This document shows, piece after piece, positions 1-44,018 of a DNA stretch of 44,018 nucleotides. A program made the position numbers and the translations under genes. The stretch covers positions 1 through 44,018 of the IMG/VR virus record IMGVR_UViG_3300049717_000050; one strand, given 5' to 3'. The stretch comes from a virus. Numbering within the stretch: the first letter of the stretch is position 1; each line of letters opens with the position of its first letter. A model generated the notes under the pieces. It was given only the letters and a program-made list of their open reading frames with translations, was not told the origin of the DNA and did not search any database.

Positions 1-182
1 GTGACGCCGCCTGGGACGCCGCCTGGGCCGCCAGTGACGCCAGGGACGCCAGGGACGCCAGGGCCGCCGCCAGGGCCGCCAGGGCAGCCAGGGCCGCCTG
101 TGACGCCGCCTGGGCCGCCGCCTGTGACGCCGCCAGGGACGCCAGGGTCGCCAGGGTCGCCAGGGTCGCCGCCAGGGACGCC
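1..182 (+). repeat. 9/12-bp codon-repeat tract (copy 3, second part) and terminal redundancy
   Basis: The tract consists of in-frame units of the form WGK-GHC-GCC with an optional extra GCC, encoding Arg, Ser, Trp or Cys followed by Asp, Ala or Val and then Ala. Positions 1-170 match 43858-44018 base for base except that this end has one more 9-bp AGGGACGCC unit near position 50. This is the overlap that closes the genome. Confidence 0.85.
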
Positions 183-251
183 GAACGAGATCAGCAGCTC
201 GCCGATCTTCGCGAGCTGGCCTCCTGCCCTTGGATGGAGAGTGCCAAGTGA
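1..251 (+). CDS. Ala-rich repeat protein copy 3, C-terminal part (wraps from window end)
   Basis: This is the 3' part of the gene that starts at 43362. The frame that is open at 44018 continues in phase at position 171, after the duplicated end sequence is merged, and stops with TGA at 249-251. The joined protein would be 245 residues. Positions 1-182 encode the low-complexity Ala/Arg/Asp/Trp/Cys tract. The end encodes the charged tail that begins ERDQQLADLREL and finishes CPWMESAK, nearly identical to the tail of copy 2 at 41082. The stop overlaps the GTG of the next gene by four bases (GTGA). Function is unknown. Confidence 0.75.
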   Translation, partial: DAAWDAAWAASDARDARDARAAARAARAARAACDAAWAAACDAARDARVARVARVAARDAERDQQLADLRELASCPWMESAK

Positions 252-1249
252 TTACCCACCACGGATACAAGACCATCCCGACATCGAAGGTCAAGGCTCC
301 CGGTGACATCGAGAAAATCCGCCGCGAGCGCCACACGCTGGAGCTGGCCGAGTCGCTGGCCACCACGGGCGGTAAGCCGGCGGATCCCATCATCCTCGAA
401 TGGGGCACGTGGAAGCTGCTAGGAGGTCGCCACAGGTTCGCCGCTGCGCTCAACGCTAAGCTCAAGGAGGTCGACGCCCTGCTGCTCGAAGGAACGCCAG
501 AAGAGCTTGAGGCCGCGTGCCTGGTCGAGCAGGTGAAGCGCAGGACGGCCACCGATGCCGAGACTGCCAGACTGGTAGAGCTTCTTCACCCAACGCCCGA
601 GCAGACGTTTCCAGACGTCGAGGACGAGCCTATGGCGCAACCAACCATCGTAGAAGAACTCATGGAGCAGATCTTCGGTAAGCCGGTAGACCCTGCTGTG
701 CTAGGGATGGAGCCTCGACGAGGCCCTGGCCGACCGAGCACAGGCAAGGCTGCCGCAGTGGCAAAGGTGGCAGCTATCACCGGGAGAACCGAGTCGGCCG
801 TCAAGCAGGCCGACTACCGATCCCGCCACGAGGACGACGATGGAGGTCACGAGGACCCGTCCGGCTGCCTCGACACCATGGGACTCCTGGTCCCGTCAGA
901 GGTGCAAGCCGACGCATGGGTCGAGGCGCAGTTCCTAGAATCCGTCGAGAAGTCGCTGGTAAAGCTGCAAGGCGACTGCAAGCGACACACGAGCGTCGGG
1001 TACAACACCTACTCGCTTCTCTACGAGGCCATTCACACGGCGGCGGCCATGGCCCGCTCGAAGATGCCAGCTAGCGTCTGCCCGCACTGCAAGCTCACGT
1101 CGTTGCGCAAGGGATGCCTGGCCTGCCGTGGGCGCGGATGGCTGCGAGAGCGCGAGATGGCCAACGTGCCGGAAGACCTGCTGCTGACTGGAAATGGCTC
1201 CGGGGTGTACGTCGATGGCGAATGGACGCCGCTGCACAAGGTGAAGTGA
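248..1249 (+). CDS. ParB/Srx-fold domain protein with C-terminal zinc motif
   Basis: 333 residues. The N-terminal region (about 8-95) has the ParB/sulfiredoxin-type layout, with PIILEWGTWKLLGGRHRF at about 47-63 matching the family's nucleotide-binding GxxRHR motif. A basic GPGRPSTGK linker follows. The C-terminus has a DnaJ-like CPHC...CLACRGRGW zinc pair at about 278-298. The GTG start is chosen because it overlaps the upstream stop as GTGA and has GGAG eight bases before it. There is no ParA neighbour, so plasmid-type partition is only one option. Phage proteins with this fold can also be nucleases, transcription regulators or modification-linked enzymes. The fold call is fairly safe; the role is not. 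Confidence 0.7.
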   Translation: MITHHGYKTIPTSKVKAPGDIEKIRRERHTLELAESLATTGGKPADPIILEWGTWKLLGGRHRFAAALNAKLKEVDALLLEGTPEELEAACLVEQVKRRTATDAETARLVELLHPTPEQTFPDVEDEPMAQPTIVEELMEQIFGKPVDPAVLGMEPRRGPGRPSTGKAAAVAKVAAITGRTESAVKQADYRSRHEDDDGGHEDPSGCLDTMGLLVPSEVQADAWVEAQFLESVEKSLVKLQGDCKRHTSVGYNTYSLLYEAIHTAAAMARSKMPASVCPHCKLTSLRKGCLACRGRGWLREREMANVPEDLLLTGNGSGVYVDGEWTPLHKVK

Positions 1250-1268
1250 TGGGCGCCAGAAACACAAA

Positions 1269-1306
1269 CGGCCCACTTGACTCGCGTCGGTGGGCCGCTG
1301 TAGGGT
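1269..1306 (+). promoter_or_regulatory. Perfect 8-bp stem hairpin overlapping a sigma70-like promoter candidate
   Basis: CGGCCCAC (1269-1276) and GTGGGCCG (1290-1297) form a perfect stem with a 13-base loop. The loop begins with TTGACT (1277-1282), which lies 18 bases before TAGGGT (1301-1306), a possible -35/-10 pair. Transcription from it would begin near the GTG at 1314. No T-run follows the stem, so a terminator is less likely. Confidence 0.35.
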
Positions 1307-1313
1307 TTCCTTT

Positions 1314-1622
1314 GTGGAGAAAACTGAGGTCACGATACATCCTGCGAAGAAGAATCGCAAGACGCAGAAGCGCAGGATGCAACGGAAGCTTGCAGAGCAC
1401 CGACTGCGTATCAAGATGCTATCTCTCGACACGCCTGAATGGTTCGACCGCGAGCGCGCCACAAGGTATTCCATCAACCGAATCGAAGCTATCGTCTCAG
1501 CCGTCACGGCTTGGAGACTCGCTCTCCCAAAAGATACCAACGCCATTGGCACCGTCTGCGGGAAAAGACCGCAGGCGGAATCCGCCAACATCAATCCGAG
1601 GGTCGTTCTGGAAGGGACATGA
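1314..1622 (+). CDS. Hypothetical basic protein
   Basis: 102 residues, very basic in the first third (KKNRKTQKRRMQRKLAEHRL), then a mixed region with TPEWFDRERATRYSINRIEA. No family recognised. A GTG at 1290 is in frame but lies in a hairpin; the GTG at 1314 has TAGGGT eight bases upstream and directly follows the promoter candidate. The basic head suggests nucleic-acid binding, by composition only. About 220 bases without a convincing gene follow. Confidence 0.5.
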   Translation: MEKTEVTIHPAKKNRKTQKRRMQRKLAEHRLRIKMLSLDTPEWFDRERATRYSINRIEAIVSAVTAWRLALPKDTNAIGTVCGKRPQAESANINPRVVLEGT

Positions 1623-1841
1623 GCACGCGAGAAGACGCAAGCTCATAAGGGCGGTCAACGACCTGGCACGAAGTGGAACGCCACGCACTGCCGGTTTCCA
1701 GGTTAGACACGTAGACGCCAGACTCCACTACGACCAAGGACGTCATAAGAAGCACCTAGAAGCTCCGAGACCGGATCCGGAGACGGGCAGGACTTTGTCT
1801 TGATGAAGTTTCACGCTTTACAAAGTGTAACGGAGAACACA

Positions 1842-2039
1842 ATGACAATGCCAGTACGAGCCGTATCTGAAGAGAGCCACAACCAGACCATGCGTGAGCC
1901 TTCACAAGTCCGAACTCTGTCGGCAGAGGAGATCGCCAAGCTGGCGACGCTCTACACGCCACCGAGCAAGCGAGAGAAGGTGGTCTCTCCGTTCCCAGCC
2001 AGGAAGCCAGCGCAAGACAAGTGGAGGCCACGCCGATGA
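1842..2039 (+). CDS. Hypothetical small protein
   Basis: 65 residues, no recognised domain. A Leu-Ser-Ala-Glu-Glu-Ile-Ala-Lys-Leu helix sits in the middle and a Pro/Lys/Arg-rich tail at the end. The ATG at 1842 is supported by GGAG six bases upstream. A GTAACGGA half-match to the dispersed inverted repeat lies at 1828-1835, directly over the ribosome binding site. The stop overlaps the next start as ATGA. Confidence 0.6.
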   Translation: MTMPVRAVSEESHNQTMREPSQVRTLSAEEIAKLATLYTPPSKREKVVSPFPARKPAQDKWRPRR

Positions 2040-2254
2040 AGATGAACGTATGGGTATCACTCGTGCGCTGCTACGGTGGCGATGACGGGGAAGGCATGCG
2101 CCTGTGCGTGCGGGCCAATGGCTCACGGGCAAAGATCGTCGAGGTCACGATCTCGGGTGCGGAGAACATCGCCAACCTGATGACCATGCGTGAGTGTGAT
2201 GGATCGGCCATTGTGCCGGGAGATGGCGGGGAGGAAGTTGTCACGTGCAGCTAG
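2036..2254 (+). CDS. Hypothetical small protein
   Basis: 72 residues starting MKMNVWVSLVRCYGGDDGEG. It looks like a small beta-rich protein and has no recognised domain. It is tightly coupled: the start overlaps the previous stop by four bases, and the end overlaps the helicase start by ten bases, so the three genes are probably co-translated. Confidence 0.6.
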   Translation: MKMNVWVSLVRCYGGDDGEGMRLCVRANGSRAKIVEVTISGAENIANLMTMRECDGSAIVPGDGGEEVVTCS

Positions 2255-4836
2255 GATTATTCGACGCCGCACCAGTGCGACGCGAGACGCAAATAAGTAA
2301 CATTCCGTTACCGAACCCGTCCGGGCTCAAGGCGCGGACGTACCAGGAAGAGGCGTTCGCAGGCGTCGAGAAGCAGCTTGCGGACAACCGGAGCACCCTG
2401 CTCGTGCTTCCCACCGGCAGCGGCAAGACGTTCATCTTCTCGCGCATCGCCCACGGATGGCCTGAGCGTGCCTACGCTCGCGAGCTGAGCGGACGCGTAC
2501 TCGTACTTGCCCACAGAGACGAGCTGCTACAGCAGGCCCGCCAGCGCATCGCCAAGGAGACTGGTGAACTGGTAGGTCTCGAGCAGGCGGAAGCGCGGGC
2601 AGGGCTTGAGCGCATCGTCGTGGGCAGCATCCAGACGCTCTGCCAGCCTAACCGGCTTGCGAGCTGGAAGAAGGACACCTTTGGGCTTGTAATCTGCGAC
2701 GAGTGCTTCCCGGCCGGGACGCTCGTAGACGGATTCCCGATTGAGGACTTTCGCGAAGGTGACTGGGTCTGGTCCGTTGACCACTCCAGCGGAGACTTAG
2801 TCCGAAGGAAAGTTGTTCGCAGGTTCGTAAAAAAATCACACTCTCTCACGAAATTGCGGTATGGTGCGACCGAGACAGTATCGACCAACAATCATCCGTA
2901 TTTCGTGAAAGGACGTGGATATGTCGAAGCTCAATCGGTTGTACCAGGGGACTTGCTGTGTGTGTGGGGAGCCGTTCACCGGAACTCTCTGGAATGTCAA
3001 TCGCCCACCGAAGCTATGCAAAAAGCCGGAGTGCAAGAACAAGCTATCCTCGCTCACGATGGCGAAGACGAACACGGTCCACGCGAGCGCCAGAATGAAG
3101 ACGCGCAACCCAATGCACAGGGACGACAACCTGAAACGGATGAAGGCAACCCTAAAGCGAATTGGACACAAGCCATCCGTTCGTGGTGGAAACGGCTGCG
3201 GGGCGACAAAGGCAGAAGAGGCGGTGGCAAACGCCTTTGGGTGGCCAATGCAGGTGGTTGTTCGGACGAACATGCCTCGGGTGTCAGGGTATCCGAGTTG
3301 CTACAAGATCGACGTGGCAAACCCATCTCTCAAGGTGGGAGTGGAGGTGGACGGCTTCTCCCATACTTCACTTGCGAGGAAGGCCCAGGATGCGAAAAAG
3401 GACGCCTTCTTACGTGGGTTAGGGTGGATAGTGCTGAGAGTGTCGAACCGGCAGGCGCTGGAGGAACTGTCGTCTACAATCTCGAAGTTGAGGGCTCTCA
3501 TACCTACTTCGCCAACGGCACCTTAGTCCACAACTGCCATCACGGTCCATCGCCGAGCTACAAGCGCGTCTTCGAGCACTTCGGATCCGCGAAGCTGCTC
3601 GGGGTCACGGCCACTCCCGACCGGGCGGACGAAAAGGCCATGGGCCAGGTGTTCGAGTCGGTGGCATTCGTCTACGAAATCGAGGACGCCATCAACGACG
3701 CATGGCTGGTGCCCATCCGCGTGCGCCAGGTGTTCATCGACGCCATCAAGCTGGCATCGTGCAGGACCACGGCCGGCGACCTGAACCAGGGCGACCTGGA
3801 TGCTGCCATGGCCGTCGAGGAGGCGCTTCACGGCGTCGTCAATGCGACCATCGAGCAGGCCGGCGACAGGAAGACCATCGTCTACACGACCAGCGTGGAC
3901 AACGCCACAAGGCTGGCTGAGATCTTCAACCGCTACCAGCCGAACACCGCCCGTGACGTGAACGGAAAGACTCCCATCGATACGCGCCGGCAGATTCTTG
4001 CAGGGTTCGAGCGCGGCGACTTCCAGCGCCTGGTCAACTGCGGGATCGCAACCGAGGGCTTCGACTGCCCGCCCGTGAGCTGCATCGCCCAGGCGCGCCC
4101 AACGAAGAGCCGTAGCCTGCACGCGCAGATCGTCGGGCGTGGCCTGCGCCCCGTCTACGCCAGCGGATTCGACCTCGAGACCGTGGAAGGGCGGCGGCAG
4201 GCCATCGCAGCCGGCAAGAGCGATTGCCTCGTGCTCGAGTTCACAGGCAACAGCGGCAAGCACCGACTCTCTAGCGCGGTGGACATCCTCGGAGGGCGAT
4301 ACGACGAGGACGAGGTAGAGGCCGCCAAGAAGCTCGTCCAGGCCAAGCCTGGCATGCGAGCAGACGAAGCGCTGGCCGTTGCCCACGCCGAGGCCGAGAA
4401 GCGCAGAGCAGACGAATCGGCGAAGCGGGCTCGCCTCAAGGCGACCACGAAGTACAGCACGCGCGACTTCTCGCCGTTCGATGTACTAGGCATCAAGCGC
4501 ACCAAGTCTGACGACTGGGGAGACAGGTTTGGCGGTGCTATCGCAACAGACAAGCAGGTCGGCTACATGCGGAGCATGGGCATCGACGTTCCAAAGGACT
4601 GCACCAAGACGCAGGCGATGCGCCTAATAGGGGCCTGCCAGAATCGGAAAGCAGAAGGGCTTGCAAACTACAGTCAGGTCGTGAAGCTCGGACGCGCTGG
4701 CATCGACGGGTCCAAGCTGCGCTGGCAGCAGGCCGCCGATCTGTGCTGGGAAGTGCAGCAGGCAGGAGGTCGCCCGAGCGCCGAAGTGGTGGACAGGATT
4801 TTGAATCGAGAAAGGAGTGCCGGTGAAGATGGCTGA
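2245..4836 (+). CDS. SF2 DEAD/DEAH-type helicase interrupted by an intein
   Basis: The reading frame has 863 codons. Removing the predicted intein (residues 154-430) leaves a 586-residue helicase. Motifs in order are a Q-like TYQEEA (about 32-37), Walker A PTGSGKT (56-62), LAHRDELL (about 88), the split DE|CHH box (152-153 then 431-433), VTATPDR (454-460), KTIVYTTS, GIATEGFDCP and QIVGRGLRP. This resembles RadD/type III restriction-like phage helicases that unwind DNA in replication or recombination. The C-terminal 150 residues are outside the helicase core and unassigned. The GTG start has GAGGAAG about nine bases upstream. One of the dispersed inverted repeats lies inside codons 18-23. Confidence 0.92.
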   Translation: MQLGLFDAAPVRRETQISNIPLPNPSGLKARTYQEEAFAGVEKQLADNRSTLLVLPTGSGKTFIFSRIAHGWPERAYARELSGRVLVLAHRDELLQQARQRIAKETGELVGLEQAEARAGLERIVVGSIQTLCQPNRLASWKKDTFGLVICDECFPAGTLVDGFPIEDFREGDWVWSVDHSSGDLVRRKVVRRFVKKSHSLTKLRYGATETVSTNNHPYFVKGRGYVEAQSVVPGDLLCVWGAVHRNSLECQSPTEAMQKAGVQEQAILAHDGEDEHGPRERQNEDAQPNAQGRQPETDEGNPKANWTQAIRSWWKRLRGDKGRRGGGKRLWVANAGGCSDEHASGVRVSELLQDRRGKPISQGGSGGGRLLPYFTCEEGPGCEKGRLLTWVRVDSAESVEPAGAGGTVVYNLEVEGSHTYFANGTLVHNCHHGPSPSYKRVFEHFGSAKLLGVTATPDRADEKAMGQVFESVAFVYEIEDAINDAWLVPIRVRQVFIDAIKLASCRTTAGDLNQGDLDAAMAVEEALHGVVNATIEQAGDRKTIVYTTSVDNATRLAEIFNRYQPNTARDVNGKTPIDTRRQILAGFERGDFQRLVNCGIATEGFDCPPVSCIAQARPTKSRSLHAQIVGRGLRPVYASGFDLETVEGRRQAIAAGKSDCLVLEFTGNSGKHRLSSAVDILGGRYDEDEVEAAKKLVQAKPGMRADEALAVAHAEAEKRRADESAKRARLKATTKYSTRDFSPFDVLGIKRTKSDDWGDRFGGAIATDKQVGYMRSMGIDVPKDCTKTQAMRLIGACQNRKAEGLANYSQVVKLGRAGIDGSKLRWQQAADLCWEVQQAGGRPSAEVVDRILNRERSAGEDG
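2297..2311. promoter_or_regulatory. Dispersed inverted repeat, site 1
   Basis: GTAACATTCCGTTAC, with 5-bp arms GTAAC/GTTAC around ATTCC. The same 15 bases occur at 7444, 15492 and, reversed, 25015. Here it lies inside the helicase gene, 53 bases after the start. The left flank AAATAA is AT-rich like the other sites. A repressor operator or stoperator-like roadblock is inferred. Confidence 0.6.
2704..3534 (+). mobile_element. Intein (277 residues) in the helicase DECHH box
   Basis: Splicing signals in the helicase frame are complete. Block A is CFPAGTLVDG starting with Cys1 (residue 154), block B contains TNNHPYFV, and VVPGD follows. Block F is VYNLEVEGSHTYF, and block G is NGTLVHN followed by Cys+1 (residue 431). 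The penultimate His and terminal Asn are present, so class 1 protein splicing that restores DE-CHH is expected. The roughly 170 residues between blocks B and F are hydrophilic and low-complexity in this frame. They show no LAGLIDADG or HNH motif, because that DNA encodes an endonuclease in another frame. Insertion in a catalytic motif is typical of inteins. Confidence 0.9.
2921..3526 (+). CDS. Vsr/EDxHD-like homing endonuclease nested out of frame in the intein
   Basis: 201 residues, in a different frame from the surrounding intein (codons start one base later). The N-terminus has a zinc-finger-like set, CCVC (12-15) with C33 and C38. A PD-(D/E)xK/Vsr-like core follows: KAEEAVANAFG (97-107), YKIDVANP (128-135), VEVDGFSH (141-148), D157, then GLGWIVLRV (167-174). 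The E-x-D-G-x-x-H...D arrangement is that of EDxHD homing endonucleases, known as freestanding partners of split inteins. The ATG at 2921 has AAAGGA (2908-2913) seven bases upstream. The TAG stop lies within the codons of intein block G. It probably cuts intein-less helicase alleles. Confidence 0.82.
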   Translation: MSKLNRLYQGTCCVCGEPFTGTLWNVNRPPKLCKKPECKNKLSSLTMAKTNTVHASARMKTRNPMHRDDNLKRMKATLKRIGHKPSVRGGNGCGATKAEEAVANAFGWPMQVVVRTNMPRVSGYPSCYKIDVANPSLKVGVEVDGFSHTSLARKAQDAKKDAFLRGLGWIVLRVSNRQALEELSSTISKLRALIPTSPTAP

Positions 4837-5188
4837 CGCAAACGAAAAGCAGAACCAGCGACGCGAGCTGAGCAAACGAGCCTGGGCGGAAGCCTTTAAG
4901 CGACTATTCGCAGCTGCCGGCTCTGACTGGCCCACCGGAACCAACCTCTCAACGCCAGAGATAGACCGCGCCGAGAAGGAGGCCAACGAAGCCACCGAGG
5001 CTTACGCGCAGACGGGCCGGGCTGGGGCACGCGAGGCGCTGGCAAAGTGGGAAGCGCTCATGATGCTCGCAATCCAAGCGACCAAGGGCAAGCGCGGCTG
5101 CGACGAGTGCGGACAAGAGAAGGTCGTCGAAATCGTAGACAAGGACGGCCGACGGTCGTGCGGGCGATGCCTAGCCGGTACGGAGTAA
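4823..5188 (+). CDS. Hypothetical protein with C-terminal zinc motif
   Basis: 121 residues from GTG 4823, which lies five bases after AAGGAG; ATG 4829 is an alternative. The helical charged body (RRELSKRAWAEAFKRLF, EKEANEATEAYAQTG) ends with a CDECG...CGRC zinc-knuckle-like pair. It overlaps the end of the helicase gene by 14 bases, so it is co-transcribed. No family recognised. A zinc ribbon next to a helicase suggests a DNA-metabolism accessory role, by context only. Confidence 0.6.
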   Translation: MKMADANEKQNQRRELSKRAWAEAFKRLFAAAGSDWPTGTNLSTPEIDRAEKEANEATEAYAQTGRAGAREALAKWEALMMLAIQATKGKRGCDECGQEKVVEIVDKDGRRSCGRCLAGTE

Positions 5189-5300
5189 AGCACGGCCTTC
5201 CCGGCTATTCGGAGCGTGGCACGAAATCAAACTGCAACTCTACCACCAAGCCGTCGACGAAGGATTCTGGCGACGAGAAAAGGCTGACTGCAATGCTTGA
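5178..5300 (+). other. Coding-like stretch without a start codon
   Basis: The frame reading SKARPSRLFGAWHEIKLQLY through HQAVDEGFWRREKADCNA to TGA (5298-5300) looks like the end of a real protein, but no ATG, GTG or TTG precedes it. It begins within the last codons of the preceding gene in the +1 frame. It could be a frameshifted extension of that gene (programmed, or a sequencing or assembly error) or a remnant. Confidence 0.3.
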
Positions 5301-5487
5301 AACCACTGTCAAATTGCGAGGAATTGGGGTAAGTCCATTGTGTGCTCTACGGCTTGCAATCTGGAAGGTTGAGAGACGAAAGCCGGTCGGTGAGTGCACG
5401 TGTCTGAAGCGAACGGAGCGCGGAGTGAAGACGAGCTGCGACGAGATAGCGAGGAAGTCTTGGCCGGTGAAGACGAGCGTTACGTGA
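5294..5487 (+). CDS. Doubtful small ORF
   Basis: 64 residues from the ATG at 5294, basic and with four Cys. The start overlaps the end of the 5178-5300 stretch, and the stop (5485-5487) overlaps a GTG that could start the HNH gene as GTGA. That spacing is gene-like, but the sequence matches nothing I know and would overlap the long form of the HNH gene by 94 bases. Confidence 0.25.
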
Positions 5488-5774
5488 GGTGGGTCGGTTC
5501 CGGGCGATGCTGCGCTCCAGGTTGCAGGAACATGAGCGGGCCACCTCATCATCCCCGCCACAACGTAGGCATGGCGATGAGGGCGCACGACCACCGGGTG
5601 GCCCCCCTGTGCGTTGACTGCCACACCAGCATTCACAGTCTGACGTGGGGTCGGTTCAAGGGGTGGGTGAGAGACCAAGTGAGGAAGTTTCTGGACGAGC
5701 AAGGTGCAGAGCTACGAAAACAGTACCTAGAAAGCAAAGGAGTGAACGATGAAAATTCAGAATTCCCAAGGTAA
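5394..5774 (+). CDS. HNH-type protein (DUF968/recombination-nuclease-like)
   Basis: 126 residues from GTG 5394. GTG 5400 and GTG 5484 (GTGA overlap, 96 residues) are alternative starts. The core RWVGSGRCCAPGC, then GPPHHPRH, then RAHDHRVAPLCVDCHTSIH, has paired Cys and His typical of HNH folds and resembles phage DUF968 proteins. These are found with recombination genes and probably nick or cut DNA. The acidic N-terminal 30 residues may not be part of the protein. The gene overlaps the next one by 26 bases. Confidence 0.65.
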   Translation: MHVSEANGARSEDELRRDSEEVLAGEDERYVRWVGSGRCCAPGCRNMSGPPHHPRHNVGMAMRAHDHRVAPLCVDCHTSIHSLTWGRFKGWVRDQVRKFLDEQGAELRKQYLESKGVNDENSEFPR

Positions 5775-6318
5775 GTCGATGTCGCTTGAAGAGGTGGCTA
5801 ACCTGCCTGTGCCAAAGGCAGAAGGCGACGGCGACACGGCAGAGGAAATGCTGGTGATTGAGCCGTCAGCGACTTCGGTAGCCGTCCCAGCGCGCCCGAG
5901 CCTGCTGGTGGAGATGGACGTCAACTCGAACCTGAAGCCTCGGATCCTTGCCCACGTGGGGCGTATGCGAGCATGGGACCTGCGCAAGCTAGACATCGAG
6001 ATGCGTGCCCGTTTCTCCGCTTCTCTTGACGTGCTGGCGGAGTCGTTCGGCGCCCTCGAAGACTGCCTCATGGCGCTCGCCCAGCTCGGCTTCGAGGCCA
6101 AGACCACGCCGGCAACCCGCATCGCCTCCAAGCTCGCCGTGGGTACTCCAGTCACCCTGCGGGCCGACATCCGAGCGACGTTCGCTCCGATCTACACGGA
6201 CGAGCAGCTGGACAGCCTGACCGTGGTGCGCACGACCGACACGCACGTGCAGCTCATGGCCGGCGACAGCAGCAACATCGGGCTCGTCCGCATCATTCAC
6301 GTCGATCTGAAGCAGTGA
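5749..6318 (+). CDS. Hypothetical early protein
   Basis: 189 residues starting MKIQNSQGKSMSLEEVANLP. It has an acidic, Pro/Ala-rich N-terminus followed by a helical region (about 65-115) and a beta-rich end with VRTTDTHVQLMAG. No family recognised. It is well started, with AAAGGAG seven bases before the ATG. Its stop overlaps the next GTG as GTGA. Confidence 0.65.
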   Translation: MKIQNSQGKSMSLEEVANLPVPKAEGDGDTAEEMLVIEPSATSVAVPARPSLLVEMDVNSNLKPRILAHVGRMRAWDLRKLDIEMRARFSASLDVLAESFGALEDCLMALAQLGFEAKTTPATRIASKLAVGTPVTLRADIRATFAPIYTDEQLDSLTVVRTTDTHVQLMAGDSSNIGLVRIIHVDLKQ

Positions 6319-6491
6319 CCACCGAGGCCAACAAGCTGTTGCGCAACCTGGTCGATGCGCTACCAAAGACCGAGTTCTGGCCTCCCGTACTTCACATGGC
6401 AGAGAAGGCTGCAAGAGCGTTTCTAAATCCAGACAAAAAGCGCAAGGTCAAGAAGTTTGTTGCACCTACATCTGACCTACGGCATCCTTAG
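6315..6491 (+). CDS. Small basic hypothetical protein
   Basis: 58 residues from GTG 6315, overlapping the previous stop by four bases. It reads MTTEANKLLRNLVDALPKTE and ends in a Lys/Arg-rich stretch (PDKKRKVKKFVAP). It is the last gene of the left rightward block, and the convergent late block ends 79 bases further on. No recognised domain. Confidence 0.55.
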   Translation: MTTEANKLLRNLVDALPKTEFWPPVLHMAEKAARAFLNPDKKRKVKKFVAPTSDLRHP

Positions 6492-6527
6492 TTTGTGAGT
6501 CGCGTTACTTCAGACGTTCGAGGGTGG

Positions 6528-6562
6528 GCCGTTCCTGCGAAAAGCGGGTGCGGCTCTTTCTC
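6528..6562 (+). terminator. Possible terminator between convergent gene blocks
   Basis: An imperfect stem is formed by GCCG (6528-6531) with CGGC (6551-6554) and inner CCTGC with GCGGG (one G-T pair) around a GAAAA loop. TCTTTCTC follows. It sits in the 78-base gap between the convergent genes ending at 6491 and 6570, where a rightward terminator is expected. The T-run is weak. Confidence 0.35.
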
Positions 6563-6569
6563 GTGCGAC

Positions 6570-7163
6570 CTATGCTACGACGGTTCCGAGCTTGAACTCG
6601 GACGCGCGCCAGGCGTTGCGGTCCTCACGCCCACCCGAGACGTGACTCTCGAAGGCCGACGTCGTCCAATCCCTCCGCGCCACGGCGGCAAGCAGGTGAT
6701 GCCAGTTCGACAGCTTTCCTAGCCCGAGGCACCACGCAAGGTCGAGCAGGCCAGAGCGTGGTCCGGCAGGCAGCTCGTCGAAGCCTGGCACCAGCGTCCG
6801 AAGGCCAGCCAGGGATCGCAGCAGCCTAGAGGTGGCAAGATCGGTGACGGCCTGGTCTGACAGCTCGATGGCTAAGCTCGCGTCCTGCTGGCGGTACGTG
6901 CGCGCGAGGCGGGCAGGCGGCATGGCCATGACCCGGCGGTACTCGGCGCGAATCTGGTCCTCGGTTGCCGGCGTCACGGTGGCCGTCAGGAATGGCAGCG
7001 CGCACGCGGCGTCCTCGTCGTGGATTAGGCAGCCGATCCCGATGGTCGCATTCCCTACCAGGTTTCCGTCGGCGTCCTTGCCGCTGTCCCGGTAGAGGTA
7101 GGTCTTGTTTCCCTCGAAGTGGGCAAGGTCAAGCAGCGCTTGCTTCTGTTCGTCGTCCGTCAT
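6570..7163 (-). CDS. Endolysin, phage lysozyme (GH24-like)
   Basis: 197 residues. The N-terminus has the T4-lysozyme-type catalytic arrangement: FEG with Glu17, YRDSGK with Asp26 eight residues later, then ATIGIGC with Thr40. An inserted KDADGNLVGN loop lengthens the usual spacing. It should cleave the glycan of peptidoglycan. No signal peptide is seen, so release would depend on a holin; a candidate is encoded at 9979. The start region overlaps the VRR-NUC-like gene by 35 bases. It is the last gene of the leftward late block. Confidence 0.88.
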   Translation of the reverse strand: MTDDEQKQALLDLAHFEGNKTYLYRDSGKDADGNLVGNATIGIGCLIHDEDAACALPFLTATVTPATEDQIRAEYRRVMAMPPARLARTYRQQDASLAIELSDQAVTDLATSRLLRSLAGLRTLVPGFDELPAGPRSGLLDLAWCLGLGKLSNWHHLLAAVARRDWTTSAFESHVSGGREDRNAWRASEFKLGTVVA

Positions 7164-7440
7164 GGATCCCTTTCCGCCGCATGGACACGGCCCAGTCGAT
7201 GGCCTCTGTCACCGAACGCAACACTACCACCGGAGAACCTCGCCAGGAAGCCGCGAAAGCCAACTGGTTGGGCCGCAGCGGCGCTTTTCCGGTTTTCAGC
7301 TCTACCAGGTAGGTCGAGGAGCCCATCCCAACCACGAGGTCAGGAAAGCCGTTGCCAGCGTGGGCAGCGTCGTAGACCGATAGACCGATCTTTCGGAAGG
7401 CGTCGACTACTTGGCTGTGGATGGAATCTCGTTTGACCAT
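7129..7440 (-). CDS. VRR-NUC / PD-(D/E)xK nuclease-like protein
   Basis: 103 residues. The sequence GFPDLVVGM, then YLVELKTGKAPLRPNQLAF and a late VVLRSVTEAIDW, matches the D...ExK...Q pattern of VRR-NUC/Holliday-junction-resolvase-like nucleases. In phages these are linked to recombination or packaging-end processing. It lies oddly inside the lysis region. The ATG at 7440 is three bases from inverted repeat site 2, and no strong ribosome binding site is visible, so the repeat could control this gene. Confidence 0.75.
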   Translation of the reverse strand: MVKRDSIHSQVVDAFRKIGLSVYDAAHAGNGFPDLVVGMGSSTYLVELKTGKAPLRPNQLAFAASWRGSPVVVLRSVTEAIDWAVSMRRKGIHDGRRTEASAA

Positions 7441-7443
7441 TTA

Positions 7444-7458
7444 GTAACATTCCGTTAC
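7444..7458. promoter_or_regulatory. Dispersed inverted repeat, site 2
   Basis: GTAACATTCCGTTAC, extended by TTAATT on the right. It overlaps the stop codon of the 7455-7748 gene (its TAA is inside the repeat) and ends three bases before the start of the VRR-NUC-like gene, so it occupies the translation-initiation region of that gene. Confidence 0.6.
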
Positions 7459-7748
7459 TTAATTCCAGGCACCACCCGAGTCGCGAATTTCAGCACCGCC
7501 GCGAACATGCAACCGGCGGCGAAGCTGACCAGCAGCCCGACCACGACCATCACGACGGTAACCCGGCGGTCCATCCGCGCTAACTTGGTCGAGAGGCCGT
7601 CAACGATATCCGCCAGCCGGGCAACCGAACCGCCGGGGGCCAGCAGGTCGAGCCAGTGCCGGCGGACCTCCTTCTTCGCCAGCGGACACTCGTCGCGGCA
7701 TGGGGTGCCCACGACGGGAGTTGCCGCCCGTTCGAAGTCGTCCGTCAC
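7455..7748 (-). CDS. Small membrane protein in lysis region
   Basis: 97 residues from a GTG that overlaps the previous stop (GTGA). A soluble N-terminus with CRDECPLAKKE is followed by one strong membrane segment (about 66-86, VTVVMVVVGLLVSFAAGCMF). An N-in or N-out single-span membrane protein next to lysis genes could be a pinholin, antiholin or inner-membrane spanin. None can be assigned from sequence alone. Confidence 0.6.
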   Translation of the reverse strand: MTDDFERAATPVVGTPCRDECPLAKKEVRRHWLDLLAPGGSVARLADIVDGLSTKLARMDRRVTVVMVVVGLLVSFAAGCMFAAVLKFATRVVPGIK

Positions 7749-8287
7749 GGCACCGCCCGCCGGGTCGAGGCGTAGAAGGTCTGGACGAGACGAGTGTCGC
7801 GCACCGGCTCCAGCTGAGTGTGGCCGCTCCTGGCCGCGTCCTGCACGGCCTTGAGCTGCTTGGCAACCTCGGCGGCGGCGTTGATGGTCTCGCGCAGGGA
7901 ATCGGCCGCCCGGCTGTTAGAGCGCTGGTTGAGCCAAAGCGCAGTGCCGATGGGGGCGGCAAAGACGAGAAGCGAAACGATGGCCATCCCGCGCGTGACC
8001 AAGGTCCCGATCTTGTCGACCTTCTCGTCGAGCGTTTTCACCTTCTGTTCGACGTTGCACAGTGGGCCTCCTGGATCGCGACACCGTCCCTCGTGGGCCT
8101 CCATCTCATCCTTGGCCACCGTCCTGGCAATAGGCCTCGCCTCATTCCTGGCTAGCCGGCGAATCGTCTCGGACGAAATACCATGGTGCGGGGCGGGAGT
8201 CTCAAATTCCGCCGTCACCTCATCGCGGATTTCGTCCTTGATGGCGTCGCGCTCTCCGGTGTCGATGTCTTTCGGCGGTTTTGCCAC
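7745..8287 (-). CDS. Coiled-coil membrane protein in lysis region
   Basis: 180 residues from GTG 8287, with GAGGAG eight bases upstream. A charged N-terminus is followed by a coiled-coil-like stretch (CNVEQKVKTLDEKVDKIGTL), one membrane segment (MAIVSLLVFAAPIGTALWL, about 101-119) and a second helical part (SLRETINAAAEVAKQLKAVQ). The layout would suit an inner-membrane spanin partner for the lipoprotein at 8419, but this is inference from position and topology. Confidence 0.6.
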   Translation of the reverse strand: MAKPPKDIDTGERDAIKDEIRDEVTAEFETPAPHHGISSETIRRLARNEARPIARTVAKDEMEAHEGRCRDPGGPLCNVEQKVKTLDEKVDKIGTLVTRGMAIVSLLVFAAPIGTALWLNQRSNSRAADSLRETINAAAEVAKQLKAVQDAARSGHTQLEPVRDTRLVQTFYASTRRAVP

Positions 8288-8418
8288 TTGTGCTGCTCCT
8301 CGGTCGCTTCGGTTTTCATGCTACGGGCGGGCTAGGCTAGGTCACGGAAAGCAGATCTCCCAGGCGTCGCAGAGTTCGCGGAATGGCTCGACAAGCGGCG
8401 CCAAGGGGTTCCATCGCC

Positions 8419-8682
8419 TCACGGTGCCAAAGGGCCGCATGATGTCGCCGACGCCAAGTCGTGCAGGTCCCAAGGCTGGCCGGCGTTCGTGGCGTTGAGA
8501 CATACCATCTCGCAACTCGCGCCTTTGGGCGTTGGCTGAGCCCACAGGCACCCTATGGCGGCGCCGTGGTCGCAGACCGAAGCGCACGTCAACGGGCCGC
8601 CAGCGTCAGCGGAGGGCGCTGGGGTAGGCGTGTGGGCGCAGGATGCGACGAACAGAGCGATTGCAAGAACGAGAGATTTCAT
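8419..8682 (-). CDS. Cys-rich lipoprotein (outer spanin candidate)
   Basis: 87 residues with a lipoprotein signal, MKSLVLAIALFVASC, lipid Cys15. Ala at +2 would allow outer-membrane sorting under the enteric rule. The mature part has six more Cys (33, 37, 45, 58, 61, 82), so it may be disulfide-bonded. The start overlaps the protease stop as ATGA. In another frame, 8342-8440 encodes 32 residues ending in LCDAWEICFP, perhaps a lost or frameshifted extension. Position in the lysis cluster suggests an outer spanin. Confidence 0.65.
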   Translation of the reverse strand: MKSLVLAIALFVASCAHTPTPAPSADAGGPLTCASVCDHGAAIGCLWAQPTPKGASCEMVCLNATNAGQPWDLHDLASATSCGPLAP

Positions 8683-9476
8683 TCGACACCCCCGGTGGTC
8701 AAATTCACGAACCAGAAGTCAGAGCCTTGCTTGATGGCGTCGTAGCTGAATCGGCAGCAGCCGGCCGGCTGGCCAGGCTCCGACCAAGTCGGCCCCCAAG
8801 AATTCTTGACTAGAAACCACTCTCCTGCGTGGTCAAAACCCACCAAGCTCATGCAGTGGCCGCCAGCGATGGCTTCGCCCGGCTTGATCGGCTGAACGAT
8901 GCCATCGGGCCACGTACCGCAGAACTCCTCGGATACGGTGATCCCGAAGGCCACGCCACGCCCGCTCGTCAGCACACGTTCGAGCATCGCAATCAGATCG
9001 TCGCCGTAGAGCCGAACCGGGACGTAATTGACGTTCACGTCGCCCTTGCGGTCGAAGGCATTGCTATCCACGTCTGGAGTAGGCGCCACTGCGAAGCGCG
9101 CGACGTCGTAGGGCCACACCGCCTCTTCGGGGACGCCCATGTCAGAGACGACCTCGAACGAGCCGCCCACGCTTGCGCCGGTGTCCTCGGATGCGTTGCC
9201 GTCGCGGTTGCGATTCCAGTAGTAGATGGCAAGCCGAGACGCGATGAACGCCGGGAAACCTTCGCGCACGAGCTCCATGTAAAGCACCTGGGCGGCGCCA
9301 TTGGCGGTACAGCTACCGAGTTGCCCCTGGTCAAGGTCGCAGCACAGCGCAGAGTTGTCAGATGTAGGCGCGGCCAGAGGAAGCTTGACCGACGAAAGCG
9401 GGTGGGCCTTGCAGAGGTGGCGGATCTGCTGTTCGAGGGATGGCGGCGACCATCCGAGAGCGCGAGCGGTCGTCAC
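8679..9476 (-). CDS. Papain-like (C1) cysteine peptidase
   Basis: 265 residues with a full papain triad: DQGQLGSCTA gives oxyanion Gln50 and nucleophile Cys56, GGHCMSLVGF gives His207, and VKNSWGPTW gives Asn225. No signal peptide, prodomain or membrane segment is visible. It lies between an exported protein and a lipoprotein in the lysis region, both linked by 4-bp overlaps. Possible roles are degrading host envelope protein at lysis, acting on virion proteins, or an anti-host function. C1 peptidases are uncommon in phages. Confidence 0.88.
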   Translation of the reverse strand: MTTARALGWSPPSLEQQIRHLCKAHPLSSVKLPLAAPTSDNSALCCDLDQGQLGSCTANGAAQVLYMELVREGFPAFIASRLAIYYWNRNRDGNASEDTGASVGGSFEVVSDMGVPEEAVWPYDVARFAVAPTPDVDSNAFDRKGDVNVNYVPVRLYGDDLIAMLERVLTSGRGVAFGITVSEEFCGTWPDGIVQPIKPGEAIAGGHCMSLVGFDHAGEWFLVKNSWGPTWSEPGQPAGCCRFSYDAIKQGSDFWFVNLTTGGVE

Positions 9477-9955
9477 TGTCCAGCCTTTGCAGCCTTCGCC
9501 CCTTCAGCCGATGCCGTTGCCTTGGCCGCCTTGAGCTGCGTAACCGTTGCCGCCCAGCTCGGCGCCAAGAAGAAGCTGAAGATCACCTGTCCAGTCAAGC
9601 TCCCGGTCGACGGGTCCTTGAAAAACTGCGCTCCCCCGCCGACTCCGTAGAGGTCGTCAGCCGTGAAGACCACCGAGCCCTGCCCCGCGTTTGGCGCATT
9701 CGAGTTGATGGCCGCGCCTCCGACAATGTCCACGCCGAGGGGGATTTTCCAGCCGGTGTAGCGGCAACCGTATCCGGCGCCGAGGGCCACGCCTTTCTGG
9801 AAGTCTCCGGTTTTGAGGTTGTACTGGAAGCCGGTGAGCATGCCGACGGGACTGCACGTCCAGGCGGGTGACAGGTCGAGCACGAGCCCATCAGCCCGTG
9901 CCGGGGTTGCGATGGCCGTGAATGCGAGGAGAGCGAGGATGGATAGAATGCGCAT
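9473..9955 (-). CDS. Exported protein with Sec signal peptide
   Basis: 160 residues from ATG 9955, preceded by AAAGGA. The signal peptide MRILSILALLAFTAIATPARA is cleaved after Ala21 (ARA site). The mature part alternates beta-type segments (TGFQYNLKTGDFQKGVALGA, FFKDPSTGSLTGQVIFSFF) as in small outer-membrane or periplasmic proteins, and ends in an Ala/Lys helix. No family recognised. The open frame extends further upstream but without good composition. Confidence 0.65.
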   Translation of the reverse strand: MRILSILALLAFTAIATPARADGLVLDLSPAWTCSPVGMLTGFQYNLKTGDFQKGVALGAGYGCRYTGWKIPLGVDIVGGAAINSNAPNAGQGSVVFTADDLYGVGGGAQFFKDPSTGSLTGQVIFSFFLAPSWAATVTQLKAAKATASAEGAKAAKAGQ

Positions 9956-9978
9956 GGTGTCCTTTCGAAGTGGGTTGG

Positions 9979-10404
9979 TTACGCCGCCGGCTTGGGCGGC
10001 ATAGGCTGCGTGATGACGGGCGTGGTAGTCACCTGCTTGGGGTCGACGGCCACCGAGACAAGCGACGGCTGCGCGCCGGTGCCGGCCGTGGGCGGTTTGA
10101 CCTGGACGACAGACGAGCCGTCGAGGAGGGGCACTACCTGCGCAGGCGCTCCCGTGGACGTCGGCGTGACCGAGCTTGGCGCCGTGGCCAGCCCGAGCAG
10201 CGCTAAGAACGCGCGGAGCTTCGGCACGATCAGCGGGGCAGAGGCGCACGCCGTGGCAATGAACGCGAGAATCTTCACCGGCAAACCGAGCCACGCAACA
10301 TGCGTCGAGGCCATCCACGCCGCCACAGACGCCACGTCAGGCGCGAATACGCCAAGGCCGCCTAGGATGAGCAGTATGGTGTTGAGGTTGAACTTAATAG
10401 TCAT
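9979..10404 (-). CDS. Holin candidate (two membrane segments)
   Basis: 141 residues. Two to three hydrophobic segments occupy about 8-75 (ILLILGGLGVFAPDVASVAAW and LPVKILAFIATACASAPLIV), followed by a long Pro/Thr-rich soluble tail. Size and topology fit a holin, and the gene is upstream of the lysozyme in the same operon. GAAAGGAAA precedes the ATG. The Pro-rich tail is unusual for a holin. Confidence 0.55.
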   Translation of the reverse strand: MTIKFNLNTILLILGGLGVFAPDVASVAAWMASTHVAWLGLPVKILAFIATACASAPLIVPKLRAFLALLGLATAPSSVTPTSTGAPAQVVPLLDGSSVVQVKPPTAGTGAQPSLVSVAVDPKQVTTTPVITQPMPPKPAA

Positions 10405-10419
10405 GGTCTCAGTTTCCTT

Positions 10420-10539
10420 TCAGTTTTCGTCGCTCAGTCTAGTAGTGTATGCCTGTAGTGCGAGGGTCTTGAGTCCATCGGTGGAGATGATTTTCATTTC
10501 AGGACTCCAGTCGTTGTTGAGTTGGAGGATGTAAGCCAC
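10420..10539 (-). CDS. Very small protein between fibre and holin genes
   Basis: 39 residues, reading MAYILQLNNDWSPEMKIIST and ending YTTRLSDEN. It starts at GTG 10539, just after the preceding TAG, and stops 15 bases before the next ATG, filling the gap exactly. The open frame and fit with both neighbours argue that it is real. No recognised domain. Confidence 0.5.
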   Translation of the reverse strand: MAYILQLNNDWSPEMKIISTDGLKTLALQAYTTRLSDEN

Positions 10540-10541
10540 GA

Positions 10542-11282
10542 CTAACCCACCACAGCATTACCTGAGATGGCCGACAAGTAGCGCCTAACCGAAGACGCTT
10601 CAATCGTCGATAGGACACGATTGAAGACGACCAACTCGGCAAGTGCTCCAGAAAAACAGTAGGAGGTGTTCCAGGCTGGAGCGCCCACGCAAAAACCGAC
10701 GGCATTGATCTCTCCGTATTTGTGGTTGCTGGCTACCGTGTAGCCCGTACCTTGGATAGCAACGGATAGCAGTGAGTCACCTGTGCCGGTGTTCTGAGAC
10801 ATCTCGAACACGAAGCTGTTCCCCGAGAGCGCCGGGACGTACGTGATCCCTTCGCCTGTTCCGATCCCGCTGAAATAAACCCAGGTTTGGCTTGAGCGCC
10901 CCCACGCAATGCAGTTGGAATCACCGGTCGCAGAAGACGTCGTATAAGGCGTCGCGAGCATAATCCCTCCACCGCTAGTAAACACGCCAGAAGCAGTCAA
11001 CGGACGGCACACGGCAAATACGTGGCGAGGGCCGTTCTGTGAGAAAAGACGCTGCGTTGTGTTTACTAGGTAATTCCCAGAACTGAAAGTGATTCCTGGA
11101 AGTGCGCCGATAACGCTGGATGCAATTGTGGGCGCCCCTACGGCAACCACGTTGTTACCGAGGCCGCTCTGGTCTGCGACCGCTGTAACGTTGCTTCCCG
11201 AAGTTGCCACCCCGATGGACGATCGCAGCCATAGAACACAGCCTGCGAGCTTTGTCGGTCTCCGAGGTCCTGGCAAGTACAC
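10542..11282 (-). CDS. LamG/concanavalin-like tail or receptor-binding protein
   Basis: 246 residues from GTG 11282, one base after the preceding stop. The pattern AGCVLWLRSS..., VTAVADQSGLGNNVV, LPGITFSSGNYLVN and a late YCFSGALAELVVFNRVLS is that of LamG/ConA-like jelly-roll domains in phage tail proteins, which usually bind glycans on the host surface. The frame is open further upstream, but that part overlaps the neighbouring gene. Confidence 0.65.
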   Translation of the reverse strand: MYLPGPRRPTKLAGCVLWLRSSIGVATSGSNVTAVADQSGLGNNVVAVGAPTIASSVIGALPGITFSSGNYLVNTTQRLFSQNGPRHVFAVCRPLTASGVFTSGGGIMLATPYTTSSATGDSNCIAWGRSSQTWVYFSGIGTGEGITYVPALSGNSFVFEMSQNTGTGDSLLSVAIQGTGYTVASNHKYGEINAVGFCVGAPAWNTSYCFSGALAELVVFNRVLSTIEASSVRRYLSAISGNAVVG

Positions 11283-11283
11283 G

Positions 11284-11688
11284 TTACGCCCCTGCTCCAA
11301 GCACAACGAGGCCGTCTGAAATCCAGTCGGCGCCAGTGTAGAAGAGAACGATTGCAGACGGACTCGTCGGACTCGCCGGAAACGTGTAAATGGTCCCGCC
11401 GTTTGTCCCACCATTGACAATCGCCCAGGTATAGGCCGTCGCGTCCTGTCGTTCGAGAACTACACGAAAACCGTAAGGAGGCGTGCCAGAAACACCAATC
11501 GTAGTTGTACGGTTCACACTCAGTGTCGTAACTGGTAGGATGTACTTGCTAACGAAATCTGTGTAAGGCTGGATCGTTCCGCTGACGTCAGTGATAGGCG
11601 CGCCTTCTTTGAGCGCCATCGCCTGCGAAAGAGACGCCTTACCCGCCAAAGAGGCGTTTGTGTCCGCAGGGATGTTGATGATTGGCAT
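11284..11688 (-). CDS. Tail-fibre-associated protein
   Basis: 134 residues starting MPIINIPADTNASLAGKASL. Short beta-type repeats (TTIGVSGTPPYGFRVVLERQ, GGTIYTFPASPTSP) resemble fibre shaft or tip modules. Translation of the LamG-type gene follows immediately, so the two probably belong to the same adhesion structure. No named family. Confidence 0.5.
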   Translation of the reverse strand: MPIINIPADTNASLAGKASLSQAMALKEGAPITDVSGTIQPYTDFVSKYILPVTTLSVNRTTTIGVSGTPPYGFRVVLERQDATAYTWAIVNGGTNGGTIYTFPASPTSPSAIVLFYTGADWISDGLVVLGAGA

Positions 11689-11692
11689 GGCC

Positions 11693-12100
11693 CTATGTCC
11701 CGCTGTGAGTGTTGCCGGTCTGGCACTTGATGGTTGGGTTCCACACTGTCGGAGCTGTGCCGCCAGCGGTGAACGTGAACTTGACGTCTTTCTCGGTGGC
11801 CACGAAGATGTCGTACGAGTTGTGGTCCGTCGTGGTGTCCGCTGCCACTGTAGCGGGGAGCGTGGTGCCTCCTCCGAACGCGAACTGGTTCCACGTGGCG
11901 CCCTTGTCCTTGCTCGTGTAGCCGGTAAGCGTTCCGGCCTGGTCGAGCCCAGGGAAAGCGAGTTGCACGCGGCCCACGCGCATCATGGACAGACCCATCT
12001 TGTTGAAGAACACCGTGGAATCGAACAGGACCACGGTTCCGTTGTTTGCCGGAACGGCCGGCGACCTGAACTCGATGATTTCAAAGTCGTGCGAACTCAT
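11693..12100 (-). CDS. Hypothetical virion-region protein
   Basis: 135 residues, beta-rich, with SYDIFVATEKDVKFTFTAGG and a CQTGN end. GGAGAAACC precedes the ATG. It lies between the large internal protein at 12109 and the fibre genes, which suggests a minor structural protein. No domain recognised. Confidence 0.5.
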   Translation of the reverse strand: MSSHDFEIIEFRSPAVPANNGTVVLFDSTVFFNKMGLSMMRVGRVQLAFPGLDQAGTLTGYTSKDKGATWNQFAFGGGTTLPATVAADTTTDHNSYDIFVATEKDVKFTFTAGGTAPTVWNPTIKCQTGNTHSGT

Positions 12101-12108
12101 GGTTTCTC

Positions 12109-14316
12109 CTATTCCTTCGTTCCACTGTAACGCATTCTCTCTCCGATTGAGGCAGAGAAGCGCTCTTTCTGCTTGCGCGCCTGCTCGACCAGGCTCTTTG
12201 CCGCCGATGCCCCTGACGCTGCGGTTGCGATGCCCATCATGCCTGGAATCGACGAGCGCATAGCTGCGGCGTCCGGCGTGTTCGCCGCGATGGTCGACGC
12301 CAGAGGCTGACCGATGCGGCTGCCGATCTTCTCTCCTGCCATCGCCTCCAGCGATAGCGCGTGCGCCGGGGAGTGGGTGGTGGCTCCAAGGGCCGCCAGG
12401 GTGAGAGGGTGGGTCAGGCTTCCGAGGCGGAACTTCGAAGCCTCCTGTGCCACCTTGGACTCCAGCACGGCGTCGGTCTGCGGCTTCAGCTCGCGTCTGA
12501 TGTCCACGAGCTTGGCTGCTGTCTCTGCCTTCACCTTGGCCACGGCGTCATCGTGCGCTTGCTGGGTCTCGTAGGAAAGCTGGTCAACGTCGCGAAGACG
12601 CTGCTCCATCTCGAGGATTTCAGGCTCGTAGCCGTACTTGATGAGTTCTTCACGGTGGGGAATCTTGGCAGCAGCGGATGTCGTGGTGTCGCCGAGCTGG
12701 ATCAGCCCCTGGCGCCCTCTGGCCTCGGTTTGCGGAGACAGGTCAACCTTGGCCTCGTCAGGTCCCCCGAAGACGATCTGCTTCGTGCGCTCCTGCTCAG
12801 TGGTGGCTGCGCGGAACCGTTCGTTCGACTGGGCGTACAGGCCGGGTCCGTCGTCTTCCCTCGTGGGGTCCACGTTCTTGGCGTGGGTCTTCAGCTCACC
12901 AAGGAGTGTTTCGTACGGCCACCGCTGCTCGTCTGTCCCTGACTGTGCCTTAGATTTCGCGTACTTGATGGCGTTCCTGAAGTCGCGCATGGTGGCGCCA
13001 GATTCAGGAAGGAAGTCCTTCAGATCGGAAGCTGCTGAAGCGAGCGCTCGGCCGTTCGGGAGCAAGACTTGCTCGCCAGGCTTCGAGGCGCCCTCGCTGG
13101 AGTAGCCCTTCACGAGATCCTGGGCCTTCCTGAAGAACCCCGACGTGTCCAGCAGCTTGCCGGCGGTGCGCTGGTCGAGATCCTGCATCTCGCTTTCCCT
13201 GGTCGTTTTGGTTGAGGCGCGCTGGTCTTCGAGCTTCTTGGTGATGGCCTGGGCCGCCTCGTCTGCGGCGTCTCCCCTGCTCATTTTGTAGCCACCAAGC
13301 GCTGCGTCGGTGTCGCGCTTCATGTCGGCGATGGTCCGGCGCTCCTGCGTGCGCACGGGCGCCTCTAGCGCTGGCATCTGGTCCTCGTAGCTGAGGTTGG
13401 CCAGCTCCTTGGCCTGCTCGATGCCGGCCTGGCCTTCCATGAGACTGGCCATCGGCTCCTGCCGGTGGGCACCTGACGCCTTGTCGCGAGCGAAGGTCTG
13501 CGCTCGGCGCCCGACGATGGTGTTCGGGTTCGATGCCCACGACGAGATGCCAGGAAGAAGGCTGGAGATGCCACCCATGGCGGCCGGCGCGGCGATCTCC
13601 TGCCCAACGTTCACCGGAGGAACCTGCGCGGTGACGGGCTGCCCATGCGCGGCCTGTCCTAGCCCTTGCTCAACCGCAGGCAGGCGACGAATGGCGGCCT
13701 CTCCGGCCCCGATGGCGGCGCCAGTTCCGGCGCCCGCTGCAACCGTCCTGGCGAGCCCTGGAGCGTTTCCAACTAGGTTCTTGTAGATACCTGAAACCGG
13801 CGCCATCAAGGCGTTCGACGCCATTTGCACGCCCTTGCCAAGAAGTCCTGCCTGTCCGACTAGAGGAGCTGAAGCGCCGAGTGTGTTCTGGGCTATTTCT
13901 CCTAGTTTTGAACTGGCAAGAGGTGAATTTGCCATCGCCTGGCGAATCTCACCTGGCCTTGGTAGCAGGTTGGGAACTGGAATCACCTTCGAAATCCCTA
14001 GCCTGTCAGAAAGCTCGCCACCTGCCTCAAGCGCTGGGGCCACGAACGGAAGTCCAGAGTACACGGATCCGGCTAGCCCAGCGATAGTATCCCCGATTGG
14101 AGCATCGCGCGGGAGAGGCAGCGGCTGCGCCGTAGTGGCGAGCTGCCGGTCAATGTGAGCCTGCTGCTCGGGACGAAGCGGCATGGCCACCGAAGGCTTC
14201 ACCCTAGACGCCAGGACCTTCTGGGCAAGCGGATAGAGCTGCCCGCTCGGGTCGCCGTTCTCGACGATGAACTGGAGCTTCTGGTCGCTTAAGCCTGCGA
14301 GGTCGGACGCATCCAC
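12109..14316 (-). CDS. Large internal virion (DNA ejection) protein candidate
   Basis: 735 residues from GTG 14316, which overlaps the preceding TAG by one base. The N-terminal third has Gly/Ala-rich membrane-active segments (LARTVAAGAGTGAAIGAGEA). The middle and end are long charged helices (HDDAVAKVKAETAAKLVDIRR). Size, helical content and place after two other large proteins and the gp10-like gene match P22-type ejection proteins. This is inferred from position and composition. Confidence 0.5.
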   Translation of the reverse strand: MDASDLAGLSDQKLQFIVENGDPSGQLYPLAQKVLASRVKPSVAMPLRPEQQAHIDRQLATTAQPLPLPRDAPIGDTIAGLAGSVYSGLPFVAPALEAGGELSDRLGISKVIPVPNLLPRPGEIRQAMANSPLASSKLGEIAQNTLGASAPLVGQAGLLGKGVQMASNALMAPVSGIYKNLVGNAPGLARTVAAGAGTGAAIGAGEAAIRRLPAVEQGLGQAAHGQPVTAQVPPVNVGQEIAAPAAMGGISSLLPGISSWASNPNTIVGRRAQTFARDKASGAHRQEPMASLMEGQAGIEQAKELANLSYEDQMPALEAPVRTQERRTIADMKRDTDAALGGYKMSRGDAADEAAQAITKKLEDQRASTKTTRESEMQDLDQRTAGKLLDTSGFFRKAQDLVKGYSSEGASKPGEQVLLPNGRALASAASDLKDFLPESGATMRDFRNAIKYAKSKAQSGTDEQRWPYETLLGELKTHAKNVDPTREDDGPGLYAQSNERFRAATTEQERTKQIVFGGPDEAKVDLSPQTEARGRQGLIQLGDTTTSAAAKIPHREELIKYGYEPEILEMEQRLRDVDQLSYETQQAHDDAVAKVKAETAAKLVDIRRELKPQTDAVLESKVAQEASKFRLGSLTHPLTLAALGATTHSPAHALSLEAMAGEKIGSRIGQPLASTIAANTPDAAAMRSSIPGMMGIATAASGASAAKSLVEQARKQKERFSASIGERMRYSGTKE

Positions 14317-16385
14317 TACTTCATCCCCTTCAGCGCGTCGAGCAGTTGCTGGTCAGAGCGCTTCCCGCTAGGGGCACCGCCAGATGCCGGCGCCGCTGTA
14401 CCCCCGTTGAAGTCAGGGATGAGAGGCGAGTCGCCGAACCACTGCCTCGGCTGCTCGCCGATGAAGCGCAGCTTGGAATTGATCTTGTCCTGCATGCGCT
14501 CGTGGAACGGTACCCCGGCGCTCTTGTAGGCCTCGGACTGGGCCGAGATGTTCTTTAGGGCCATGCCCTGGATGGCCTTCTGCGACTCGACGATGGCCTG
14601 CTCAAGCCCTGCGCGCTGCCCCTCTGGCAAGTGGGCAATATTGGCGATGGCTTCCTTGTCGGCCTGGGATCCGCTGAAGTTGGTCCACAGGTCTGAAATC
14701 CCTACCTTTTGACCAAGCTTGTCGAGCATCGTGCCGAGGTTTCCGGTGACGCTCTTGAACTCGTCCGTCTCGTTCTTGGCAGGAACGCCGCCTCGGATGT
14801 AGCCGAAGAAGTTCATCATGGATTCCATCTGCTGCGCACCGCCGAGGTCGCCCTTGGCTCGGATGTTCTGGAGGGCCAGGTTCAGGCGGTCGAAACCGAT
14901 GCCTTCGAGCTTGGTCCAGTTCATCTCTCGGTCGAGCATGTTCACGCCGTTGTTGACCGAGTTCTCGATGCGCGACTGCTCTGTCGGCTTCAGACGGGAG
15001 AACGCGCTGCCCTGGCCGGACGACTGCACGACGGTTCCGCTCTTGCCTCCACCACCACGGCCGTACTTCGACGTCGCGCGCCTAGTGGCGTTGTTCTCGG
15101 CGGCGATCTTCTCCTGCGTGGCCAGCCGATCTGACTGCATGCCCTCGTTGCTGGCAATCTGCGCACCCTGGCGCTCCATGGTGCCGGCCTGGGCGTAGAC
15201 CTGCTTGATCTCTGCCGTCGACATGTCTCCAAGAAGAGACTGCTTCTTGATGGTAAGATACTGGAATACTTGAGGATTCAGCTTCGTCGCAGGGTCCGCT
15301 AGCGCGACGTCGATTTCTCGAAGCGCCTGGGCAGATTCGTCGCGACGGGCCGCGCGGGCCTCGTTGGGGTCTACCGTGATTACTTGGCCATCGGGAAGGT
15401 GAGCCTCCCACCGGCCGCCCTGTGGCTGCCCGGCCTGCATCGACATTCCCTTGACGTCGGCGCCTGGCACGAATTGACTCGTCGAATTAGGTAACATTCC
15501 GTTACTTAATTCAGGGTTGTCGACCGGTGGCAGCGGGCCAGAGAACGGGTTTCCTTTTCCGCCCTTGAGGTTCACGTCTTCTGGGGCGAATCGCTGACCT
15601 TCCTTGGCGCCCTCGGGGAACGCCTGGATGGGAAGCTCTTGGCGGGTCTCTCCACCTGGCCCACTGAGCGCCGTGGCGGTGCCCTCGTCGTTGCGGTCGA
15701 GAAATATGGAATTGTCTGGCTCTTGGGCCTGCGGTTCTGGCGCCGGCTCGGACGGCGGTGCCGCGCGCGACATGAGCGCTTCTAGCTGCGGGTCCACCTG
15801 CGTCTGTCCGTCTGGCGTTGCACTCGCCACGGGCGGAGGCAGACGCTTCTGCGCCAGTGCGAACGGCAGGTTCATCACCGCAGGGCCACCCATGGAAGGC
15901 TGTGCTCCAGGAGGTGGAGCATCGGTAGGCGCTGGCGGTGAAGGTTCTGGAGGAGCTTGCACCGGGGATACTGGAGGCGGCGCTGCGGCCGCCGGCACCT
16001 GTGGCGCCTGTCCACCAACGAACTTCCAGTCGACATAGGCAGGGTTGCCGTCTGGCCCCTGAACAAGCATGGTGCCAGGATGCTGGCCTCGCGCGATGGC
16101 CGCCTTGGCCTCCTTGAGCGATAGCTGCGTGGCCTGGGCGCGCTTGTACGACGCATCGGCATCGACCTTCTTCTCGGCGATGTCCTGCTTGCGCCGGCCG
16201 TACGCTTCGCGCTCGGCATCGCGTGCGAGGAGACGCTTCTGGTTTTCCTCTGCCTGCGCAGCCTGGTCCTGCTGCTGCTGAAGCTCCATCCTCCGCTGGG
16301 AGAAGTGGTCGATCATGCTCCCGAGGGAGTTGATCTGCGGAACGAAGCTGGGAGGAGCTACGGGAGTGTCGAATGGGCTGGGCAT
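14316..16385 (-). CDS. Large internal virion protein candidate, coiled coil and Pro-rich
   Basis: 689 residues from ATG 16385. A strong coiled coil lies at about 20-80 (QRRMELQQQQDQAAQAEENQ), then a Pro/Gln-rich linker and a helical C-terminal half. It sits between two other large proteins, as expected for an ejection-protein set. An open frame extends a little upstream into the neighbouring gene, but the ATG five bases after its stop is the natural start. Inverted repeat site 3 is inside. Confidence 0.5.
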   Translation of the reverse strand: MPSPFDTPVAPPSFVPQINSLGSMIDHFSQRRMELQQQQDQAAQAEENQKRLLARDAEREAYGRRKQDIAEKKVDADASYKRAQATQLSLKEAKAAIARGQHPGTMLVQGPDGNPAYVDWKFVGGQAPQVPAAAAPPPVSPVQAPPEPSPPAPTDAPPPGAQPSMGGPAVMNLPFALAQKRLPPPVASATPDGQTQVDPQLEALMSRAAPPSEPAPEPQAQEPDNSIFLDRNDEGTATALSGPGGETRQELPIQAFPEGAKEGQRFAPEDVNLKGGKGNPFSGPLPPVDNPELSNGMLPNSTSQFVPGADVKGMSMQAGQPQGGRWEAHLPDGQVITVDPNEARAARRDESAQALREIDVALADPATKLNPQVFQYLTIKKQSLLGDMSTAEIKQVYAQAGTMERQGAQIASNEGMQSDRLATQEKIAAENNATRRATSKYGRGGGGKSGTVVQSSGQGSAFSRLKPTEQSRIENSVNNGVNMLDREMNWTKLEGIGFDRLNLALQNIRAKGDLGGAQQMESMMNFFGYIRGGVPAKNETDEFKSVTGNLGTMLDKLGQKVGISDLWTNFSGSQADKEAIANIAHLPEGQRAGLEQAIVESQKAIQGMALKNISAQSEAYKSAGVPFHERMQDKINSKLRFIGEQPRQWFGDSPLIPDFNGGTAAPASGGAPSGKRSDQQLLDALKGMK
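15492..15506. promoter_or_regulatory. Dispersed inverted repeat, site 3
   Basis: GTAACATTCCGTTAC flanked by GAATTAG and TTAATTC, inside the coding sequence of the 14316-16385 gene. Here the repeat encodes part of LPNST and cannot be a simple intergenic promoter element. Confidence 0.6.
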
Positions 16386-16389
16386 GGTT

Positions 16390-18135
16390 TCACGATTGCG
16401 ATGGATACACGCCGTACGTGCCGGCGGCGCCAGAAGCGATGTCAGACGCCGTGGGGGCAACGTATGGATTCTTGGGAGTGGTCGATCCTGTCCCGTTCCC
16501 GCCTCCTAACTTCGTCGACAGGTAGTAGTCGAAGGACGAGTTTGCGACGACCCCCATGGATGCCGCCAGATCCTGCGCCTTCTGGTACTGCTGCTGCGCC
16601 GTGAGCCCGGCCTGCTGCCACTGGGCCTGAAGCACGCCTAGCTGGCTGGCGTAGCTCGATGCCGTGGCGGCGCTGAGCCCTGCCTCAGTGAGAGCGGATT
16701 CGTCTTGCGCCAGCGTTGTAGCCGAGTTGAGCTCGCCAGTCAGCCGGTTATTCATTAGCGTTTCCGCACTGTTGGCAGCCGACTGCCCGGCCGTCGTCTG
16801 GGCGAGGTTGGCAGTGTCGACGCCCAGAGCGGCGTTCTGTCCTGCGGTTACTAGCCCGAGGTTTTGGGAGTCCGCCGAACCGGCAAGGGTTCCGCGCAGG
16901 TTGGTCTGCGCCAGTCCACTGGCGTCTGCTGCTCCTGCCTCAGACATGCCCTCCTTCGTGAACCCCTGGCGAGCTAGGAGCTTCTGGTTGGAGAAGTCGA
17001 GGCCGATCCCAGCCACCGCGCGGGCCGCAGCCGAGCTGTCTCCCACGCCTGCCGAGGCGGCCCGTCGGTCCAGCGCGGTCTGGGTCTTCTGCTGCTGAGT
17101 GTTGTAGTAGTCGTCGAGGTAGTTCGGGTTGGCGTACATGCCGCTGTACTGGTTCCAGAGCTGCTGCGATTCCGTGGGCTGGTTTGGCGTCTCGTTGAAG
17201 ACCTGCTGGGCGTTTGTGGTCTGCCCGTAGATCCCCTTGGTCTGGTCGTAGGTCGTCTGCGCGTTGGTTGGCTGCTGGTAAGAGCTGGCCGTGTCAGTGT
17301 AGTAGTTCTCACCCGTCCCTGGCGTGGTCAGGGTGCCCGGTGTCGTTGCCGCCGTCGTGGTGGCCGGCGTGGTCGTGGCGCCGCCTGCCGTGGGGGCGAT
17401 CTGGGTGCCAGCCGTTCCAGCCGGGTGCTTCTGGTCGTACCAGGACTTGTACTCGGCTACGGACGCGATTGCTTGCGACAGGTCTCCGAACACTTGTCCG
17501 CCGCCGCCGCCAGTGCCAGCGTAGAACTTTGTCGGCGTACCGTTCTGGTCGTACTGAACAGGTATTACGCCCTTGGCGCTTGGTCCGAGACCATAGTCTT
17601 GGTCGTACCAGTAATCCTTGGTCTCGTTTCCGCTCCCTCCTCCGTACGCAGACCCCCCTGTCGAGTAGGTGATCTTGCCCGTGTTTGGGTCGATGTATCC
17701 GCCGTTCGACGGGACCTCGTACACCCCACGTTTAGCCAAGTCTCCGCTCGATGCGTATCCAGTAAAATTGTCACCGTTGACACGCTTCTCAGCATCTGTC
17801 GCCGGCCTGAGTTGCCCCGTGACCGGATCCTTTATGATCCAGGTCTTGGAGTCCCCACCCGACGACGAGCCAAAGTAGACGATGCCTCCCGTGGTTCCGC
17901 CGACATCCGCTGGCGTCCAAACGTTTCCCTGCCCGAAATTGTACCCGGTCGTGTGGTCCTGGGTGAACTGCTGGCCGTAGGCATTCTGCGATGCCACGCC
18001 AGCGTCGTTGCCGGCCGCCTGGGCGCCCAAAGACTTCTGGACGCTGGTGTACTCCGTCTCGCTGGTGTACGGGAGTCCGGTATTCGGGTTGGTCTGCTGC
18101 GACCAGTAGTCCGTGGTTCCGCTGGTGTCAGGCAT
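16390..18135 (-). CDS. Large Gly/Ser/Thr-rich structural protein
   Basis: 581 residues. The first half is rich in Gly, Tyr, Asn and Thr (SYGGGSGNETKDYWYDQDYG-like segments), with a Thr-Ala-Pro linker (TTTPATTTAATTPG). The second half is helical and Ala/Gln-rich (LGVLQAQWQQAGLTAQQQYQ). The ATG follows the preceding stop by one base. First of the three large candidates for internal proteins. No family name assigned. Confidence 0.5.
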   Translation of the reverse strand: MPDTSGTTDYWSQQTNPNTGLPYTSETEYTSVQKSLGAQAAGNDAGVASQNAYGQQFTQDHTTGYNFGQGNVWTPADVGGTTGGIVYFGSSSGGDSKTWIIKDPVTGQLRPATDAEKRVNGDNFTGYASSGDLAKRGVYEVPSNGGYIDPNTGKITYSTGGSAYGGGSGNETKDYWYDQDYGLGPSAKGVIPVQYDQNGTPTKFYAGTGGGGGQVFGDLSQAIASVAEYKSWYDQKHPAGTAGTQIAPTAGGATTTPATTTAATTPGTLTTPGTGENYYTDTASSYQQPTNAQTTYDQTKGIYGQTTNAQQVFNETPNQPTESQQLWNQYSGMYANPNYLDDYYNTQQQKTQTALDRRAASAGVGDSSAAARAVAGIGLDFSNQKLLARQGFTKEGMSEAGAADASGLAQTNLRGTLAGSADSQNLGLVTAGQNAALGVDTANLAQTTAGQSAANSAETLMNNRLTGELNSATTLAQDESALTEAGLSAATASSYASQLGVLQAQWQQAGLTAQQQYQKAQDLAASMGVVANSSFDYYLSTKLGGGNGTGSTTPKNPYVAPTASDIASGAAGTYGVYPSQS

Positions 18136-18136
18136 G

Positions 18137-18526
18137 CTACTTCCCCATCACTCCGTTGGTTGCGCTCGGGATGTTCGTTCCACCCCACGAGCCTTGCCCC
18201 GTCTGCGCGGCCCCAGTTCCGGTGCCATAAAGGCGATCCCACGCCTGCTGGGCGGGCCCGTAGAACGCCAGCGCTTTCTGCAAGTCGGAGATGTGCTGGT
18301 CGTACGATGAGGCGCCCATGGCCTTCATGTTGGCGATGATCTGGTCGAGCGACTTCTGCTGGTTCGACGTGGCCTGATTCTTCTGCGAGTTGGCGTAGGC
18401 TCCCATGCCTCCACCCACCAGGCCACCAGCGACGGCTCCGTAGGGCCCAGCGGACATACCACCGGCCAAGGCCCCGCTCGCCGCCCCGCTAATCGCCGTT
18501 CCGCTGTAGAGATCTGAAAAGTCCAT
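18137..18526 (-). CDS. Small Gly/Ala-rich structural protein
   Basis: 129 residues from ATG 18526, with AGGAG seven bases upstream; GTG 18532 is an alternative. A Gly/Ala-rich hydrophobic segment (about 10-45, AGGMSAGPYGAVAGGLVGGG) resembles glycine-zipper membrane segments of phage ejection proteins. The second half is a Gln-rich helix. It may act with the following large proteins. Confidence 0.5.
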   Translation of the reverse strand: MDFSDLYSGTAISGAASGALAGGMSAGPYGAVAGGLVGGGMGAYANSQKNQATSNQQKSLDQIIANMKAMGASSYDQHISDLQKALAFYGPAQQAWDRLYGTGTGAAQTGQGSWGGTNIPSATNGVMGK

Positions 18527-18528
18527 GG

Positions 18529-20058
18529 TCACGCTCCTAGAATTTCGTACTCTTCCTGGGCAGACACCAACTGGAGTTCATCTTCTCCAGAGTACTCTAC
18601 CTTCCATTGCCTTGTCCTGTAAACTCCCAGGCTGCGAATCTGGATGGCCGGCGCGGTATCGTACGACAGTTCCTGGTCTTTGACGATCTTCCAAGCCCCC
18701 TGGTTGTCGCGCTTCGAGATGCGAACGTGTCCGCTGGCAGACAGGCCACCGGCACCAGCCGGAAGCGCGGCGAATGTTCGCTTGAAAGTCAGCATAAGGG
18801 TATGGCAGTGCTTCTGCGCCGTGGAACCGTGATCGTTGAAGCCGCTTACCACCTCAACTCTGATTGCCGTTCCATCGGAATCGACGGAAGAATCATCGTC
18901 AAGTTTCAGTATTCTACCGTCGCTCATTCCAACGAGTAACGCGCCTTTCTCTGACCAGTTGTAGGCGCATGTGATGCTCGGCGCGACGTCGGAAACTATG
19001 CCGAGGCCTACGCTTCCGGCTGTCGCCTGCTCGCGCCACTCTGACCAGTTCTGCGTCTGAGTGTCGTACGTGAGACCAAACCCATCGGTAGGAAAGAACC
19101 ACACGATGCAGTCGAAGCGCCCGAAGCGCATACGAAAACCCCAGGCGTCCGAGATGGACTTGAGATCGCGAAGAAGCTTTGCCACCGGGCGAGATATGTC
19201 AGTGTATGTGCGCGCATCGGTGAGAATAAACCGGCGCTGTCTGTCGAGCATTGCGAACATGTCGTCCACGGCGACCACGGCGTAGGGGGACACAGTGCCG
19301 ATGTTCATGGTGCGACTAGGTGCGAAGTCAAGCAGGTTCGTGGGGTCGTTCACGTCGATGTTCAGCGCAGCCGGGGCGAACACCTGAAGCGTCTCTGTGC
19401 CAAAGCAGAACACCTCGTTCGTGTTGTCCAACATGGCCACGATAGGGTCTGGCTTTGCAGCAGCCTGAACGAACCCTGCGCCACCCGTAGACATGTCCCA
19501 GTTCTCGTAGTCTTCAAGAGGCCCAGACCACCAGATCTGGCCAGAGGTTCCAGAATACTGAGCTACCAGCCTTTGGGCTATGGCGCACACGAAATCAGCA
19601 GATGGCGGCGGCCCACCGACTCCCGTATTGGCGAGAGGTTGCGACGTAGCCTGGCCAGCTAGTTTTCCAGGTCCGAGCCACTTCTGTAGCTGTGCTCCGC
19701 CTGCCATGACAAGCATCTGTCTTCCTGCCACCATGGATGCGCGTCCATCGCCTTGCAGGTACGAAAGGACATCCGATGGTGACGAAAGAGAAAGCCATCC
19801 GGTCTCGGGATTTAGCGCGTGAACGCTCCTGTCTGCGAGTACCACAATTAGGTACCCTTTGAACGGAACCATGCCTATTACAGCGCTTCCCCACCTGGTG
19901 AATCCAAAGTCGTTCCATGCCCCTATCCCAGGTCTCCGGCGAAGCGCTCCAGACGAGTCGGCGATGCAGTTCACGGAGACGGGCTGAGCACCGCCAAGCT
20001 CAGTGTCGCTCTTGTTCTCAGATCCTGAGAATGCGATGATTGCCAGTTGCGAAGCCAT
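18529..20058 (-). CDS. P22 gp10-like tail accessory / DNA stabilisation protein
   Basis: 509 residues from ATG 20058. The layout of LRRRPGIGAW near the start, repeated beta-propeller-like segments (DRSVHALNPETGWLSLSS, WSEKGALLVGMSDGRILKL) and the place next to a gp4-like protein match the phage stabilisation family (P22 gp10). This protein closes the portal and connects the tail. The family call rests on motif layout and gene order. Confidence 0.65.
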   Translation of the reverse strand: MASQLAIIAFSGSENKSDTELGGAQPVSVNCIADSSGALRRRPGIGAWNDFGFTRWGSAVIGMVPFKGYLIVVLADRSVHALNPETGWLSLSSPSDVLSYLQGDGRASMVAGRQMLVMAGGAQLQKWLGPGKLAGQATSQPLANTGVGGPPPSADFVCAIAQRLVAQYSGTSGQIWWSGPLEDYENWDMSTGGAGFVQAAAKPDPIVAMLDNTNEVFCFGTETLQVFAPAALNIDVNDPTNLLDFAPSRTMNIGTVSPYAVVAVDDMFAMLDRQRRFILTDARTYTDISRPVAKLLRDLKSISDAWGFRMRFGRFDCIVWFFPTDGFGLTYDTQTQNWSEWREQATAGSVGLGIVSDVAPSITCAYNWSEKGALLVGMSDGRILKLDDDSSVDSDGTAIRVEVVSGFNDHGSTAQKHCHTLMLTFKRTFAALPAGAGGLSASGHVRISKRDNQGAWKIVKDQELSYDTAPAIQIRSLGVYRTRQWKVEYSGEDELQLVSAQEEYEILGA

Positions 20059-20066
20059 AAGCGCCT

Positions 20067-20804
20067 CTATCCGATCACGACCACCCACGGTGTTACCTGA
20101 GTCAAGGTACTCGCCGTGAGCGCAATAAATTCACCCGATACCTTCGAGAGGGTCAGTATCGGCGTCGGGGTCGCTTGCGCTTGTATCCCGGTTCCCATCA
20201 CGAGACTCGTTATCGAGGTGCCGCCGCCTCCAACCTGGTTGGCCTGGACGATGATTCTATACTTTCTCCCAACCGTAAGAGTCACAGGGCTAGGCAGATT
20301 CACGGTAGCCGTGTCGCTCGCGGCGGGATATGAAGCGTAGAATAAGTTGATCGTTATGTCCACGTTCATCGTGAACACTGGGTTCTGCGTGGAAATGGTC
20401 TCAAGAGTTGGAAGCCCTTCATTGGCAGCGTCAACTGGCTGCGCGGCCATGAACGTAGCGATCTCTTCCAGAGCCTGCGACAGAGTCTTGGTGGTTGAGT
20501 CCCACGAGACGGCGACCTGATCTCCAATGACAGCAATGGAGTTTGAAGCGGTTCGAACTGTGGCCCCAAATGCATCCTTCACGATGATTTCGCAAGGCGA
20601 GTTCACGTAGACGGTTGCGCGCCCAGCTGCGTCCAATGCCACGGGCTGCGCAAGCGGAGTCCCGGTCGAGTCGGCGAAGACCGGAACAGCAACAGAAGTG
20701 CTGCCAGGGTTGTAGAAGCTCACGGATCCAGACGAGACCGGATTCCCGTCGACCCCGCGCGCACCGCTGAAGTAGAGCCAGTCGACGATGGTATAGGTTG
20801 CCAT
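20067..20804 (-). CDS. Tail-associated beta-rich protein
   Basis: 245 residues from ATG 20804, which overlaps the gp4-like stop (TAATG); GAAGGAA precedes it. The N-terminal SGARGVDGNPVSSGSVSFYN and AVALDAAGRATVYVNSPCEI-type segments resemble the head-binding domain of phage tailspikes, in which GRA(T/V)VYV recurs. The remainder is beta-rich. It may be a tail adaptor or short spike. Confidence 0.5.
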   Translation of the reverse strand: MATYTIVDWLYFSGARGVDGNPVSSGSVSFYNPGSTSVAVPVFADSTGTPLAQPVALDAAGRATVYVNSPCEIIVKDAFGATVRTASNSIAVIGDQVAVSWDSTTKTLSQALEEIATFMAAQPVDAANEGLPTLETISTQNPVFTMNVDITINLFYASYPAASDTATVNLPSPVTLTVGRKYRIIVQANQVGGGGTSITSLVMGTGIQAQATPTPILTLSKVSGEFIALTASTLTQVTPWVVVIG

Positions 20805-21508
20805 TACCAGTTCCTTCGCATGGGACCGACGCCAAAGCGAATGGCCCCGTGTTGAGCGTCGCCGGCCTTGCAGATGGCCAGCTTCTCGTCTGCGATGCCC
20901 ATGAACGTGCCGCCCTTGTCCGCCATGCTGTTGTCGAAAGCCACGCCGCTGGCGGTGGCGTACATCAGGTAGGACGTCCACGTACGCCTAGTCTGCATGG
21001 TCACTAACCCAGTGTCAGCCCCGCGCAGGAACGTCACCGACGAGTACCTGAAAGTCGACACCGAAGAGTCGGGCACCGGCCAAAACACCACGCGGGTGAG
21101 AGCCCGCTTCTCGATGTAGGCGCGCGATGGCCGCCCGGCGACGGTCTTGACCGAGATGTTCATCCACTCGCCACGGCTCATGGTCTTGACGATGGTCTCG
21201 ACAACGCCGTTTGTGCTGACGATGGCCCCGATGGCGTCGTCCTGCCCAAGCTCGACGTCAATCACGTCGTCAGGCAGGTCGTACTCGGCGGTTCCGGCGA
21301 CGAGCGCCAGCGTTGCCCTGGTAACTGTGGTGAGCACGAGGTCGGCGGCTTGCAGCTCTTGGATGGCCGTGTTCAGGTGGAACGTGGCCTGCGAAATCTG
21401 GTCAGGCGAAGGGGCTTCCCCATCGGTCAGGAGACCGCACAGGCGAATCGCAGCGGTCAGAATCTGGTCGCGGCCGAAGTCTGGGGTTGGGTTAGCGGAA
21501 ACGGTCAT
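20804..21508 (-). CDS. P22 gp4-like head-tail adaptor
   Basis: 234 residues. FGRDQILTAAIRLCGLL and TLALVAGTAEYDLPDDVIDV, followed by SRGEWMNISVKTVAGRPSRA and YIEKRALTRVVFWPVPD, match the gp4 tail accessory family that binds the portal and extends the neck. The gene lies between the capsid genes and the gp10-like gene, as in P22-like phages. Confidence 0.72.
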   Translation of the reverse strand: MTVSANPTPDFGRDQILTAAIRLCGLLTDGEAPSPDQISQATFHLNTAIQELQAADLVLTTVTRATLALVAGTAEYDLPDDVIDVELGQDDAIGAIVSTNGVVETIVKTMSRGEWMNISVKTVAGRPSRAYIEKRALTRVVFWPVPDSSVSTFRYSSVTFLRGADTGLVTMQTRRTWTSYLMYATASGVAFDNSMADKGGTFMGIADEKLAICKAGDAQHGAIRFGVGPMRRNW

Positions 21509-21735
21509 ACGCCCTCTCGCTTCTTGCCCTCGACGGGCTGAATCTCACCCAAGTCCTGCGCCGAGATGTCCGCGAGTTCGCTCAGCGTGAGCCCTTCACG
21601 GCAGTCTGGGCAGCGAAGAAAACCATCCGCATCTGGGCCGGTCAAATCGGTGCGGTGGTAGAACACGCCGCAATAGTCGCACATCTCGGTGTAGTTGTGC
21701 AGCGGACCTTGGTAGTTGCGACCGATGGTAGCCAA
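21505..21735 (-). CDS. Small zinc-ribbon protein (TTG start)
   Basis: 76 residues with CDYCG...CPDCREG, a zinc-ribbon pair at about 19-45. The start is the TTG at 21735, with GGAGG close upstream; no ATG or GTG gives a sensible protein. It sits between the hairpin at 21753 and the gp4-like gene and overlaps the latter by four bases. The ribbon suggests a structural or nucleic-acid contact. The role is unknown. Confidence 0.55.
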   Translation of the reverse strand: MATIGRNYQGPLHNYTEMCDYCGVFYHRTDLTGPDADGFLRCPDCREGLTLSELADISAQDLGEIQPVEGKKREGV

Positions 21736-21752
21736 GAGACCTCCGAAAGAAC

Positions 21753-21801
21753 TGGCCGGGAGGGAACTTTGGGGAGTGACTCCATCGCCACCTCCCGGCC
21801 A
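21753..21801 (-). terminator. Long perfect-stem hairpin after the beta-helix gene
   Basis: TGGCCGGGAGG (21753-21763) and CCTCCCGGCCA (21791-21801) form a perfect 11-bp stem. A small inner GGAG/CTCC hairpin lies in the loop. On the minus strand TTCTTT follows. It lies in a 74-base gap and may attenuate transcription after the abundant capsid-region messages. It could also be an RNA-processing site. Confidence 0.5.
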
Positions 21802-21809
21802 GGAAACCT

Positions 21810-22805
21810 CTACGCTGAAATGGTGCCTTGGTTCTGCTTTGCCGTCTCGTTGACGTCGTTGACGATTCGGTTGTTGTCCTGGGTCACGTCGACGCCGGTT
21901 CCAGTGAACACGATGCCCTGGAGGCTGGAATTGTTCATCACGCGGAACGAGTTCTCGGCGATGAGTCCAGTCGTCACCATGTTGCCGGCGAGCGAGATGC
22001 ACGCCGAGGAGTCCGACTTCCAGTTGAAGAAGAAGTTCTCCATGATGAGGACACGGTTGCTGGTCGCCGTGCTGTTGATGTTCGCGACGATCCCAGTGGT
22101 CGCCGCAGACATTGCCGCACTCACGATGTTGCCGACGCAGATGAAGTCGTCAGCGCCAGTGGTGGCTGTCCCTAGGACAATCACGTTGGTGATGGCGGTC
22201 GCCTGCGTGTCAGCGTACGCCTTGTTCCCCACGAACCGGCAGTTGGCTGCCGAGACGGTGAGCAACGTGGCGCACTTTTGCGTGTTCGAGGTCCCGAGGT
22301 GGAACTCGCAGTTGATGAGGCTGGCACCTTCTCCAGTCATGTTGAACGCCTGCGTGATTGTCGTTGCCGCCGTCCCGTCGCAGACGAACTTGATGTTCGT
22401 GATGAGCGACCCTGCGGTCATCGTCACCGTGGAGGCAGCCGCCGTGAGCGTCACCACCGGGCGGGTGTTTCCCCATCCGTTTCCGATGATGCGCGTACCA
22501 GCAGGGATCGCCCAGGCCGTAGCCGTGGCGATGCTCTCGGTGTGACCAGGAAGCACCATGACCACGTCGCCACGGCTTGCCACGCAGAGAGCGAGGGCCG
22601 CAGCGATTGACGGGTACACGTACCTGGTGTTGTCGGCGGTTACAGCGGTGTACTGGTCGTCGTAGTTCAGGACCGAAGTCCCGTTACCGCGAACCATGAA
22701 CACTCGCCCCGTGGCCGGGATCGAGTAGGCGCCCAGTAGGTCGAGCGGTCGGTTGCTCGGTACCGCCTGGGGCGTACTCGCGGCCAATGCCTGTATGATG
22801 TACAT
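21810..22805 (-). CDS. Right-handed beta-helix virion protein
   Basis: 331 residues. Serial segments such as TNIKFVCDGTAATTITQAFN, SLINCEFHLGTS and NRVLIMENFFF show the parallel beta-helix pattern of pectate-lyase-like proteins. It follows the capsid gene directly and has a strong AGGAGG site, so it is probably abundant and could be a head decoration or fibre protein. No catalytic residues are evident. Confidence 0.6.
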   Translation of the reverse strand: MYIIQALAASTPQAVPSNRPLDLLGAYSIPATGRVFMVRGNGTSVLNYDDQYTAVTADNTRYVYPSIAAALALCVASRGDVVMVLPGHTESIATATAWAIPAGTRIIGNGWGNTRPVVTLTAAASTVTMTAGSLITNIKFVCDGTAATTITQAFNMTGEGASLINCEFHLGTSNTQKCATLLTVSAANCRFVGNKAYADTQATAITNVIVLGTATTGADDFICVGNIVSAAMSAATTGIVANINSTATSNRVLIMENFFFNWKSDSSACISLAGNMVTTGLIAENSFRVMNNSSLQGIVFTGTGVDVTQDNNRIVNDVNETAKQNQGTISA

Positions 22806-22817
22806 GGGGCTTGCCTC

Positions 22818-23738
22818 CTAGGTGGCGCCGAGGATGAACGCCCGCCAGTTCGAGACGCCGATGGCGGCCCGGTAGCTGACGCCGTGGTGAGCGACCTCGC
22901 CGTCGTTGTCGACCCACACCTTGCCTCGAATGGGGCGCTTGATGAGGTAGCGCATGCCATCGTCGGCATCGGTCATGCCTGCCCAGAACGTCGTCGACAC
23001 GGCGTCGTACCAGAACACCGGAACGAGGTCCAAGTCATACGACTTGGTGATGTTCATGTCGTTGAAGTTGTTGCCGACGGTCTTGTCGCAACCGGTGATG
23101 TTCTTCCAGAGGTCGAGCTGCGCCTCGGGGAACGTGATGCCAGTGAAGCGCTTCCCGTCCGGGATGCCGTTCGGGCCAGGCAGGATCGTGGCCGCGATTC
23201 GCATCTGAATGAGAGCCGCTTGGCTCGGGGTCATGCCGATGATGGAGCCGCCAGCCGAGGAGATGAGACAGTTACTGGCCGTCCCGCCTGCCGTGATGAC
23301 GTGCGACGTCGAGAACAGCGCCACGTTGTCGTAGCCCTGGAGAGTCGTGGTGCCGTTCATCATGACCGTGGCGGCGTCGATGTCCTGCGTGTTGTACGCA
23401 GACTTCTGGAGACGCTTGCTGGCGTTGATGATCTTGTCGTACTTGTTGTCCTCCATCGCCTCTTCGGAGATGGAGAGCTTGAGGGCCAGCGTCTTCGGGA
23501 TGTACCGCTTGGTACCACCGACGATGATCTCTTGCGAGGACATCGGCTTGCCTTCGTCCTTCTCCGACAAGAACGTGGTGCCCGCGACTTCGATGTCGTC
23601 GGCGTACCCATCCTGCATCTTCTCGGTCGTGCAAAGCTTGCCTTTGCCGATGCAGACTTGGTTCTTGCTCAGATTCTCGGTGGTGATCTCATCGAGGGTC
23701 TTCTTCATTGCCTTCCAGAGTGGGTTGCTCGTAATCAT
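22818..23738 (-). CDS. Major capsid protein
   Basis: 306 residues starting MITSNPLWKAMKKTLDEITT. NVALFSTSHVITAGGTASNC resembles the conserved LFSxxH...GGTxSN stretch of HK97-fold capsid proteins (including the Mu gpT-like group). RYIPKTLALKLSISEEAMED and a C-terminal AAIGVSNWRAFILGAT fit as well. The gene follows a scaffold candidate and precedes the head-tail genes, as expected. Confidence 0.75.
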   Translation of the reverse strand: MITSNPLWKAMKKTLDEITTENLSKNQVCIGKGKLCTTEKMQDGYADDIEVAGTTFLSEKDEGKPMSSQEIIVGGTKRYIPKTLALKLSISEEAMEDNKYDKIINASKRLQKSAYNTQDIDAATVMMNGTTTLQGYDNVALFSTSHVITAGGTASNCLISSAGGSIIGMTPSQAALIQMRIAATILPGPNGIPDGKRFTGITFPEAQLDLWKNITGCDKTVGNNFNDMNITKSYDLDLVPVFWYDAVSTTFWAGMTDADDGMRYLIKRPIRGKVWVDNDGEVAHHGVSYRAAIGVSNWRAFILGAT

Positions 23739-23753
23739 GGTCGTTCGTCCTTC

Positions 23754-24395
23754 CTAGATGTAGGTGCCGAGCAGCGCCGGGTTGACTCGGAAGATGCCCT
23801 TCCAGTACGTGGCCGTCGGGTCGTTCACGCGGCCCTGGAGGTCGTACTGGGGAATCGCGACCAGGATGAGCTGGCCGTGGGTGGAGTCGCCTGGGGTCTT
23901 GAAGTTGGCGACAGTGTCAGTCGTGTGCCCGCTCTGGCCGTTGGCCGTGGAGCCAGCAGTGGCGACGATGTTCACAGCCTGGCCGACGAGAGCCTGGGCC
24001 GCCGTCTTCGTCGAAGCAGCCGTGGGGACGTCAACCTCGAAGAGGCAGCCATCCGTCGGGATGCATAGAACGACGTTGGCGAGTGGGTTGTCCAGCGAGA
24101 TGGTTCCCGTGTAGGTATTGGCCGCCGGCAGGTAGGCGCCCTTGCGAGGAATGCTGTCGTTGCCGAGATAGTTCTTGGCGCTGACCATGACGTGCGAGAT
24201 GGCCACCGCATCGCCGGCCGAGGTCGGGTAGACAGTGCCATCGGAAGCAGCCGTCAGAGCGTCGCCGACGAACAGGGCGAGAGTGTTGTTGGAAACCACC
24301 GGCCGCGCGGTAATGGGCGGCGTTCCCAACCCTCCGCTGGCGATGAAACCGGCGAACCGTAGTCCGCCTTTCTGTGGAAGTACTTGCGATGCCAT
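23754..24395 (-). CDS. Head structural or decoration protein candidate
   Basis: 213 residues, beta-rich, starting MASQVLPQKGGLRFAGFIAS. AGGAGG before the ATG suggests strong translation. It is located immediately before the capsid gene, where decoration or cement proteins are often encoded. Family not recognised. Confidence 0.55.
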   Translation of the reverse strand: MASQVLPQKGGLRFAGFIASGGLGTPPITARPVVSNNTLALFVGDALTAASDGTVYPTSAGDAVAISHVMVSAKNYLGNDSIPRKGAYLPAANTYTGTISLDNPLANVVLCIPTDGCLFEVDVPTAASTKTAAQALVGQAVNIVATAGSTANGQSGHTTDTVANFKTPGDSTHGQLILVAIPQYDLQGRVNDPTATYWKGIFRVNPALLGTYI

Positions 24396-24404
24396 GATGC
24401 CCTC

Positions 24405-24812
24405 CTAGGCTTCGTCTCTCATCCGCTGTGCCAGCTTGCCATCGGCGTCCATGACGGAGTCGATGCCACCTGGGCCATTCCGCTTCTGCTCTCGCGCCTT
24501 CATGATGTCCCGCTTGTCCGCCTCGCGAGCGTCCGACTCGTCCTTGGGGAGCCAGATCAGAACCTGCCCATTGAAGGACACGGTCCCGTTGGCGTCGACT
24601 CGGCCTCCTGCGACTCGCTCCTTGTCGCCGTCCTTGCCCCCGTTGATCTTCTCCCAGCCCATGTCCAAGTGGATCTGGAGCCCGAAGTTCTCATCGAGAG
24701 GGTTGGCCAGCTTGTAGGCCCGGTCGGCTCTCCCGTTGCGGAGATGGCCGGCTTGGCCTGTGGCGATTCGTCGCGTCTTTGGATCTACTCGTTCAGCTTG
24801 TGCGGTTGCCAT
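24405..24812 (-). CDS. Hypothetical head-region protein
   Basis: 135 residues from ATG 24812, with AGGAG ten bases upstream. It is charged, with LANPLDENFGLQIHLDMGWE and GTVSFNGQVLIWLPKDESDA. The open frame extends about 170 bases upstream through the leader repeats, but composition changes there and the ribosome binding site supports the inner ATG. First gene after the terminator, so it heads the capsid transcript. Confidence 0.55.
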   Translation of the reverse strand: MATAQAERVDPKTRRIATGQAGHLRNGRADRAYKLANPLDENFGLQIHLDMGWEKINGGKDGDKERVAGGRVDANGTVSFNGQVLIWLPKDESDAREADKRDIMKAREQKRNGPGGIDSVMDADGKLAQRMRDEA

Positions 24813-24840
24813 GATGCGCTCACTCCTACCTCGCGGGTTT

Positions 24841-24985
24841 GAGCGCTCTGTTCCGCACAGCGTGCGAGGGACGCCGGGAAAAAGCAGCCGTCCAGTCTGG
24901 AAGCTCGGCTCCGTGCAGCGCGACTGGGACGCCAGGAAAGAGCTTTCTTCGAAGGTAAGCTCGGTGACGTTTTTCGTCAACAAAA
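24841..24985 (-). promoter_or_regulatory. Capsid-operon leader: 58-bp direct repeat and promoter candidate
   Basis: Two imperfect copies of a block of about 58 bp are aligned on GGGACGCC(A/G)GGAAA, at 24868-24881 and 24926-24939 (plus strand). Upstream on the minus strand, TTGACG (24973-24978) lies 17 bases before TACCTT. A small TGACG/CGTCA hairpin overlaps the -35. The capsid messages would have a leader of about 150 bases. Confidence 0.4.
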
Positions 24986-24991
24986 AGAAAC

Positions 24992-25009
24992 GCCACCCCG
25001 AAGAGTGGC
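24992..25009 (-). terminator. Rho-independent terminator with UUCG tetraloop
   Basis: On the minus strand the sequence is a 7-bp stem GCCACTC/GGGTGGC (one G-T pair) closed by a TTCG tetraloop, followed by GTTTCTTTTTG. It lies 30 bases after the scaffold-candidate gene and separates packaging/scaffold messages from capsid messages. Confidence 0.8.
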
Positions 25010-25014
25010 ATTTC

Positions 25015-25029
25015 GTAACGGAATGTTAC
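25015..25029. promoter_or_regulatory. Dispersed inverted repeat, site 4 (reverse orientation)
   Basis: GTAACGGAATGTTAC, the reverse complement of sites 1-3. It lies in the ten-base region between the scaffold-candidate stop (25039) and the terminator stem (25009). CTAATT flanks it, as at site 3. Confidence 0.6.
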
Positions 25030-25038
25030 CTAATTGCG

Positions 25039-25938
25039 CTAGGCGTCGCGGAAGTACTCCGGACCCATCATCTTGGACCACTTGGCGTAGGCTTCCGTCT
25101 CTTGAACCCCAGCGCCAGCATAGGCAATTGCCATCTTCTTCTCGTCCTTCGTGAGTGCCCTCGTGGGGCCGCCGTTGGAACCATTCCCGGTCGAGCTCGC
25201 ACTTAGGCTGGAGAAACGCCCCTGCTGGACTGGGTTGCGCGAAGGCAGCGCCTTGGGTCGCAGGTAGAAGTCCTCTGCGGTCTTGGCGAGCACAGCCCTG
25301 TGGGTGGCCATCTCGTCGAACGGGCGCTTATCGCGGAACGCCCTGATCTTCTCCTGGGTGAAGAGTGCCCCGGCGTAGTTCGTGGCGTCCGGGCCGTAGC
25401 CAAGCACGTCGGCGAACTCGGTGCGGGCCAGCCGGTGCACAGGGTCTTCTGCCGGCGGGTTATCACGGCGGAACTGGTCGCGAACCGAGTTAGCTTCCTT
25501 GGATGCGATGATCTGGCCCTTGCGGTACTCGGCATCGTGCCACTCGTCTTCGAGGCGTTTGATCTCCGCAGGGTCCTGCGAGGCGCGAACGAGCGAGACG
25601 ATGCGTGACTGCTCGCTCACGATCTTGCGCCACGCAGGGTCTGCGCCAGCCTTAGCAGGCTCCTGTGCCTGTTGCTGTTGGGCCTGCTGCACCGGGCGCT
25701 GACTCATCTGCGCCATGAGCGCGAGCTGGTCGCGCAGAGGCTTCTGGGCCTCCTCGATGAGCTTGCGCGTGCGATCTGCGGACTCTCGCTCTCGGCGCTC
25801 CTTGCGGGTCTCCCGCTGGACCTCAACGACCGGCTCGCCACCGTCGTTGTTCTTTACCGAGATTTCAGGCTGGTCGTCTTCGGGCATGCCTTCGGTGGAT
25901 TCCAGCTCCTCTGCGTCGTCTTCACGTTCTTTGGTCAT
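25039..25938 (-). CDS. Scaffolding protein candidate
   Basis: 299 residues with a very acidic N-terminus (EREDDAEELESTEGMPEDDQ), a long charged coiled coil (RKERRERESADRTRKLIEEA, KRLEDEWHDAEYRKGQIIAS) and a mixed C-terminus ending in an aromatic tail. This composition and the place between portal and capsid genes fit a scaffold. AGGAGTGAACC precedes the ATG. Confidence 0.65.
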   Translation of the reverse strand: MTKEREDDAEELESTEGMPEDDQPEISVKNNDGGEPVVEVQRETRKERRERESADRTRKLIEEAQKPLRDQLALMAQMSQRPVQQAQQQQAQEPAKAGADPAWRKIVSEQSRIVSLVRASQDPAEIKRLEDEWHDAEYRKGQIIASKEANSVRDQFRRDNPPAEDPVHRLARTEFADVLGYGPDATNYAGALFTQEKIRAFRDKRPFDEMATHRAVLAKTAEDFYLRPKALPSRNPVQQGRFSSLSASSTGNGSNGGPTRALTKDEKKMAIAYAGAGVQETEAYAKWSKMMGPEYFRDA

Positions 25939-25947
25939 GGTTCACTC

Positions 25948-26466
25948 CTATGCTTCGTCGGTGTTGTGGGCAGGCTCGTGGCGGGCCTCGCCGTTATACA
26001 CGTGCTGCGCGCCGTTTCGCCCGAGCTTCAAGTCGCCATCGACCACGCGCTGAAGGATGTCCTCGCTGAGCACGATGTCGCCAACGTTCATGAAGTAGAA
26101 CTCCAGCTTTGTACCATCGGCTCGCTTGCCGACCTCGAAGCGAAACGGGACGTGAGGGGCGAACCACACCAGCTCGCCGATCTGCATTCCGTTGCTGACC
26201 AGCACGTCCATGGCGGCAAGCCCGGCCGAGACGACAACGCCTCGAGGGCTGCGCTCCTTATCCGTCTCGCGCCTGCTCTCTGGTTTGAGGATGACCCCGT
26301 CCTCGGCGAACTTCTCACTGGCCGAGCCTTCGTCGGGGATGCGGTACACGATGACCCGCTCGAAGCACGCCTGGCCAGGCCAAGCTGGGATGCCAAGATC
26401 GGCCATTCTCTGCATGAGAAGCGGTGGCAGTGAGTCCGGATCCTTGGCGTCAGATGCTGTTTGCAT
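25948..26466 (-). CDS. GroES-like beta-barrel candidate
   Basis: 172 residues from ATG 26466, preceded by GAGGAGG. The C-terminal 100 residues follow the order seen in GroES: DGVILKPESRRE, then RGVVVSAGL, MQIGELVWFAP, and finally FYFMNVGDIVLSEDI (compare GGIVLP, GxVVAVG, VKxGDxVxF, EDILA). A phage co-chaperonin for capsid folding would fit the neighbourhood. The match is by eye, and a simple virion or assembly protein remains possible. Confidence 0.4.
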   Translation of the reverse strand: MQTASDAKDPDSLPPLLMQRMADLGIPAWPGQACFERVIVYRIPDEGSASEKFAEDGVILKPESRRETDKERSPRGVVVSAGLAAMDVLVSNGMQIGELVWFAPHVPFRFEVGKRADGTKLEFYFMNVGDIVLSEDILQRVVDGDLKLGRNGAQHVYNGEARHEPAHNTDEA

Positions 26467-26719
26467 AGCGCTGCGCCTCCTCAAGGATGGACCGAATACG
26501 CTCAAGGGCCGCAAGGCTGCACCCCACTTCGACCAGGGCACGCTCGTTGAGTTGGCCCATGCTCGCGCACCTGACGACGCCGATGGCGCTCTTCTTTTCC
26601 TCGCCAATCGACTCATCGATCACCCTTACGAACTCAATCGTTCCTGGGTGAGCTAGCCAATCCTGAATGACGTCCTTGTCGAGCGTTCCTAGGACGCTCC
26701 TGTCTTTGATCTCAGCCAT
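26450..26719 (-). CDS. Hypothetical small head-region protein
   Basis: 89 residues, mostly helical (QLNERALVEVGCSLAALERI, RSILEEAQRYANSI). AAAGGAGTGAACC precedes the ATG, the same leader seen before the scaffold candidate and before two early genes. It overlaps the next gene by 17 bases. No family recognised. Confidence 0.55.
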   Translation of the reverse strand: MAEIKDRSVLGTLDKDVIQDWLAHPGTIEFVRVIDESIGEEKKSAIGVVRCASMGQLNERALVEVGCSLAALERIRSILEEAQRYANSI

Positions 26720-26737
26720 GGTTCACTCCTTTGGGTT

Positions 26738-28990
26738 CTATTGGCCAGGGGCCGCTTGCGTTGGTGTGCCGGGGAGTGGCCGCTGTGGCGGACGCACGCC
26801 GGGTGTGTTTGTGGGCTGCCCAGTGGGCACGGTCGGGTGAGGCTGTCCACCTGGAGGTGGAGTACCAGGTGGCTGCGCGCCTGGAGGTGGAACCTGCTTC
26901 GCCTGGAGCTTGGCCATGATTTCCTGGTCGCTGAGCACCATGCTCGCCAGGTCGTACATTCCGCGCGCCTTGAAGCAATTGCGGGCGATTGCCGCGAACA
27001 TCGTGGGTTGGAAGATCATCGAGGCGATTTGCGGCGGGATGCCCTTCGTAACCATGCCAAGAGCGTCGTCCGACTCGGCCACCTTAGCCGCGCGGCTGGA
27101 AAAGCTCAAGTCTGCCGAGAAGCAGATCTCGTAGCCGTCCTTGTACAGGTCCCTGGTTACCTTGATGTTCATGGACTTCTGGGTAGCAGGGTCGACCACG
27201 TCTTGGAACTTCTCGTCGGGCAGGAACTGGTAGTTCAGTAGGGCGTTGTTCTTGGCCACCTGATTCAGGACCATGATGAAGTTCTGCGCGAACACGCTGA
27301 GCTGCTTCGTGGCCTGCTCTACGCGAGTCGCCTGACCACGGAAGGTCTCGTCGCCTTCCTTCTGGCCAGAGAGCACGTCTGGCGCCGAGCTGATGCTATC
27401 GGCGGCGCTCTCCTGCATCTGCACGCCAGAGAGAAGCTGCTGGTTTGCGGGGGACGTCGGGAATCGGAACATCGCCTTCTCGATGCCATCCGGTGGAACT
27501 CCGCGAACGCGCTCGAAGGTTCCCGGATTGATGGTCTTCACGCCAGGGTCGAGCTTCAGATGCTCGTGGATGAGACCACGGTCACTGTTGGCAAGCGTCC
27601 CCTGGTCGATAAACTGGTTGGTGAGGATGTTGGCAGCAGCCTGGTGGGGCATAAGCAGCATGCCGAGCCCGAGCCCGTGGGAACCATCGGGGTTCTCGAT
27701 GCACGTCCCATGGCTGAACCGCTCGATGATCTTCTGCTTGCACGGTACCGGTCCATCCATGCTGTCGGTGAGCCACTGTGGGCGCATGGGTGGTTGCGGC
27801 CTCTGGGCCTGGACCTGCTGTGCAACGGCCAGCGATTCCTCCATGGGCACGCTTGGGTGCTTGATGGTCTCCAGGAGCTGCTGCTCGAGCTGCATGGCCT
27901 GCTGGTAGCGGCCGATGGCCTCCAGGTACTGCTGGTGCTCGGCTGTCTGCTGGTCGAATCGGCCTCTGTCCTCCGGGTCGTCGTAGTACCGGCTGTAGAG
28001 ACCCATGAGGGTGCGCGTCTTGCCGTCCACCACGGCGATGACCGGCATCTCCTCGTCCTGGTACGGGAACGCGACCCACGTGTGCTGCTCCAGTAGGTAG
28101 TACGGCGCGTCCGAGACGTTCTCGGAACGGTCATTACCCTCGAAGCGGTCGGCAGCGTCCTTGATGACCTGCTCCAGGTCGATTTCGTGCGAGCCGTCTT
28201 CTTTCGTGACCACCGAGACCTGTGCGTAGTACCCATCCTTCTCGGCCTTCTGGAGATCGCGCTTGTACGGGAACAGGACCTTGGTCTTGCGGGGCACGTC
28301 AGACATATCAACTGCGGTAGTCTTGCGCGTGTACGGGTAGACGAACTCGTCGCAGTTCAAGTGCTCGTGAACATTGACGTTTTTGGCGAGGTCGCGGCGC
28401 GAATCGAAGATGCAATCGCCATCCCTGAAGAACTCGATAAGGGCGCGCATGACGTGCCTTGGAAAGTCGGGTATCTCGCGCTGGAATTGCCAGTTTTCGT
28501 GCTTCGTGACGACGTCCGCACGGTCCTCGCCGAGCTTCGAGCTGACCTGGGCTGAGAACACCGGCTCCCCCTGCTTGAAAATTTCTGCCCACACGCGGGT
28601 AGCGAGCCGCAGGATGCGCGTGGAGAGAATCGGCACGTGCATGTTCGCGCAGCCTGCGAAAGGGAAGCTCTTGGGCTCGATGGCGCCCAGGAAAAGCTTC
28701 ATGCGCTCCAGTCGCTTCGCACGCCACCCCTTGCTGGCGTCCCAGTCCTCATTGAAGTGCTTCACCACCTGCTCGGGAAGGTCTTTCTCGACGAACTTCT
28801 TCACCTTGTCGTCGGTCTGCGCCTTTTCGAGCAGGAACGGGACCAGATTGACCACGTCGTCTGGCAACTGGAGACCAGGCTGAAGCGGATTGTCGGTAGC
28901 CGCCGGCTGGATGGCGTCTTCGCCTGTTTCCTCGGCCGGCGGATCCATGGATTCAGCTTGCGGGTCGTTTTCGTTGTCGCTCATGCTCAT
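26738..28990 (-). CDS. Portal protein (P22-like)
   Basis: 750 residues from ATG 28990 (ATGA overlap with the upstream gene). RLERMKLFLGAIEPKSFPFA near the start and the long middle region with HTWVAFPYQDEEMPVIAVVD resemble large P22-type portals. GLGLGMLLMPHQAAANILTN, typical of a portal stem/crown region, and RGQATRVEQATKQLSVFAQN follow. The C-terminus is a Pro/Gln-rich tail (PPGAQPPGTPPPGGQPHP). It forms the DNA entry ring and lies next to terminase as expected. Confidence 0.78.
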   Translation of the reverse strand: MSMSDNENDPQAESMDPPAEETGEDAIQPAATDNPLQPGLQLPDDVVNLVPFLLEKAQTDDKVKKFVEKDLPEQVVKHFNEDWDASKGWRAKRLERMKLFLGAIEPKSFPFAGCANMHVPILSTRILRLATRVWAEIFKQGEPVFSAQVSSKLGEDRADVVTKHENWQFQREIPDFPRHVMRALIEFFRDGDCIFDSRRDLAKNVNVHEHLNCDEFVYPYTRKTTAVDMSDVPRKTKVLFPYKRDLQKAEKDGYYAQVSVVTKEDGSHEIDLEQVIKDAADRFEGNDRSENVSDAPYYLLEQHTWVAFPYQDEEMPVIAVVDGKTRTLMGLYSRYYDDPEDRGRFDQQTAEHQQYLEAIGRYQQAMQLEQQLLETIKHPSVPMEESLAVAQQVQAQRPQPPMRPQWLTDSMDGPVPCKQKIIERFSHGTCIENPDGSHGLGLGMLLMPHQAAANILTNQFIDQGTLANSDRGLIHEHLKLDPGVKTINPGTFERVRGVPPDGIEKAMFRFPTSPANQQLLSGVQMQESAADSISSAPDVLSGQKEGDETFRGQATRVEQATKQLSVFAQNFIMVLNQVAKNNALLNYQFLPDEKFQDVVDPATQKSMNIKVTRDLYKDGYEICFSADLSFSSRAAKVAESDDALGMVTKGIPPQIASMIFQPTMFAAIARNCFKARGMYDLASMVLSDQEIMAKLQAKQVPPPGAQPPGTPPPGGQPHPTVPTGQPTNTPGVRPPQRPLPGTPTQAAPGQ

Positions 28991-29628
28991 TTCCGATTCT
29001 CCCACAGTTGGGTTCTAGGATTCCACACCTGCCCAGGGTTCCCCCACCCGGCCCCTGCGTCGGCAGGGATCGCACCAGACGGATTCCGGCGCACCAACTG
29101 GCTCTTAGCGACGGTCGGATGCCACGGTGGAATAGATGTGAGCTTTCCATCACCATTCCCATCACGAGCGTCGATGAACGCGGCCTCGTCGGAATCCGTC
29201 CATGATCCACCTGCACCACTGCCGCCCTTCCCACGCTGACTACCACCCGTCTCGGAAGTTGGGTTGTTGTCCTTGTCATGCCATCCACTCCAGGCATCCA
29301 GAACGGTTGGCACGTCTCCGTATCCACCTCCAGGAGCTTGCGAGTTGGTAGCCTCTTGCCAGATTCGCTTAAGCTCACCTGCGGGTGCACCAGAAATCTT
29401 CGTATGATCGAGGAATTCATCCTGGGCGTGCTCGATGTCGTGCCCGACTATCCATTCTCTCGGTACAGAGAACGTGACGCCCTCAGGGTCTTCCAGAACC
29501 ACCTCGTTCTTGCCGGTGTCTGGGTTGTCACCGCTCGCCACGATGGATAGTGGGACTCCCTTGATGTCCTTGTACTTGGCAGCGACAAGGGTTTGCATCT
29601 GATCCGCGCCTAAGACTGGTTCGCTCAT
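28987..29628 (-). CDS. Hypothetical protein between terminase and portal
   Basis: 213 residues from ATG 29628, overlapping the terminase stop as ATGA. The N-terminal half contains GKNEVVLEDPEGVTFSVPRE. The C-terminal half is Gly/Asn/Pro-rich (GGSQRGKGGSGAGGSWTDSD, WNPRTQLWENRK). No family recognised. Strict 4-bp overlaps on both sides indicate one translational unit with the packaging genes. Confidence 0.55.
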   Translation of the reverse strand: MSEPVLGADQMQTLVAAKYKDIKGVPLSIVASGDNPDTGKNEVVLEDPEGVTFSVPREWIVGHDIEHAQDEFLDHTKISGAPAGELKRIWQEATNSQAPGGGYGDVPTVLDAWSGWHDKDNNPTSETGGSQRGKGGSGAGGSWTDSDEAAFIDARDGNGDGKLTSIPPWHPTVAKSQLVRRNPSGAIPADAGAGWGNPGQVWNPRTQLWENRK

Positions 29629-31139
29629 GAGCCGTAGCCCCACTTCTGTTGCTGTTTCGCGATCCTTGCGGCCTTCAACTCGTCCTCTTCGTCGTCATCA
29701 TCTGCTCCTTTGCCTTTTTTGTCAGCATTTGGCATGCAGTACATGACGATGTACATCACCGTCTCCAGCCAGTGGCCGTTATCGTCCTTGAGAGGCACCT
29801 CTGGGTCGTCCTTGTCGATGCGGATGAGCGGCATGATCCGCTTCAGGTGCTCGCACGTGTCGAAGACCATGATGGCAGGGTGCGCGCCAGGCCTCGTCGG
29901 GCGGTCCTTCAGGCGACGAATCAGCTCGGCAGTGGCTGCGTAGCGATTCTTGGTGCTCTTGACCCAGTAGACGCCCTCGTTGGCCATCGTCTCTTCGATG
30001 GTCGGACCTTGGCCACCTCGGCGCTCGCAAATCTGGTAGTCGGCCGGGCCGGTGAGCATCGAGCACTTGCGCCGGTCGTCCCACTCGCCGTTGGCCTGCT
30101 CGATCTTCTTGATGGCCAGCGCGACCATCTGTGCGTCCTTGCGCTTTGCCTCGGGAACGTTGTGGTTGAACGTGACCTCGCGGTAGATGATGACGTCTCC
30201 GTCCTCGTTCTTGGCGAACCACATGTTCGGGCAAGCCTTCTTGTACCCCCAGTCCATCGCTCGGCCCTTGGGCCAGTGCTTCGGGATGGTGAACGGCTTC
30301 ACCACGTGCACGCTCGGCAGCCACTCGTGGGCGAAGAACCCACCCTCGACGATGTCCCAGCGGCCGAATAGGCGGGCTTCCATGATGTGCTGTGGCTGCG
30401 TGCGCAGGTCAATCTCGGTCTGCTTGCGGAACTCGGGATCTGGGTTGTCGGAGAGGAACGCCGGGAAGAAGATGCGCTTGTACTCCTCGACCGTACCGTC
30501 GAACATCGTCACCTTCGTGACCAGCAACTTGCGTCCCTCCGGACACGGGTCGTAGTAGCGCTCCTTGACCCACTTACCTTCGACAGGGGCGTCAGGGTTG
30601 GTAGCCAAGATGAGCCTACGCTTGGCATTCAATATAGGGTCTTCGCAGCGCAGTCGGCGCCGGATGCCGTTGAACTGGTCCCACGTGAACTGGATGGCCT
30701 CGTCGAATGCGATGTGCGAAAATTCGCTCGAATCGTACTGTCGCCAGTCGTCTTCGTCCTTGCAGTGGCCGAACTGGATGCGGTACCCGCACGTGAGCTT
30801 GATGATGTAGGTCTTCGAGTTGTACTCGGCGCCTGGGTCGACCTTGTAGATGAACCCGAGCACCTTCTGGATGGTCTGCTCTAGGTCTTTGTACGTTCGG
30901 CGAAGACTCAGAGCCCATCCCTTGGACTCGAACTTCTCACCACGAGAACGAGCCTCCAGGTAACGACTGTGCTCACCAGGGGAACCGTTCCAGTCGTAGA
31001 CCTGGGTCAGGATTGGGTCCCAGCGAAGCCAAAAAGTTTTCCCGCAACCTTGCGTGCCTCCCCAGCAAATCTCTCGCGCCTCACAGTAGTGCGCCTCCTT
31101 CTGGACGTCGGATGGCGAGTATAGGAGTTGCGCTTCCAT
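29625..31139 (-). CDS. terL: Terminase large subunit
   Basis: 504 residues. Walker A GGTQGCGKT (27-35), Walker B SHIAFDEA with Asp146-Glu147 and the coupling motif LATNP (178-182) form the packaging ATPase. AMDWGYKKACPNMWF with Asp296 and the later PADYQICERRG supply acidic residues of the RNase-H-like nuclease. It drives DNA into the prohead through the portal. No convincing small terminase gene is seen beside it. Confidence 0.9.
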   Translation of the reverse strand: MEAQLLYSPSDVQKEAHYCEAREICWGGTQGCGKTFWLRWDPILTQVYDWNGSPGEHSRYLEARSRGEKFESKGWALSLRRTYKDLEQTIQKVLGFIYKVDPGAEYNSKTYIIKLTCGYRIQFGHCKDEDDWRQYDSSEFSHIAFDEAIQFTWDQFNGIRRRLRCEDPILNAKRRLILATNPDAPVEGKWVKERYYDPCPEGRKLLVTKVTMFDGTVEEYKRIFFPAFLSDNPDPEFRKQTEIDLRTQPQHIMEARLFGRWDIVEGGFFAHEWLPSVHVVKPFTIPKHWPKGRAMDWGYKKACPNMWFAKNEDGDVIIYREVTFNHNVPEAKRKDAQMVALAIKKIEQANGEWDDRRKCSMLTGPADYQICERRGGQGPTIEETMANEGVYWVKSTKNRYAATAELIRRLKDRPTRPGAHPAIMVFDTCEHLKRIMPLIRIDKDDPEVPLKDDNGHWLETVMYIVMYCMPNADKKGKGADDDDEEDELKAARIAKQQQKWGYGS

Positions 31140-31369
31140 CAGTGAAGTATGAGCGCAAATGCGGCACCAGCCGCGAAGAGAGCCAGAGCCATGATGGTGT
31201 CAGCGTGGATATCCTTCACGGTTTTGCCCCCGACTGAATCCACGGTCCATTCAGGTAAAATCGGTGCGGGGACGCCACCCCTATCCCCAAGCCGAGGCTC
31301 CTCTGAAAAGACCACGCGGATAACCTGGCCGCCGATGGCCACTGCACGACGAACGGTCATGTTGGACAT
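31139..31369 (-). CDS. Small protein with C-terminal membrane anchor
   Basis: 76 residues. A soluble part (VRRAVAIGGQVIRVVFSEEP) is followed by a single hydrophobic segment at the very end (IMALALFAAGAAFALILH), the layout of a tail-anchored membrane protein. Its stop overlaps the terminase ATG (TGATG). Function unknown. Confidence 0.5.
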   Translation of the reverse strand: MSNMTVRRAVAIGGQVIRVVFSEEPRLGDRGGVPAPILPEWTVDSVGGKTVKDIHADTIMALALFAAGAAFALILH

Positions 31370-31372
31370 GGG

Positions 31373-31456
31373 TTACTCTACCCCTTTCCACTGGACGGAC
31401 GTCCAGTCTTGCGGCTTCTCGGAAGTGGCGTACGCTTGAATCATGCCTGCCAGCAT
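31373..31456 (-). other. Small coding-like remnant
   Basis: From the ATG at 31456 this encodes 27 residues (MLAGMIQAYATSEKPQDWTS and a short tail). The same frame upstream reads TGDTCATWDGGKWV, a protein-like sequence, but lacks any ATG, GTG or TTG before a stop. It ends three bases before the next gene. It is either a shortened gene or one that uses a rare start. Confidence 0.3.
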
Positions 31457-31561
31457 GACCCACTTTCCGCCGTCCCAGGTTGCGCACGTGTCCCCTGTAG
31501 CTGGCAGGCTTTGGGGTCCTGATGCGTGCGTGACCTTGGGCGGCCGACTTTGGAGGACATC

Positions 31562-31864
31562 ATGAAGAACCTAGTACTGGCATTGGTCGTTTCGTTCGGT
31601 CTCGCGGCCTGCGACGGCGCCGGCCTGTCCGGCGCTGGCAGCGTGGACGCGGGAGCCGAGGCGCAGGTTGGCGTGGATGCTGGAGCCGAAGCTCCAAACT
31701 TCGGGCCTATTCCCGATTGCGCTTACCAGTTCCGTCCGCAGCACAAGGCCGACGGGTCCGGCTGGGAGTGCGTGCCCATGCCGGTCTGCCCCTGGGGCTG
31801 GGGAGACTATCCCCAAGCCGATTGGTCGGGCTGGTACTGTAAGTGCGTACAAGATTGCCCCTAG
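31562..31864 (+). CDS. Isolated Cys-rich lipoprotein on opposite strand
   Basis: 100 residues with a lipoprotein signal, MKNLVLALVVSFGLAAC, lipid Cys17 followed by Asp, which would retain it in the inner membrane by the enteric +2 rule. An Asp-Ala-Gly-rich spacer and a Cys/Trp-rich domain (CPWGWGDYPQADWSGWYCKC) follow. GGAGG precedes the ATG. The only gene nearby on this strand, so it needs its own promoter. Its TAG shares CTAG with the stop of the convergent fibre gene. A moron-type or superinfection-exclusion role is inferred. Confidence 0.7.
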   Translation: MKNLVLALVVSFGLAACDGAGLSGAGSVDAGAEAQVGVDAGAEAPNFGPIPDCAYQFRPQHKADGSGWECVPMPVCPWGWGDYPQADWSGWYCKCVQDCP

Positions 31865-34206
31865 GGCAGCCCCCCGTAATCACGCACGATGAGGGATACG
31901 CTGTACGGATGAGAGTCGCAGCCGTGATAACCAGACGCGTCTGTCTCAATCGCTTGGACGTATATGTCGTGTGCCCCACTGGTTGCCAATGTGGTTGCTT
32001 GCACGGGTAGGGTGACAGAAACAGGTTGACTCGGCACATACGACGGGGTGACCGGAGAACCACAGGAATTGAACCCCATTGAGACTTGCGTGGTGTCGAG
32101 AAGGATTCTAAGGCAGCAAAACGTTGCCGGCGTCGAGCCTGTGAAAGACGGTGCCTGCAATGTCGCGACTGCCGAGATGTCAAAAACGCTAGACGATGTA
32201 TCCGAGAAATGGAGCGATGCGATATTCGTCCAGCTTGTACCGACGGACACCCCTGACGACGATATACTGCTGTACACGCCTTTTACGTTGAACGAGTACC
32301 CTTTCGCCACCGCGCCCAGCGTGCTCCCGCTCGGGCAGTTGTAGCCGTCGCTCCTGCAATCGCTCGCCGCGTGCCCTGTCGTGTTGCCGCTGCTGTCGAT
32401 GTTGGTGCCGTAAACGTAGGAGCCAGTCGATTGAATTACTCCAGTTGCTGTCACTCCGCCGCCGCTCGCCGCGTTCAAAGTCACCTTCGTGTCGTTGGTC
32501 TGAAAGACGTCGGACTTGAATGTGCCGTTCATCGCAACTGTAGAACCGGAGACAGCTAGCGGCGAATCCGTGAGCGATGTTGAACCGTTGGCCACGGGGA
32601 TTTTTCCGCTTGTAAGTCCCGCCGTGCTAACGTTGCCGCCGCTTCCAGCCGGCGTGGAGCAAGTAACACCGCTCGTTGTCGTTGCCGATGCGTATTGACC
32701 TGCAGGACACGTGCCCGGCACCGCTCCTCCAAGTGCCGCTGCCGTTGGACAATTCCCGGTATTCTGCTGGCACACGGCGACCCCATTGGCGTAGATGGTA
32801 CCCGTGACTGACTCGAATCCAGCGACATACACATTGCTCCCCGAGTAGGTCATCGGGCCGTTGACCACGGTGCCGGATGCGTTGAACGCGGCGAAGTTGC
32901 CGACGCTGCAAGTTCCTCCGCACCCGATGGCTCCGACGTCGGCATAGTTGAGCACCGGGTTAATGGAGATCGCGTAACCGTTCACCGAATTGGTTACTGT
33001 TGCGGTCGCCGTGGTGGTCGACGTGCGGACCAACGTGCAGTTTCGACTTAGTGGGCAAGATGTACCTGTGCCCGTAGATGTGTCGGTGCTCGTGTCTGTT
33101 CCTGTTCGGTAGGCGAAGGCGTAATCACCGCCAGAAGCTCCAACGGCAGTCGTAGCGTACAGGTCGTCAGACGCGTGCGTCTGTGCTGGGTGAACATGGT
33201 TGGACTGCGCTGGCACTTGCGACGTTCCAGGCGATGCCGTGCCTGCCGCGAGCGGATTAATCGCGCTGAATCCCGACCACGGCGCGCTGACGTACGTAGG
33301 CGTTGCCCCACCATAGCCTATCGTGAGGTTGTTGGTGCTGGACGAAGACGCATACAGTTTCACAACAAGACTGTCAGTCAATGGGGCGCTGCTAAAGTAG
33401 CTACTGGCAGAAGTCGCTACGATGTCTTGCCTGTAAACGCTGCCCACCGCAACGGTCACGGTTGGGCTGGTCGCAATAACAGTACTCCCAGCGGTCACTG
33501 TAAAGTAAACGCTAGCCGGAGTGCTCGCCATTCCCGCCCACAGGGAAAACCTGTAGCTACCAGCCGGCCACTGTATGATATTTGGCGCGGATGCGAAAAA
33601 TTGATCCACCACCGCGGAAGACGAAGTCACAGAAACTGAATCCGATGCTGTCCCGCTGTTACTGGAAGGGGCCATAGGCCACGTGCCGAAGAAAGGGTTA
33701 AACGGATAGTAGATCGTCCTCGGCGACTCCATGCCGATGCCGATGTCCGTAGTCGCTTTCGTCACCGTGCATGTCACTGGCTGCGCGGAAGTCTGGTAGA
33801 GCGTCCCCGTGCTGGTCGCCGTCGCCGTGCTTGTCGTCGTGTCGGTCTTGCCAGCGCAGGCCATGCCGGTGGGGGTGACGAAGGGCATGGGCGGAACCTG
33901 TGCCGTCGGAAGCCTGCCGTTGGTATCCAAGATCGGGCACCCGCCCGCTGTGTTGGTGCAGACGTCCGACGACATGATCTGCACTATCGAGCACGCCGGC
34001 CACGACACGGGCGATCCCTGGGCGGGGAGCTGGACCGAGATGCCGGGGGCTTGGGAGCACCAGAGCTTACTGGTCGTGGCGTCGAGGTACGCTGGGCCGT
34101 AGTCGCCGCTCGTGCCGTCGTTGCCGGTGGTGACGGTCTCGGCCGAAGCCGCGTAGCCGACGACCAGCGAAGCGAGAGTGAGGAGTGCGATGCGAATCTT
34201 GTTCAT
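31861..34206 (-). CDS. Large Ser/Thr/Gly-rich fibre-like protein with Sec signal peptide
   Basis: 781 residues from ATG 34206. It begins with a clear signal peptide (MNKIRIALLTLASLVVGYAASA, cleavage after Ala22), which is unusual for a virion protein. The rest is low-charge, Ser/Thr/Gly-rich with fibre-like repeats, an SNHVHPAQTHASDD segment known from phage fibres, and Cys pairs (GCGGTCSVGN, CRSDGYNCPSG). It could be a fibre with a signal-like N-terminus or a truly exported adhesin-like protein. Confidence 0.6.
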   Translation of the reverse strand: MNKIRIALLTLASLVVGYAASAETVTTGNDGTSGDYGPAYLDATTSKLWCSQAPGISVQLPAQGSPVSWPACSIVQIMSSDVCTNTAGGCPILDTNGRLPTAQVPPMPFVTPTGMACAGKTDTTTSTATATSTGTLYQTSAQPVTCTVTKATTDIGIGMESPRTIYYPFNPFFGTWPMAPSSNSGTASDSVSVTSSSAVVDQFFASAPNIIQWPAGSYRFSLWAGMASTPASVYFTVTAGSTVIATSPTVTVAVGSVYRQDIVATSASSYFSSAPLTDSLVVKLYASSSSTNNLTIGYGGATPTYVSAPWSGFSAINPLAAGTASPGTSQVPAQSNHVHPAQTHASDDLYATTAVGASGGDYAFAYRTGTDTSTDTSTGTGTSCPLSRNCTLVRTSTTTATATVTNSVNGYAISINPVLNYADVGAIGCGGTCSVGNFAAFNASGTVVNGPMTYSGSNVYVAGFESVTGTIYANGVAVCQQNTGNCPTAAALGGAVPGTCPAGQYASATTTSGVTCSTPAGSGGNVSTAGLTSGKIPVANGSTSLTDSPLAVSGSTVAMNGTFKSDVFQTNDTKVTLNAASGGGVTATGVIQSTGSYVYGTNIDSSGNTTGHAASDCRSDGYNCPSGSTLGAVAKGYSFNVKGVYSSISSSGVSVGTSWTNIASLHFSDTSSSVFDISAVATLQAPSFTGSTPATFCCLRILLDTTQVSMGFNSCGSPVTPSYVPSQPVSVTLPVQATTLATSGAHDIYVQAIETDASGYHGCDSHPYSVSLIVRDYGGLP

Positions 34207-34211
34207 GGTCG

Positions 34212-36002
34212 TTACCCCTGCTGCATTTCCTTGAGTAGCCACATCCCAGACGAGCCGAGGTCTGGTCGAAAGCGGAACGTGACGGTGGCACCCGCGCGCA
34301 CGTTGGCCACCTGGTACGTCGCGAACGTTCCCTTGTACGTGCGGATCGGCATGTCCGTTCCCATCACCGTCTGGTCGCTGCGAATCGCGCACGCGACGGC
34401 GAAGTAAACCTCAAGCACGCCGTTCGCTGGCCACCCGCTGGCGTTGATGGCGTCGAGGTCTGCGCTCGCCGCGGTCACGTTGGCGAATGAGCCGTATGGC
34501 ACCGCCGGCATCACGCCACTGGTAATGGTGACGTCCGTCTTGGTGTCAGGGCTGATGGCCTTCGTGGGGTGCTGGTCGGCGACGTCGCGTCCAGACAGGT
34601 GCCCGTGCACGCCGTCGCTCGCGCCACTGACCGGCATCGCGAACGGAAACGTGATTTTGTTACCGCGCAACGGTCCGTTGTAGCTGATGCCCATCGTGAC
34701 GGGCGAGATGCTGTTCGTGTGGATGTAGAAGTTGGCCTTCAGCCGGCGCGTTGAATCGAACGTATACGGGCTAGACAGCGGCGAGCCGACGAAGTGAAGA
34801 GGCTCCGGGCGCGAGCCAGACGCCGTGACGGGAGGAGAATCGACTATCAGAATGACGGCGTTTCCGTTGTCCACGTCGATGAGCTTCAGGCGAAGCATTG
34901 CGACGGTTCCCGGATCCATGCCAGAGGCAGCGGCCGATTCGATGTCAACCGTGTACGGGCCTACCGCAAGCTCGGACACGCCAGGCGTTCCAGCCAGCGT
35001 AATGAACGAGAGAGGGAACTGGGTGTCGTCGAAGCCTCCGAGGCCGGCGCCACTGGTCACGCCCATGTCGAGGTAATCCGTCAGAGCGCCTTCGCTAGTG
35101 AGCTGTGGGCCGGTGAGCAGCTCCCACTTCTCGTCGGAAGCTGGGATGGCGCCGGCGGTCCTCGACCAACTGACGAACGTGGTTCGAAGCACGAACGCGC
35201 CGGTGTTCTCGAAGGTGAAGTAGCCGCCTCCGAATAGGGTGCCATTCTCGACGGCGAACTGCATCCCGTGCGTCCACGCTGATGAGTAGGACAGCTCCGG
35301 GTCAAGGTGCATGCGCGCGTAGGTGGAGACGCCAATGTAGGCGTCAAAGTACGGTTCCCAGTGAAAGCCAACGTCGTCGATGATCCAGACGAGCTGATAG
35401 GGCTCCTCGAATCCCGTCACAGACGTGTCGCCCTGGTAGTAAGCGATTACGCGCTTGCCAACGAGAGGAGAAGTCTCACCACGAGGAGGGGTCACGATTA
35501 CCCCGTCGAACCAAGAGTCAGGAATCGCCCCAGTCACATCCCTTTGCATGACCCCTGGGGAAATCTCGGCAAAGTCAGCCTCGAACATAGGGGTGTTCGA
35601 GTGAGGAGTGTGCGGCCCAAGGAACGCGCAGTACACGTCCCCGCGAAAGAGTGAGGCGCCAACCTTGGCAGTGTAGAGAGTTCCGGTGGCCGTCGTAGTT
35701 GGTGGCGGGATAGGAGGTGTGGTGACAGGGTTTGCCGAGAATACGAGCTGGCGCGCACCTGGTGGTCCGATCTTGGTGATGGTGACGCCGGCTCCTTGGA
35801 TGAGCTTCAGCTCGGCGACGCCTGGGACGTCGTCCTTGTCGACCCCGAGTTTGCCGAGGTACTTCACAGCCCAGTTGATCCAGCGGTAGACCTGCTGGAA
35901 GAAGGTGTAGCCCTCCTTGTGAAGCCAAGGGACGAGCGACTTCTGGTCAGGCACCCTATCCGAGATGGGCTGCTGGATCTTCCTGCGCTGCCAGATGGCC
36001 AC
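34212..36002 (-). CDS. Large tail/fibre protein
   Basis: 596 residues from GTG 36002, which overlaps the preceding TAG by one base. The N-terminal GYTFFQQVYRWINWAVKYLG and VAELKLIQGAGVTITKIGPP form a virion-attachment-like region, followed by beta-rich modules (HMQFAVENGTLFGGGYFTFE-type, GMSISYNG-type). The position upstream of another fibre-like gene suggests a tail or baseplate-like component. No named family. Confidence 0.55.
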   Translation of the reverse strand: MAIWQRRKIQQPISDRVPDQKSLVPWLHKEGYTFFQQVYRWINWAVKYLGKLGVDKDDVPGVAELKLIQGAGVTITKIGPPGARQLVFSANPVTTPPIPPPTTTATGTLYTAKVGASLFRGDVYCAFLGPHTPHSNTPMFEADFAEISPGVMQRDVTGAIPDSWFDGVIVTPPRGETSPLVGKRVIAYYQGDTSVTGFEEPYQLVWIIDDVGFHWEPYFDAYIGVSTYARMHLDPELSYSSAWTHGMQFAVENGTLFGGGYFTFENTGAFVLRTTFVSWSRTAGAIPASDEKWELLTGPQLTSEGALTDYLDMGVTSGAGLGGFDDTQFPLSFITLAGTPGVSELAVGPYTVDIESAAASGMDPGTVAMLRLKLIDVDNGNAVILIVDSPPVTASGSRPEPLHFVGSPLSSPYTFDSTRRLKANFYIHTNSISPVTMGISYNGPLRGNKITFPFAMPVSGASDGVHGHLSGRDVADQHPTKAISPDTKTDVTITSGVMPAVPYGSFANVTAASADLDAINASGWPANGVLEVYFAVACAIRSDQTVMGTDMPIRTYKGTFATYQVANVRAGATVTFRFRPDLGSSGMWLLKEMQQG

Positions 36003-36379
36003 TACTTGTCCTCTTCGGGCGCCGTCACGTCGAGCGTTGGGTAGACCTTCTTCTCCATGATGTGCAGAACGTACCCGGCGACAGGTGGCAGCTCGCCTCC
36101 GCGCATGCCTGCAATCTTCTGGGCTGTCTCGATTCGCTTGTAGTGCTCCATCAGGTAGATAGGCACGTTGCGAGTCGAGCACATGGCATCGCAGTGCAGG
36201 TTCCACTCGGCGTCCTTCATCCACGGGGGGCGAATGAGGTTGCCCATCTCGTCGCGCGGTATCGTGTGGGTCTTGCCTGCGACCTCGACAACGTTGGCGG
36301 ACGCCGCGACCATGCGGCCGAAGCGCTGAGCGACCTGCTGCTCTGGAACGGTGGCTAGGTCAGTCGTCGCCATGGTCAC
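36002..36379 (-). CDS. Hypothetical late-block protein
   Basis: 125 residues from GTG 36379; ATG 36373 is also possible. It includes HTIPRDEMGNLIRPPWMKDA and MEHYKRIETAQKIAGMRGGE. The mixed helical protein has no recognised domain. It is tightly packed between neighbours on both sides. A small terminase role can be considered because none is seen elsewhere, but nothing in the sequence shows it. Confidence 0.5.
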   Translation of the reverse strand: MTMATTDLATVPEQQVAQRFGRMVAASANVVEVAGKTHTIPRDEMGNLIRPPWMKDAEWNLHCDAMCSTRNVPIYLMEHYKRIETAQKIAGMRGGELPPVAGYVLHIMEKKVYPTLDVTAPEEDK

Positions 36380-36546
36380 ACTGCCGGTGGAAACAGCCCC
36401 GCCCTACGCATGCTTTCTTTCATGGCGTCACGCTCTTCCTTGTCACGTACAGGCGATAACGACTCTTTGTCTTTCCTCCCGAACGTCTCATCCCAACCGT
36501 GCCGGTAGTTCTCATTGGGCAACTGTGACCTGATGGGCTCACTCAT
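36376..36546 (-). CDS. Small charged protein
   Basis: 56 residues from ATG 36546, very polar, reading MSEPIRSQLPNENYRHGWDE and then FGRKDKESLSPVRDKEERDA. It shares the MSEP start with the 28987-29628 protein. It is separated from the divergent transglycosylase gene by 44 bases. No domain recognised. Confidence 0.5.
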   Translation of the reverse strand: MSEPIRSQLPNENYRHGWDETFGRKDKESLSPVRDKEERDAMKESMRRAGLFPPAV

Positions 36547-36590
36547 GGTCCCATGTTGCCAGAAACCCACGCATCGGGCAATACTACCGC

Positions 36591-37019
36591 ATGGGCTTCT
36601 GGAGAATCCTGCTGGTGTTCCTAGGTCTCGCACTTGGACTCACCCACTGCGAAGGCCCAGCTCGAGCTGACCAGACCGACCGTGAGCTACCTCGTCTCTG
36701 CGGCCGGCGTGGGCTCGACGTCGCCGACCTTGTCCGCTTCGAGGCCAGGCACCACCTGCTCCACCCCGTGTTGCTCGCCCGCGTCGTCGCTAGCGAGTCC
36801 ACCTGCCGCGTCGATGCCGACAGCGGTCATGGAGACCTCGGACTCGGACAGGTTCGTCTCGGCGGCAGCGCTGCCAGAGGCCACGGGCGCCTCGACCTGC
36901 TCAACCCCGCTATAAACCTGCACCTGGCTGCCGCTCACCTCGATAGGCTTCTCCTCCTGTGCGGGAGCTGGCACGGCGCCCTCCGCGTCTACCGTGGCCA
37001 CAGGTACTGCTTCCGGTAG
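36591..37019 (+). CDS. Exported lytic transglycosylase (SLT-like)
   Basis: 142 residues with a signal peptide ending ARA (cleavage after residue 26). The catalytic domain shows LLARVVASESTC with Glu69 as the likely acid/base, GHGDLGLGQV (80-88), NPAINLHLAAAHL and CGSWHGALRVYRG, all features of SLT-fold murein transglycosylases. It would cut peptidoglycan from the periplasm, at entry or lysis. The gene runs against the late block and its last 333 bases are antisense to the 36687-37247 reading frame. Confidence 0.8.
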   Translation: MGFWRILLVFLGLALGLTHCEGPARADQTDRELPRLCGRRGLDVADLVRFEARHHLLHPVLLARVVASESTCRVDADSGHGDLGLGQVRLGGSAARGHGRLDLLNPAINLHLAAAHLDRLLLLCGSWHGALRVYRGHRYCFR

Positions 37020-37247
37020 ACCCGACAACATCACCTCCACCTCGTCCAGCGACACCCCGTCAGGCCACGCCCCCATCAGCGCATACTCACGCGCCAGCTT
37101 CATCGGCAGCTTCGCCATGTCCCCGATTACTAGCCACGCCTCCACAGGGTCTGGCGACTCCAGGCTCGCCTCCTCGTGCTCTATCCAGATGGGCCTGTTC
37201 GTCCTCGGGTCTCCAGTCAGCAGCTTCAGCTGTCTACGTATGCTCAT
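36687..37247 (-). CDS. Hypothetical protein antisense to the transglycosylase
   Basis: 186 residues from ATG 37247, with GAGG five bases upstream. The first 80 residues (RRQLKLLTGDPRTNRPIWIE, DPVEAWLVIGDMAKLPMKLA, REYALMGAWPDGVSLDEVEV) look like a normal protein. The last 110 are acidic and low-complexity (GSAAAETNLSESEVSMTAVG), and this is the part that lies over the transglycosylase gene. The N-terminal part is probably genuine; the tail may be real or only an open shadow. Confidence 0.5.
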   Translation of the reverse strand: MSIRRQLKLLTGDPRTNRPIWIEHEEASLESPDPVEAWLVIGDMAKLPMKLAREYALMGAWPDGVSLDEVEVMLSGLPEAVPVATVDAEGAVPAPAQEEKPIEVSGSQVQVYSGVEQVEAPVASGSAAAETNLSESEVSMTAVGIDAAGGLASDDAGEQHGVEQVVPGLEADKVGDVEPTPAAETR

Positions 37248-37327
37248 GTTCACCTCGCACGCACGATACCAGAGATTCCGTGACCGACTGAGCCAAAATG
37301 TCCGATGCCAGATTCCGGGGAGAGACG

Positions 37328-37666
37328 CTATAGCGCCGGTTTCGACGGTGGCCGGTCCAGCCCGGTACCCCCTCCCGTGTGTGTTAGGTTGCGCGTGCTG
37401 TCAGCCAGGCGCCGCGCCTCCAGCCTGGCCCGTTCACGGCACCGCTGGTTGGCGGCGCGGTCCACCAGGCGCGGGAGCATGTGGTCTATCAGGGTCACGG
37501 CATCGGTGCAGGTCAGGTAGGCCGGACTCGCGGACAGGGTCGCTCTGCCTGCGAGCGGAGCCCGTATCACTGTAAGACCCGAGTCCTTCGCCCAGCTCAC
37601 CACGGTAGGGTTGCTCACGCCCAGCATCCTAGCCAGGCTCGCCACGCGTATCAGGTTGCACAGCAT
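37328..37666 (-). CDS. Small helix-turn-helix DNA-binding protein
   Basis: 112 residues. RVASLARMLGVSNPTVVSWA (residues 7-26) followed by KDSGLTVIR matches a MerR/excisionase-type HTH with the first wing. The rest is basic and ends in a disordered tail. It is the only recognisable transcription regulator in the window and lies 50 bases from an inverted repeat (37716) related to the four dispersed sites. It is the best candidate repressor or switch protein, by position only. Confidence 0.65.
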   Translation of the reverse strand: MLCNLIRVASLARMLGVSNPTVVSWAKDSGLTVIRAPLAGRATLSASPAYLTCTDAVTLIDHMLPRLVDRAANQRCRERARLEARRLADSTRNLTHTGGGTGLDRPPSKPAL

Positions 37667-37715
37667 GGCCAGAGTGTACCACGGCGGCTTCTAGAGTAGG
37701 AATGACGCTGTCGGT

Positions 37716-37741
37716 AATTAAGTTATATTTGTTACTTAATT
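37716..37741. promoter_or_regulatory. Inverted repeat upstream of HTH gene, overlapping a -10 candidate
   Basis: AATTAAGT (37716-37723) and ACTTAATT (37734-37741) are perfect 8-bp arms around a 10-base centre. The outer arms match the AATTA/TTAATT flanks of the dispersed 15-bp repeats, and GTTACTTAATT is shared exactly with sites 2 and 3. Rightward ATGACG (37702-37707), 16 bases before TATATT (37724-37729), is a promoter candidate that a protein bound here would block. Confidence 0.55.
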
Positions 37742-37804
37742 GGGTTGCGCCTAAGTGTGCGAAACCATTAGAACCGTGTAGGTGCATGTCGTGCGTAATG
37801 TTAA

Positions 37805-37878
37805 CGGAAACCCGGCTTTTTCGGGTATTGTTTCCGAGTCCGACATGTAGTTATTGAGTTAGCGTTTCCGGGTCCGAC
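37805..37878. repeat. Nested hairpin and 15-bp direct repeats
   Basis: CGGAAAC (37805-37811) pairs with GTTTCCG (37830-37836) around an inner CCCG/CGGG stem with a T-rich loop. GTTTCCGAGTCCGAC (37830-37844) is repeated as GTTTCCGGGTCCGAC at 37864-37878, 34 bases on. These could be protein-binding iterons of an origin or promoter region. Confidence 0.45.
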
Positions 37879-38005
37879 TGACTGGCGAGCACTTCTCGTG
37901 GCCTGACCTGAAGGGAATCCACGACACCGCAGTCATAGTGATTTCAGCTACTTACGAGGCAGTATATGAGGTAGCGCGGAGTCATCTCGGACCGGAGGGG
38001 AGCAG

Positions 38006-38025
38006 ACCGGAACGGACCGGAACGG
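38006..38025 (+). repeat. Tandem 10-bp repeat
   Basis: ACCGGAACGG occurs twice in tandem (38006-38015 and 38016-38025), with a related ACCGGAGGGG at 37991. It is short, but it adds to the iteron-like character of the control region. Confidence 0.4.
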
Positions 38026-38131
38026 AAGTACCGTGTCCATTGCGAGTCTCTTACCGAGTCTTCATTGCTTGTCTGTCTCATTGGCTATGCTCTTGTCTGG
38101 GTGAGTGGTGGGTTGATGGGCTTATGGCGTT

Positions 38132-38154
38132 GGGAGGGGCGTGGGGTCCGGGGG
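38132..38154 (+). promoter_or_regulatory. G-quadruplex motif
   Basis: Four G-runs of 3, 4, 4 and 5 separated by loops of 1, 3 and 3 bases lie on the plus strand in non-coding DNA. This satisfies the usual definition of a stable intramolecular quadruplex and could affect early transcription, replication or packaging. Confidence 0.5.
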
Positions 38155-38478
38155 TGCTTGGCCTAGTCCTGGTTTCGGCGTGGCTTGGGCAGTTGCGAGC
38201 CGGCCTTCTTCGTCGCTTGCCTGCCTACTCAAAATTGTCACCACTCCGCCGCGTAAACACTAGTCATTCCGCACACTTGCCACACGTGACACTTTTGGGC
38301 CTTCGCTTGGTGCCGTGTTTTGTCACTTTGGGAGTCCTCGGGTGGAAAAGAGCGCGAGAATCCTAGGGTTTCCGGTATTCCGGCTCTGGCATGCCGGCTG
38401 CATTAGCTATCAGTCATGGTAACGCAAACAAAGATAGAAGCTCTCGTGAACAAGACCAACCCAATCAGGAGTGAACCC

Positions 38479-38808
38479 ATGACCACCAAGCAAAAACTCG
38501 TTCTAGTCTGCGTCTTCGGCCTTATGTTCGGCCTAGCCTCTGCCATCCTCTTCAGCATCGCCGGCATGGCCCACGCTGAAGGCGTGACCGTCGTCAAGAA
38601 GGCAGACCTGCCGGCGCTCAAAGGCGGCAAGGCAAAGGCAAGCTCAAACCCGATCCCTACCTGCTTCGGTGGCTCTCGCGCCAAGCTAAGCGCGACTGAC
38701 GACCTCGTCAAAGAATGGGCCTCGACTCACGACAAGCACGAGTGTGCATCGGCCGCGCTGGTCTACGTGTGCCGAGCTGGCAAGAACCTTTCCGTGCGCT
38801 GCGAGTAG
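38479..38808 (+). CDS. Small exported or membrane-anchored protein
   Basis: 109 residues from ATG 38479, eight bases after AGGAG. The N-terminus LVLVCVFGLMFGLASAILFS-IAGMAHA is a signal peptide or anchor with an AHA cleavage site. The mature part is basic with three Cys (CFGG, CASAALVYVC, RCE). It is the first gene of the early block. No domain recognised. Confidence 0.55.
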   Translation: MTTKQKLVLVCVFGLMFGLASAILFSIAGMAHAEGVTVVKKADLPALKGGKAKASSNPIPTCFGGSRAKLSATDDLVKEWASTHDKHECASAALVYVCRAGKNLSVRCE

Positions 38809-38843
38809 CAGCACAACAACCCAACCAAACCAGGAGTGAACCC

Positions 38844-39143
38844 ATGAAGAAAACACCGAAACTGCCCTATGTAATCGTCCGTTGCACCCAAGCCGGCGTC
38901 CACGCTGGCGAGCTGGTCTCGCGCAAAGGCCAAGAGGTTGAGCTGCGAAATGCTCGTCGCCTCTGGTACTGGACAGGAGCCGCGTCTCTGTCCGAGCTGG
39001 CGGTTTACGGCAGCAAGACGCCGTCGACCTGCAAGTTTGCAGCGCTTGTTCCGAAGCACGAAATTCTGGACGCATGCGAGATCATCCACACTCAGCCGGC
39101 CGGCGAGAAGATGATCCGGGAGCAACCCGAATGGCGCGCGTAA
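38844..39143 (+). CDS. DUF6948-like protein
   Basis: 99 residues from ATG 38844. PYVIVRCTQAGVHAGELVSR, EVELRNARRLWYWTGAASLS and ELAVYGSKTPSTCKFA match my memory of the phage family DUF6948, which has no known function. It carries the same CAGGAGTGAACCC leader as the preceding gene, suggesting duplicated initiation regions. It overlaps the next gene by 13 bases. Confidence 0.65.
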   Translation: MKKTPKLPYVIVRCTQAGVHAGELVSRKGQEVELRNARRLWYWTGAASLSELAVYGSKTPSTCKFAALVPKHEILDACEIIHTQPAGEKMIREQPEWRA

Positions 39144-39379
39144 AAGTCTCGACGCCATCGGAGCGCACCACGATCCGCTACGGCTACGGCTCCGGCTACG
39201 GCTCCGGCTACGGCTCCATCATCGGCTACGGCTACGGCTCCGGCTACGGCTACAGCTACGGCTCCGGCGACGGCTCCGGCTCCGGCGACGGCTCCGGCTC
39301 CGGCGACGGCGACGGCTCCGGCGACGGCGAAGGCTCCGGCGACGGCGACGGCTCCAGCTCCGGCTCCGGCTACGGCTGA
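39131..39379 (+). CDS. Gly-Tyr / Gly-Asp / Gly-Ser repeat protein
   Basis: 82 residues. After a 17-residue head (MARVKVSTPSERTTIRYG) the protein is only Gly with Tyr, Ser, Asp and rare Glu or Ile: (GYGS)n blocks first, then GDGS blocks. The DNA is a hexamer-type repeat of GGCTAC, GGCTCC and GGCGAC. GGGAG precedes the ATG. The sequence changes from an aromatic, sticky-type part to an acidic part that could bind calcium. Phages carry similar uncharacterised repeats. Function unknown. Confidence 0.65.
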   Translation: MARVKVSTPSERTTIRYGYGSGYGSGYGSIIGYGYGSGYGYSYGSGDGSGSGDGSGSGDGDGSGDGEGSGDGDGSSSGSGYG

Positions 39380-39457
39380 GAAAGGCGAAACCGGCGCAGG
39401 CCGGTCTGCTCGGGCGGTTACCGAGCACTGAAGATGCCAACCGAAGGAGTTAACACC

Positions 39458-39835
39458 ATGACCACCAAAGACACAGCCAAGACGGCAGCCAAGACGGAAG
39501 CCATCGCGCAACTCAAGGGAATTTACAAGGTTCGCCCAGGTACCAAGGTCTACACGACTGTGCGCCACGTTTCCAAGTCAGGCATGAGCCGCATCATCTC
39601 GCTTTTCGTCGTCAACAAGGGTGAGATCTTCCCCATATCCGGCCTCGTCGCCAAGGCTTGCGGATACCCTCTTGACCGCGACTACTTCGGGATCAAGTCC
39701 ATGGGGTGCGGTATGGACATGTGCTTTGAGGCCGTCTACAACCTTGGCCGGGTTCTCTTCCCCAATGGTTTCAAGCAAGAGAACGGCGAGACACGGCAGG
39801 ACGGTGGCTACGCCCTACGCAAGGATGACCTGTAA
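39458..39835 (+). CDS. Conserved phage protein with GCGMDM motif
   Basis: 125 residues from ATG 39458, after AAGGAG. TTVRHVSKSGMSRIISLFVV, GCGMDMCFEAVYNLGRVLFP and GGYALRKDDL are hallmarks of a small family I recognise from many phages and prophages but cannot assign a function to. The stop overlaps the next start (TAATG). Confidence 0.65.
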   Translation: MTTKDTAKTAAKTEAIAQLKGIYKVRPGTKVYTTVRHVSKSGMSRIISLFVVNKGEIFPISGLVAKACGYPLDRDYFGIKSMGCGMDMCFEAVYNLGRVLFPNGFKQENGETRQDGGYALRKDDL

Positions 39836-40029
39836 TGCCGACCATTCAGCAGGCGATGTCGGCGCTCCTGCTTGCGATGGGCTTCGATGCCATGGCAGAC
39901 GGGGTGCTCAAGGAGAACGACGAAGCTCGTTTGCGCATGTACGCGCGGGCCATCCGCAAGAACTGCAAGCGCGACTTCACTGATCTTGCGCCTCGGGTTG
40001 AGACTGAACTTCAGAAAGCAGGATACTGA
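39835..40029 (+). CDS. Small hypothetical protein
   Basis: 64 residues starting MPTIQQAMSALLLAMGFDAM, an all-helical charged protein. The ATG overlaps the previous stop. No family recognised. Confidence 0.55.
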   Translation: MPTIQQAMSALLLAMGFDAMADGVLKENDEARLRMYARAIRKNCKRDFTDLAPRVETELQKAGY

Positions 40030-40031
40030 CC

Positions 40032-40256
40032 ATGACTCACACAATCCGCTTCGAATACGTCCAGCGCGACTCGGAAGGATCGCGCATCGCCTACCAGCAA
40101 GAGGCCCTAGAAGCTCCGACACGACTGGACGAGCGCGCGATACTTCGAGAGCTGGTATCCAAGGGCTACCGAGGCGTTCGCTGCATGTCCGTTGCCTTTG
40201 CTGGCGCTCCTGGCGAGCTACAGAGCGACCTTGACCGACTCACGAGGAGGGTTTGA
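40032..40256 (+). CDS. Small hypothetical protein
   Basis: 74 residues starting MTHTIRFEYVQRDSEGSRIA, with a beta-alpha pattern and a basic end. It starts two bases after the previous stop and ends two bases before the lipoprotein ATG. No family recognised. Confidence 0.55.
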   Translation: MTHTIRFEYVQRDSEGSRIAYQQEALEAPTRLDERAILRELVSKGYRGVRCMSVAFAGAPGELQSDLDRLTRRV

Positions 40257-40258
40257 CC

Positions 40259-40480
40259 ATGAAGCTTTTAATTGCACTCTCTCTGCTGCTGGCTGCGTGC
40301 GATGGCTTGCCGACTGACTCCGAGGCCGACTCGGACGCGCCTTGCACGAGCTGGGGCCGCGTGAGCACGTGCCCAGATGGCACCGTAGGGTGCGACGAGA
40401 TGATCTGCCTGAGCCACGAGCCACAAGCCTGCCCGCCTGGTCCATGGGGCTGCGCTGGCATCGACGGAGGTGCCAAGTGA
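40259..40480 (+). CDS. Small Cys-rich lipoprotein
   Basis: 73 residues. The signal MKLLIALSLLLAAC gives lipid Cys14, followed by Asp, an inner-membrane retention residue by the enteric rule. The mature part is acidic with several Cys and ends GPWGCAGIDGGAK. The same DNA ending recurs at the end of repeat gene copy 1, which marks the edge of a tandem duplication. An exclusion function against other phages is possible but unproven. Confidence 0.65.
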   Translation: MKLLIALSLLLAACDGLPTDSEADSDAPCTSWGRVSTCPDGTVGCDEMICLSHEPQACPPGPWGCAGIDGGAK

Positions 40481-41085
40481 CCGCACTAGACCAGCACTTC
40501 ATCGACATCGGAGCGTGCGACGAGGGCCGCGCCTGGGTCGCCGCCAACTGCACCACCGCTGCCGACTGCTGGCAAAAGCTGCTCGAAGAAAAGCGCTTTG
40601 ACTGGGCGCTCTGGTGGTACTCCACCGAACGGGGTCCTGCGCTCGAGTCGATGCTGCACCGCTGGGCACTGCGTGCCGCTCGCGTCCACGCTGCCAACGC
40701 TTGCCAGAAGGCTGGCCTCACCGACCACGCCGCCACCCTGCGCGCACTACCTGACAACGCCACCCTTGAGCAAATCCGATCCGCCAGTGCCGCCGCCAGG
40801 GCCGCCAGTGACGCCGCCAGTGACGCCAGGGCCGCCGCCAGTGCCGCCAGTGACGCCGCCAGGGCCGCCGCCTGGGCCGCCGCCTGGGCCGCCAGTGCCG
40901 CCAGTGACGCCGCCAGGGCCGCCGCCTGGGCCGCCGCCTGGGCCGCCGCCTGTGACGCCGCCTGGGACGCCAGGGCCGCCAGGGACGCCGCCAGGGACGC
41001 CGAACGAGATCAGCAGCTCGCCGATCTTCGCGAGCTTTGTACATCCCCTTGGGGCTGCGCTGGCATCGACGGAGGTGCCAAGTGA
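40477..41085 (+). CDS. Ala-rich repeat protein, copy 1
   Basis: 202 residues from GTG 40477 (GTGA overlap). The head (1-102) has FIDIGACDEGRAWV, RFDWALWWYS and a helical HAANACQKAGLTDHAA region. Heads of this type, with ACxEx3W and DWxLWW, occur before Ala-rich tracts in many phage and bacterial proteins, some labelled putative immunity proteins. Residues 103-175 are the low-complexity tract. The tail ERDQQLADLREL is followed by CTSPWGCAGIDGGAK, borrowed from the upstream lipoprotein. Function unknown. Confidence 0.72.
   Translation: MTALDQHFIDIGACDEGRAWVAANCTTAADCWQKLLEEKRFDWALWWYSTERGPALESMLHRWALRAARVHAANACQKAGLTDHAATLRALPDNATLEQIRSASAAARAASDAASDARAAASAASDAARAAAWAAAWAASAASDAARAAAWAAAWAAACDAAWDARAARDAARDAERDQQLADLRELCTSPWGCAGIDGGAK
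40783..41001 (+). repeat. Codon-repeat tract of copy 1 (73 codons)
   Basis: Almost every codon is GCC, AGG, AGT, TGG, TGT or GAC. Residues W/R/S/C recur every three or four positions, as on one face of a helix. This is the shortest of the three tracts. Confidence 0.85.
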
Positions 41086-41732
41086 CCGTACTAGACCAAC
41101 ACTTCATCGACATCGGAGCGTGCGAAGAAGGCCGCGCGTGGGTCGACGAAAACTGCACCACGGCCGCCGACTGCTGGCAAAAGCTGCTCGAAGAAAAGCG
41201 CTTTGACTGGGCTCTGTGGTGGTACTCCACCGAACGGGGTCCTGCGCTCGAGTCGATGCTGCACCGCTGGGCGCTGCGTGCCGCTCGCGTCAACTCCGCC
41301 AACGCCTGCGCCACCGCTGGCATGCTAGACCACGCCGCCACCCTGCGCGCACTACCTGACAACGCCACCCTTGAGCAAATCCGATCCGCCAGTGCCTCCG
41401 CCTGGGACGCCGCCAGGGCCGCCAGGGACGCCAGGGCCGCCGCCAGTGACGCCAGGGTCGCCGCCAGGGCCTCCGCCTGTGACGCCGCCAGGGCCGCCGC
41501 CAGGGACGCCGCCAGGGACGCCGCCAGGGACGCCTGTGACGCCGCCAGTGCCGCCGCCTGGGCCGCCGCCTGGGCCGCCAGTGCCGCCAGTGACGCCGCC
41601 AGGGCCGCCGCCAGTGCCGCCGCCTGGGCCGCCAGTGCCGCCAGTGCCGCCGCCTGGGCCGCCGAACGAGATCAGCAGCTCGCCGATCTTCGCGAGCTGG
41701 CCTCCTGCCCTTGGATGGAGAGTGCCAAGTGA
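41082..41732 (+). CDS. Ala-rich repeat protein, copy 2
   Basis: 216 residues from GTG 41082, overlapping copy 1 by four bases. The head is about 90 percent like copy 1 but has EEGRAWVDENC and NSANACATAGMLDHAA. The tract covers residues 103-194 (92 codons), and the tail ends ELASCPWMESAK. The stop overlaps the next GTG. A protein of this form would be a long single helix or coiled coil with a Trp/Arg/Ser/Cys face. Confidence 0.72.
   Translation: MTVLDQHFIDIGACEEGRAWVDENCTTAADCWQKLLEEKRFDWALWWYSTERGPALESMLHRWALRAARVNSANACATAGMLDHAATLRALPDNATLEQIRSASASAWDAARAARDARAAASDARVAARASACDAARAAARDAARDAARDACDAASAAAWAAAWAASAASDAARAAASAAAWAASAASAAAWAAERDQQLADLRELASCPWMESAK
41388..41663 (+). repeat. Codon-repeat tract of copy 2 (92 codons)
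   Basis: The tract contains only GCC, AGT, AGG, TGG, TGT, GAC and GTC plus two TCC codons. WGK codons are followed by GAC, GCC or GTC in all but one unit type. Confidence 0.85.
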
Positions 41733-42169
41733 TCCCAATCGTCTCGGATTTCAACGAGCAGTCCACGTGCAATGAGTGCAACGAAACCAAGCTCGCCGTT
41801 GAGATGGTAGCGCGCTTTCCAAATCCAGGCTGGAACATCTGCGAAGTGTGCCAAAGTCGACTGCATCCGATCTGCGCGTGCGTCTGCGGAGCGCCGGCTA
41901 CCATCATCGCTGACGTGCGCTGGCCCGGTGGTGTCGACTGCCGTGCTCCGTGGGTCGACGTCGAGCACGCCCTAGAGTCAGTCACCAAGCACACGCCAGA
42001 GCGCCCGAGCATCGACGTAATCCTAGACGAGGAAGGACTGCGGGCCGTCACGCGCCTGTCTGTCGACCTGGCGCCTTGCTGGTGCGGAATTGAGAACGCA
42101 CTGTGCGACCACGGCTACAAGTACCACACCCGATTGAATTGGTGTCCCAAGCACGGGGCGAAGGAGTGA
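41729..42169 (+). CDS. Cys-rich zinc-binding protein
   Basis: 146 residues from GTG 41729 (GTGA overlap). Cys pairs CNECNE, CEVCQ, CACVCG, CWCG and a late CPKH suggest several zinc sites. Between them lies WVDVEHALESVTKHTPERPS. No family recognised. A longer in-frame start exists upstream but lies inside copy 2. Confidence 0.6.
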   Translation: MIPIVSDFNEQSTCNECNETKLAVEMVARFPNPGWNICEVCQSRLHPICACVCGAPATIIADVRWPGGVDCRAPWVDVEHALESVTKHTPERPSIDVILDEEGLRAVTRLSVDLAPCWCGIENALCDHGYKYHTRLNWCPKHGAKE

Positions 42170-42173
42170 GTCG

Positions 42174-42401
42174 ATGGCAATAGACTACAAAGGGATGACA
42201 GAAGAAGAAATCCGAGACTGCCTCGAAGAAGAACTTGAACGCGCCGAGCGGGAGACCATCCGCCAGATCAACAACATGGGACGCGAGGTGCGCAAAGTGT
42301 GCGACGGAGTAGAGGCACTTGGCCTGCGGTTCTTGTCGGGTGAGAACGTCTTCGACGGCGTCTTGCGACTACTGAAAGCTGCTACCGAAAACAAGGAGTG
42401 A
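42174..42401 (+). CDS. Small charged coiled-coil protein
   Basis: 75 residues starting MAIDYKGMTEEEIRDCLEEE, a highly charged helix, followed by VRKVCDGVEALGLRFLSGEN. It lies directly before the annealing protein and may be its partner, by position only. Confidence 0.55.
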   Translation: MAIDYKGMTEEEIRDCLEEELERAERETIRQINNMGREVRKVCDGVEALGLRFLSGENVFDGVLRLLKAATENKE

Positions 42402-42406
42402 CCACC

Positions 42407-43360
42407 ATGGAACCGACGACAATTTTCTCAACTCGAAGCGAGTCCGTAAAAGAGCTGATGGCTGCGCTATCACGCGCCAAGGCAACCTTCGCAGCGATCA
42501 TCAAGGACACACAGGCAGGTGGCGGAAGCAAGCTGTACAAATACGCCACGCTCGATCAAGTCATCGAAGCGATCACGCCGGCTCTTCTCGCGAACAACCT
42601 GGTTCTGTCTGACGACCTGGACGATGACCACATCATTGTTCACCTCGACCACGCGCCGAGCGGTCAGTGGAAGCGGTCGAGGATGCCGATCCCCAACCCT
42701 CTGTCGGTTGGGTGGCAGAACTTCGGAAGCGCGGTGACCTATGCCAGGCGCTACCTATACTCGCCAATGGTAGGCGTGGCCAGCGAGGCCGATGACGACG
42801 GCGCGTATGCCGATGCCAAGAGAGGCGAGGTCGCAACGCCCGACCCATTCGACAAGGTATGGCTTGCACTCGAAGCCATCGGCATCAAAGAACCTGCGGC
42901 CACGCGTGCGTGGTGCGAGACAGCCCTGGCCCGCGCGCTGACGAACTCGGAAAGCCTCACGCTTGAAGACATTCCCAAGCTCATGGAAGCCATCAGGAGT
43001 CATGCCGAGATTGCCAAGAAGCAATCAGAGGCTTACGCCAAACCAGTCGCTGACATAAAGGAGCTGTCGCTTCGCCTCGCCGCCGAGCTGGGTCGACTGC
43101 TGCCAGTTCCGAAGCTACGTCAGGACGCCAGCAAGAAGGAAATCAACGACGCAACCAAGTCATCCATGCTCGCGTGGGTCAATGGGTTCCGAGCGCGCGA
43201 GAAGCAGGTAAGCGGCTTCGTCCAGCTCACCGCCGACGAACTGCAAGAGCTGATCGCCAAGGCAAAGGCCGGCGAGATGTCAACCGACGAGCCGATGCCA
43301 GCATGGATGAACCAGCCCGAAGGACCGCTTGGCAAAGATGACGACAAGGAGATGCCGTAA
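42407..43360 (+). CDS. erf: ERF-family single-strand annealing protein
   Basis: 317 residues from ATG 42407, eight bases after AGGAG. The N-terminal 150 residues show the ERF pattern: LMAALSRAKATFAAIIKDTQ, YKYATLDQVIEAITPALLAN and NFGSAVTYARRYLYSPMVGV. These proteins anneal single strands in phage recombination and genome circularisation. The C-terminal half is helical and charged and may contact partners. Recombination by this protein is a plausible source of the repeat-length changes seen beside it. Confidence 0.85.
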   Translation: MEPTTIFSTRSESVKELMAALSRAKATFAAIIKDTQAGGGSKLYKYATLDQVIEAITPALLANNLVLSDDLDDDHIIVHLDHAPSGQWKRSRMPIPNPLSVGWQNFGSAVTYARRYLYSPMVGVASEADDDGAYADAKRGEVATPDPFDKVWLALEAIGIKEPAATRAWCETALARALTNSESLTLEDIPKLMEAIRSHAEIAKKQSEAYAKPVADIKELSLRLAAELGRLLPVPKLRQDASKKEINDATKSSMLAWVNGFRAREKQVSGFVQLTADELQELIAKAKAGEMSTDEPMPAWMNQPEGPLGKDDDKEMP

Positions 43361-43361
43361 A

Positions 43362-44018
43362 ATGACCGTACTAGACCAACACTTCATCGACATCGGAGCG
43401 TGCGAAGAAGGCCGCGCGTGGGTCGACGAAAACTGCACCACGGCCGCCGACTGCTGGCAAAAGCTGCTCGACCAAAAGCGCTTCGACTGGGCGCTCTGGT
43501 GGTACTCCACCGAACGGGGTCCTGCGCTCGAGTCGATGCTGCACCGCTGGGCACTGCGTGCCGCTCGCGTCCACGCTGCCAACGCTTGCCAGAAGGCTGG
43601 CCTCACCGACCACGCCGCCACCCTGCGCGCACTACCTGACAACGCCACCCTTGAGCAAATACGATCCGCCTGTGACGCCGCCAGGGACGCCGCCAGGGAC
43701 GCCGCCAGGGACGCCAGTGACGCCGCCAGTGACGCCAGGGTCGCCGCCAGGGACGCCGCCTGTGACGCCGCCAGGGACGCCAGGGCCGCCGCCAGTGCCG
43801 CCAGTGACGCCGCCAGGGTCGCCGCCTGGGCCGCCGCCTGGGCCGCCAGTGACGCCAGTGACGCCGCCTGGGACGCCGCCTGGGCCGCCAGTGACGCCAG
43901 GGACGCCAGGGCCGCCGCCAGGGCCGCCAGGGCAGCCAGGGCCGCCTGTGACGCCGCCTGGGCCGCCGCCTGTGACGCCGCCAGGGACGCCAGGGTCGCC
44001 AGGGTCGCCAGGGTCGCC
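43362..44018 (+). CDS. Ala-rich repeat protein, copy 3, N-terminal part (continues at position 1)
   Basis: 219 codons from ATG 43362 run open to the window end and continue in phase at position 171 after overlap merging, giving 245 residues. The head is a mosaic: residues up to about 36 match copy 2 (EEGRAWVDEN), then a unique DQKR, then copy 1 sequence (HAANACQKAGLTDHAA). It has the longest tract (about 121 codons). Unlike the other copies it starts with ATG, one base after the ERF stop. Confidence 0.75.
   Translation, partial: MTVLDQHFIDIGACEEGRAWVDENCTTAADCWQKLLDQKRFDWALWWYSTERGPALESMLHRWALRAARVHAANACQKAGLTDHAATLRALPDNATLEQIRSACDAARDAARDAARDASDAASDARVAARDAACDAARDARAAASAASDAARVAAWAAAWAASDASDAAWDAAWAASDARDARAAARAARAARAACDAAWAAACDAARDARVARVARVA
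43668..44018 (+). repeat. Codon-repeat tract of copy 3, first part
   Basis: Built from the same WGK-GHC-GCC units, with one GCA variant near 43932. The last 161 bases repeat the start of the window with one 9-bp unit fewer. Confidence 0.85.

Follow-up and report, generated by a model that had tools for sequence, protein, structure and literature searches.

Can the homing endonuclease of an intein be encoded not as a part of the splicing protein, but in a second reading frame of the same DNA? This question is raised by a helicase gene in a viral record of 44,018 bases, referred to below in its entirety as the window. An earlier note, made from the sequence alone, had described in the helicase frame all splicing blocks of an intein (Cys1, TNNH, HN|C) without the usual in-frame endonuclease, and in another frame a 201-residue Vsr/EDxHD-like endonuclease with a Cys-rich finger. 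In our interpretation, the locus is very likely (probability approximately 0.88) a mobile intein with a homing endonuclease gene nested in the +1 frame and translated independently. The two frames, their conservation, the selection acting on them, the existence of precise empty sites in relatives and the enrichment of internal ribosome-binding sites are shown by computation; splicing, internal translation, cleavage and homing are inferred. The coordinates of all elements of the locus are collected in Table 1.

Table 1. Elements of the intein-containing helicase gene and of the nested endonuclease gene (positions in the window)
Feature	Position	Strand	Evidence or remarks
Host SF2 (ResIII/RadD-like) phage helicase	2245..4836	+	single ORF, GTG start, reads through the intein
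Helicase N-extein	2245-2703	+	
Intein, 277 aa, 831 nt	2704..3534	+	between GAG (E) and TGC (C), Walker B (motif II) DE|CH
N-terminal splicing region, residues 1-90: Cys1, block A, block B T61xxH64	2704..2973	+	invariant residues, pLDDT >90
AAAGGA, Shine-Dalgarno-like site, inside the codons of block B (F-V-K-G-R-G-Y)	2908..2913	+	7 nt before ATG 2921
Nested endonuclease gene, +1 frame, ATG to TAG, 201 aa	2921..3526	+	DUF559, fold prediction
Cys-rich (zinc) finger, C12xxC15 ... C33xxxxC38	2954..3034	+	sequence
Intein-frame linker, residues 91-230, read from endonuclease-coding DNA	2974..3393	+	predicted disordered, pLDDT ~43
Nuclease core, residues 128-190; D131, E142, D144, H148, D157 invariant	3302..3490	+	profile, alignment, fold
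C-terminal splicing region, residues 231-277: blocks F and G, V275-H276-N277 before Cys+1	3394..3534	+	invariant residues, fold, codon position 3 fastest again
Nested stop TAG, straddling the intein codons Leu274 (TTA) and Val275 (GTC)	3524..3526	+	
Helicase C-extein	3535-4836	+	

The helicase ORF matched the ResIII (9.9e-24) and Helicase_C (1.2e-10) profiles as well as the DNA helicase family phrog_16 in PHROGs (4.3e-74). Its insert contains Cys1, the TNNH sequence in block B, block F and a terminal His-Asn pair followed by Cys+1, and it matched PT-HINT (1.8e-8) and TIGR01443, the profile of intein C-termini (4.6e-6), above the respective cut-offs, and Intein_splicing (4.4e-8) just under the Pfam cut-off. 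Since the Hint profile, the fold and the splicing residues all agree, we classify it as an intein of the class-1 type, for which splicing itself is inferred. No endonuclease was recognised in the helicase frame of this intein, and no HNH match was obtained in the insert, where DUF559 and intein matches were found instead. The split-intein layout is also absent from the window: both intein halves are located on one ORF.

The nested protein, on the other hand, matched DUF559 at 3.3e-8, with 33.8 bits against a curated (gathering) cut-off of 20.6. Its AlphaFold model exhibits a mean pLDDT of 88.9, and the PDB entries closest to it according to Foldseek are the endonuclease-like protein 3hrl and the I-Bth0305I catalytic domain 3r3p, each with a probability of 0.99, but with E of only about 0.02 (3r3p, the second best, has E of 0.019 and a TM-score of 0.60 by target length). 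Sequence similarity to I-Bth0305I could not be detected by a profile search of the PDB, and a PDB sequence search with one protein returned a weak match only. A candidate series E99-D131-x-H148-D157 was seen in A1/A2, without residue-by-residue alignment to the EDxHD motif of I-Bth0305I. Based on the profile match and the predicted fold, the product of 2921-3526 is assigned as a zinc-finger/DUF559 nuclease of the Vsr/EDxHD fold, whose ability to cleave DNA is inferred.

Thus, the two frames were confirmed as described in the earlier note, including the splicing blocks, the missing in-frame endonuclease and the finger-bearing nuclease, with a single host ORF, intein profiles in one frame and DUF559 in the other. 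The proposed start of the nested gene, i.e. its own AAAGGA site and ATG, also held (GTG 2915, in the same frame, is an alternative, weaker start), as did the position of the nested stop within the codons of block G. However, the claim that the final splicing residues are double-coded held only in part: double coding covers block F and most of block G, but the terminal His276 and Asn277 lie past the nested stop.

The predicted structure of the intein-frame product indicates how both products can be accommodated. In the input of the structure predictions, three rows taken from named phage records had been dropped or exchanged for other loci. Residues 1-90 and approximately 231-277 are modelled with pLDDT above 90 and their fold matches the solved inteins Mtu RecA and Ssp DnaB, while residues 91-230 reach only about 43. 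With the ends of the Hint domain folded and the middle disordered, the conflict between the frames is limited to the short ends, namely the beginning of the endonuclease, which lies over the region of block B, and its tail, which is encoded by the DNA of blocks F-G.

The arrangement is not peculiar to the window. A tblastn search with the nested protein identified 40 phage genomes with 40-47% identity, and every match is covered by a feature whose annotation reads helicase, coil-containing, P-loop or hypothetical protein. Eight of these records were opened (Pseudomonas phage MR14, Vibrio phages CP-T1, 159E43-1b, 104E43.1, K391, 1.027.O and 1.088.O, and Corynebacterium phage phi673), and all eight exhibit an unbroken helicase ORF, Cys1...HN|C at the DE|CH site, and the endonuclease in phase +1. 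The nested gene is annotated in none of them, each showing a single long helicase ORF only; evidently, gene callers overlook it. Scans with single proteins were too narrow (yielding one locus and none) and alignments were needed as queries. With an alignment of ten sequences, 208 relatives were found in IMG/VR, of which 80 were kept, and 34 in GTDB genomes, among them the isolate Ktedonobacter racemifer. Members of the family come from isolates, bins and viral contigs, and the contigs have been assigned to many bacterial phyla.

The loci were tested with separate profiles of the intein N-part, intein C-part and endonuclease, an approach in which other phases or frequently closed frames could have appeared. 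Every locus with all three parts has phase +1, and the ends of the intein share one open ORF in all but two of them; the exceptions in this test comprise two split loci and one in-frame case. A further scan, seeded with the intein, yielded 244 relatives (80 kept), and a nested endonuclease in phase +1 was found in 78 of the 79 examined; the remaining one, L202, is a mini-intein of 135 residues at the same DE|CH site, without endonuclease. This set lies partly on the same contigs as the endonuclease-seeded one, hence the counts are not additive. C1, T61, H64, N259, Y268, H276 and N277 are invariant in 41 inteins, while D131, E142, D144, H148, D157, W169, R173 and N176 are invariant in 66 endonucleases, in which the finger residues C12, C15 and C38 are nearly so. 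The frames overlap by a median of 616 nt across 78 loci, and in 73 of these the nested stop is contained in the final 66 nt of the intein, most commonly as a TAG over codons such as Leu-Val or Val-Val. The correlation of endonuclease distances with intein distances is only modest (rank r 0.22, exceeding each of 500 shuffles), which makes their co-descent, with some exchange, likely but not proved.

Selection on both frames was revealed by two tests. In the stop-avoidance test, the endonuclease was recoded synonymously at 80 loci with less than 90% endonuclease identity. The host frame is open across the endonuclease in 78 of them, always in phase +1, against expectations of 9.4 host-frame stops and 1.0 open locus out of 80 with the codon usage of the exteins, or 7.9 stops and 0.7 open loci with shuffled own codons; it stays open even at 28% G+C, where about 18 stops would be expected. 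In the third frame, which is open at no locus, stops average 13.9. The host frame is closed only in the split loci L089 and L108; each has ten stops, close to what would be expected without constraint, and they therefore serve as internal negative controls.

In the codon-position test, substitutions per site were counted at host positions 1, 2 and 3 in 18 disjoint pairs of relatives. The respective values are 0.26, 0.17 and 0.48 in the 5' extein and 0.22, 0.16 and 0.32 in the intein before the overlap, change to 0.36, 0.18 and 0.14 in the overlap, where host position 1 is endonuclease position 3, and return to 0.10, 0.07 and 0.27 over the final 66 nt (blocks F-G) and 0.22, 0.17 and 0.46 in the 3' extein. 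Constraint passes from the host frame to the endonuclease frame and back at the borders predicted by the model, and both frames are under selection. Hence the claim that both are kept open over about 600 bases was upheld by both tests. The earlier note had named as potential refutations the lack of a profile match, homologues with stops in the nested frame and a sequencing error; none of them applies, as DUF559 is matched by the nested frame and Hint-type profiles by the intein, homologues keep both frames, and dozens of independent loci could not have arisen from a sequencing error. Its suggestion that endonuclease dosage is uncoupled from the translation of the helicase remains an inference.

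As to the expression of the nested gene, in 33 of 75 loci a nested start is preceded, with suitable spacing, by a match of 5 nt or longer to the Shine-Dalgarno sequence. Starts in the third frame of these inteins give an expectation of 6.5 such loci, with no more than 11 in any of 200 draws. Matches of at least 6 nt occur in 15 loci (1.35 expected), and those of at least 4 nt in 50, so that some relatives are left without a good site. The enrichment supports internal initiation, although translation in vivo is inferred.

An alternative to internal initiation is programmed ribosomal frameshifting, which would yield a fusion of the N-terminal parts of the helicase and intein with the endonuclease and leave the rest of the model unchanged. 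It is favoured by phase +1 at every nested locus, as a conserved frameshift would need, and by the lack of an obvious Shine-Dalgarno site at some loci. However, common descent also accounts for the constant phase, internal Shine-Dalgarno sites are strongly enriched, and in the window the nested frame opens just 12 nt before ATG 2921, so the slip would be confined to a very short stretch and there is little room for a frameshift product. We regard this possibility as unlikely and rank it below internal initiation. It could also be argued that the nested frame is degenerate or unexpressed, the intein now immobile, and the frames open by recent descent only. In support of this, endonuclease activity in the family is only inferred; against it, positions 1 and 2 of the endonuclease evolve far more slowly than position 3, the residues of the catalytic core are invariant across 66 divergent proteins, and filled and empty sites are found among close relatives, which renders such a decayed state very improbable.

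The last possibility is that the two frames are really one, i.e. an ordinary in-frame intein endonuclease split by an error of sequencing or assembly. One relative, L113, indeed has the endonuclease in frame with the intein, but the same phase is shared by 78 of 80 non-redundant loci, where about one would be open by chance, and two compensating errors would be required at each locus, so this reading is all but excluded. Sequencing error and chance overlap are both ruled out by the conservation of phase +1 together with the stop-avoidance and codon-position tests.

The nested-intein model implies mobility, for which precise filled and empty alleles have been found (L009 versus L124/L125, and L004 versus L126). 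The helicase of Vibrio phage 1.027.O (filled) comprises 900 residues, whereas those of 1.251.O and PS17B.1 (empty) comprise 544 residues, with exteins 96% and 92% identical to those of 1.027.O and an uninterrupted GAYGAG|TGYCAC site. Similarly, CP-T1 (L004; filled, 993 residues) and vB_VchM-138 (L126; empty, 640 residues) have exteins 98.6% identical. The filled site of CP-T1 reads DE|CH, while the empty one of vB_VchM-138 reads DE|AH, therefore the splicing Cys+1 probably arrived with the element by co-conversion. The consensus of the flanks over 106 sites is GAYGAR|TGYCAY, and the host genes include several SF2 helicases (ResIII, SNF2-like, Helicase_C_2), a terminase large subunit and DnaX. 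It appears that the element homes on the Walker B motif of P-loop ATPase genes; both cleavage and homing are inferred.

We propose that translation of the helicase frame would yield the N-terminal part of the helicase, a Hint domain with a disordered linker, and the C-terminal part of the helicase, and that the Hint domain would excise itself to restore the DECH Walker B motif. Ribosomes starting inside the intein, at ATG 2921 behind AAAGGA, would make the zinc-finger/Vsr-fold endonuclease as a separate protein. Its substrate in co-infecting phages would be the Walker B site without an intein (GAYGAR|TGYCAY), and the whole element would be copied into the break during repair. The DNA would be shared economically, with the endonuclease core encoded over a linker whose sequence may hardly matter beyond staying open, and with splicing blocks F-G doubling as the coding sequence of the endonuclease tail. 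Such a mechanism would account for the association of an intein with a mobile endonuclease to which it is not fused: two unrelated machines, a protein-splicing domain and a nuclease, are held in different frames of about 600 nt across phages and contigs of many bacterial phyla, which also offers a natural model for overlapping-gene design.

The closest precedent found in the accessible literature is the ShiLan insertion (PMC11855218), which is not an intein. It encodes an out-of-frame HNH nuclease, leaves the host frame open, and is present sporadically, which suggests homing; no splicing domain or ribosome-binding site was detected in it, and the insert is thought to be retained in the host protein. 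The window element is similar in that the endonuclease is concealed in a second frame of an insert that leaves the host frame open, with a sporadic distribution suggestive of homing, but it differs in being a full intein, in having a nuclease of the Vsr/DUF559 type and in its internal Shine-Dalgarno sites. Large inteins of the canonical kind, such as those in phage TerL genes (PMC5050341), contain an in-frame homing endonuclease, mostly of the LAGLIDADG type. They share with our element the Hint domain, the insertion into ATPase active centres including Walker B and the spread, inferred in our case, by means of an endonuclease located between blocks B and F; however, their endonuclease is fused in the same frame, while that of the window is a separate product, in another frame and with another fold.

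In fractured genes, the two halves of a split intein are reported to flank a Vsr-like/EDxHD endonuclease gene that stands on its own (Dassa et al. 2009; cited in PMC3229294). The class of the nuclease fold and the independence of the endonuclease gene within an intein-interrupted phage gene of DNA metabolism are common to both systems, but the intein of the window, like those of 77 other non-redundant loci, is unsplit and has a frame that continues through the endonuclease gene. I-Bth0305I, an EDxHD enzyme, is encoded in a phage intron (Taylor et al. 2011; reviewed in PMC3943268), and the nested endonuclease resembles it in predicted fold, not in sequence. The full-text literature searched, which did not cover the preprint of Gosselin et al. 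2025 (bioRxiv 2025.01.02.630785), yielded no description of an intein containing an endonuclease in a different frame. The preprint is cited in PMC11855218 for overlapping reading frames, as is Gorbalenya 1998, and, judging by its title and this citation, its non-canonical actinobacteriophage inteins may touch on similar arrangements. We therefore regard the out-of-frame endonuclease as a variant on known intein and homing themes, whose priority is unsettled.

Other architectures have been identified among the relatives. In L113 (2828-5506), from a contig of an archaeal (Methanosuratincola) bin, the in-frame endonuclease resides within the intein of a UvrD-like helicase. L089 (3298-5265) and L108 (3217-5508) exhibit the fractured-gene layout: the host is an SNF2-like helicase, the N-terminal ORF ends after block B, the C-terminal part is on a new ORF, and the endonuclease ORF overlaps both. 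Free-standing endonucleases in L040 (3863-4546), L041 (3355-3996) and L095 (3872-4483) overlap the start of an intein-less helicase in which the DE|CH, DE|AH or DE|SH site is intact; we infer that they sit beside their probable target gene. An apparent occurrence of two inteins in one host ORF was also observed (L055, 2161-5868; two Intein_splicing stretches).

It is plausible that the nested state is an intermediate between in-frame inteins and fractured genes, although the endonuclease tree, inferred by a quick method, has too little support to establish the order of the architectures or a single nested origin. According to a bolder reading, for which we see as many reasons to doubt as to believe, the loci represent a large, old and unrecognised clade of inteins at Walker B of P-loop ATPase genes, in which an endonuclease in an overlapping frame is the rule and which stands between in-frame inteins and fractured genes. 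If so, stops in the host frame would turn the nested intein into a split one whose endonuclease is free-standing, as may be exemplified by L089 and L108, providing a concrete route to natural split inteins. The observed family itself connects the in-frame, nested, split and free-standing forms of the same endonuclease and makes the origin of split inteins testable.

Elsewhere in the window, a small ORF resembling HNH endonucleases (5394-5774, +; phrog_96, phrog_131) is located shortly downstream of the helicase. Several large ORFs near the terminase and head-tail genes (12109-18135 and 31861-36224, on the minus strand) have no match in PHROGs, thus the structural module of this phage is poorly represented there. 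The record begins with an ORF of collagen-like G-x-P repeats (1-306, +), which is either cut by the contig end or has an unclear start.

Follow-up and report, generated by a model that had tools for sequence, protein, structure and literature searches.

What reads a 15-bp palindrome that recurs, without a single change, at four widely separated places in a phage genome, two of them inside genes? The question arises from a 44-kb virus record, IMGVR_UViG_3300049717_000050, analysed over its whole length of 44,018 nucleotides (the window). This is a tailed phage record, with SU10-like adaptor and portal matches, in which the early genes (ERF, ParB-like and helicase) run rightwards and the late genes leftwards. 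The first-pass annotation likened the repeats to the stoperators of temperate phages and took the product of a small helix-turn-helix (HTH) gene at 37328-37666 as their reader. Neither proposal is well supported, and a different protein is put forward here.

A repeated palindrome in coding and junction positions

Exactly four copies of GTAACATTCCGTTAC occur in the window, at 2297-2311 (+), 7444-7458 (+), 15491-15505 (+) and 25015-25029 (-). The earlier annotation had recognised all four as identical and had placed three correctly, the remaining copy being set one base too far, at 15492. Near-misses with up to three mismatches were found nowhere else in the window, and in 100 dinucleotide shuffles of it the number of matches at no more than three mismatches averaged 0.28 (largest, 3). 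A chance origin, which had been doubted from the start, is excluded. GTAACATTCCGTTAC is also the only palindrome of the 5-5-5 form with more than one identical copy in the window. Its flanks had been described as AATTA-type; they are indeed AT-rich, yet they vary, with AATTA on the left in two of the four copies and TTAATT on the right in two of the four.

As first described, the copies fall in coding and junction positions. Site P4 (2297) occupies codons 18-23 of the helicase gene, in an N-terminal linker, and site P3 (15491) lies in a variable linker of the late gene at 14316-16385. Site P5 (7444) is directly upstream of the VRR-NUC start codon (ATG at 7440, minus strand), while site P2 (25015) sits between the stop codon of the 25039-25938 gene and an intrinsic terminator (24987-25014, minus strand) that follows it directly. 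A degenerate inverted repeat, AATTAAGTTATATTTGTTACTTAATT (site P1, 37716-37741, no strand assigned), lies 50-75 bp upstream of the HTH gene. It had been noted as a relative of the four and as overlapping a -10 candidate. The candidate is there (TATATT, 37724-37729), the sole promoter-like match of a scan of this neighbourhood, but it is on the plus strand and faces away from the HTH gene. With P1 counted and the genome taken as a circle, the sites are spaced 5 to 13 kb apart. The ParB-like gene itself carries no site in the window.

Related records

Fourteen relatives (G001-G006 and G008-G015), some of them short or distant, were drawn from terminase, portal and capsid scans and with the window make up the 15 records in which sites were counted. 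G010 and G013 are taken as complete because each has an exact terminal repeat (127 and 123 bases, respectively); G009 (40.9 kb, ends not closed) may be incomplete, since no terminal repeat was seen in it. G001 is partial, a contig end cutting its ParB-like gene, and the early region is absent from the records of G002, G011 and G012, all of which bear sites. G010, whose capsid protein is 57% identical to that of the window, was met first among the listed viral matches to its site sequence, CTAACAAWTTGTTAG, and later, independently, through the capsid gene. G002 came from the terminase scan, which means that the search did not select for its sites. The first capsid scan gave 80 loci dominated by distant relatives, of which only L057 (G006), L059 (G008) and L041 (G005) joined the 15-record count; the remaining loci were screened for repeated palindromes only, and a repeat was present in five. 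L140 was left out of the count. Single-copy exact matches to the 15-mer in viral_contigs numbered 32, including L007, which is G001.

Sites kept in place, letters changed together

Across the 15 records, the general form TAAC-N5-GTTA occurs 12 times in six records, against 0.49 expected from shuffles. The outer base pair is complementary in 12 of 12 sites, as G-C in seven and C-G in five; these 12 are not independent, because the copies in the window and G001 share ancestry. Site letters are uniform within a genome and different between genomes. In G002, two orthologous positions, one after the homologue of 25039-25938 and one inside the homologue of 14316-16385, both carry CTAACAAWTTGTTAG, the sole repeated palindrome with six-base arms in that record. 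G010 has this palindrome at three places and no more: one copy lies within its homologue of 14316-16385, one in the early region, and one before the HTH gene.

The comparison with relatives thus bears out conservation at some of the same places, with letters that change together. P3 gives the closest view: in a protein alignment of the late gene, the sites of the window, G002 and G010 share both their start at alignment column 522 and their codon phase, and the linker encodes different residues in the three. Among the remaining aligned late-gene homologues, those of G004 and G009, no P3 site was found. P2 is in the same place in the window, G001 (an identical copy), G002 and G011 (GTAACAAGATGTTAC), and is absent from 6 of the 10 records examined. 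The early-region site of G010, at 31121, lies between the ParB-like and helicase genes; the region is that of P4, the codon differs. At P5, no palindrome was seen before the VRR-NUC homologue of G004.

At P1, GTAACAAATATAAC is retained in G001, and the intergenic region holds canonical palindromes in G010 (40816) and G012 (25800). The G012 copy, GTAACAAGTTGTTAC, lies about 290 bp upstream of the HTH gene, beyond a conserved block, so its position is similar rather than equal. Because canonical sites occupy this region in both phages, the repeat at 37716-37741 is fairly called a relative of the four, as first proposed.

Such paired changes across the dyad, recurring at every site of a genome, are the trace expected of a DNA-binding protein that acts as a dimer and whose specificity shifts, and the comparison supports reading the palindromes as a conserved network of putative protein-binding sites spread over the phage genome.

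Other palindromes were seen in the course of this work. G013, a genome of 66% GC, holds four copies of GCGCTCGAGCGC, none of them at P3 by blast coordinates. Two GTAAGGCSGCTTAC palindromes precede the HTH gene of G004, with exact copies nowhere else in that record; these are perhaps operators of its own.

A ParB-like protein as the probable reader

The ParB-like gene (230-1249, plus strand; 339 aa, though the start may be a GTG at 248) adjoins the ERF recombinase gene. Its product matches phrog_3264 (4e-5), TIGR00180 (3e-4) and Spo0J/ParB structures in the PDB (1e-3), and its scores fall under the curated cut-offs in those libraries that have one, Pfam's for ParB_N among them. Weak as they are, the matches agree across profile libraries and solved ParB structures and identify a predicted ParB N-terminal (CTPase-fold) domain. 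A putative helix-turn-helix, AAAVAKVAAITGRTESAVKQADYR (740-820, plus strand), is assigned to a segment conserved between the window and G010 in alignment A5, and phrog_8071 covers residues 52-196 of the G010 protein, including the part matching this segment. The two proteins are 76% identical over residues 7-134 and 53% over 166-339; they differ around the putative helix-turn-helix, and the sites of the two genomes differ too. The C-terminus carries zinc-ribbon-like CxxC pairs. Structure prediction, from two sequences, gave a pLDDT of 37. The nucleotide motif reads GG[RK]HR rather than the canonical GERR, which leaves the use of CTP uncertain.

Homologues are present in G001 and G010. In viral_contigs, a search with the single protein returned none and one with alignment A5 returned only G010, and no homologue was found in the genome_contigs, phages or plasmids databases. 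A ParA ATPase (PF13614) was found in none of the three records bearing the ParB-like gene (the window, the complete G010 and the partial G001), with the control recovered in 14 of 14; nor was a ParA-binding motif found in the ParB-like proteins of the window and G010.

Occurrence links this gene to the sites. It is present in all three site-bearing records that reach its locus (the window, G001 and G010) and went undetected in G009 and the complete G013, the longest two of the records that lack sites, so that co-occurrence rests on five records, three with and two without. When the 56 predicted ORFs of the window were compared with the other records by tblastn, only the ParB-like gene, ERF and a 74-aa ORF with no Pfam match followed site presence. 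Among these three, the ParB-like protein alone has family members with known binding to palindromes of such a length. We consider it probable that the palindromes are the sites of one phage protein and that this is the orphan ParB-like protein, a candidate sliding clamp.

If it acts as ParB, KorB and Noc do, the ParB-like protein would bind as a dimer and recognise each palindrome through its helix-turn-helix, whereupon the nucleotide-binding N-terminal domain would close and spread on adjacent DNA. In this way a small number of sites could be enough to mark or cover extended parts of the phage genome, and the outcome might be either silencing of premature gene expression, as with KorB, or organisation and segregation of replicating phage DNA. 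Loading of sliding clamps would explain sites that lie within coding sequence and far apart, an arrangement odd for ordinary operators.

Other readers and other uses of the sites

The protein first suspected, the 112-aa product of the minus-strand gene at 37328-37666, would on that account be an autoregulated repressor binding all the sites. A degenerate site upstream of its gene in the window and G001, and canonical sites there in G010 and G012, speak for it, as does its predicted winged-HTH fold, which resembles that of the DNA-binding domains in pSK1 Par (Z 8.6, rmsd 1.7, 53 residues aligned) and RacA (Z 7.6, rmsd 4.0, 60 aligned) and is related also to BldC and MerR proteins. Only the pSK1 Par match stands out, since Z values below about 8 are common; the list of fold matches to this model does not include KorA, which excludes nothing. 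The distribution of the gene tells the other way. It is found in all eight records covering its region, and four of these (G004, G009, G013 and G014) have no TAAC-N5-GTTA site, for which reason the protein is demoted as reader. The window and G001 proteins are just 54% identical, yet the P2 sites are identical and P1 is degenerate in both. The gene stands first in the leftward late operon, and in G004 its homologue is close to the large terminase gene, so a late role is as likely as that of repressor; a small terminase is possible (the protein has a Terminase_5 match at 0.007). The repressor account is thus unlikely, and on the pattern of co-occurrence the ParB-like protein is the more likely reader.

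A host DNA-binding protein might instead read the sites, their letters differing in phages of different hosts. Uniformity within each genome and difference between genomes would suit this, and a 61-kb phage record, G017, has many palindromes of the form nTAACAWWWTGTTAn and no ParB_N match, so such a palindrome alone does not indicate ParB. The sites co-occur, however, with a gene of the phage itself whose family is a suitable one, and some lie inside a late gene, of no evident use to a host regulator. We regard a host reader as quite unlikely.

It is very improbable that we are dealing with recombination or mobile elements, whose copies gene conversion has made alike or which have inserted at hot spots. 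The centre of the four copies in the window is identical although non-palindromic, and an ERF annealing protein is encoded; against this, no integrase or resolvase was found among the proteins scanned, and, with the position preserved to the exact codon, the letters change on either side of the dyad. Least credible is a role as RNA hairpins in termination, attenuation or processing, for which P2 directly before a terminator and the weak hairpins predicted from the DNA strand might be cited, and which is rejected on its weak stems, of five pairs in the window. Orientation relative to transcription is also mixed (two of four each way), P1 is upstream of genes, and the G002 and G010 dyads reach almost to the centre.

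Relation to known systems

With the ParB-like protein as the preferred reader, a close parallel is KorB-OB of plasmid RK2, where only a handful of palindromes is needed for the loading of sliding clamps with effects over kilobases (PMC11790492). Shared features are a ParB-family protein, short palindromic sites in one replicon with some far from promoters, and a small HTH protein in the same genome, KorA in RK2 (PMC11790492). Here the replicon is a phage, two sites are in coding sequence and site letters change between relatives; the HTH protein is at most a putative counterpart of KorA, and clamp, binding and silencing are all putative. A full KorAB-like circuit can be imagined, in which a ParB-family clamp would load at a handful of scattered palindromes, including two within coding sequence, and slide over kilobases, the small winged-HTH protein would stall it at the early/late divergent promoter region, and expression of the whole genome would be silenced or ordered without ParA, specificity diverging between lineages like an immunity type. 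This elaboration is doubtful.

With ParB-parS and Noc the phage system shares the ParB-type N-terminal domain, a probable HTH and a palindromic target. Noc sites are dispersed, as here. The GG[RK]HR motif and the C-terminal CxxC pairs set the phage protein apart, as does the failure to find ParA and its binding motif; for want of ParA the system is not filed as ParABS.

The dispersed stoperators of cluster A mycobacteriophages are alike in lying across a phage genome and in a motif that drifts between relatives, there together with the repressor (PMC6550527). They number more than twenty, each an asymmetric 13-mer whose orientation follows that of transcription (PMC9283540). The window has four exact dyad sites and one degenerate one, two of the four in each sense relative to genes and two in coding sequence, and no repressor or integrase match was found among the proteins scanned, a set that includes part of the short ORFs. 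On number, symmetry and orientation the stoperator reading is rejected.

Orphan phage ParB-like proteins offer a further likeness, a protein of ParB-CTPase fold on a phage without ParA; the excerpted text of a survey treats their folds, fusions and nucleotides and not dispersed cognate phage sites (PMC12704722). The literature searched yielded no described phage system of this kind. Judged from sequence comparison, the best name appears to be a phage orphan ParB/KorB-type system with a candidate site network.

Implications

Phages and other mobile elements commonly encode orphan ParB-like proteins, and their target sites are not given in the excerpted text of that survey (PMC12704722). One phage lineage now holds both a ParB-like protein and conserved, co-diverging candidate sites, which makes its role directly testable. 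Confirmation would extend to a phage the kind of long-range regulation that has been analysed for KorB in plasmid RK2, and would reveal how the specificity of a clamp shifts in step with that of its scattered sites.

Repeats and interrupted genes

Between the gene for the ERF recombinase and the ParB-like gene (230-1249, plus strand), and nearby, the window carries three diverged copies (88-91%) of a repeat of at least 300 bases, together with long coding repeats of a collagen-like Gly-Pro-Pro type. This repeat-bearing area takes in positions 40442-41346, 43327-44018 and 1-230, and both window ends lie within this repeat. In the related phages G001 and G010 the ERF gene directly adjoins the ParB-like gene.

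An intein also lies inside the window's helicase gene at 2245-4836 (Pfam intein/HINT match 163-430); the helicase gene of G010 (26667-29363) likewise has an apparent intein, but at a different position, the Walker A motif. In the related record G009, residues 140 and 142 of the large terminase homologue (21122-23689) are separated by about 1 kb, the kind of split that an intein or an intron would cause. Other genes in the window include one at 39131-39379 for an 82-aa low-complexity protein made up for the most part of GYGSG/GDGSG repeats, and one at 8679-9476 matching papain-family cysteine proteases (PF00112, 1.5e-7).

Palindromes in other phages and a conserved block upstream of the HTH gene

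Palindromes of the form nTAACAWWWTGTTAn are densely set in a group of unrelated phages whose GC content is 44-49% (loci L158, L155, L159, L161 and L212; records G016-G019), with 10 falling within 5.8 kb in L159 and several placed at gene ends in L158; the G016-G019 loci contained no ParB_N match. Upstream of the HTH gene in the related phage G004 stand two GTAAGGCSGCTTAC palindromes (L051:705-759), with no exact copies elsewhere in that record, and these are candidates for G004's own operators. In the window, a noncoding block 5' of the HTH gene (37328-37666, minus strand), at about 37770-37850 (GGAAACAATACC ... GTTAACATTACGCACGACATGCACCTACA), is strongly conserved in the related phages G001 and G012 and partially in G010; it could possibly represent an origin, a packaging site or a regulatory RNA.
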